DNA of 33,648 nt from assembly GCA_015063725.1 (NCBI GenBank), contig SVTP01000027.1:1-33648 (forward strand). The letters are read 5' to 3'. The notes under the pieces are model-generated. The model was not told where the DNA came from. It made no database searches and saw only the letters and a program-made list of their open reading frames with translations. Origin of the DNA: Oscillospiraceae bacterium (GTDB lineage: Bacteria; Bacillota; Clostridia; Oscillospirales; CAG-272). Shown here piece after piece: positions 1 to 33,648 of this stretch; the first letter of the stretch is position 1; each line of letters begins with the position of its first letter. The position numbers and the translations under genes were made by a program.

Positions 1-31
1 CCGAAAGGACGCAAGTCTCTTGGTGTTACCT

Positions 32-120
32 GCCGGTGTGGCGGAACAGGCAGACGCCCGGGACTTAAAATCCCGTGATGCGAGAGCATCGTACCGGTTC
101 GATCCCGGTCACCGGCACCA
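32..120 (+). tRNA. tRNA-Leu (anticodon TAA)
   Basis: A class II tRNA with a long variable arm. The acceptor stem GCCGGTG pairs with CACCGGC and the CCA end is encoded. The anticodon stem CGGGA/TCCCG encloses loop CTTAAAA, giving anticodon TAA (reads TTA leucine codons). The variable arm hairpin (GATGC GAGA GCATC) and the T arm ending GGTTCGATCCC are both visible. It lies 18 bases upstream of the initiator tRNA, so the two are probably one transcript. Confidence 0.97.
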
Positions 121-138
121 AGGGACCGAAAAGAATAT

Positions 139-216
<78 letters not shown>

Positions 217-224
217 AAAAAATT

Positions 225-252
225 CCTCGGACTTGTTCCGAGGATATTTTTT
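225..252 (+). terminator. intrinsic terminator after the tRNA pair
   Basis: A seven-base stem CCTCGGA/TCCGAGG is followed by ATA and six T. It lies eight bases after the fMet CCA end and closes the tRNA transcript. Confidence 0.85.
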
Positions 253-254
253 AC

Positions 255-350
255 CTCTTCACTTTTCACTCTTCACTCTTCACTTTTTCTCCCTCCGTCA
301 AGGAATTTTTTTGGAGGTAATAAGTAATAGTGAATAGTGAAAAGGTATTA
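255..350. repeat. MITE-like element with CTTTTCACT inverted ends
   Basis: The left side is a run of imperfect CTCTTCACT units (255-288). Bases 262-277 match the reverse complement of 329-344 at 15 of 16 positions. Between them CCTCC and GGAGG can also pair. No reading frame is present. The layout resembles a small non-autonomous element or a foldback intergenic repeat; mobility is an inference. Confidence 0.5.
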
Positions 351-356
351 GATGTA

Positions 357-408
357 GCTTTTCGCTCTGGCGAAAAGCATTGATTTTTAGTAAAAAGTGT
401 GATATAAT
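357..408 (+). promoter_or_regulatory. hairpin plus sigma-A promoter of the first cassette
   Basis: A perfect nine-base stem (GCTTTTCGC, loop TCTG, GCGAAAAGC, 357-378) directly abuts a -35 TTGATT (380-385). A 17-base spacer and -10 TATAAT (403-408) preceded by TG follow. The same order, hairpin then promoter, recurs at 1504-1577. Confidence 0.75.
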
Positions 409-431
409 GATTTTAAAGAGAGGTGAAGATA

Positions 432-737
432 ATGGGCAGTCTATTACTTGAAAAATCTCTGGACTTTCCGCAATCTTTCGGTATAATGTGTATTACCACC
501 CGAAAGGAGCGCGGAAATGATAGACTTAAAACCATATTATCAAGTGAAATTAACCTTGCTCAGATGCAAGACTTACTTTCTTCACACTCCCCCGAAACCG
601 AGGATGAAAAATATACCTACGACATTATTCAAAAAGCGTATTGGATCAATGAGAAAAAGATAGAAATGCTTGATTATAAAAAGCAAAGAAGGCTAGTCGA
701 AAATTATTATAAATATTTCGGCAACACCAAAAAATAA
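432..737 (+). CDS. small helical protein of unknown function, possibly frameshifted
   Basis: I do not recognise the family. The protein is about 101 aa, lysine- and glutamate-rich, and predicted helical in its C-terminal two thirds (residues about 40-100: NLAQMQDLL, YWINEKKIEMLDYKKQRR). ATG 432 is chosen because GAGGTG lies six bases upstream and the promoter at 380-408 precedes it. However, a stronger RBS (AAAGGAG, 503-509) serves ATG 517 in another frame. That frame begins MIDLKPYYQVKLT and then degenerates near base 555, just where the longer frame starts to look coding. A one-base frameshift joining ATG 517 to the downstream frame would give a compact ~74-aa protein. Either the short frame is a leader, or the gene is broken. 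The next gene starts 20 bases after its stop. Confidence 0.5.
   Translation: MGSLLLEKSLDFPQSFGIMCITTRKERGNDRLKTILSSEINLAQMQDLLSSHSPETEDEKYTYDIIQKAYWINEKKIEMLDYKKQRRLVENYYKYFGNTKK
460..519 (+). repeat. promoter/RBS block, copy 1
   Basis: TGGACT (460-465), a 16-base spacer and TATAAT (482-487) form a promoter, followed by RBS AAAGGAG (503-509) and ATG 517. TTTCCGC (465-471) pairs with GCGGAAA (511-517), and CTTTCGG (475-481) pairs with CCGAAAG (500-506), so a transcript starting upstream could fold over the RBS. The block is repeated almost unchanged at 1605-1664. Confidence 0.65.
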
Positions 738-757
738 CAAGAAAGGCGGCGAAAAAA

Positions 758-1282
758 TTGGAAGTTGTGCTATATGAATTCAGTTTTGATTATGCAAAAG
801 CCATTGGTTTTTTTATTGTACTTTTGATTGGTGCGGCTTTTTTCTTCGCTGATAAACTTATTGGCAGGCGAGCTGAACCTTACGTCGATATTGGCAGTAG
901 AACAAAGGAAATATCACCAAAAGTTTTCAAAATAATAACGCGTTCAATTGGAGCTTTTTGCTTGGTTGTGTTTCTACTTTTCTTTACCGTTCATATTGCA
1001 GAATATAACGAATATAAAACGATGTTGGAATCTGATAGTGTATCTGTTGTGGAAGGATATGTAGAAAACTACAATCCTTTACCTGCAGACGGCAAAGGAA
1101 CGGAGAATTTTGAAATTAACGGGGTGTATTTCGCATATAGTAACGCTGACGGAAGAAATGGTTATACTGCTATTGCTAAATATGGCGGTGTTATAACAAT
1201 GAACGGGCAGCATTTGAGAATTAAATATGTAACGAATGAAGAAGGCGAGAATATTATTCTATACATATCGGAAATCGGGTAA
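758..1282 (+). CDS. two-TM membrane protein, unknown function
   Basis: I do not recognise this 174-aa protein beyond its general build. It has two hydrophobic segments, about residues 14-33 and 63-83. A short positively charged loop lies between them. A ~90-residue C-terminal domain follows, with a VVEGYVENYNPLP-type segment and alternating beta-strand pattern (FEINGVYFAYS, GGVITMNGQHLRIKYV). The start is TTG at 758, supported by GAAAGGCGG upstream; no in-frame ATG lies near it. It follows the small helical protein by 20 bases and shares its promoter. A strong terminator follows. Base composition is more AT-rich than the sugar genes downstream, in keeping with an accessory cassette. Confidence 0.8.
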   Translation: MEVVLYEFSFDYAKAIGFFIVLLIGAAFFFADKLIGRRAEPYVDIGSRTKEISPKVFKIITRSIGAFCLVVFLLFFTVHIAEYNEYKTMLESDSVSVVEGYVENYNPLPADGKGTENFEINGVYFAYSNADGRNGYTAIAKYGGVITMNGQHLRIKYVTNEEGENIILYISEIG

Positions 1283-1337
1283 AGTTGCATACGGGTTACG
1301 AAAAACGAAATCGGCATCTATTAAGGTTGTACAACAC

Positions 1338-1376
1338 AAAAACGAAAGCAGTCCAACGGACTGCTTTTTCGTTTTT
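1338..1376 (+). terminator. intrinsic terminator of the first cassette
   Basis: GCAGTCC, loop AAC, GGACTGC is followed by TTTTTCGTTTTT. Flanking AAAACGAAA extends the pairing. Confidence 0.9.
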
Positions 1377-1390
1377 GGTTGCAATGAAGC

Positions 1391-1562
1391 GCACCGATGG
1401 TGCATGAAAAATGAAGCAGGACTTCGTCCTGTGAAGTGAGCCTTCGGCTCAGGTCGAGGTTAGTGTGCGCTTCGCTTCATGGCGGCAACGCCGCCGCTTC
1501 ATGGAAGCCGCAAGGCTTCTGCTTCATATTCGCATAGCGAACGCTTCATTGACAAAGCTTTG
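1391..1562. repeat. array of short, sequence-unrelated hairpins
   Basis: At least seven perfect micro-hairpins follow each other: 1391-1403 (GCACC/GGTGC), 1418-1430 (AGGAC/GTCCT), 1437-1451 (TGAGCC/GGCTCA), 1481-1495 (GGCGGC/GCCGCC), 1504-1519 (GAAGCC/GGCTTC), 1529-1541 (TTCGC/GCGAA) and 1553-1562 (CAAAG/CTTTG). Loops are mostly three bases. Units are separated by ATGAAG- or GCTTCAT-like spacers. Stems differ fully in sequence, so this is not a simple tandem repeat or a CRISPR array. No gene is present. Confidence 0.75.
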
Positions 1563-1577
1563 ACTTTATGATATAAT
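1549..1577 (+). promoter_or_regulatory. consensus sigma-A promoter at the end of the hairpin array
   Basis: TTGACA (1549-1554), a 17-base spacer and TATAAT (1572-1577) with an extended TGA match the consensus exactly. The last micro-hairpin lies in the spacer. Confidence 0.85.
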
Positions 1578-1604
1578 TATTTCAATAAATAATCATAAAA
1601 CCCC

Positions 1605-1664
1605 TGGACTTTCCGCTTTTCTTAGGTATCATGTGTGTTACCAACCGAAAGGAGCGCGGAAATG
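1605..1664 (+). repeat. promoter/RBS block, copy 2
   Basis: This is the second copy of the block at 460-519: TGGACT (1605-1610), 16 bases, TATCAT (1627-1632), then AAAGGAG (1648-1654) and ATG 1662. TTTCCGC/GCGGAAA pairing is kept. The ATG opens a 39-codon frame (MTDPKPERRVKN...) that overlaps the start of the following lipoprotein gene, so it may be a leader peptide or a relic. Confidence 0.65.
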
Positions 1665-1695
1665 ACAGACCCGAAGCCAGAAAGGAGAGTAAAAA

Positions 1696-2484
1696 ATGAA
1701 GCGTATAAAATCAACCTTTATCGTTCTTTCACTCATTATTTTTATTTTCATCTTTTCCTCTTGCCATCAAACGCCACCTGAAGATTTGGAAATGCCCCAC
1801 GAGAATTGCGTAATGGTTTACACCATATCCGAAAATGAATATATCCGTATTTTGTATAACATCAATTCCCCATTTCATCTCTGGGGCGAATGGGTAAAGG
1901 GAGACAAGACAGAAGCGGTTTATTTGGAGCACTATCTCAAACCTTCTACCTTTGCAGGCGGTGACGGTGGACTGATTTGCAACATGAAAGTATTTGATCC
2001 CGCGGAAACAAGTCACCTTCTTTCAAACACCTACAACCATACATACAGCTTTGAAAAAGGCGCCATGAATTCCTCTTATCTCATCAACTCTCAAACCGAA
2101 GAGAAGATCCCGATCACGCTTTCGATGGATAAGAATTTGGATTTTTATTTCAGCTGGGTTTCTCAAATCTATATTCATTTTTTCAACACGGATAATACCA
2201 TTTACAAAGAAGAAACCCAAAACTTTTGGTATGACTTTGCATTACAGCAGGGCGAGTGGACGGTAAACGGTACCGCCATTCCCATCAGAATGGAGTTCGC
2301 GGGTGTAACCCCCACCAATGTAACACTGCGTGTTTACGATATTTCGGGAGAACAGGAAAAAGAGATCCTTCTTGCCTATGGCGCGCTTGCAAACGACAGC
2401 ACATTTGTTTCGCAGGATTTATCGGGAACGATGTTCTATGAGGGCACGGTAACCGAAATAAAAATTGTAAAACAAACAAAATAG
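1696..2484 (+). CDS. putative lipoprotein, unknown function
   Basis: A 262-aa secreted protein. Residues 1-22 form a lipoprotein signal peptide (KRIK, hydrophobic run, then FSSC), so Cys23 is the likely lipidated residue and the protein is anchored outside the membrane. The rest (residues 24-262) is aromatic and beta-rich without a domain I can name. The start at 1696 has RBS AAAGGAG 8-9 bases upstream. It is preceded by the hairpin array, a consensus promoter and the repeated promoter/RBS block, and followed by its own terminator, so it is a single-gene unit. Surface or immunity roles are possible but unsupported. Confidence 0.85.
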   Translation: MKRIKSTFIVLSLIIFIFIFSSCHQTPPEDLEMPHENCVMVYTISENEYIRILYNINSPFHLWGEWVKGDKTEAVYLEHYLKPSTFAGGDGGLICNMKVFDPAETSHLLSNTYNHTYSFEKGAMNSSYLINSQTEEKIPITLSMDKNLDFYFSWVSQIYIHFFNTDNTIYKEETQNFWYDFALQQGEWTVNGTAIPIRMEFAGVTPTNVTLRVYDISGEQEKEILLAYGALANDSTFVSQDLSGTMFYEGTVTEIKIVKQTK

Positions 2485-2513
2485 CAATTGAAAAGACACA
2501 ATCTAACGAAAAG

Positions 2514-2535
2514 GCACCCAAGCGGGTGCTTTTTT
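2514..2535 (+). terminator. intrinsic terminator of the lipoprotein gene
   Basis: GCACCC, loop AAGC, GGGTGC and six T, 29 bases after the stop codon. Confidence 0.9.
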
Positions 2536-2588
2536 GTTGGGCATGGAGAATATCCGTTTTGAAACAGGCGGTTCTTTCTTCTCACGTC

Positions 2589-2617
2589 TTGAAAACTTTT
2601 CTTTTTTGTGCTATAAT
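2589..2617 (+). promoter_or_regulatory. sigma-A promoter of the GH63-like gene
   Basis: TTGAAA (2589-2594), a 17-base spacer and TATAAT (2612-2617) with TGC just upstream (extended -10). Confidence 0.85.
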
Positions 2618-2646
2618 GGTTGTACTACTTGAAAAGAGGTGCTGGT

Positions 2647-4170
2647 ATGCCAAGCTTTCAAATGAATCAGGATCTGACCTATGAGGCGTCCCCGATCGTT
2701 AAAAAGAACGTCTTTCTTTCGATGCCTGCCGAGGATAAGGCGCTTCCCAAATACGAGGAGATCGCGCATCTGCTCCCCTCCCCCATCTGGCATGGGCGCG
2801 ATGACGTGCTTGCCTGCTACAACTTTGCCTGGCGCACGGCATTTGCCAATTTGCGACAAGCGAACGGAGAGTTCCATTTTGTTTCTAACTTTATTGACAC
2901 CGCTTTTAACGGATACCTTTTTATGTGGGACTCCTCCTTTATTGTGATGTTTGGCAAATACGGCGCACGTGCATTCAATTTTCAAAAAACGCTTGACAAC
3001 TTTTACTCGCACCAGCACAAGGACGGCTTTATTTGCCGCGAGCTTTGCGAACACCGTGCAAGCGAGCATTTTTCGCGTCACGATCCCTCCTCCACAGGTC
3101 CCAACATTCTTGGTTGGTCGGAGTGGGAATATTACTCGCAAACAGGAGACGTGGAGCGTCTGGAAAAGATCTTTGATCCGCTTCTTGCTTACCATTTGTG
3201 GTTAAAGGAGTTTAGAACCTGGCGTGACGGCACCTATTGGTCGACTGGTTGGGGATGCGGAATGGACAATATGCCTCGCTTTGAATCAAGCTACAACGTC
3301 GCTTTTTCACACGGTCACATGGTGTGGGCGGACGCTTGCATTCAGCAGGTGCTCTCGGCAAAGATCCTCATTCAAATTGCCGACATCATCGGGCGCGCCG
3401 ACGACGAACAGATAGCTGTTCTGAAGGAAGAAGTTAAACACCTGACCTCGGTCATCAACGAAACGCTTTGGCATGACGGAGACGCTTTTTACTACGATCT
3501 TTGGAAGAACGGAGAGCTCAACAAGGTCAAGTCGGTCGGCGCATATTGGGCGCTGCTCGCGGACATCATTCCCCCCGAGCGTCTTGCACGTTTTGTGGCG
3601 CACCTTGATAATGAAAATGAGTTCAAACGCCCCTGCCGCATCCCCTCACTCTCGGCTGACAATCCCGATTACAGTCCGCTCGGCAGATATTGGAAAGGCA
3701 GCGTTTGGGCGCCTACCAACTACATGGTGCTCAAGGGACTTGAGAAGAACGGCTACCACGCTCTTGCCCACGACATTGCACGAAACTGTCTGGAAAACGT
3801 GGTAACGGTGTTCCAAAACGATGGAACCATCTACGAAAACTACATGCCCGAAAGCGCCTCAAAGGGTGCACCCGCAAAGCCCAATTTTATAGGATGGTCG
3901 GGGCTCTTCCCCATCAACATTCTGTTTGAATACGTGTTCGGCATTCACCCGAACGCCAGAGAGAAAAAAATCGTTTGGGATATTCGTCTGCTTGAAGAGC
4001 ACGGCGTGAAGAATTACCCATTAGGTGACCTTTCCGTCGATCTCGTTTGTGGGGGAAGAACAAGCGAGAACGACGAGCCCATCATCACCGCTCTGTGCGA
4101 AAAACCGATTGAAATTGAGATCCGCTACGGCGACAAGGTCAAAACGATCCGCGCGACAGCAAGAGGATGA
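2647..4170 (+). CDS. GH63/MGH1-like (trehalase-fold) glycoside hydrolase
   Basis: A 507-aa cytoplasmic enzyme (no signal peptide) with the (alpha/alpha)6-barrel signature of the GH63/GH37-like group. Motifs are WDSSF at 94-98, the conserved WSEWEYY near 157-163, GCGMDNMPR at 203-211 (the Asp is the likely general acid by family analogy), YWKGSVWAPTNY near 342, and IYENYMPES near 395 (candidate catalytic Glu). Known relatives cleave alpha-glucosides or mannosylglycerate; the substrate here cannot be set. I chose ATG 2647 over an upstream in-frame codon because AAAAGAGGTG lies about seven bases before it and the upstream codon falls at the promoter -10. It is a single-gene unit converging on pfkA and shares a two-way terminator with it. 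Confidence 0.88.
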   Translation: MPSFQMNQDLTYEASPIVKKNVFLSMPAEDKALPKYEEIAHLLPSPIWHGRDDVLACYNFAWRTAFANLRQANGEFHFVSNFIDTAFNGYLFMWDSSFIVMFGKYGARAFNFQKTLDNFYSHQHKDGFICRELCEHRASEHFSRHDPSSTGPNILGWSEWEYYSQTGDVERLEKIFDPLLAYHLWLKEFRTWRDGTYWSTGWGCGMDNMPRFESSYNVAFSHGHMVWADACIQQVLSAKILIQIADIIGRADDEQIAVLKEEVKHLTSVINETLWHDGDAFYYDLWKNGELNKVKSVGAYWALLADIIPPERLARFVAHLDNENEFKRPCRIPSLSADNPDYSPLGRYWKGSVWAPTNYMVLKGLEKNGYHALAHDIARNCLENVVTVFQNDGTIYENYMPESASKGAPAKPNFIGWSGLFPINILFEYVFGIHPNAREKKIVWDIRLLEEHGVKNYPLGDLSVDLVCGGRTSENDEPIITALCEKPIEIEIRYGDKVKTIRATARG

Positions 4171-4176
4171 GGTGTA

Positions 4177-4224
4177 GGATGCGAAGCATCCGTCAATAAC
4201 AGTTGTCTGTTTCGCGCTTCGCGC
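4177..4224. repeat. two micro-hairpins between convergent genes
   Basis: GGATGC-GAA-GCATCC (4177-4191) and GCGC-TTC-GCGC (4214-4224) have the same build as units in the 1391-1562 array (short perfect stem, TTC/GAA triloop closed by C-G). Confidence 0.5.
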
Positions 4225-4246
4225 CCAACCGCCTAAAGGCATTCAT

Positions 4247-4284
4247 AAAAACAGCGAATGAGATTTTCTCATTCGCTGTTTTTT
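4247..4284. terminator. bidirectional intrinsic terminator
   Basis: A perfect 14-base stem (4250-4263 with 4267-4280, loop TTT) is flanked by AAAAA on the left and a T run on the right. It can therefore stop both the GH63-like transcript (+) and the pfkA transcript (-). Confidence 0.93.
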
Positions 4285-4289
4285 GTTTT

Positions 4290-5366
4290 TTATCTAAATC
4301 CTACATGTCCGGCAACCTTATAAAGATTTTCGATCTCCTCGCGGCGTTTGTCGCAAAGCTGCTTCATGCCTTCAAGCTGCTCGGGAGTGAAGCCTTCGAG
4401 GTCGCCTTCCTTGAGCTTGTTTTTGTACATACGGTCTGCAATGAGTGCAAAATGAATGTCAACAGGACGGATAAGGCCGTTGAGCTCGCACATAACAACG
4501 TTGCTCTTGCCCTCTGCCAACAGTTCAACCGCTCTGACTGCCATGTGTGCTGCGGTCTCGCGGTCGCGCATGGTAGGTCTACCACCGCGAACAACGTGTG
4601 AGAAGCGTGCAAACTTGGTCTCCACGCCGGTTTCGGCTTCGATCTTCTTTGCAAAGGTCTCGGCAAAACGGGTGCCGTCGGGGTTTAGAACCCCCTCGGA
4701 AACAACCACGATCATGCCTCTCTTGCCCGATGCGCGCAGGGCTGCGATCTTTTTGATCGTTCCTTCCTCATCAAAGGGCATCTCGGGGATTGCCACTGCA
4801 ACCGCGCCGCTGGCGATTGCCGCATAGAGCGCGATCTGTCCGCAGTCGCGGCCCATAACCTCAACAACGTTCAGGCGTGCGTGAGATTCGCAGGTATCCT
4901 TGAGGTTATCGATCATACGCAGGGTGGTGTTGGTAGATGTATCCAAACCAATGGTATAATCGGTTGCGGTGATATCGTTATCGATGGTGCCGGGAATACC
5001 GATGGAAGGAATGCCGCGCTTGGTCATGTCGGTAGCGCCACGGAAGGTTCCGTCGCCGCCGATGCAGATGAGTGCCTCGATGCCTTCCCTCTTGCAGGTT
5101 GCGATTGCTGCCTGCATGCCCTCTTCGGTTTTGAACTCGGGGCAACGGCTGGAGTACAGACGTGTGCCACCAACGGTCATAGCGTTGTTGAGCATTTGAC
5201 GTGTCATGGGAACGATATCGCCATTGATAAGGCCTGCATAGCCGCCCATAATACCAACGACCTCGATGCCCATTTCGGTTGCGCGGTTAAAAACCGCCTT
5301 TACACATGCGTTCATGCCGGGAGCATCACCGCCCGAGGTCAGAACGCCAATTTTTTTATATGCCAT
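4290..5366 (-). CDS. pfkA: ATP-dependent 6-phosphofructokinase
   Basis: Phosphorylates fructose-6-phosphate to the 1,6-bisphosphate in glycolysis. Of 358 aa, residues 8-18 (LTSGGDAPGMN) start the nucleotide fold, GGDGT at 103-107 binds ATP, and PGTIDND at 125-131 carries the catalytic Asp129. The Gly in GGDGT and the Thr in PGTIDND (not Asp and Lys) point to ATP and not pyrophosphate as donor. MGRDCG at 171-176 contacts the sugar phosphate. It is about 35-40 residues longer than the ~320-aa bacterial standard, mostly a charged C-terminal helix. The RBS AAAGGAT precedes ATG. Own promoter at 5440-5468, terminator at 4247-4284: a single-gene unit. Confidence 0.97.
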   Translation of the reverse strand: MAYKKIGVLTSGGDAPGMNACVKAVFNRATEMGIEVVGIMGGYAGLINGDIVPMTRQMLNNAMTVGGTRLYSSRCPEFKTEEGMQAAIATCKREGIEALICIGGDGTFRGATDMTKRGIPSIGIPGTIDNDITATDYTIGLDTSTNTTLRMIDNLKDTCESHARLNVVEVMGRDCGQIALYAAIASGAVAVAIPEMPFDEEGTIKKIAALRASGKRGMIVVVSEGVLNPDGTRFAETFAKKIEAETGVETKFARFSHVVRGGRPTMRDRETAAHMAVRAVELLAEGKSNVVMCELNGLIRPVDIHFALIADRMYKNKLKEGDLEGFTPEQLEGMKQLCDKRREEIENLYKVAGHVGFR

Positions 5367-5439
5367 AAGGTATCCTTTCTTCCCACTTTTTTGGGGAAAA
5401 CTGAAAAACAGTTTTTTTGAGAAAAATATAATTACCTAT

Positions 5440-5468
5440 ATTGTAATATATTATTCGCAAAAAATCAA
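5440..5468 (-). promoter_or_regulatory. sigma-A promoter of pfkA
   Basis: On the minus strand: TTGATT (5463-5468), a 17-base spacer and TACAAT (5440-5445). The 5' UTR contains a small AAAACTG/CAGTTTT hairpin at about 5397-5415. Confidence 0.75.
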
Positions 5469-5513
5469 GATGTTATGCGAATTTTTTGGCAGGATTTTGT
5501 CGTTTTTGGGAAA

Positions 5514-5545
5514 CAAAAGGGGGAGCGTCGTTTGACGCTCCCCCT
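5514..5545 (-). terminator. intrinsic terminator of the solute-binding-like gene
   Basis: A 12-base perfect stem (5518-5529 with 5534-5545, loop of four) followed on the minus strand by TTTTGTTT. Confidence 0.9.
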
Positions 5546-5588
5546 CCTTGGGTTATCAAACCGCAGAATACTGTGCAGGATCAATTAC

Positions 5589-7559
5589 TCAAGATAGCAT
5601 GGGATTTTTGAATTGCTCGATGGTCGCCTCAAGCTTGGGTTGTGCATTGGTGGGGATCAAAGAAACAAGACTGCCATAATTGTTGGTGCTTCTCTTCCAC
5701 CACAGATCGGAAAGCTCACTTGCCCATCCGCCCCAGTCATAAAGCAGCGCGATATCATAAACGGTGGAGTTTTTGAGGATATCCATTACGCGGCGTGCAT
5801 CGGGGTTGGGAGCTATGGAGAAGTACAGCGTTCTGGTGTAGTAGGCATCCATTGTGGAGCCCGGCTTATTGACATTGGAATAAGCCGCCATAACATCCAT
5901 CATGATCTGGGCGCGGTCAATATCCTCGCAGAGGCTGGGGATCGCCCAAAGATGAACGGTGTTATAGAAGTATACAACCGTATTGTAGTCATCGCCTTCT
6001 TCATAAACAGGAGTGGGTAAAATGCCGTACTCAAAGTCACCGTTCAGATACAGATCTTTGCGAACATCCCACAAGGTCATATCGGTGAAAAGTGTGTTTC
6101 CGTATGTAACAAAGAGTTGTTTTCTCGCGCCGGAGAAGCCGGTGGGGTACCGGATGTAGCGCTGGGTGGGATGGAGACTATCAAAGAGATAGTCAAACAG
6201 CTCCTGATTTTTTGAGGTTTGAATAATAAATTCAGGAACGCTCTCTTCGTTCATCTCCGTAATACGTCCGCCTATGCCGTAGAAGTAGTAAATTGCAGAC
6301 TGGCTGTATTGGAAGTAACCGACAATATCCTGATCAGATGCGCCGAGGTCGCCGTCGGATGTGTCCATGTCAAGAGAAGCCAGCTCTGCGATCTCAAGCA
6401 TGTTACCAACGGTCCATTTGCCCTTAGCAACAAGGTTATAAATGTCCGCATAATCCACATCGCCATCAAAATGCTCAATAATGGCTTCTATATAGTTGTC
6501 ATAAAGCTCCATATTGACAACGGTGGGAGCCAAGTTATCCATGGTGGAGATATTCATGTCACCGCTGAGGAAGTAAAGCTTGTTGGCAATGGCAAGCTCC
6601 TTGATGGAGTTTTGGTCATACGCCTCGTGATCCAAATTCAGGTCGGAGAGACTGTTAAGATTGGTAAGCAGATTCATAACGGCAGCATTTGCCGCAGATT
6701 TTGCCAAAATGATGGTCAATTCAAAGCGCTCTGCGTTTTGATAAAATCTTGCAAGCTCCTTCGTCATATTGATGTTTTGGTTTACTTGGCGGATTCTAAC
6801 ATTGTAGTCATTCTCAATTTCTGTGTTACGCATATAAACGCTATAAGAAAGTGCATCCCGCTCTCCTTGGCTGGAATCTACCCAGAAATCCTCGCAGTAG
6901 AAGTTCGGATTACCGTCTTCTACGGGGGTACCTGTTGCAACATTGGATCGAACGTATGCACGGTAAGTGTAACCGTCAAGGTCCACTTTGTCGGGCATTT
7001 CGTAGTCGGGCTCTTCAACGGGAGGGATTACCACCGGAGGAGGCTCGGGTGTGGTCTGTTCGGGAGGGGTTGTTCCGGGAACATCAGTGTCGGTGTTGAC
7101 GATAGGACCGAGATTTTGAGACGTACCGTCGGTATAATAAACGATCAGCTCGCCGTTGACGATCTCCATCTTAAGAATACCGCGGCCGGGCTCGCCTTGC
7201 GGACCTTGCACGCCTTGTGCGGGAACGCCAAGATCGGTATCTCCTACCCACCAATTTCCGTTTGCACCGATGTGGGGAGTGACGCCATCCTTGCCTGCAG
7301 GGCCGGCTTCACCGCGGAACATAGCGATCAGCTCTTCCAACGTTCCGGTGTAGCCTGCATTGCGTGCCATTTCAAACACGGTCTGCATCTCAAGGGTGTA
7401 CAAGTCGTCGGGGGTGTCTTCCTCGGGAGTGGTCGTGCCGGTTATTTCGTCATTGGTTGTCGTTTCCATCGGGATAAATGGCAAATTGCAGGAAACAACC
7501 GAAAGCAAAACACACGCCATCAAGCTCATCAACACGACGATTCTGGTGATGTTTTTCAT
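5589..7559 (-). CDS. collagen-like, solute-binding-type lipoprotein
   Basis: A 656-aa exported lipoprotein. Residues 1-24 are a lipoprotein signal (LLSVVSC, lipid on Cys24). A Thr/Asp/Glu-rich linker runs to ~52. A short module at ~57-80 (VFEMARNAGYTGTLEELIAM) precedes Gly-X-Y collagen-like repeats at ~83-92 and ~116-127. These flank a GANGNWWVGDTDLG segment at 98-111. A Pro-rich spacer (~160-190) leads to a ~465-residue domain resembling family 1 extracellular sugar-binding proteins. ATG 7559 is chosen because AAAAAAGGAG lies seven bases upstream; the in-frame GTG further up overlaps no better signal. No ABC permease genes lie beside it, so a transport role is not proven; a surface-binding role is possible. 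Confidence 0.8.
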   Translation of the reverse strand: MKNITRIVVLMSLMACVLLSVVSCNLPFIPMETTTNDEITGTTTPEEDTPDDLYTLEMQTVFEMARNAGYTGTLEELIAMFRGEAGPAGKDGVTPHIGANGNWWVGDTDLGVPAQGVQGPQGEPGRGILKMEIVNGELIVYYTDGTSQNLGPIVNTDTDVPGTTPPEQTTPEPPPVVIPPVEEPDYEMPDKVDLDGYTYRAYVRSNVATGTPVEDGNPNFYCEDFWVDSSQGERDALSYSVYMRNTEIENDYNVRIRQVNQNINMTKELARFYQNAERFELTIILAKSAANAAVMNLLTNLNSLSDLNLDHEAYDQNSIKELAIANKLYFLSGDMNISTMDNLAPTVVNMELYDNYIEAIIEHFDGDVDYADIYNLVAKGKWTVGNMLEIAELASLDMDTSDGDLGASDQDIVGYFQYSQSAIYYFYGIGGRITEMNEESVPEFIIQTSKNQELFDYLFDSLHPTQRYIRYPTGFSGARKQLFVTYGNTLFTDMTLWDVRKDLYLNGDFEYGILPTPVYEEGDDYNTVVYFYNTVHLWAIPSLCEDIDRAQIMMDVMAAYSNVNKPGSTMDAYYTRTLYFSIAPNPDARRVMDILKNSTVYDIALLYDWGGWASELSDLWWKRSTNNYGSLVSLIPTNAQPKLEATIEQFKNPMLS

Positions 7560-7612
7560 GATTTTTCTCCTTTTTTCAAGATTCACGAAGTGATGCGCTC
7601 CGCCTTACAGAC

Positions 7613-7641
7613 AGTATACCACACTTGGCAAGGATTGTCAA
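7613..7641 (-). promoter_or_regulatory. sigma-A promoter of the collagen-like lipoprotein gene
   Basis: Minus strand TTGACA (7636-7641), a 17-base spacer and TATACT (7613-7618) with an extended TGG. Confidence 0.85.
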
Positions 7642-7750
7642 TGGCATGGGGGCTGTTTCCCTACAAAACAGAACGCGAGATGAAAAAAGTTGAAGGAGAG
7701 ATAAATTTTGGACGCTCGGTTATCTTTCCCTCAAAATTGGTCGAAACGCC

Positions 7751-7779
7751 TTGACAGAAAAAGCAAAGTGGGGTATAAT
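7751..7779 (+). promoter_or_regulatory. consensus sigma-A promoter of rodA
   Basis: TTGACA (7751-7756), 17 bases, TATAAT (7774-7779). This excludes the TTG at 7751 as a start codon. Confidence 0.9.
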
Positions 7780-7825
7780 GAAAATAGAAAATTATGCGCC
7801 TGTGCGCGGAAAGGAGTGCCTGCCG

Positions 7826-9001
7826 GTGAACTGGAACAAGATCAAAGCCGTACTGAAAGAAGCTATTTTGAACATTGACCCCATTTTGTTTGCTTGTGCC
7901 ACGCTTCTTTCTATCATCAGCATTGTTACCGTTTGGGGCGCGGTGGACAACTTTGGTATGTCGAAGCTGCGCATGCAGGTGTTCATTTTTGTGCTCGGCA
8001 TTTTTGTAACCGTTGCCGTGGCGTTCTTTGATTTTCGCGTGATCGTGGACAAGCTTTGGCTCTACATGCTCATCGGCTCGGTGGCTCTGCTTGTGCTGAC
8101 GCTGGTGCTTGGTAGCTCGGGCGAGAACATGGAGACCTCGAACAAAAGCTGGCTCAAAATTCCCGGAACGGGACTGATGATACAGCCCTCGGAATTTGTG
8201 AAGTTTACCTTTATTTGCACCTTTTCGCGCCACCTGTTCGCCGTTCGCAAGGAGATCAACAAGCCGCTCAACGTGCTGCTGCTTGCGGCGCACGCTCTGC
8301 TCGTGGTGGCGCCCATTCTGCTCTCGGGCGACCTTGGCGTAGCTCTCGTTTATCTCGCTATGATCGCCCTGATGCTCTTTTGCGCAGGTCTCCACCCCCT
8401 CTATTTTGCAGGCGTGGCGGTAGTCGTGGTTCTGCTCTCCCCTTTTCTTTGGGAGATGCTTGCCGACTACCAGCAGCAGCGCATTATTGTGGGATTTAAC
8501 CCCGAGGCTTACCCCGATTCCAAATACAGCTGGCAGCCCCTACTCAGCAAGGACGCCATTGCCGCCGGCGGACTGATCGGCAAGGGTGTGCTTGGCGGTG
8601 AGCACTACGAGGTGCTTGCGGCATCGCATACCGACTTTATTTTTGCTACCATATGCGAAAAATTCGGCTTCCTTGGCGGATTTTTGGTGGTGGTCGTTCT
8701 CGTGGTTATGGTCGTTCGCATCTTTATGATCGCGCGCTTTGCCAGCCACTCCGACTACGGCGGACTCATTTGCGTGGGCGTTGGCAGCGTGCTCGCCGTG
8801 CAGATACTCCTCAACCTCGGTATGTGCCTCGGACTCCTTCCCGTTATCGGCATCACCCTCCCCTTCCTCTCTTGCGGTGGCTCCTCAATGCTCGCCGTCT
8901 TTATGATGATGGGGCTTTTACATAACGTCTATGCCCATTCCCACGCCGTCCGCGTGGCACATAAGGCTGACACGTTCGATATTGACAGCTCGCTTTTGTA
9001 A
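7826..9001 (+). CDS. rodA: SEDS peptidoglycan polymerase, RodA type
   Basis: Polymerises lipid II into glycan strands together with a class B penicillin-binding protein during wall elongation. The 391-aa protein has about ten membrane segments. Family motifs are KSWLKIPGTGLMIQPSEFVK in the N-terminal half, SGDLGVALVY with the catalytic-type Asp, HTDFIFATICEKFGFLGG and the C-terminal GITLPFLSCGGSS. The HTDFIF and SGDLG forms favour RodA over FtsW. GTG 7826 is the start: AAGGAG lies nine bases upstream and the upstream codons fall inside the promoter. No penicillin-binding protein lies nearby. Its 3' end runs into repeat copy A without an ordinary terminator. Confidence 0.93.
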   Translation: MNWNKIKAVLKEAILNIDPILFACATLLSIISIVTVWGAVDNFGMSKLRMQVFIFVLGIFVTVAVAFFDFRVIVDKLWLYMLIGSVALLVLTLVLGSSGENMETSNKSWLKIPGTGLMIQPSEFVKFTFICTFSRHLFAVRKEINKPLNVLLLAAHALLVVAPILLSGDLGVALVYLAMIALMLFCAGLHPLYFAGVAVVVVLLSPFLWEMLADYQQQRIIVGFNPEAYPDSKYSWQPLLSKDAIAAGGLIGKGVLGGEHYEVLAASHTDFIFATICEKFGFLGGFLVVVVLVVMVVRIFMIARFASHSDYGGLICVGVGSVLAVQILLNLGMCLGLLPVIGITLPFLSCGGSSMLAVFMMMGLLHNVYAHSHAVRVAHKADTFDIDSSLL

Positions 9002-9015
9002 GGGGCGCGGTTGAC

Positions 9016-9190
9016 GTGGGGGAAACTTCTTTCAAGAAGTTTCCCCCACACCCCTTTCAAGAACTTGCTCACAACAGGTATCTAAATAAATTTGTTAGTT
9101 TACTTACGGACAGTCGGCGCGAGGTAAAACCTCGCTTTGGCTGTCGCGAGCTCCCAGGCACCACCGAGACCCTGGTCGCTAAGAAAGTTG
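9016..9190 (+). repeat. structured 3' repeat, copy A
   Basis: Starts 14 bases after the rodA stop. Stem 1 is a 16-bp perfect pairing (9016-9031 with 9034-9049). Stem 2 is GCGAGGT/ACCTCGC (9119-9135). Stem 3 is AGC..CCAGG with CCTGG..GCT (9149-9180). It ends with AAGAAAGTTG. Linkers CAAGAACTTGCT and GACAGTCGGC are shared with other copies. Confidence 0.85.
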
Positions 9191-9206
9191 AGAGAGACAA
9201 AAAAAA

Positions 9207-9234
9207 CGGGCGACCAGTGGTCGCCCGCCTTTAT
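9207..9234 (-). terminator. intrinsic terminator downstream of repeat copy B (and facing copy A)
   Basis: CGGGCGACCA, one base, TGGTCGCCCG. On the minus strand eight T follow, a strong signal ending the lacZ transcript after it has passed through repeat copy B. On the plus strand only CCTTTATTT follows, a weaker signal for rodA. Confidence 0.85.
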
Positions 9235-9306
9235 TTGCGGTATGCGGTTGTTTTTGAGGAGCGGCGGGAGCAAGCCCCCACCCTACTGTGTGAAAATTCA
9301 CATTTT

Positions 9307-9479
9307 CAACTTTCTTAGCGGATGGGGTCTTGGTGGTGCCCAGCCGCTCGCGAGAGCAAAAGCAAGCGTAGGCTTGCGCCGACTGTCTGTTGGTGCATTG
9401 CGGATTTGTTTTGATAATCCCCTTGTCAGCAAGTTCTTGAGGGGGTGTGGGGGAACTTCTCGAAAGAAGTTCCCCCACA
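9307..9479 (-). repeat. structured 3' repeat, copy B
   Basis: Inverted relative to copy A and directed by lacZ; it begins seven bases after the lacZ stop. Stem 1 is a 15-bp pairing (9446-9460 with 9465-9479). Stem 2 is GCAAGC/GCTTGC, stem 3 is AGCGG.TGGG with CCCA.CCGCT. The lacZ terminator lies beyond it, so it should be part of the lacZ 3' UTR. Confidence 0.85.
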
Positions 9480-9486
9480 TAAATCC

Positions 9487-12618
<3,132 letters not shown>

Positions 12619-12639
12619 TCATTTTGCGGTAACAACTCT

Positions 12640-12776
12640 TGCCTCCCCTGTGCAAGGGGAGGTGGCATTTTCGCAAGAAAATGACGGAGGGATTGTAAAA
12701 AGCCAAAGCCACATCAAAACAATCCCTCAGTCAGCCATTTGGCTGACAGCTCCCTTTACACAAGGGAGCCTTTTTT
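12640..12776. repeat. MITE-like intergenic repeat (CTCCC..GGGAG type)
   Basis: Made of nested hairpins: CTCCCCT/AAGGGGAG (12642-12662), CATTTTC/GAAAATG (12666-12683), GAGGGATTGT with ACAATCCCTC, GTCAGCC/GGCTGAC (12730-12747), and GCTCCCTT/AAGGGAGC followed by six T (12749-12776). This type, with AATCCCTC-AGTCAGCC and TTTACACAAGGGAGCC, is known to me as common in gut Firmicutes. No gene present. Confidence 0.7.
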
Positions 12777-12837
12777 GCGAATGTTCGCTGTTTTTTCAGA
12801 AAGCATGATAAAAAATGAGTTTTACTCCAACCTCGGC

Positions 12838-14979
12838 TTAACTAATAAGTCCCGCCTCGATGCTGAACAATCCTTTGATGTGCTCGCGCAGGAGCGGATT
12901 TTGGGCAAGATCGGGATCGGTGGCAAGCAGCTCGCGTGCGTCGGCGGCGGCTTCGGTCAGCACCGAAATATCCTCGCCCGCATCGGCAAGACGGAAGGAA
13001 AGTCCGCCGCTCTGCCGCACCATACCGCCCTCGGCGGTTGCCAAAAAGTCACCGGGACCGCGCTGTGCCAGGTCTTGCTCGGCTATACGGTAGCCATCAT
13101 AGGTGGTGCGCATGACCTCAAGACGGTCGCGCGAGGTACGTGAGACGGCTCCGTCGCCGCCCATTACAAGGATGCAATGGGATTTGCGTACACCACGTCC
13201 CACACGTCCGCGCAACTGATGCAGCTGCGAAAGTCCAAAGCGTTCGGCGTTCTCCACGATCATCAGCGCCGCGTTGGGCACGTTGACGCCGACTTCGATA
13301 ACGGTTGTGGAGACCAGCACGTCGACTTCGCCCTCGGCAAAGGCGTGCATAACGGCATCCTTTTCTTTACTCTTCATTCGGCCGTGCAAAAATGCAACAC
13401 GGCACAGAGGGAGTGCTTTTTGCAGCTCCTCTGCAAAGGTGATTGCCGCTTTGAGGGGCGGCTTTTCTTCGCGTGCGAGGAAAATTTCATCAAGGTCGGA
13501 AAGCGTGACCTCTTCGGGCTCTTTTTCCTGCTCCTCGACCGCGGGGCAAACAACGTAGACCTGTCCGCCCTCGTCGACCTGTTTTTGAATGAAAGCATTG
13601 AGCCGCGCGCGGTAGGTCTCGTCGACCACAAAGGTATCAACTCTTTGTCTGCCGGCAGGCATTTCATCAATGCGGGAAATATCAAGCTCCCCATACAGCA
13701 CCAGCGCAAGCGAGCGCGGAATGGGGGTTGCACTCATGACCAACAGGTGTGCGTTTGTGTTCTTTTCGGCAAGCTTTGCGCGCTGACGTGCGCCAAAGCG
13801 GTGTTGCTCGTCGGTAACGACAAGCCCGGGGGCGGCGAACTCCACACCATCGGAAAGCAGCGCGTGTGTGCCGATGACGACCTGCAATCTCTTGCCCTCG
13901 TCCTCGTTTGAAAGCGCGGCTTTGATGCGCTTTTTCTCGGCAGCGGTGGTCGCACCTACCAGAAGCGCGCAGGAGATGCCCATCCCCTCAAAAATGGGAG
14001 CGAGGTCGGCGTAGTGCTGGCGCGCCAGAATTTCGGTGGGCGCCATGAGCGCGGCTTGTCTGCCGTTTTGTACGGCTATGAGCATTGCGGCGGCGGCGCA
14101 TACGGTCTTGCCGCATCCAACGTCACCAACCACAATTCTGCCCATGGGCGTGTTTTTTGCCATATCGCGCGCGATCTCGTCGACCGTTCGTTTTTGCGCA
14201 CCCGTGAGCTCATACGGCAGGGTGGAAACAAGGCGAGAGACATCCCCATTGGGGCACGCGGGGGCGTTCATGGACTTCTCTCTTCTTTGCGACATTGCCG
14301 CGCCGAGTGAGAAACAGAAAAATTCATCATAGACGAGTCGGCGACGCGCGATCAAGAGCGTTTCTGCCGATTCGGGGGTATGGATGTTACGCAATGCGTA
14401 AGAAAGCGTGCAAAGTCCGCGTTTTTGCAGCACGTCTTGCGGAAGCGGATCCTCAATGCTTGCCGCAAGCAGCTCGATCGCCGCCGCAACGTCCTTTGCG
14501 ATCTGCTTGGGCGAGAGCCCCTCGGTCATGCGGTAGACCGCGCACAGGGACGGCAGATCAGCCGACGGTGTCCAGGGCTCTGCCACGGGCGAGGACATGG
14601 TGTATCGCTTGCCCACGCGCTCGACCTTGCCAAAGAAGCGAAAGACCGTGCCCACGCGGAATTGCGATTTGAGGTAGTCCTGATTGAAATAGGTGATCTC
14701 ACAAGAGCCGCTTTCGTCAAACGCGCGGAATTTTAAAAAGGATTTGTGCGAGCGCAGCCTGACCACCTTCGCGTCACTCGCGACCGTTAAGATCATCGAG
14801 CTCTTGCCCTCCGTCCGCGCATCCGCCAACAAAACAACGTCTCCGCGATTTTCGTACGCTCTCGGATAGTGCAACAAAAGGTCGCCCAGCGTCAAAATGC
14901 CGATCTTGGCATAATATTCAGCTCTTGTTTTGCCTACGCCTGCAAGCACCGTTACAGGCGAATTTCTTGTTATGACCAT
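12838..14979 (-). CDS. recG: ATP-dependent DNA helicase RecG
   Basis: Remodels stalled forks and branch migrates Holliday junctions. The 713-aa protein has an N-terminal wedge/OB domain (~60-150), then the superfamily 2 motor. Walker A is GDVGCGKT at 285-292, Walker B DEQH at 390-393, motif III SATPIPR, and motif VI QLRGRVGRG with the RecG-type C-terminal helical hairpin. Length fits the family (~680-700). ATG 14979 has RBS AAAGGAGGTG about seven bases upstream. Its consensus promoter is at 15170-15198, giving a ~180-base 5' UTR that contains the inverted repeat relic G at 15007-15045. Confidence 0.97.
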   Translation of the reverse strand: MVITRNSPVTVLAGVGKTRAEYYAKIGILTLGDLLLHYPRAYENRGDVVLLADARTEGKSSMILTVASDAKVVRLRSHKSFLKFRAFDESGSCEITYFNQDYLKSQFRVGTVFRFFGKVERVGKRYTMSSPVAEPWTPSADLPSLCAVYRMTEGLSPKQIAKDVAAAIELLAASIEDPLPQDVLQKRGLCTLSYALRNIHTPESAETLLIARRRLVYDEFFCFSLGAAMSQRREKSMNAPACPNGDVSRLVSTLPYELTGAQKRTVDEIARDMAKNTPMGRIVVGDVGCGKTVCAAAAMLIAVQNGRQAALMAPTEILARQHYADLAPIFEGMGISCALLVGATTAAEKKRIKAALSNEDEGKRLQVVIGTHALLSDGVEFAAPGLVVTDEQHRFGARQRAKLAEKNTNAHLLVMSATPIPRSLALVLYGELDISRIDEMPAGRQRVDTFVVDETYRARLNAFIQKQVDEGGQVYVVCPAVEEQEKEPEEVTLSDLDEIFLAREEKPPLKAAITFAEELQKALPLCRVAFLHGRMKSKEKDAVMHAFAEGEVDVLVSTTVIEVGVNVPNAALMIVENAERFGLSQLHQLRGRVGRGVRKSHCILVMGGDGAVSRTSRDRLEVMRTTYDGYRIAEQDLAQRGPGDFLATAEGGMVRQSGGLSFRLADAGEDISVLTEAAADARELLATDPDLAQNPLLREHIKGLFSIEAGLIS

Positions 14980-15006
14980 CCTTGCACCTCCTTTTTGGGA
15001 ATGGAT

Positions 15007-15045
15007 TGCGGGAAAACCTTTTTTGAAAAAAAGTGTTTTCCCGCA
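15007..15045 (+). repeat. partial 3' repeat G (stem 1 only)
   Basis: TGCGGGAAAAC pairs with GTTTTCCCGCA around an A/T-rich inner stem, followed by ACCCTTTCCAAAAAAC like the linker of the full copies. Stems 2 and 3 are missing or degraded. It sits antisense in the recG leader. Confidence 0.55.
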
Positions 15046-15169
15046 CCCTTTCCAAAAAACGCTCGTAAAAATATATCAAAAATGAACTTTGAAGTAATTG
15101 TAGAAGCCGGCGTCCTCGACGGTCCGCCATAAAAGAGTTTTACAAACCGTCAATTTTGTCCTTGGTTTA

Positions 15170-15198
15170 ATTATATCTTAATTGCCACCATTTGTCAA
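15170..15198 (-). promoter_or_regulatory. consensus sigma-A promoter of recG
   Basis: Minus strand TTGACA (15193-15198), a 17-base spacer, TATAAT (15170-15175). Apart from this and relic G, I see nothing else in 15046-15340; no clear promoter for the DUF378 gene is visible. Confidence 0.88.
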
Positions 15199-15348
15199 TA
15201 AATGTGCGTTTTTTTGCACAAAAATTCTTTTTTTCGATGGCACGCATAACAAAATGACAACAGCGCATACTACAAGCAGTCGGAATTTTCAAGTGCGCCG
15301 CGCAAAACGTTTTGGTGCCTATTCCGCAATATACAAAAGGAGACAATT

Positions 15349-15567
15349 ATGATGATATTGGATCGCATTTCTCTGATCTTGACCATTGTAGGCGCCCTCA
15401 ACTGGGGCAGCATCGGACTGTTTCAATTTGACATTGTTGCTTGGATCTGCGGCGGACAATCCTCTCTGCTCTCCCGCATTATCTACACCTTAGTAGGTCT
15501 TGCAGGCATTTGGTGCATCTCGCTGCTGTTTCGCGCTCGCGAGACCTTTGACAAGATCGAGGACTAA
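15349..15567 (+). CDS. DUF378 small membrane protein
   Basis: A 72-aa protein that is almost entirely the DUF378 domain: two membrane helices (about residues 5-25 and 44-62) with the signature GALNWGSIGLFQFDIVAW and SLLSRIIYTLVGLAG. The family is widespread in Firmicutes, often with sporulation-like or stress expression, but has no established biochemical role. Start ATG 15349 is preceded by AAAGGAG at six bases; the next codon is also ATG. It is a single-gene unit with its own terminator and faces the next gene tail to tail. Confidence 0.92.
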   Translation: MMILDRISLILTIVGALNWGSIGLFQFDIVAWICGGQSSLLSRIIYTLVGLAGIWCISLLFRARETFDKIED

Positions 15568-15573
15568 AAAGAG

Positions 15574-15615
15574 AGGCTGACGCGCTCGCCCCGGGCGTTT
15601 GCGTCAGCCTTTTTG
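15574..15615 (+). terminator. intrinsic terminator of the DUF378 gene
   Basis: AGGCTGACGC (15574-15583) pairs with GCGTCAGCCT (15601-15610), with an inner CGCCC/GGGCG stem, then five T. Confidence 0.88.
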
Positions 15616-15626
15616 TTATTTTGCTT

Positions 15627-16115
15627 TTATTCTTCGGTTGTCTCCTTTTGTGCTTGTGTTGCATTTGCTGCCACAAGACCTGCTTCTGCCTGCGCCATAA
15701 TTTTTTTAAACGCCACAATCGCTCCCACCAAGCCGAGATAGAGCACATCTACCACCATCGGCAGGAACCACCACAAAGAGGATGTGGAATTTCCGTAGAA
15801 CATCTCTGTTTCGGCATTGAGATGGCTGATCATTACCAGCAGAATAACCACGAAAAGTACGCCGCCGGCGATCAGAGAGTATTTGTAAGGAATGCCGCCC
15901 TTTTCGCGATCAAGGTATCCCTTTACAACCAATGCGCCTACACCAACGGTAGCGATCCAAAGAAATACGCGGAAGGTGTTTACATTACCCAAAGAGTATT
16001 TTTCGCGTTGAGCGTCGGACAGATCCGAAAGATCACCAAACGTAACCTTTGTTGTTTCAACACCTTTGTAGCTCTTGGTCTGGTATTTTGCAAACGGAAC
16101 CAACAGCAAGCACAA
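15627..16115 (-). CDS. four-TM membrane protein with unclear start
   Basis: Unknown family. The frame encodes a hydrophobic N-terminus (RPVVLCLLLVPFA), a charged region (KYQTKSYKGVETTKVTFGDL), and three further hydrophobic segments near residues 48-66, 80-96 and 114-134, ending in a short acidic tail. The coding signal extends upstream of the only available NTG codons. TTG 16115 has no visible RBS, and an in-frame TGA closes the frame 66 bases further up with no ATG or GTG between. Neither a consensus promoter nor an RBS is present on this strand. The gene may have lost its start, use an unusual codon, or be a 5'-degraded pseudogene. Confidence 0.6.
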   Translation of the reverse strand: MCLLLVPFAKYQTKSYKGVETTKVTFGDLSDLSDAQREKYSLGNVNTFRVFLWIATVGVGALVVKGYLDREKGGIPYKYSLIAGGVLFVVILLVMISHLNAETEMFYGNSTSSLWWFLPMVVDVLYLGLVGAIVAFKKIMAQAEAGLVAANATQAQKETTEE

Positions 16116-16127
16116 AACGACAGGACG

Positions 16128-16170
16128 TATAAACGAGGAGCGACAGTGTTTTTGCGCTCCTTTTTCCTTT
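16128..16170 (+). terminator. plus-strand terminator-like hairpin at the 5' end of the minus-strand gene
   Basis: GGAGCG pairs with CGCTCC and is followed by TTTTTCCTTTTTTT on the plus strand. No plus-strand gene ends here, so its role is unclear; it could insulate the strong promoter at 16238. Confidence 0.45.
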
Positions 16171-16237
16171 TTTTGTCATTTACTGAAAAAAGCAAGAACT
16201 TTTTTCGCTTTTTTAGCCACACTTTTTGAAAACCCCC

Positions 16238-16266
16238 TTGACAAATGCACAAAATATATTTATAAT
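16238..16266 (+). promoter_or_regulatory. consensus sigma-A promoter
   Basis: TTGACA (16238-16243), 17 bases, TATAAT (16261-16266): an exact consensus match driving the two-TM protein gene. Confidence 0.92.
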
Positions 16267-16331
16267 AATTAATGTGGATGTTTATCGCGTTCCGTAAATA
16301 CGCGAAATGATTTAGAAAAGAGGATAAATGT

Positions 16332-17519
16332 ATGGCAAAGACTACGTACGCCAAAGCGCAAAAGCTCTCCCGTGGCGAGTACGATAAGGTACAGGCGCTT
16401 AAGAACGATTATCTCAAAACAGTTTACAACAAGAAAAAACTCCTGACCGCTTGGAAAACCGCAGAGTTCTTCCGCCTTTTGGTAGGACTTGGCGCTTGGA
16501 TCCTCCTTGTTGCCGGTGTGGTAACCGGCATTCTGCGTTGGGCTCGCGCTGCAATTGCAGGAAACTTGGGCCGCGATCAGTTCTTCTTCCAAGACCTTGG
16601 CAACGGTTACGAATTGTTCATTCACAGAGCAACCGTTCACTGGATCGTTGCAGGCTTGATCGCCTTTGCTCTGTTCGGCATTATTTACATCATTCTCGCC
16701 CCCGTTTGCAAAGCAAAGTACAGAAAGTACAGCACCAAGGCTGACCACGTTGACATCAAGCTTGACAACCTCAAGAGAGAAAAGATCGACAGCGTGCTTG
16801 AGAACCAGATCGTTATTTCTGTTCGTTCCATCTTCGAAACCCTTGTTGAGTACGAGGAAGTTTTGGAAGGCGAAGCAGAGGATGACGACGAATACGAGTA
16901 CTTTGATGCCAAGAAGGCAGGCACTCCCGAGCTGAGAAGCTTTACCGGCTCTGTTGACAATGCAGTTGTTTACATTGACGGCGTTGAGGTTGGCGCAGTT
17001 GATTTGGATAGCGAGTTCTCTTGCTTCCGCGTTGAGCCCGGTCTGCACACCCTGAAGATCGTGATCAGAAAAGAGTTCCCCTACTACGGCAAGCAACTCG
17101 TACTGGAAACTCCCACCAACCCCATCAGAGTGGACGGCGACTATCGCATCATCCTCTACTCCCTGCTCACCAAGCAGAACAGAGGCATTATTCGCTACAA
17201 GCTCAAGGTTGCTGAATATGACGATATGGTCATCTTTATGCGTGACACCCGTCAGGCTAACAACCCCGATGATTTGCACAACGCTGACAAGCTCAGCAAG
17301 TACCTCAAGAAGAGAGCTACCAAGCTTCACCGCAAGCTGTTCGGTATGCCCGAGACCGAGGAACAATACCGTCTGCGCGAGACCGCACTCTACGGTGCAG
17401 AGACTGCAAACATGGAAGCACTCTCCAGAAACATGGGCAGCACCTTCCACGATGCTCGCATCAACCGCGCAAACAAGATCGAAGTTACCATCAATCAGCC
17501 TATCGATTTTAAGAACTGA
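16332..17519 (+). CDS. abundant-looking two-TM protein with a PEGA-like domain
   Basis: I do not recognise a named family. The 395-aa protein has a basic cytoplasmic N-terminus (1-45), TM helices at ~47-69 and ~103-125, a charged stretch, an acidic run near 176-190 (EAEDDDEYEYFD) and a compact beta-rich segment at ~205-265. That segment (VVYIDGVEVGAVDLD, then VEPGLHTLKIVIRKEF) has the build of PEGA domains. A charged helical tail follows. It is preceded by an exact consensus promoter and RBS AAGAGGAT. Its codons are visibly biased to a few C-ending forms (AAC, TAC, CTC), and it has a strong terminator, all signs of high expression. Single-gene unit. A structural role at the membrane is a guess. 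Confidence 0.88.
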   Translation: MAKTTYAKAQKLSRGEYDKVQALKNDYLKTVYNKKKLLTAWKTAEFFRLLVGLGAWILLVAGVVTGILRWARAAIAGNLGRDQFFFQDLGNGYELFIHRATVHWIVAGLIAFALFGIIYIILAPVCKAKYRKYSTKADHVDIKLDNLKREKIDSVLENQIVISVRSIFETLVEYEEVLEGEAEDDDEYEYFDAKKAGTPELRSFTGSVDNAVVYIDGVEVGAVDLDSEFSCFRVEPGLHTLKIVIRKEFPYYGKQLVLETPTNPIRVDGDYRIILYSLLTKQNRGIIRYKLKVAEYDDMVIFMRDTRQANNPDDLHNADKLSKYLKKRATKLHRKLFGMPETEEQYRLRETALYGAETANMEALSRNMGSTFHDARINRANKIEVTINQPIDFKN

Positions 17520-17532
17520 TTGGAACACACAT

Positions 17533-17566
17533 AAAAAAGAGCCCTGCGTGCAGGGCTCTTTTTTTG
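17533..17566. terminator. bidirectional intrinsic terminator
   Basis: AGAGCCCTGC, GT, GCAGGGCTCT with AAAAAA before and seven T after; serves the two-TM gene (+) and the permease operon (-). Confidence 0.93.
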
Positions 17567-17593
17567 TTTTCTTTTTTTAAAAGGGATCGCGCC

Positions 17594-18484
17594 TTACCCG
17601 ATCCACGCGCCGAGCGGTGTCAGGTCAATCAAAATTCCGCAAACGACAGAGATGCCAAACAGGATCGCCACCACGCGCAAGGAATCGCGCACGGGGCGGT
17701 TGTTGCGAAAGAGGATGGCAAGTCCCACGCCTGCATTGACCATCAACCCCGAAAGCAGTGCGCCGCTGCTGAGGACGCCATCTACAAAAAGCGAGGTAAG
17801 CGCCACCGACGATGCACAGTTGGGAATGAGTCCCACAAGTCCTGCCAATAGACTTCCAAGCACAGGGCGGTCCAGCACAACGCTTTGGATGTTCTCTTCC
17901 CCTATCAGCTCAATGCCAAGGGTGAGGGCAAAGGTAAAGATCAACAAAAAGATCGTGATATACGCTGTGTGCTTGAGTGCCGAGAGCACAAAACGGTCGC
18001 CGCAATCGCAGTTCTCGCGCTCGCAAAGCTCCTCAATTTGCGGCTCTTGCTCTTTTCCGGTTGCGCGCACGATCAAGCGCGTGATGCCGTCAATGGCAAA
18101 GCCGGCGGCAACACCGATGATCAGCTTGGTTGCCAACAGCTTGAGCACGGTGGGGATGGGTGCACCGCTTGAGAGCAGGATGGGGAGCATTTCGTCGGAC
18201 GTGGAAAGATAGACCGCGATGAGCGTTCCCGTTGTGATCATGCGCCCTGTGTAAAAGCCTGTTGCGGCAGCGGAAAATCCGCATTGCGGAAGCACGCCGA
18301 GCGCTCCGCCAACCAAAGGACCGATCTTGCCCGAGGTGCGCAACCAACGCTCAGGGGCACCGCCCGCCTTGTGCTCCAAGAACTCCATCAAAAGATAGGT
18401 CAAAAACAAAAACGGAACGATCTTGGCGGTGTCGATCAGGGTATGCAACACACTATGTCCTAAAATATGAAAAAACTCATGCAT
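17594..18484 (-). CDS. putative heavy-metal exporter (ArsP_2-like permease)
   Basis: A 296-aa polytopic protein with about eight membrane segments. The repeated half-motifs GALGVLPQCGFSAAATGFY and GLIPNCASSVALTSLF (internal duplication, each with a conserved Cys) and the Cys/His-type loop CERENCDCGD between the halves match the 'putative 10TM heavy-metal exporter' family. Substrate unknown: a metal or metalloid is likely. ATG 18484 overlaps the end of the regulator gene by eight bases, so the two are translationally coupled. The long N-terminal extension open in this frame only mirrors the regulator gene and is rejected. Confidence 0.85.
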   Translation of the reverse strand: MHEFFHILGHSVLHTLIDTAKIVPFLFLTYLLMEFLEHKAGGAPERWLRTSGKIGPLVGGALGVLPQCGFSAAATGFYTGRMITTGTLIAVYLSTSDEMLPILLSSGAPIPTVLKLLATKLIIGVAAGFAIDGITRLIVRATGKEQEPQIEELCERENCDCGDRFVLSALKHTAYITIFLLIFTFALTLGIELIGEENIQSVVLDRPVLGSLLAGLVGLIPNCASSVALTSLFVDGVLSSGALLSGLMVNAGVGLAILFRNNRPVRDSLRVVAILFGISVVCGILIDLTPLGAWIG

Positions 18485-18902
18485 TTTCGGGCTCTCCTTT
18501 GCGCATACAAGCGGCACAAATGCCGTAGAGGACAGATTTGCCGCAATTGATAAGGAATCCGTGCTCGCGCAGCATGTGCTCGGCAAACTCGGCGCTTGCA
18601 AAGCAATCGAGGTGGCTGACGCGACCGCAAACGGTACACTTTTGGTGGAAGTGATCCTTACAGTCACACTCCGCACCGATGTATTGATAAAGCGTTCCGC
18701 GCCCCTCGCCGCCTTGAAACTTGCGCAAGACTTCAACGTTGCAAAGCTCGCTTAAGTGGCGGTAGAGACTGCTTTTTCCCGTAGGCGCTTCGGCGTTGAC
18801 CTCGGCATAGAGCTCGTCTACTGTAAATTGGCGGTCGGGGTTGCGACGAAAAAAGCTGATCAGCGCTTCTCTGCCCGCCGTCTTATATCTCTTTTTTTGC
18901 AT
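18477..18902 (-). CDS. Fur-family metalloregulator
   Basis: A 141-aa DNA-binding repressor. An N-terminal winged helix-turn-helix (~10-75, recognition segment KSSLYRHLSEL) is followed by a dimer/metal domain with HFH at 84-86, CTVC at 90-93, SHLDC at 96-100 and CAAC at 129-132. The two Cys-X2-Cys pairs form the structural zinc site seen in Fur, Zur and PerR. ATG 18902 has AAGGAG seven bases upstream. The gene is first in an operon with a heavy-metal permease, so a metal-stress role (zinc- or other metal-sensing) fits better than iron uptake; the metal is an inference. A 7-1-7 palindrome lies over its own transcription start, which suggests self-repression. Confidence 0.92.
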   Translation of the reverse strand: MQKKRYKTAGREALISFFRRNPDRQFTVDELYAEVNAEAPTGKSSLYRHLSELCNVEVLRKFQGGEGRGTLYQYIGAECDCKDHFHQKCTVCGRVSHLDCFASAEFAEHMLREHGFLINCGKSVLYGICAACMRKGEPENA

Positions 18903-18918
18903 TTCTTTTCTCCTTAAA

Positions 18919-18935
18919 TTGAGAACGGTTCTCAA
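18919..18935. promoter_or_regulatory. Fur-family operator, perfect 17-bp palindrome
   Basis: TTGAGAAC-G-GTTCTCAA is a 7-1-7-type inverted repeat like other Fur-family boxes. It touches the -10 and covers the expected transcription start, an ideal repression site. Confidence 0.75.
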
Positions 18936-18964
18936 ATTATATCACAAAAACAAGGGCTTGTCAA
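18936..18964 (-). promoter_or_regulatory. consensus sigma-A promoter of the fur-permease operon
   Basis: Minus strand TTGACA (18959-18964), 17 bases, TATAAT (18936-18941) with an extended TGA. Confidence 0.88.
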
Positions 18965-18970
18965 GCCCTT
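18952..18970. promoter_or_regulatory. second perfect palindrome over the -35
   Basis: AAGGGCTTG-T-CAAGCCCTT, 19 bp, has the -35 at its centre. It may be a second operator. On the plus strand it is followed by TTTTCTTTTTTT and could instead be a terminator. Confidence 0.5.
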
Positions 18971-19322
18971 TTCTTTTTTTAAAACAAAAGTTGTAAATTT
19001 GCATAACAAAAGTATGTTTTTTTCTTTGTCGGGCAAAATATTCTCACATTTGCAAAAAGTTTTTGTTTCTTCTTTTCTTTTCTGTGTAACGGTGTGCGAA
19101 AACGGCAAAATCGCACACTTTTTGTGTCGCGCCTCGCGCAAGATGGTTATCATTGTTACTTATGAAACGCGCGGCGGCGGTACACATTAGTATCAGCAAA
19201 CGGACAAGATACCCAAGTCGGTGCGTGCAAAAACGCTTATCGACGTCACCTCTCTCTGCCCATTGCCTCTCAAAATTTCACGGCGCTCCCTGTGCGCTAT
19301 ATATAAAGGAAAGGTAACTGAA
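18971..19322. other. intergenic region with an orphan hairpin, no gene seen
   Basis: The first 120 bases are AT-rich without a frame. GTGTGCGA (19092-19099) pairs with TCGCACAC (19111-19118) and is followed by TTTTTG on the plus strand, a terminator-like signal with no gene before it. Bases 19119-19322 lead to spoIVB; I could not pick out a sporulation sigma-factor promoter with confidence. Confidence 0.45.
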
Positions 19323-20495
19323 ATGAAAAGAAGAATTTGGAAACTTTTGTGCTGCCTTTTGCTGATGCTGTCCATCCCCTTTTTTGGGGTATTGACACCC
19401 TCGGCAAGCAGAACCCAAAAGGAGTTTGTTTTTGCTATGAGCCATTGCCCGTCGGGATCCGGTACCGACCTCTCGCCCGAAACTCTGCCTTGCATGACCT
19501 CGTTGCAGGGCGCCGCTACCTATTCGGCAGTGCTTGAGGCGGACGCTGACGATCTGCGCGACCTGATGCTCTGCCCCGGCGGCATGCCCTTTGGCGTAAA
19601 ATTTTATACAGACGGCGTAATGGTGGTCGGCTTTTGCGATATTGATACGGGCAAAGGAAGCGTCAACCCCGCCGCTCGCGCAGGACTGCACCAGAAGGAC
19701 GTCATCCTTAAGATCAACGGCAAGCCCCTTTCAGGTGCTGCGGATATGACCGAGCGCATTGAAGCCTCGGGCGGCAAGCCCTTGCAGCTGACCTGCCGTC
19801 GCGGCGGCAAGGAGTTTGAAGCGACGCTGACACCCGTCCTCTCGGCGGCAGAGGGGAGATACAAGACCGGCATTTGGGTGCGCGACAGCGGCGCGGGGAT
19901 TGGCACTGTGACCTTCCTCTTTCCCGATAGCGGCGCGTTTGCAGGGCTTGGGCACGGCATTTGCGATGCCGACACAGGCGCGCTCGTCCAGATGCGCAAG
20001 GGTGCGGTTTCCGACGTGACCATCTCCTCGGTTGTCAAGGGCGCGGCAGGCGCGCCGGGAGAGCTCAAGGGGCACTTTAACCCCGGTCGCTCGGGAGCAC
20101 TGCTTGGCAACTCGACGTGCGGCGTGTGGGGCGTGTTCTCCGAGCTCCCCGAAACGCCCTATGATCCGATGCCCATCGGTCTGCGTGATGACCTACAAGA
20201 GGGTGATGCCTATATCCTTTGCACCGCTTCGGGCGAACAGATCCAAAAATATGACATCCGCATCTCAAATATCAAGCGCGATGCCAAGGGCTCCAAGTGC
20301 TTCACCGTCACCGTGACCGACCCCGACCTGCTTGCCCTCACCGGCGGCATCGTGCAGGGGATGTCGGGCTCTCCCATCATTCAGAACGGCAAGCTCGTCG
20401 GCGCCGTCACCCACGTCCTCATCAACGATCCGACAACAGGATACGGAATCTTTTTAGAAAACATGCTCGCAAACATGCCCGTTTTGGCGAGATAG
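19323..20495 (+). CDS. spoIVB: SpoIVB peptidase (S55)
   Basis: In spore formers this forespore protease signals across the intermembrane space to activate pro-sigma-K processing. The 390-aa protein has an N-terminal membrane anchor (~6-26), a PDZ domain (~110-185, AARAGLHQKDVILKINGKPL), and the S55 serine peptidase domain with GLGHG (catalytic His near 200), Asp335 and GMSGSP with Ser350. The Asp-Ser spacing of 15 matches the Bacillus enzyme. ATG 19323 is preceded by AAAGGAAAGG; the in-frame codon 100 bases upstream lacks an RBS. It stands alone (spo0A, its usual neighbour, is absent here). It ends in repeat copy C. Confidence 0.95.
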   Translation: MKRRIWKLLCCLLLMLSIPFFGVLTPSASRTQKEFVFAMSHCPSGSGTDLSPETLPCMTSLQGAATYSAVLEADADDLRDLMLCPGGMPFGVKFYTDGVMVVGFCDIDTGKGSVNPAARAGLHQKDVILKINGKPLSGAADMTERIEASGGKPLQLTCRRGGKEFEATLTPVLSAAEGRYKTGIWVRDSGAGIGTVTFLFPDSGAFAGLGHGICDADTGALVQMRKGAVSDVTISSVVKGAAGAPGELKGHFNPGRSGALLGNSTCGVWGVFSELPETPYDPMPIGLRDDLQEGDAYILCTASGEQIQKYDIRISNIKRDAKGSKCFTVTVTDPDLLALTGGIVQGMSGSPIIQNGKLVGAVTHVLINDPTTGYGIFLENMLANMPVLAR

Positions 20496-20512
20496 AGAGG
20501 GAAGGATGATTT

Positions 20513-20705
20513 GTGGAGAGGGGGAAACTTTCTTGAAAGAAAGTTTCCCCCTCTCCACACCTCTCCCCTTTCCAAGAACGTGCACACAACAAATATCAAA
20601 ATCAAATTTTCAGTATACGAATAGACGGGCGGCGCGAGCGCTCCGCTCGCTTTTGCTCTCGCGATTTTGTAGGGGCCGCCGAGACCCTACAAAATAAGAA
20701 AGTTG
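20513..20705 (+). repeat. structured 3' repeat, copy C
   Basis: Starts 17 bases after the spoIVB stop. Stem 1 is the longest of the family: 22 perfect pairs (20513-20534 with 20537-20558). Stem 2 is GCGAGCG/CGCTCGC (20634-20650). Stem 3 is ATTTTGTAGGG/CCCTACAAAAT (20664-20695), a different sequence from the other copies but still fully paired. Ends AAGAAAGTTG. Confidence 0.85.
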
Positions 20706-20719
20706 TTTTGCATTTGTGC

Positions 20720-20818
20720 GGGGCGTCGAGGACGTCGCCCCCTACAAAAGTTGTTTTGCCATCAAAGCGAGCGACCTAATGGAAGGCGGCAAGCCGCCAC
20801 GAGATTGCAAGCAATCTC
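20720..20818. repeat. micro-hairpin cluster after copy C
   Basis: Three hairpins follow: GGGGCG..CGCCCC (20720-20741), GGCGGC-AA-GCCGCC (20785-20798) and GAGATTGC-AA-GCAATCTC (20801-20818). Their build resembles the 1391-1562 array. Confidence 0.55.
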
Positions 20819-20840
20819 TTCGTCCCTATCGGTTCACTAT

Positions 20841-20895
20841 AACTCTGCATTCTGCACTCTGCACTCTTCACCCTGCACTTTCTTCCTTTCCCCTA
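20841..20895 (+). repeat. CTGCACT pyrimidine-rich repeat before a promoter
   Basis: ACTCTGCATTCTGCACT, CTGCACT and CCTGCACT followed by TTCTTCC-type pyrimidines. A close relative lies on the minus strand at 26549-26580, in both cases directly before a -35. Confidence 0.55.
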
Positions 20896-20924
20896 TTGAC
20901 AACCACCAAAAAATGTGATACAAT
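20896..20924 (+). promoter_or_regulatory. sigma-A promoter of asnS
   Basis: TTGACA (20896-20901), 17 bases, TACAAT (20919-20924) with an extended TGA. Confidence 0.88.
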
Positions 20925-20979
20925 TTATAGAATGAAGGAAGAATTTTTCTCCAATCCTCTTTGTGAAAGGAATTTTAGA

Positions 20980-22359
20980 ATGAAACACGTTGATATTAAG
21001 AAAATATTTGCAAACGTGGATGAATACGTTGGAAAAACCATTGACGTGTGCGGTTGGGTTAGAACCACGCGCGACTCGAAGAACGTTTCGTTTGTTGAAA
21101 TTAATGACGGCTCCTGCACCAACAACCTGCAAATCGTTGTTGACAAGGAGACCATGGATATAAAGGTAAATACCGCTTTTGTAATCGGTTGCGGCGTTAA
21201 GGTGACCGGTGTTATTGTTGCGTCTGAAATGAACAAGTGCGAGATGCAAATGGCAAGCTATCAAATTCTTGGCGAGTGCCCCGCAGACTATCCTCTGCAG
21301 AAGAAGCGTCACAGCCTTGAATTTTTGCGCACCATGCCTCACCTGCGTGTGAGAACCAACACCATTATGAACGTGCAACGCGTTCGTTCCGCTCTGGCTG
21401 CTGCATCCCACCTCTACTTCCAGAGCAACGGCTACACCTACGTTCACACGCCTCTGATCACAGGCAACGACTGTGAGGGCGGCGGTGAGGTCTTCCGCGT
21501 TACCACCCAACCCTGGAACGCAGCTGCCAAGACCGAGGAAGATTACTTTGCAGAGGATTTCTTTGGCAAAAAGGCATTCCTGACGGTTTCCGGTCAGCTT
21601 GAGGGCGAGGTTGCCGCTATGGCGCTTGGCAAGATCTACACCTTTGGTCCTGTTTTCCGCGCCGAGAACTCCAACACCTCCCGTCACGTATCCGAATTCT
21701 GGCAGGTTGAGCCCGAGGTCGCTTTTGCAGAGCTGCCCGACATCATTGAAATCATCGAAGAATATATCAAGTTCATCGTTGGCTACGTTCTTGAGAACTG
21801 CTCCACCGAGATCGACTTCTTTGAGCGTTTCTTCGAAAAGGGACTGCGCCAAAAGCTTGAGCTTTTGACCAACTCGGATTTCCAAGTCATCGAGTACACC
21901 GACGCAATCGAGCTGCTGAAAAAGGCAGAGGGCGCAAACTTTGCATTCGCTCCCGAGTGGGGTGCTGAATTGCAGAGCGAGCACGAGCGTTGGCTGACCG
22001 AGCAGATCTTCAAAAAGCCCGTATTCGTTATCAACTACCCCAAGGATATCAAGTCCTTCTATATGAAGCAGAACGATGACGGCAAGACCGTTGCGGCTAC
22101 CGACCTTCTCGTTCCCGGCATTGGTGAGCTGGTTGGCTGCAGCGAAAGAGAAGCAAACTACGACAAGCTCGTAGCCGCTATGGAAGCGCGCGGCATGGAC
22201 GTTTCGGCTTACTCTCAATACCTCGATTTGAGAAAGTACGGTTCTGTTCCCCACAGCGGCTTTGGCATTGGCTTTGACCGTTTGGTTATGTACGTCACCG
22301 GTGTTTCCAACATCAGAGACGTTCTCCTCTACCCCAGAACACCTAAGGAATTGAAGTAA
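20980..22359 (+). CDS. asnS: asparaginyl-tRNA synthetase
   Basis: Charges tRNA-Asn with asparagine. A 459-aa class IIb synthetase: N-terminal OB-fold anticodon-binding domain (~1-105, VCGWVRTTRDSKNVSFVEINDG), then the catalytic core with motif 2 (YTFGPVFRAENSNTSRHVSEFWQVEPE) and motif 3 (GFGIGFDRLVMY) near the C-terminus. FWQVEPE is the asparagine-type form. ATG 20980 has GAAAGGA upstream and lies 55 bases after the -10; the upstream in-frame extension translates repeat C and the pyrimidine repeat and is rejected. Single-gene unit with terminator. Confidence 0.97.
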   Translation: MKHVDIKKIFANVDEYVGKTIDVCGWVRTTRDSKNVSFVEINDGSCTNNLQIVVDKETMDIKVNTAFVIGCGVKVTGVIVASEMNKCEMQMASYQILGECPADYPLQKKRHSLEFLRTMPHLRVRTNTIMNVQRVRSALAAASHLYFQSNGYTYVHTPLITGNDCEGGGEVFRVTTQPWNAAAKTEEDYFAEDFFGKKAFLTVSGQLEGEVAAMALGKIYTFGPVFRAENSNTSRHVSEFWQVEPEVAFAELPDIIEIIEEYIKFIVGYVLENCSTEIDFFERFFEKGLRQKLELLTNSDFQVIEYTDAIELLKKAEGANFAFAPEWGAELQSEHERWLTEQIFKKPVFVINYPKDIKSFYMKQNDDGKTVAATDLLVPGIGELVGCSEREANYDKLVAAMEARGMDVSAYSQYLDLRKYGSVPHSGFGIGFDRLVMYVTGVSNIRDVLLYPRTPKELK

Positions 22360-22365
22360 AATGAT

Positions 22366-22400
22366 AAAGCCACCTGCATCAGCGGGTGGCTTTTGTTATT
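22366..22400 (+). terminator. intrinsic terminator of asnS
   Basis: AAAGCCACC (22366-22374) pairs with GGTGGCTTT (22385-22393), then a T-rich tail. Confidence 0.85.
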
Positions 22401-22472
22401 TTATACTTGTGCGTTACAAGCGGGCGACCGTTCGTTTTCGGAATGCCGAGGACGTCGCACAGCCATATCAAA

Positions 22473-22646
22473 CAACTCTCTTAGCGGATAGGGTTAGTGG
22501 TCCCTAGCCGCTCGCGAAAGCAAAAGCAAGCGTACCGCTTGCGCCGACTGTCTGTTAGGTCATTGTGGATTTGTTTTGACAGACCCTTTGTCAGCAAGTT
22601 CTTGAGGGTGCAGGGGGGGACTTTTCTCGAAAAGTTCCCCCCTGCA
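22473..22646 (-). repeat. structured 3' repeat, copy D
   Basis: Directed by the HELGH protease gene, six bases after its stop. Stem 1 is TGCAGGGG.. with CCCCTGCA (18 pairs, one G-T, 22609-22646): the base differs from the GTGG/CCAC of A, B, E and F. Stem 2 is GCAAGC/GCTTGC, stem 3 is AGCGG.TAGGG with CCCTA.CCGCT. Confidence 0.85.
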
Positions 22647-22652
22647 TTCTCT

Positions 22653-23456
22653 TTAAAATATCACCTTCAACCAGCGCCAAAGGTAGACAAGCAGCGCGAT
22701 GAGCACCCACGCCAGCGAGAAGGCAATGGTAATGCAGAAGATGGAGAGGACAGGCAGATTGAAGCGCATCAGTCCGTCAACAATGCCGCCTTGCAATCCA
22801 AGGAGCATGGTAACGGCGGCAAAGATGGCGACGATGCCTGTGTACATCAGGAGCGCCTTGAAGCAGCCCTTCAGGTCGGCGAAGCTCAGGGTGATGTGTT
22901 GCGAGACCGAGAGGATGATCAGCATACCGATAACGGAACGCAGGGCGTCCTCTTCGAATTTTTCAAACAGAGAAAACAGCAGCGAAAATCCGCCCGAGAG
23001 CATCTCGCGCACACCGGCACCCGAGGCGACCATCTCGCGCGAGGTGTCCAGATACGCCTGCCACTGATTTGGGAAGCAAAGCGTGAGCACCAGAACCATA
23101 ACGCCAAGACCGCTGAAAATGGGTCCAAAGCTGATGAACAAATCTCCAAACACCGCCCAAAGATTTTTGCGGTTGTAGGTGTGTTCAACGTAACCGAGCG
23201 TGCGGGAGCGTCCCTTTGGGAATTGCAACAGCTTCATATCGGTGATGCGGTGCGCAAAGGGGATGCACATCAGGGCGTGCCCCAACTCGTGCACGGGCGT
23301 ACCCACCACCGAGGATGCGTAAAACACCGGTGTTGCAGAGTCGCCCACCAAAAACATAAACACCTGTCGCGCAAACCACGCAACAAGACCGCAAACCGCC
23401 ATAACGCCAAGCGTAAGGCCGAGCAGCTGTCCTATATAAATCAAATATTGGTCCAT
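22653..23456 (-). CDS. polytopic membrane protein with HELGH metalloprotease motif
   Basis: A 267-aa protein with about six hydrophobic segments (8-38, 100-130, 150-170, 180-200, 205-225, 235-260). HELGH at 56-60 matches the zinc-binding HExxH of M50-type (site-2-like) and related membrane proteases, preceded by a short hydrophobic segment (FYASSVVGTPV). A second Asp ligand motif like the M50 LDG is not obvious, so activity is unproven. ATG 23456 has AAAGGAAC upstream; earlier in-frame codons lie in the end of the upstream gene. It starts 24 bases after the MFS-GH2 stop and shares its operon. Confidence 0.8.
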   Translation of the reverse strand: MDQYLIYIGQLLGLTLGVMAVCGLVAWFARQVFMFLVGDSATPVFYASSVVGTPVHELGHALMCIPFAHRITDMKLLQFPKGRSRTLGYVEHTYNRKNLWAVFGDLFISFGPIFSGLGVMVLVLTLCFPNQWQAYLDTSREMVASGAGVREMLSGGFSLLFSLFEKFEEDALRSVIGMLIILSVSQHITLSFADLKGCFKALLMYTGIVAIFAAVTMLLGLQGGIVDGLMRFNLPVLSIFCITIAFSLAWVLIALLVYLWRWLKVIF

Positions 23457-23479
23457 AGAAAGTTCCTTTCTTACGATTT

Positions 23480-26400
23480 TTAAAACTGACTTTCGAACGC
23501 ATCGTTCAGCCTTTGGGCGAGGGCTTGCATACGCTCGGGGGTAACCTTGCACACGCGACGGTCATAGGTCACAAGTCCGTTGGTTTCGTCCTCAACGTCG
23601 CTGACCTGTGTGAGAACCGTGGCACAAAGTCCGCCCTCGCGAATAGAGGGAACGATCTCATCGCTATAGAGCTTTTCCAAAGCATCCGAGAATGCCTCGG
23701 GGCTCTCAAGCGTGCTATACCCGTAGTTTTGGTCGAGGTTGAAGGAGTGCCCCTCAATTTTGCAGGAGTAGCCGCCAAACTCGGAGAGCACCAAGGGGAG
23801 CTTGCGGCTCTTGAGCTTGACACGGCGGAAATAGATGTGCTCACTTTGCACGTCGCTGCGCGGTGTTTTGAACCAGCCCGATGCCGTATCAAAAATGCGG
23901 GTGGAGTCACACGCTTTGAGTTGGTCATATACGCGAGATGCACCGAAATACTGTCCCCAACCCTCGTTGAAGATGGTGTAGTAGCACACAGAAGGGTGAT
24001 TGTAAAGCAAGTCGATCACAGCGCGTGAGCCGTCCTCAAAGTCGGCGCGGCGGCGACGGCTCACCGTGTGGAAAAATCCCCATCTCCACCCTGCGGTGGG
24101 GAGTGCGGTATCAAAAATGAAGCTGTAATGACCGCTGTTCATCATATCTTGAAAAACGATCATGCCCTGCTTGTCGCACTCATAGTAAAAGACGTCGGGC
24201 TCGATTTTGATGTGCTTGCGCAGCATATGAAAGCCGAGCTCTTTCATTTTGGAAATATCATAGCGATATCCCTCGGGTGTGGCGGGGGTGTAGATGCCGT
24301 CGCTGAAGTATCCTTGGTCAAGAAGCCCATGGAAGAAATAGGGCTTGCCGTTCAGGCACAGGCGCGGCTTGCCCGCAACCATCTTGGATTCGATGGTACG
24401 CAGAGCAAAATAAGAGTCGATCTGATCCTTGCCGTCCGCAAGGGTAAAGGTGTAAAGGTGCGGGGTTTCGGGGGACCATAGGATCGGGTTTTCGATCTCG
24501 ATCTCAATACGGTTGCCCTCATATGTGTAAACCTTATCGCCCTCGGGCAGATGGAGCGTGAGCGTTTTTTGCGCGTTGCCGCCCAAGGTTTCAACCGTTA
24601 CAGAGGACAGCGTGGGCGTAACGTAGAGCGAGGAAATATAATGCTCGGGAACGCCCTCAAGCCATACAGGCTGCCAAATGCCGCTGATGGGCGTGTACCA
24701 CATCCCACCGCGCTTTTTGCGCTGCTTACCGTATGCCAATTGAATGTCCAATTTGTCGGTCACGCGCACACGCAAGCGGTTCTCCCCTGCTCTTGCGGCG
24801 TTTGTAACGTCAAAGGTAAAGGGCAAATATCCGCCAACGTGCTTGCCAAGATAGGTATCGTTGAGCCACACCTCGGCGATCTGGTCGACTGCTCCAAAGT
24901 GCAACAAAACTCTTTCTTTCGTAAAATTTTCTGTCAGAGAAAAGGTCTTTTCATAAACGTATTGCTCGCCTGCTTCCAGCGTGCGGCAAACACCCGAAAG
25001 TCTTGTTTCGGGAGAAAACGGAACGACGATTTCGGAGATAGGTGTTACAACTCCTTTTTTCTCAACACTCAAATTCCAAGCGCCGCAAAGGGAAAAGTAG
25101 GAGTCACGCTTCATTTGCGGGCGGGGGTATTCTTTCGCCCACTCGTCTCCCTTTGCGGCATCCTCAAAAGGGGTTGTCAGGTCTTGTGTGCGAGGCGTTT
25201 TTTTAGGACGCAAAAGCACCAAGAGAATGGTCAGCACCGCCGCCACAACAAGTGCGGCAAGGAAGATATTTTCATTGGGCAAAAAGGACTCGGTTCCGTC
25301 GTTGTTGAGGACCTTTTCGGCGTTGGCAAGAACGCGCTTGCCAATTTCAGGGCCAACAACACCGGGAATCAGGACCTGCGCACAAATACGCGCGCCTTGC
25401 AGCATACCCGCTTTGCTGTCAGGGGTGAGGTCGCGGATCTTTGCACCAAACACCGCCATACCGCAAAGGTAGCCACACATCATAAAGAGCGAGCCGATAA
25501 ACACGAGGATTGTCCCCTTGAAGAAATACAACAAAACGTATCCCGTCATCAGGGATGCCAGCGCGATAAAGCCGGAAAAGTCAAAACCCTTTTTGTCATA
25601 GACCTTGCCCCAAAGCGCGGTTGCAACCGACGCCAGAATAATGGCGGGCGCCATAATAAAGACGTAATCGGTCATGCCCAGCGACTTTTCATAATAGATG
25701 ATGAGGTAAGGCATGAAGATTTGAATGGAGATGTTAAAGAGGATAAATGCGGCAAGATAAAAATACAAGGATTTGTTTCCCTTGACGGTTGAGGGACGGA
25801 AGCTATAAATGACGTTTTGCCAATATCCCGTTTCGGATTTGACACACTTAACGGGGTCTTTGATCAGGAAAATGCCAAGAACACCGATGGCGATAACAAC
25901 AACACCGATGATGGCAAAGATCCAAACCCAGCTCTGCGCCAATGCCAAATCTAAGCCCGAGAACTGAACGCCGCCAAACACAACAAGGATGGCGATCAGC
26001 GGCATCATTGCGTTGATGCCCTCGGCAGAACCGCGGTTGGTGTTGTCGGTGCTTTCGGTCAACCATGCGTTGAATGCCGCGTCATTTGCGGAAGAGCCGA
26101 AAAAGGTCATTACGCAGTCAAAAATGATAACCAAAGAGATCGCAACGGCGGACGAGCTGATTGTCAGCCAAGAACCTGCGTTGGATTGGTCAACGCGAAT
26201 GAAGCAGAAGCCGAGGATGGAAATACCCCACAGGATGTAACCCGCGCACATAAAAAGCTTTCTTTTGCCTACGCGGTCGGAAAGCGCACCGATGAGGATG
26301 GTGGTCAGCGCGGCAGAAATGGCACTCGCCGCAACCATGGTGGAAATATCGCTGGCCGTTGCGCGGAACATATTGTAGATGAACACGTTGAGGTACATAT

Positions 26401-26482
26401 TCTCCACGACCCACGCCACCTGACCGATGAGGCTGAACAAGGTCAGCGCACACCAAAAACGAGGGGAAAGCTTGGTTTTCAT
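23480..26482 (-). CDS. MFS transporter fused to a GH2 glycoside hydrolase
   Basis: One uninterrupted 1000-aa frame. Residues 1-~425 are an MFS transporter with about 12 membrane helices and the loop motif GALSDRVGKRK at 65-75. From ~450 a complete GH2 enzyme follows: jelly-roll sugar-binding domain (PRPQMKRDSYFSLCGAWN at 453-470, SGIWQPVWLE), Ig-like domain, then a TIM barrel with acid/base Glu840 (FNEGWGQ) and nucleophile Glu901 (LSEFGGY). Both catalytic Glu are present. With 12 helices the hydrolase would face the cytoplasm, so imported beta-glycosides could be cut at the exit of the carrier (inference). ATG 26482 has AGGAGG six bases upstream. First gene of a two-gene operon. Confidence 0.93.
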   Translation of the reverse strand: MKTKLSPRFWCALTLFSLIGQVAWVVENMYLNVFIYNMFRATASDISTMVAASAISAALTTILIGALSDRVGKRKLFMCAGYILWGISILGFCFIRVDQSNAGSWLTISSSAVAISLVIIFDCVMTFFGSSANDAAFNAWLTESTDNTNRGSAEGINAMMPLIAILVVFGGVQFSGLDLALAQSWVWIFAIIGVVVIAIGVLGIFLIKDPVKCVKSETGYWQNVIYSFRPSTVKGNKSLYFYLAAFILFNISIQIFMPYLIIYYEKSLGMTDYVFIMAPAIILASVATALWGKVYDKKGFDFSGFIALASLMTGYVLLYFFKGTILVFIGSLFMMCGYLCGMAVFGAKIRDLTPDSKAGMLQGARICAQVLIPGVVGPEIGKRVLANAEKVLNNDGTESFLPNENIFLAALVVAAVLTILLVLLRPKKTPRTQDLTTPFEDAAKGDEWAKEYPRPQMKRDSYFSLCGAWNLSVEKKGVVTPISEIVVPFSPETRLSGVCRTLEAGEQYVYEKTFSLTENFTKERVLLHFGAVDQIAEVWLNDTYLGKHVGGYLPFTFDVTNAARAGENRLRVRVTDKLDIQLAYGKQRKKRGGMWYTPISGIWQPVWLEGVPEHYISSLYVTPTLSSVTVETLGGNAQKTLTLHLPEGDKVYTYEGNRIEIEIENPILWSPETPHLYTFTLADGKDQIDSYFALRTIESKMVAGKPRLCLNGKPYFFHGLLDQGYFSDGIYTPATPEGYRYDISKMKELGFHMLRKHIKIEPDVFYYECDKQGMIVFQDMMNSGHYSFIFDTALPTAGWRWGFFHTVSRRRRADFEDGSRAVIDLLYNHPSVCYYTIFNEGWGQYFGASRVYDQLKACDSTRIFDTASGWFKTPRSDVQSEHIYFRRVKLKSRKLPLVLSEFGGYSCKIEGHSFNLDQNYGYSTLESPEAFSDALEKLYSDEIVPSIREGGLCATVLTQVSDVEDETNGLVTYDRRVCKVTPERMQALAQRLNDAFESQF

Positions 26483-26519
26483 AAGAGCCTCCTGTTTGTA
26501 ATAAATTGTCTTCCCTTTT

Positions 26520-26548
26520 ATTATAGCATATTTGGGGATGGTTTGCAA
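26520..26548 (-). promoter_or_regulatory. sigma-A promoter of the MFS-GH2 operon
   Basis: Minus strand TTGCAA (26543-26548), 17 bases, TATAAT (26520-26525) with an extended TGC. Confidence 0.82.
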
Positions 26549-26580
26549 GAGGGAGAAAGAAAGTGCAGAGTGCAGAGTTG
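26549..26580 (-). repeat. CTGCACT pyrimidine-rich repeat before a promoter
   Basis: Minus strand ACTCTGCACTCTGCACT then TTCTTTCTCCCTC, abutting the -35. Counterpart of 20841-20895. Confidence 0.55.
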
Positions 26581-26678
26581 TAAGAGACTTGCAGGAGGGG
26601 AGATTCTTGGCACCTCGAAAATGAAGGAATGTCGTACACAAAGGCGAGAGGCGAAACGAACGACCATATCAAGCAAAA

Positions 26679-26926
26679 CCACTGTATGTCATCCTGAGCG
26701 AAGTCGAACTTCTGCGGGTTGAGCGCAAGCGAACAAGCAGAAGCGCAAAACGCGAGGCGGTTTGCGGGATCTCGTAACGAGTTTTGGTGGCTTGCCAACG
26801 GGATGTTACATCAATACAAAAAGCCACCAAGATTTTGAACGAGATCCCTGCGGCGCTACGCGCCTTGCTTTCACCTCGTTCTTCACTCGGTGAAAGTTCG
26901 ACTTCGCTCAGGATGACATATAGTGG
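26679..26926. repeat. 248-bp foldback element with TGTCATCCTGAGCG ends
   Basis: Terminal arms of 33 bases (26679-26711 and 26894-26926) are inverted copies with one or two mismatches and contain TGTCATCCTGAGCGAAG, a motif known from many bacterial intergenic regions. Inside are two further inverted pairs: GGGATCTCGT with ACGAGATCCC (26766-26848) and TTGGTGGCTT with AAGCCACCAA (26784-26830). No frame. Looks like a MITE or large foldback element. A single end is seen again at 32740-32754. Confidence 0.75.
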
Positions 26927-27017
26927 GTTATTTAGTTTTAATAATTTTATGTTACAATCGATTATTTATCTACAAATAAAAACATTTCATCTATCGTCAA
27001 AAAACGCCATTATCCGC

Positions 27018-27045
27018 TTGCAATGTTGGAGTTTTGTGGTATAAT
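27018..27045 (+). promoter_or_regulatory. sigma-A promoter of the small lipoprotein gene
   Basis: TTGCAA (27018-27023), 16 bases, TATAAT (27040-27045) with an extended TGG. Confidence 0.75.
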
Positions 27046-27085
27046 GGAAATAGCAAACCAAACATTTTTCAACAAGGGGGAACAT

Positions 27086-27517
27086 ATGAAAAACAAAACT
27101 TCAAAAACAATCGTTGCAATCTCGCTATCGGCACTTTTACTCATTGCGATAATATCTTGCGCCGCAAAATTCGTTTACCTTTCCCCTTCCTGTTATTCGG
27201 ATAACGACACCCTGACAAACCAAGAAAATTACTTTATTAAAAAAATCGCATTGGAATGTGTAGAGGCGCGGCTTTCGGTTTTTGCGGATTCAAACAGCGG
27301 TATATATGATTCTATTCAACTTGACAACGACCAAAACAATCGCAAACACGTTTTTGTTTTTATCAACAGCGATTTTATGGATAGCGTCCGAAAAGAGGAT
27401 GACAAATATATCGTCCGCGTACAAACCTATGGAATGGAATCGGTATCATCCGATTGTATATATGAAATTCATCTATCAAACGAATTTGATGTAACCTTTT
27501 TCGGTCTCGATCCGTAA
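27086..27517 (+). CDS. small putative lipoprotein, unknown function
   Basis: A 143-aa exported protein with no family I recognise. Residues 1-24 form a signal (KNKTSK, hydrophobic run, AIISC), making Cys25 the likely lipid site; if not processed there, it is an N-terminal anchor. The mature part has a helix with Cys/Glu residues (FIKKIALECVEARL) and a beta-rich C-terminus (HVFVFINSDF, YIVRVQTYGM, CIYEIHLSNEF). ATG 27086 has AAGGGGG five bases upstream. AT-rich compared with its neighbours, and flanked by a foldback element and a terminator, it has the look of an accessory gene. Confidence 0.78.
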   Translation: MKNKTSKTIVAISLSALLLIAIISCAAKFVYLSPSCYSDNDTLTNQENYFIKKIALECVEARLSVFADSNSGIYDSIQLDNDQNNRKHVFVFINSDFMDSVRKEDDKYIVRVQTYGMESVSSDCIYEIHLSNEFDVTFFGLDP

Positions 27518-27534
27518 TCAAAACAACATACTCT

Positions 27535-27563
27535 AACGAACACTCTTGCAGGTGTTCGTTTTT
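27535..27563 (+). terminator. intrinsic terminator of the small lipoprotein gene
   Basis: AACGAACAC (27535-27543) pairs with GTGTTCGTT (27552-27560), followed by T. Confidence 0.88.
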
Positions 27564-27577
27564 GTATTTCTTTCTCC

Positions 27578-27606
27578 TTGACAACCCCTTTTGTTTGTGG
27601 TACAAT
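27578..27606 (+). promoter_or_regulatory. sigma-A promoter of the VOC-ymdB operon
   Basis: TTGACA (27578-27583), 17 bases, TACAAT (27601-27606) with an extended TGG. Confidence 0.88.
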
Positions 27607-27666
27607 AACACTGATGACTTGGCGCGGTTGGAAAAACCAAATTCTCGCGCTCAAAAGGAGACTGTT

Positions 27667-28068
27667 ATGAAACGTTTAACAAAGGGCGTTCACCACATTG
27701 CCATCAAGTGTGCGGGGCGCGAGCATTTTGATAAAACCATCCACTTTTATCACACCCTTCTGGGGATGCCCATCGTGCGCGAATGGCAGACCAACGAGGG
27801 GATGCCCTGTGCTATGGTCGACATTGGCGGTGGCATGATGGAGATCTTCTCCAACGCCGAGGACACACTTCCCCAAGGCACGCTTCGCCATCTTGCATTC
27901 GCTACTGATAGCACCGACGATTGCATCGAAACCGTCCGCGAAGCGGGCTACGAAATCACAATGGAGCCCACCGACATCTGCATTGCATCCAATCCCCCCT
28001 ACCCCGCGCGCATCGGCTTTTGTATTGGTCCCGTAGGCGAGGAGATCGAATTCTTCCAAGAAAAATAA
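27667..28068 (+). CDS. VOC-superfamily (glyoxalase-fold) protein
   Basis: A 133-aa cytoplasmic protein with two beta-alpha-beta-beta-beta halves of the vicinal-oxygen-chelate fold. The four positions that bind metal in glyoxalase I-like enzymes are filled: His10 (VHHIAI), Glu59 (MMEIFS), His75 (RHLAFA) and Glu128 (EEIEFF). This favours a metal-dependent lyase, isomerase or dioxygenase; the substrate is unknown. ATG 27667 has AAAAGGAG seven bases upstream. It shares a promoter with ymdB, which begins 33 bases after its stop. Confidence 0.88.
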   Translation: MKRLTKGVHHIAIKCAGREHFDKTIHFYHTLLGMPIVREWQTNEGMPCAMVDIGGGMMEIFSNAEDTLPQGTLRHLAFATDSTDDCIETVREAGYEITMEPTDICIASNPPYPARIGFCIGPVGEEIEFFQEK

Positions 28069-28101
28069 AACACAAAACAGACAAAATAGAAAGGCACATC
28101 T

Positions 28102-28875
28102 ATGCGTATTCTTGCCCTTGGCGACGTTGTTGGACAGGTCGCCATCGAATATCTTGCGGACAAGCTCTGGGCGTTCCGCTCGAAAGAAAAAATTGATTTT
28201 TGCGTTGCAAACGGAGAGAACGCCACCGAGATCCGCGGCATTTCTGCCGCCGATGCCGAAGCTCTGCTCGGGACGGGCGTTGACCTGATCACGCTTGGCA
28301 ACCACGCCTTTGGCATGAAGGATATTTATGCCTATCTCGACGCCAACGAGCACTCTATCATTCGCCCTGCCAACTACCCCACCGACGCGCCGGGCGTTGG
28401 CTACACCGTTTGCGACGTCAACGGCTGGAGGGTGCTTTGCATCAACGCAAGCGGACGTGTTTACCTCGATCCGCTCGCCTCTCCCTTTGATACTGTCGAC
28501 CGCATCCTCGAGCGCGAGGACGGGCGTTATGACCTCGCTCTGCTCGACATTCACGCCGAAGCCACCAGCGAAAAGCTTGCCATCGGTCGCTATTTTGACG
28601 GGCGCATTCAGGTGATGTTCGGCACGCACACGCACGTTCCCACCGCCGACGAGCAGATCCTGCCCCACGGCTCGGGCTACATTACCGACCTCGGTATGTG
28701 CGGCCCTGTTGACGGCATCCTCGGCACCGATGCCGATGCTGTCATTCACCGCTTCCGCACCCTCATGCCCACGCGCTTCTCCGTCGCCTCGGGTGACGTC
28801 CGCGCACAAGGTGTCATTTTTGACGTTGACGAGGACGCGAGAAAAGTACGGAGCGTTAAGAGAGTGGTGTTTTGA
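28102..28875 (+). CDS. ymdB: YmdB-family metallophosphoesterase
   Basis: The family hydrolyses 2',3'-cyclic nucleotides and affects biofilm and motility choices in Bacillus. At 257 aa it has the expected length. Dinuclear metal ligands are visible in order: Asp8 (GDVVG), NGEN at 37-40, GNHAF at 66-70, DIHAEATSEK near 147, and GTHTHVPTAD near 173. Start ATG 28102 has GAAAGGC upstream. It is second in an operon with the VOC gene. In many Firmicutes ymdB follows rny; here rny lies 4 kb away on the other strand. The transcript runs into repeat copy E. Confidence 0.94.
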   Translation: MRILALGDVVGQVAIEYLADKLWAFRSKEKIDFCVANGENATEIRGISAADAEALLGTGVDLITLGNHAFGMKDIYAYLDANEHSIIRPANYPTDAPGVGYTVCDVNGWRVLCINASGRVYLDPLASPFDTVDRILEREDGRYDLALLDIHAEATSEKLAIGRYFDGRIQVMFGTHTHVPTADEQILPHGSGYITDLGMCGPVDGILGTDADAVIHRFRTLMPTRFSVASGDVRAQGVIFDVDEDARKVRSVKRVVF

Positions 28876-28892
28876 TAAGATTGCGGGTTATT

Positions 28893-29062
28893 GTGGGGGA
28901 ACTTTTTAGAAAAAGTTCCCCCACCCCCCCTCAAAAACTTTCGCACAAAAATAATCAAAATAAATTTGTTAGTACACGAACAGACAGTCGGCGCGAGCGC
29001 AACGCTCGCTTTTGCTCTCGCGAGCGATTAGGGACCACTAACCCTACTCGCTAAGAAAGTTG
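28893..29062 (+). repeat. structured 3' repeat, copy E
   Basis: Starts 17 bases after the ymdB stop. Stem 1 is 15 perfect pairs (28893-28907 with 28910-28924). Stem 2 is GCGAGCG/CGCTCGC, stem 3 is AGCG.TTAGGG with CCCTA.CGCT. Ends AAGAAAGTTG. The remaining intergenic bases to 29198 show no gene and no clear promoter. Confidence 0.85.
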
Positions 29063-29198
29063 TTTGTTATTGGCTAACGACAAAAAGCAACCAAAACATT
29101 ACCGCCACCCGTGATATGTGAGATAGAAAACCTGTTTATTATGGTATGGTTGGTTTTATCCATTAGCCGATCATCTTGTCACAAAGAAAGGGGTTTTT

Positions 29199-30161
29199 AT
29201 GGTAAGAAAAATTTTACAGGTCCTTTTTACGGCAATATTTTGCCTGAGTATTGCCGTTGGTGTCATCAGCGCCTTTTCCTATCCTCATGACAACGAGGCA
29301 TACGAACAGCTACAACCCGAAACATTTACACACGAGCCCATCGACTCGGTTTACATCAAGGAAGATTTGCAGCAAATTTACGTTTGCTACAATGCGGCAT
29401 CTTATGTCAATGTATATACCGTTGACGGCGAATTTCTCTGGGCGATCTCAACCCCCGATTTTAGCAACAACACGTATTTTGAAATTCTGGATGACAATCT
29501 GGTTGTTTACGATTCGGAAATCGCCTACCTCTACAACGCGAAAAACGGTGCTTTTGTCGCCAAACGAAACGCCGAAGAGTTGGAGTTGGCATACTACTTT
29601 GACTCCGGCGACGAGTCACTGCCCGAGCCTGCCCCGGGAGATTTTTGTTTTGATGGACACCAAGTATACAAAATAGAAGCGGACGGCAGTGAAACGGTGC
29701 TTGTAGAAAGGCCGTTCTGGCACACCCTTGTTGACCCCGTTTTTTGCATCCCGCTCACCTTTCTCGCGGCTTTGGGCATCGGTGTTCTGACCTTTTCAAA
29801 AGTGTTTCAAGAATACCGTTTTGTAAAAAGAAAATATACAACAGATAGGCAAGGCGTTGTTGTCGGTCACGCACGTGCAAGATTTATTCAAAAGTATTTT
29901 CGCGTAGCATCCATCGTCTACCTGGCGTTTGCGGTTTTGGATGTTCTTTTAGGCATCTTCCTTGACGGCATCCTCACCATTGGCATTCTCCCCCTCGCGC
30001 TACACTTCATTGTATCCAATGCTGTTTTTGCCAATATGATGGAGCGCATTCCCTTGACAGAAGACGAACAAAAAATTATGAATTTTTGGAACACCGCGCA
30101 ATTCGCCTCTTTTATCATTGCCTTTTTCTCGGTTATTGTTGCCACAGCGTTTGCCACCTAA
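29199..30161 (+). CDS. multi-TM protein with an extracytoplasmic beta domain, unknown function
   Basis: A 320-aa protein I cannot assign. Residues 5-26 form a signal or first TM helix. Residues ~27-180 are probably outside the membrane and beta-rich, with strand repeats like VYTVDGEFLWAIS and LVVYDSEIAYLYNAKNG that recall single blades of beta-propellers. Then come a TM at ~184-205, a basic cytoplasmic loop (~206-232) and three more hydrophobic segments (~235-255, 258-280, 297-318). ATG 29199 has AAAGGGG five bases upstream. The GH92 gene begins 27 bases after its stop, so the two are probably co-transcribed; a link to sugar sensing is only inferred. Confidence 0.8.
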   Translation: MVRKILQVLFTAIFCLSIAVGVISAFSYPHDNEAYEQLQPETFTHEPIDSVYIKEDLQQIYVCYNAASYVNVYTVDGEFLWAISTPDFSNNTYFEILDDNLVVYDSEIAYLYNAKNGAFVAKRNAEELELAYYFDSGDESLPEPAPGDFCFDGHQVYKIEADGSETVLVERPFWHTLVDPVFCIPLTFLAALGIGVLTFSKVFQEYRFVKRKYTTDRQGVVVGHARARFIQKYFRVASIVYLAFAVLDVLLGIFLDGILTIGILPLALHFIVSNAVFANMMERIPLTEDEQKIMNFWNTAQFASFIIAFFSVIVATAFAT

Positions 30162-30188
30162 AATACTCTTTTATATAAGGAGCTCACT

Positions 30189-32144
30189 ATGAAATACATC
30201 CCCTATGTGAACATAAAACAAGGCTCGGCGTCGATCTGCCGATTTTCCAACGGCAACACGTTGCCCTTGGTGCAGCGTCCGTTTGGCATGGCACCTTTCT
30301 GCCTGCAATCGGACGCGGGCGGCGGTCGCTGGTTCTTTCACCCCGATCACCCTTGCACCGAGGGCATCAGACTGACGCATCAGCCCAGCCCTTGGCTTGG
30401 CGAGTACGCCACTTTTTTGATGATTCCGCAAAACGACGTCATCTCCAACAACGCCCCCGGTGCGTGGTCGGGCTACCGTCCGCGTGAGTCGGTCTTTCGC
30501 CCCGACTACCTCAAGGTGACCTTTTTGCGCTCCAACTGCACCTTTGAGCTCACCCCCACCGATCGCGGCGGCGCGATCCGCCTGACCTTCCACGATGACC
30601 GCGCGTCGGTTCTCTCCTTCCTGCCCGTAACGGGCAACTACGCCTACCGCTACGATGCCGCCACCCACACGCTCATTGGCACAAACGATGCCACCGGCTC
30701 GGGTGTGGCTGTCAATTTTAAGTCCTACCTTGCCGTCAAGTTCCTTGGCGACGTGGTCGACGATGAAAAGGTTATCATTCAAAGCGGCAAGCACACCACA
30801 AACACGCACATTCCTCTGACAAGTCGCGTGGTCGAGGCGCGCATTGGCTTCTCCTACATCAGCGAGGAAATGGCACTTGCGACCATCAAACGCGAGTGTG
30901 GCGACCGCTCCTTTGAGGAGATCCGTCAGGAGAGCGAGGACGTTTGGGAAGAGATGCTCCACCGCGTTGAGGTCACCACCGAGACCGAGGACGAGATGCG
31001 CACCTTTTATTCATGCTTGTGGCGCACCTTCCTCTTTCCGCAGGCGGCTTACGAGTTGGATGCCGACGGCAAGCCTGTGCATTACGTTCCTGCCACGGGC
31101 GAGGTACGCCCCGGCTACCGCTACACAAACAACGGCTTTTGGGACACCAGCCGCACCGTCTACCCTCTCTTTACGCTCACAGCGCGCGAGGAGTTTGCCA
31201 AGATGCTTGAGGGGTTTGTTGGCGACTACGAGGAATCCGGGTGGCTCCCCCGTTGGCTCGGGCTTGGCGAGATCGGTTGCATGCCCAGCACCCTGATTGA
31301 CAGTGTGATCGCTTGTGCCGCCGTCAACGGCATTGGCTCTCGCGAGGTACTCGAAAAGGCGCTTGAGGGTATGCTTCATCACGCAAACAACGAGAGCGAA
31401 AATCCCATTTACGGTCGCAACGGCGCGCTCTCCTATTGCAAATACGGCTACGTTCCGCGGAACGAGCACCGCGAGTCGGTCAACCTCACGCTCGATGCCG
31501 CCTACGGCGACTGGTGCATTGCCACCGTTGCAAAGGTCCTTGGGCGTGATGACATTGTTGAGGAATACATGGCACGCTCCAAAAACTATCAAAATCTGTT
31601 TGATCCCGCCACCGGCTTTATGCGCGGCCGCGACACCGAGGGCAAGATGGCCGAAAACTTTGACCCCTGCACCTGGGGCGGCGAGTACACCGAGGGCTCT
31701 GCTTGGCAGAACTCGATGTTCGTGCCGCATGACGTCGACGGTCTTGCCGCGCTCTACGGTGGAAAAGAAAAGTTCCTTGAAAAGCTCGACGAGCTGTTTG
31801 CAACTCCCCCTCGCTACCGCGTATTCGGCTACGGTAACGAAATTCACGAGATGACCGAGATGGCTGCCGCCGACTTTGGTCAGTGCGCCATCTCCAATCA
31901 GCCGTCCTTCCATCTCCCCTTCCTCTATGCCGCCCTCGGCGAGCAGGAAAAGACCGATTATTGGGTGACAAAGCTCTGCCGCGAGGCATTCTCCTACCGC
32001 GACGACGGCTTCCCCGGCGACGAGGACAACGGCACCACCGCCGCTTGGTATGTCCTCGCTTCCCTCGGCTTCTACCCACTCTGCCCCGGCCACAAAGAGA
32101 TGATCAAATGCAAGCAACAGGTGAAGAGTTATAAGATTAGATAA
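30189..32144 (+). CDS. GH92 alpha-mannosidase, C-terminally shortened
   Basis: Exo-acting alpha-mannosidase family that uses calcium. Of 651 aa, residues ~1-230 form the beta-sandwich domain (GTDGHT-like elements are weak; RPFGMAPFCLQSD at 30-42), then the (alpha/alpha)6 barrel with NGFWDTSRT at 315-323, HEMTEM near 553, ISNQPSFH at 568-575 and GDEDNGTTAAWYVLASLGFYP at 610-630. The last carries the catalytic-base Asp/Glu positions by family analogy. No signal peptide, so it acts in the cytoplasm. The family normally runs 70-100 residues further; this protein ends 21 residues after GFYP with a lysine-rich tail, 12 bases before repeat copy F. Start has AAGGAG six bases upstream. Confidence 0.9.
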   Translation: MKYIPYVNIKQGSASICRFSNGNTLPLVQRPFGMAPFCLQSDAGGGRWFFHPDHPCTEGIRLTHQPSPWLGEYATFLMIPQNDVISNNAPGAWSGYRPRESVFRPDYLKVTFLRSNCTFELTPTDRGGAIRLTFHDDRASVLSFLPVTGNYAYRYDAATHTLIGTNDATGSGVAVNFKSYLAVKFLGDVVDDEKVIIQSGKHTTNTHIPLTSRVVEARIGFSYISEEMALATIKRECGDRSFEEIRQESEDVWEEMLHRVEVTTETEDEMRTFYSCLWRTFLFPQAAYELDADGKPVHYVPATGEVRPGYRYTNNGFWDTSRTVYPLFTLTAREEFAKMLEGFVGDYEESGWLPRWLGLGEIGCMPSTLIDSVIACAAVNGIGSREVLEKALEGMLHHANNESENPIYGRNGALSYCKYGYVPRNEHRESVNLTLDAAYGDWCIATVAKVLGRDDIVEEYMARSKNYQNLFDPATGFMRGRDTEGKMAENFDPCTWGGEYTEGSAWQNSMFVPHDVDGLAALYGGKEKFLEKLDELFATPPRYRVFGYGNEIHEMTEMAAADFGQCAISNQPSFHLPFLYAALGEQEKTDYWVTKLCREAFSYRDDGFPGDEDNGTTAAWYVLASLGFYPLCPGHKEMIKCKQQVKSYKIR

Positions 32145-32156
32145 GGACGCGGTTTT

Positions 32157-32325
32157 GTGGGGGAACTTCTTATAAGAAGTTCCCCCACACCCCCTCAAGA
32201 ATTTGCTGACAAGGATCTATCAAAAGAAATCCATAGTGCACTAACAGACAGTCGGCGCGAGGTGAAACCTCGCTTTGGCTCTCGCGAGCGGCTAGGGACC
32301 ACTAACCCTATCCGCTAGGAAAGTT
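32157..32325 (+). repeat. structured 3' repeat, copy F
   Basis: Starts 12 bases after the GH92 stop. Stem 1 is a perfect 32-base palindrome (32157-32188). Stem 2 is GCGAGG/CCTCGC, stem 3 is AGCGG.TAGGG with CCCTA.CCGCT. Ends with AGGAAAGTTG, 18 bases before the next gene. Confidence 0.87.
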
Positions 32326-32343
32326 GATAAACAAGGATATATT

Positions 32344-32730
32344 ATGAATATTGTAATCGAACAAGAATTTATAAAAAAATATATTGATAAAGGGTATCAG
32401 GAGCGATTGCTTTTGGAATTGGGATCTGCAAAACGCCGCACCAAAGCGCTGTCTCGCTTTTCTCATAATGTAGAAGAAATTTTGAATAAAAACACTATCA
32501 AAAAAACTGTCACGAATTTTAGCGACATCAAAGAAAACGACAAAACAGTCTACATAATATCGTGGGATAAAAACGACGGCACCCAAACATCTTTTGCGGA
32601 TGCCATAAAATATTGTGAAGCCGCATATACATCGGTTGTTTTGATTGGAAAGACCTTTGCGTTAATCAAAGAAGAAACCGAGGGTGGAACACCCAAAATC
32701 TTTTATCTTAAAAACCACAAGGTGCAATAA
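32344..32730 (+). CDS. small protein of unknown function
   Basis: A 128-aa soluble protein, not recognised. The N-terminal half is helical and basic (EFIKKYIDKGYQERLLLELGSAKRRTKALSRF), the C-terminal half is beta-rich (KTVYIISWDK, YTSVVLIGKTFALIKEE, PKIFYLKNHK). ATG 32344 has AAGGAT seven bases upstream. It is AT-rich against the GH92 gene before it. It sits directly behind repeat copy F without a visible promoter, so it is either read through from GH92 or driven from within the repeat. Small accessory, toxin-like or immunity-like roles are possible but nothing in the sequence proves one. Confidence 0.72.
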   Translation: MNIVIEQEFIKKYIDKGYQERLLLELGSAKRRTKALSRFSHNVEEILNKNTIKKTVTNFSDIKENDKTVYIISWDKNDGTQTSFADAIKYCEAAYTSVVLIGKTFALIKEETEGGTPKIFYLKNHKVQ

Positions 32731-32846
32731 AAACTCTGTATGTCATCCTGAGCGGTTTTGTTAGCTATTCTCTTTTGCATCTTTCCGTCTATCCGCGCAC
32801 TGAAAAATCTATTCTATTATTTTTTGTGAGTGCTTTTTGGAGGGGG

Positions 32847-32886
32847 TGCGGGGGAACACTTTTTCGCTGAAAAAGGTTCCCCCGCA
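32847..32886 (-). repeat. partial 3' repeat H (stem 1 only)
   Basis: TGCGGGGGAAC pairs with GTTCCCCCGCA, followed on the minus strand by ACCCCCTCCAAAAAGC as in the full copies. It lies downstream of rny but after the rny terminator; stems 2 and 3 are not recognisable. Confidence 0.55.
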
Positions 32887-32903
32887 AATCCTTCATAAAC
32901 ACA

Positions 32904-32944
32904 CAAAAGGGAAAAACCGAGATGGTTTTTCCCTTTTGTTTTGC
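32904..32944. terminator. bidirectional terminator downstream of rny
   Basis: A perfect 15-base stem (32904-32918 with 32924-32938, loop GAGAT) with A/T-rich flanks; the arm itself ends TTTTG on both strands. Confidence 0.85.
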
Positions 32945-33022
32945 ATTTATCGGAAGCCCGTGGGGGCTGTTATTTCATCACACCAGAATATATGATAAAA
33001 TCCGTTTTGGATCGGAGAGGAA

Positions 33023-33648
33023 TTATTTTGCATAATCGACGGTCCGAGTTTCGCGAATAAGATTCAGCTTGATCTGACCGGGATATTTTACTTCATCTTC
33101 AATCTTCTTTGCCATTTCGCGGGCAATGAGCTTCATGCCGTCATCGTTAACGATTTCGGGCTTGACCATAACGCGGATCTCACGTCCTGCCTGAATGGCG
33201 AATGCTTTATCAACGCCTTGGAAGCTTGCAGCGATTTCCTCGAGCTTTTGCAGGCGTTTAATGTAGTTTTCCATATCCTCGCGGCGTGCACCGGGGCGAG
33301 CTGCAGAAACAGCGTCTGCTGCCTGAACGAGCACTGCGACAATGGTTTGGGGCTCCACGTCATTGTGGTGTGCCTCAACTGCGTGAAGAACCTCGGGGCT
33401 CTCCTTATACTTTTTGAGTGCGTTAACACCCAATTCTACGTGCGAGCCTTCCATATCCTGGGGGAAAGCCTTACCGATATCGTGGAGAAGTCCTGCTCGG
33501 CGCGCGGTTGTGCCATCAACTCCGAGCTCGTCTGCCATAATACCTGCCAGCCATGCCACCTCGATGGAGTGCTGCAGTACGTTTTGCCCATAGCTTGTGC
33601 GGTAGCGCAAGCGACCGAGCAGTTTGATCAATTCGGGGTGGATTCCGT
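33023..33648 (-). CDS. rny: ribonuclease Y, C-terminal part (runs off the window)
   Basis: Membrane-anchored endoribonuclease that starts mRNA decay in Firmicutes. The ~208 residues seen are the HD domain and C-terminal region: LHPEL-type [22 protein letters not shown] at the window edge, [10 protein letters not shown], the metal-binding [17 protein letters not shown], then [14 protein letters not shown] and the ending [10 protein letters not shown] typical of the family. The N-terminal TM, coiled coil and KH domain lie beyond base 33648. No internal start should be assigned. It converges on the small unknown gene at 32344 with the terminator at 32904-32944 between them. Confidence 0.96.

Follow-up and report, generated by a model that had tools for sequence, protein, structure and literature searches.

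Structured repeats in the window

The DNA analysed here, a stretch of 33,648 nt (the window), belongs to an uncultured Oscillospiraceae-type bacterium, whose draft genome (G000) of 1.85 Mb carries approximately 60 copies of a structured repeat. Each copy is built from a unit U, formed by stem 1 and a linker, and a body harboring stems 2 and 3. All six full copies reported in the initial annotation (A to F) are present, with A, C, E and F on the forward strand and B and D on the reverse strand, and each scores 140-192 bits against a covariance model (R1) constructed from 25 genome copies, including A, B, D, E and F and excluding C. The features of the window are as follows.

9016..9190, +: copy A, full element, 14 nt past the FtsW/RodA stop codon (ORF 7751-9001)
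9307..9479, -: copy B, full element, 7-8 nt past the stop codon of a beta-galactosidase gene (9487-12576, -)
15007..15140, +: U unit with linker and decayed sequence (47.8 bits)
20513..20705, +: copy C, full element with a longer stem 1, behind a SpoIVB gene (19221-20495)
22473..22646, -: copy D, full element, behind a 299-aa ORF (22653-23552, -)
28893..29062, +: copy E, full element, 17 nt past the stop codon of a YmdB gene (28102-28875)
28893..28924, +: stem 1 of copy E, the head hairpin of unit U
28925..28946, +: linker of copy E, with an A/G tract coupled to the stem-1 arm
28993..29009, +: stem 2 of copy E, followed by TTTTGCT; terminator-like by a simple consensus
29023..29052, +: stem 3 of copy E with its loop; the orthologous copy of the sister species has another allele
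32157..32326, +: copy F, full element, 12 nt past the stop codon of a GH92 gene (30189-32144)
32765..32886, -: U unit with linker, no recognisable body (62.3 bits)

The hairpin start called by the model in copy C (20519) lies 23 nt past the SpoIVB stop codon, while copy D is 6-9 nt from the stop codon of the 299-aa ORF, depending on where the base of the hairpin is placed. The next ORF (32344) begins 17 nt beyond the 3′ end of copy F. The U unit at 15007..15140 adjoins, on the upstream side, the start of the recG gene (12838-14979, -). This unit and that at 32765..32886 had been described as relics of stem 1; the two sites hold, but they comprise U, linker and decayed sequence rather than stem 1 only. 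The genes next to the copies that have Pfam matches are unrelated to one another.

Copy number and coding potential

Among the 150 of 922 first-look candidates scored with R1 in G000, 60 of the 138 matches at E<=1e-3 reach at least 100 bits, in agreement with the tens to hundreds of copies that the initial annotation had named as support. Many of the matches below 100 bits are U units, or arise because stem 1 is palindromic and is also recognized on the opposite strand. A covariance-model search of relatives had also been proposed, and a model of the body gave 62 matches in G000, 60 in the sister Oscillospiraceae SIG623 (G151), 17 in G159 and 11 in G166. No family for the element is found in Rfam at curated thresholds, where the window yielded only two tRNAs, and a permissive search with copy E returned four weak matches, each far under threshold; the view that no described family fits is thus upheld at this level.

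The reading frame is not conserved. A landmark in the body could be recognized in 43 of 46 copies, with 19, 11 and 13 of them in the respective phases, and in-frame stops occur in many copies; a protein-coding repeat was rejected on these grounds. Carriage by phages or plasmids was dropped from consideration, as blastn of copy F against phage and plasmid collections gave no match and a body pattern had none in viral contigs.

Fold and covariation

In the alignment of 25 copies, 97.3% of 697 cells at stem positions are paired. Changes on both sides are observed at 16 of the 28 pairs, compared to 8.0 in shuffled alignments (0/500 as high) and 2-7 when the arms are slid by 1-3 columns, while the number of further pair types (25) is reached in 33/500 shuffles. 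An alignment of the body from 44 copies (A5, leaving out L016, L092, L098 and the stretch L117:2200-2300) is paired in 92.3% of 703 cells, against 26-41% in slid controls; its 21 further pair types are not above the shuffles (22.7). The loop motifs are conserved alongside the paired stems in the body alignment, and folding z is -6.6 for both copy E and copy F. In all three helices covariation clearly exceeds that of both the shuffled and the slid controls; the initial annotation had argued for covariation from the six copies of the window.

The linker motif AACTTTC is complementary to GAAAGTT at the 3′ end, and copy E displays this candidate closing helix. It is paired in 89.7% of 175 cells (28-46% once slid), with double changes at 2/7 pairs, a number equalled by 18/500 shuffles, while the RNAalifold consensus of the 25 copies does not include a closing helix of the AACTTTC/GAAAGTT form. 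The body is probably closed by this pairing, for which the support is modest. An alternative pairing between the stem-1 arm and the linker is concordant in 105/106 parsed copies of two species. It was set aside, as its double changes at 2/5 pairs (29 sequences, 23 genomes) are matched by 104/500 shuffles, and the linker may merely copy the 3′ arm.

Position relative to genes

The elements sit mostly just behind genes. For 36 copies the frame of the adjoining gene could be set from third-position substitutions, and in 28 of these a same-strand stop codon precedes the hairpin by 7-33 nt (27/36 at 7-23 nt); the neighboring frame is on the other strand in seven of the exceptions, and no stop could be placed in one. 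When a simple longest-ORF rule is applied to 63 copies, 38 are located 6-23 nt past a stop codon and 25 fall outside this range. Similarly, U is found within 60 nt behind a stop codon in 24/33 cases from other genomes, and on the opposite side in 7/33.

A widespread unit and a clade-limited body

Unit U consists of a G-rich hairpin of ~12-18 bp followed by CCCCTTCAAAAACTTTC, and is a separate repeat, occurring in other genera alone or as inverted pairs, with weaker matches in other families of the order. The body, by contrast, was found by its own model in only part of one genus. The element is therefore a composite of a widespread U and a clade-limited body behind it. The structured family recognized in the initial annotation stands.

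The set from other genomes (n = 33; 35 rows minus seven that are not U-like, plus five further) includes seven inverted pairs, identified with a simple pattern and in some cases confirmed by reading. In the element of the window the head hairpin occurs just once, U being combined with only the short 3′ complement GAAAGTT. The proposal that, in other genomes, U accompanies an intrinsic terminator lying downstream was not borne out, with terminator-like hairpins behind U in 4/33 cases versus 2.0 in shuffled sequence (no bulges allowed; two-base block shuffle). U looks like a widespread 3′-end feature of this order. A limited look at the literature found no mention of it, including in the available portions of PMC12306157 and PMC3733652.

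Comparison with the sister species and other relatives

An orthologous site in G151 was identified by the upstream flank for 36 of the 63 copies in G000; L019, L104 and L106 each had two candidate partners, of which the first was used. Restricting the module analysis to elements of 165-205 nt removed 12 of the 120 elements in the two genomes, leaving 30 of the 36 ortholog pairs measured and 28 parsed for stem 3. Orthologous similarity is retained in S1, L1 and L2 (permutation p = 0.0002 each; 30 pairs), whereas S3 is no more similar between orthologs than between random cross-species pairs (0.683 versus 0.681; p = 0.46; 30 pairs). Within each genome S3 is furthermore unlinked to S1, L1, L2, J1 and S2 (r from -0.04 to 0.06). 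The stem-3 allele differs in 26 of the 28 pairs, merely by 1-2 of 20 nt in four of the 26, and in 23 of the differing pairs the G151 allele is present at another locus of G000; 11/30 stem-3 alleles are common to both species. Stem 2 is likewise often replaced at orthologous loci by alleles known from other loci.

As stem 3 lacks orthologous memory and the sister alleles are present at other loci of G000, hairpins appear to have been exchanged between copies. Four pairs (L108/L249, window_9307/L207, L022/L245 and L009/L211) differ essentially in one hairpin, with most of the element nearly identical, and approximately seven show a clear single-hairpin replacement in a kept body (six with L2 >=0.85 and J1 >=0.9, plus L108/L249). 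Outside these clear pairs, the entire body may have been lost and then regained. The downstream flank frequently fails to align between ortholog pairs. On the basis of allele sharing, the donors of the swapped hairpins would be other loci, although part of this sharing could also arise if selection permitted the stems only a few states.

At the FtsW site of copy A, G151 retains the hairpin but neither linker nor body, and G166 retains U and a truncated body; the element is absent from three genomes that are more distant. In G151 no element follows the ortholog of the gene preceding copy D, and in G166 an ordinary terminator-like hairpin stands there (by eye). Clean empty sites were dropped as a line of evidence, since these two sites differ in presence and absence without a base-exact insertion point.

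Interpretation

We suggest that the family is, with somewhat better than even probability, a dispersed, non-autonomous and non-coding REPIN/BIME/MITE-like repeat of 3′ UTRs, the copies of which undergo ectopic exchange at the scale of single hairpins. Its first layer would be U, placed mostly a few nucleotides past stop codons as single units or inverted pairs; its second layer would be the body with stems 2 and 3, which lies behind U in one clade of one genus. Transcription of the gene would place the element within the 3′ region of the mRNA, where strong hairpins would presumably hold the 3′ end in place or assist termination. At the DNA level the copies would trade hairpin-sized segments, with loci and 5′ parts inherited largely vertically and stem 3 refreshed from a shared allele pool, most plausibly by non-reciprocal, short-patch recombination between ectopic copies at extruded hairpins. 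The observed parts of this scheme are orthology and allele sharing as well as the structure, number and placement of the copies; transcription, a role at the 3′ end, the exchange mechanism and the original mode of spread are inferred.

The initial annotation had taken the covariation as a sign of selection on RNA rather than of a mobile repeat, a conclusion not supported as argued, since stems 2 and 3 at orthologous loci are often replaced by alleles that other loci also carry. Part of the covariation would then reflect the exchange of ready-made hairpins, such that covariation among paralogous copies alone is no proof of RNA selection. Hairpin swapping between copies is an unusual evolutionary mode for such repeats. 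Should the exchange prove real, the usual inference from covariation in paralogous repeats to selection on RNA structure would be weakened, and the family would offer a natural system in which to measure very short-patch recombination between dispersed bacterial hairpins.

It is possible, albeit unlikely, that the element is instead a host cis-acting 3′-UTR RNA (terminator, attenuator or mRNA stabiliser), its fold selected gene by gene with few allowed stem states. Consistent with such a role are the placement of elements and U behind stop codons, the paired stems with conserved loop motifs and the retention of elements at orthologous loci. Among the copies of G000 that have the landmark, stem 2 is furthermore followed by TTTT in 33/60 and by TTTG in 17/60, a simple scan of 20000-33648 (with A and B outside) flags C, D and E, and not F, as terminator-like, and the terminator-like hairpin of G166 stands behind the gene of copy D; stem 1 is without a following U tract. 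A regulatory RNA of this kind is, however, difficult to reconcile with the lack of relation among the neighboring genes that have Pfam matches, with stem-3 alleles that lack orthologous memory, are common to several loci and repeat the same class-specific mismatch in many copies, with the large insert in the stem-3 region of eight copies, and with the absence of terminator-hairpin enrichment behind U in other genomes.

A further-reaching version of the exchange reading, which we regard as doubtful, holds that the ~60 3′-UTR RNA elements across the genome share one interchangeable hairpin pool under dedicated structure-guided reshuffling between loci, and would be self-renewing combinatorial cassettes rather than a decaying repeat. 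Every gene would then retain its 3′ element while the hairpin alleles within it turn over.

Replication template switching in quasi-palindromes, a mechanism described for RNA genes in PMC8794818, might also build and repair stems, in which case the covariation would reflect mutation and neither RNA selection nor exchange. Multi-base, double-arm changes confined to single hairpins fit this explanation. Template switching nevertheless predicts perfect arms, whereas the commonest alleles retain an internal mismatch in both species (AGCGGCTAGG/CCTATCCGCT in 29 copies and AGCTCCCAGG/CCTGGTCGCT in 8), and the same 20-nt allele can be found at loci unrelated to each other and in the two species alike, which makes template switching improbable. 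False hairpin swaps through the mis-joining of similar repeats in short-read assembly or binning are most improbable, for although G000 and the sister genome are both fragmented drafts and the SIG623 records have a coverage near 2-3x, the copies are only ~77% alike per column (25 aligned copies), each conserved stretch next to a swapped stem 3 spans just ~10-13 nt, less than the k-mers that assemblers usually employ, and swapped copies have clean orthologous upstream flanks.

Relation to known repeat families

The favored reading, a dispersed repeat with hairpin exchange, places the element near the REP, REPIN and BIME sequences associated with RAYT (TnpA-REP), which are described in PMC3116915 as dispersed intergenic hairpins near gene ends, present in many copies. 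Those sequences occur as single units or as inverted pairs with a variable spacer, arrangements seen here for U in other genomes. Unlike REPIN-RAYT systems, the units here are 60-175 nt, the two hairpins of the body have conserved loops and seem to be exchanged between loci, and no Y1/RAYT gene occurs in the four most body-rich genomes (0 Y1_Tnp matches in G000, G151, G166 and G159, which are drafts 69-80% complete). Y1_Tnp matches are present in 6/35 genomes of the genus, five over the cut-off, and a strict pattern scan detected no U unit at any of the eight Y1 loci; one of these loci (L156) presumably carries an ordinary IS200-type gene, judged by eye. A RAYT/IS200 mover was accordingly rejected. 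The GTAG/CGTC tag that marks the hairpin base in REP/REPIN is absent by eye from the 25 aligned copies, where the bases are mostly GTGG, GCGG and GCAG, with ATGG and TCGG also seen. As regards MITE-type ends, the two termini of these copies differ except for the short linker/3′-end complement, and no consistent flank (target-site) duplication is visible by eye.

The bcr1-type MITE-like repeats of the Bacillus cereus group are, as described in PMC2267715 and PMC3446304, partly located in UTRs and partly transcribed. They resemble the element in their size (~150-170 bp), tens of copies, intergenic location and predicted RNA fold, and the present element is distinguished by its tight placement past stop codons and its modular, apparently exchanging structure. 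Group IIC introns insert in sense orientation behind terminator-like hairpins, from which the present element is set apart by its length (~170 nt) and by the absence of any group II intron family at the Rfam threshold in the window. The BOX elements of Streptococcus pneumoniae are, like this element, modular structured intergenic repeats, with other modules, another host and another arrangement of copies.

Copies of the element and their position

All six full copies of the three-hairpin element listed in the initial annotation were recovered in the window, which forms contig C25 of the draft assembly G000 (1.85 Mb in 38 contigs, 80% complete):

A, 9016-9190, plus strand
B, 9307-9479, minus strand
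C, 20513-20705, plus strand
D, 22473-22646, minus strand
E, 28893-29062, plus strand
F, 32157-32326, plus strand

A covariance model of the full element (R1), built from 25 copies, gave at least 138 matches at E<=1e-3 in this genome with 150 of 922 candidates scored, and 60 of these matches reached at least 100 bits. The weaker matches include units of stem 1 plus linker (U) and stem 1, a palindrome, picked up in the reverse orientation; the two supposed stem-1 relics are indeed present, both among these lower matches, as U units. The family has no Rfam match at threshold. It is a multi-copy, structured, non-coding family, mostly located behind genes and largely inherited by locus, with hairpin alleles common to different loci and to both species compared. 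We conclude that the family is real and lacks an Rfam entry; its general kind is known, but the way it evolves is unusual.

For the 36 copies with an ortholog in the sister species Oscillospiraceae SIG623 (G151), the neighboring frame was chosen by its excess of third-position substitutions. A same-strand stop lies 7-33 nt before the hairpin in 28 of them (27 within 7-23 nt), while the frame was called on the other strand in seven and no stop was placed in one. The simpler longest-ORF rule places a stop within 6-23 nt for 38/63 copies. Among 33 U units from other genomes, one of which belongs to the same genus, 24 have an open-frame same-strand stop within 60 nt, versus 7/33 on the other side. 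The neighboring genes named by Pfam are unrelated (FtsW, beta-galactosidase, SpoIVB, YmdB, GH92). In some places it is instead the start of a divergent gene, such as recG at 15007, that borders the hairpin end.

Inheritance by locus and apparent exchange of hairpins

An orthologous element, identified by its upstream flank (76-96% identity), occurs in G151 for 36 of the 63 G000 copies (57 copies in G151); the true share is probably higher, as the G151 genome is only ~74% complete. At the ymdB site, G151 carries the whole element and G166, a further genome of the genus, a degenerate U without the body (stems 2 and 3). By eye, a U-like hairpin and linker are found in two (L124, L129) of the other 17 parsed loci of the genus, the remainder comprising a few hairpin remnants and ordinary terminators or nothing recognizable. 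At the FtsW locus, the site of copy A, the hairpin stands alone in G151 (L293), and G166 (L294) has U, the linker and the beginning of a body.

In 30 ortholog pairs, similarity exceeds that of random cross-species pairs in stem 1 and linkers L1 and L2 (p 0.0002 each) and in module J1 (p 0.003). It is weak in stem 2 (p 0.11) and was not detected in module J2 (p 0.26), stem 3 (0.46), its loop (0.49) or the 3′ end (0.19). The stem-3 allele is unlike in 26/28 ortholog pairs (median difference 7 of 20 nt; just 1-2 nt in four pairs). In 23 of these 26 the G151 allele is present at another G000 locus, and in 21 the G000 allele is present elsewhere in G151. Overall, 47/55 G151 copies carry a stem-3 allele known from G000, and 11 of 30 distinct alleles are common to both species. 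Essentially a single hairpin is replaced in about seven pairs, the clearest cases, with most of the element nearly identical, as in L009/L211 (stem 3), L108/L249 (stem 3, with a 75-nt insert), and window_9307/L207 and L022/L245 (stem 2). In the other pairs only stem 1 and linker, or little, is retained, and loss and subsequent regain of the whole body is possible there.

In neither genome is stem 3 linked to stem 1, L1, L2, J1 or stem 2 (r -0.04 to 0.06); stem 1 and L1 are linked in both (r about 0.5). Only in G000 are links found between stem 3 and its loop (0.27), between the loop and the 3′ end (0.47) and between J2 and the loop (0.24). A few other module pairs show r values of 0.08-0.17 (p below 0.05). 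The commonest stem-3 alleles carry an internal mismatch fixed across many copies of both species, which argues for copying between loci and against simple palindrome correction, the mechanism described in PMC8794818.

Distribution of U and of the body

In other genera, U occurs alone and also as inverted pairs. A model of U (R3; 29 sequences from 23 genomes) matched 22/37 genomes of the family, with 139 matches in G000 and up to 98 in others. Across the order, where scoring covered up to 18 candidates in each genome, it matched 58/297 genomes. Of these, 38 belong to other families, many with weak best E-values of 1e-4 to 1e-7; the sequence was read out for one of the 38 (L291). The body model (R2) matched 9/35 genomes of the genus (62 matches in G000, 60 in G151, 17 in G159 and 11 in G166, with 3-12 weak matches in each of five others). 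Among 395 family genomes, at 10 candidates per genome and strict filters, it matched four, all of the same genus. When a body pattern was compared with 84,980 species genomes, the 16 matching stretches all came from the draft genome of Oscillospiraceae SIG623. Restriction of the body to one genus is provisional, since by eye a stem-3-like end, unreported by R2, is visible at some U loci outside this genus (L052, L053, L054, L075).

Structure, coupling and possible function

In the alignment of 25 full copies, pairing holds in 97.3% of 697 cells and 16/28 pairs show double-sided changes, against 8.0 in shuffled alignments and 2-7 with the partner slid; the 25 further pair types were equalled in 33/500 shuffles. 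For 44 bodies the paired share is 92.3% of 703 cells, and double changes are seen in 103 cells (28.5 shuffled, 9-26 slid); the 21 further pair types are not above the shuffles (22.7). A closing helix between linker AACTTTC and 3′-end GAAAGTT is paired in 89.7% of 175 cells (28-46% slid), with double changes in 2/7 pairs; it is seen in the fold of copy E and is absent in that form from the 25-copy consensus. No conserved reading frame was found, the phases being distributed 19, 11 and 13 among 43 of 46 copies.

In 105/106 parsed copies of two species, a stem-1 arm CTTCTT accompanies linker AAGAA, and an arm T run accompanies AAAA(A). Across genomes this tie is weaker in formal counts, with double changes in 2/5 pairs (equalled by 104/500 shuffles) and paired cells and score above all shuffles. 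As the linker is nearly a direct repeat of the stem-1 3′ arm, either slippage or selection on alternative pairing could explain the coupling.

The covariation had been taken to indicate selection on a folded RNA, an argument weakened by the apparent exchange of hairpins between copies; position and ortholog retention argue better for a host role. The element would be transcribed within the mRNA 3′ region, where stem 1 may protect or pause. Stem 2 is followed by TTTT in 33/60 copies and TTTG in 17/60, and together they may serve as a weak terminator, while the DNA hairpins may provoke short-patch ectopic exchange. Searches of the draft genomes with most bodies gave no Y1 transposase. Likewise, copy F had no match in the phage and plasmid collections searched, nor a body pattern in viral contigs.

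Neighboring repeats

A further repeat, TAGCGAAGCGGCG..AATGACAGTCCGGTGGACTGTCAGAAC..GAGCCGCAGCGAGACCC, with a length of some 75 nt or above, occupies the identical position within the stem-3 loop in eight copies that differ in their other parts (L093, L094, L096, L108, L027:2027-2278, L100, L103 and L097:958-1131). It is also found within flanking repeats (L051 and the L026 flank), and one copy holds a compensated hairpin variant. A dispersed GCGGACCGTCGAGGACGCCGGTCCCTACA-like repeat often adjoins elements, lying downstream of several copies (e.g. L016, L042, L043, L045, L049) and at 15100-15129 of the window, and GGGCGACCANTGGTCGCCC palindromes occur at 9208-9226.

Extra copies of the last 20-46 codons alone of spoIVB are located either on the contig that carries the complete gene or on different contigs (G159:C25, G147:C21, G160:C58, G157:C131 and others), as if mobile elements integrated at the spoIVB 3′ end, bringing a replacement end. 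Finally, an 83-nt direct repeat (452-534 and 1597-1679 of the window; 82% identical) contains a promoter-like stretch, ribosome-binding site and ATG, and apparently represents two genes with duplicated control regions.
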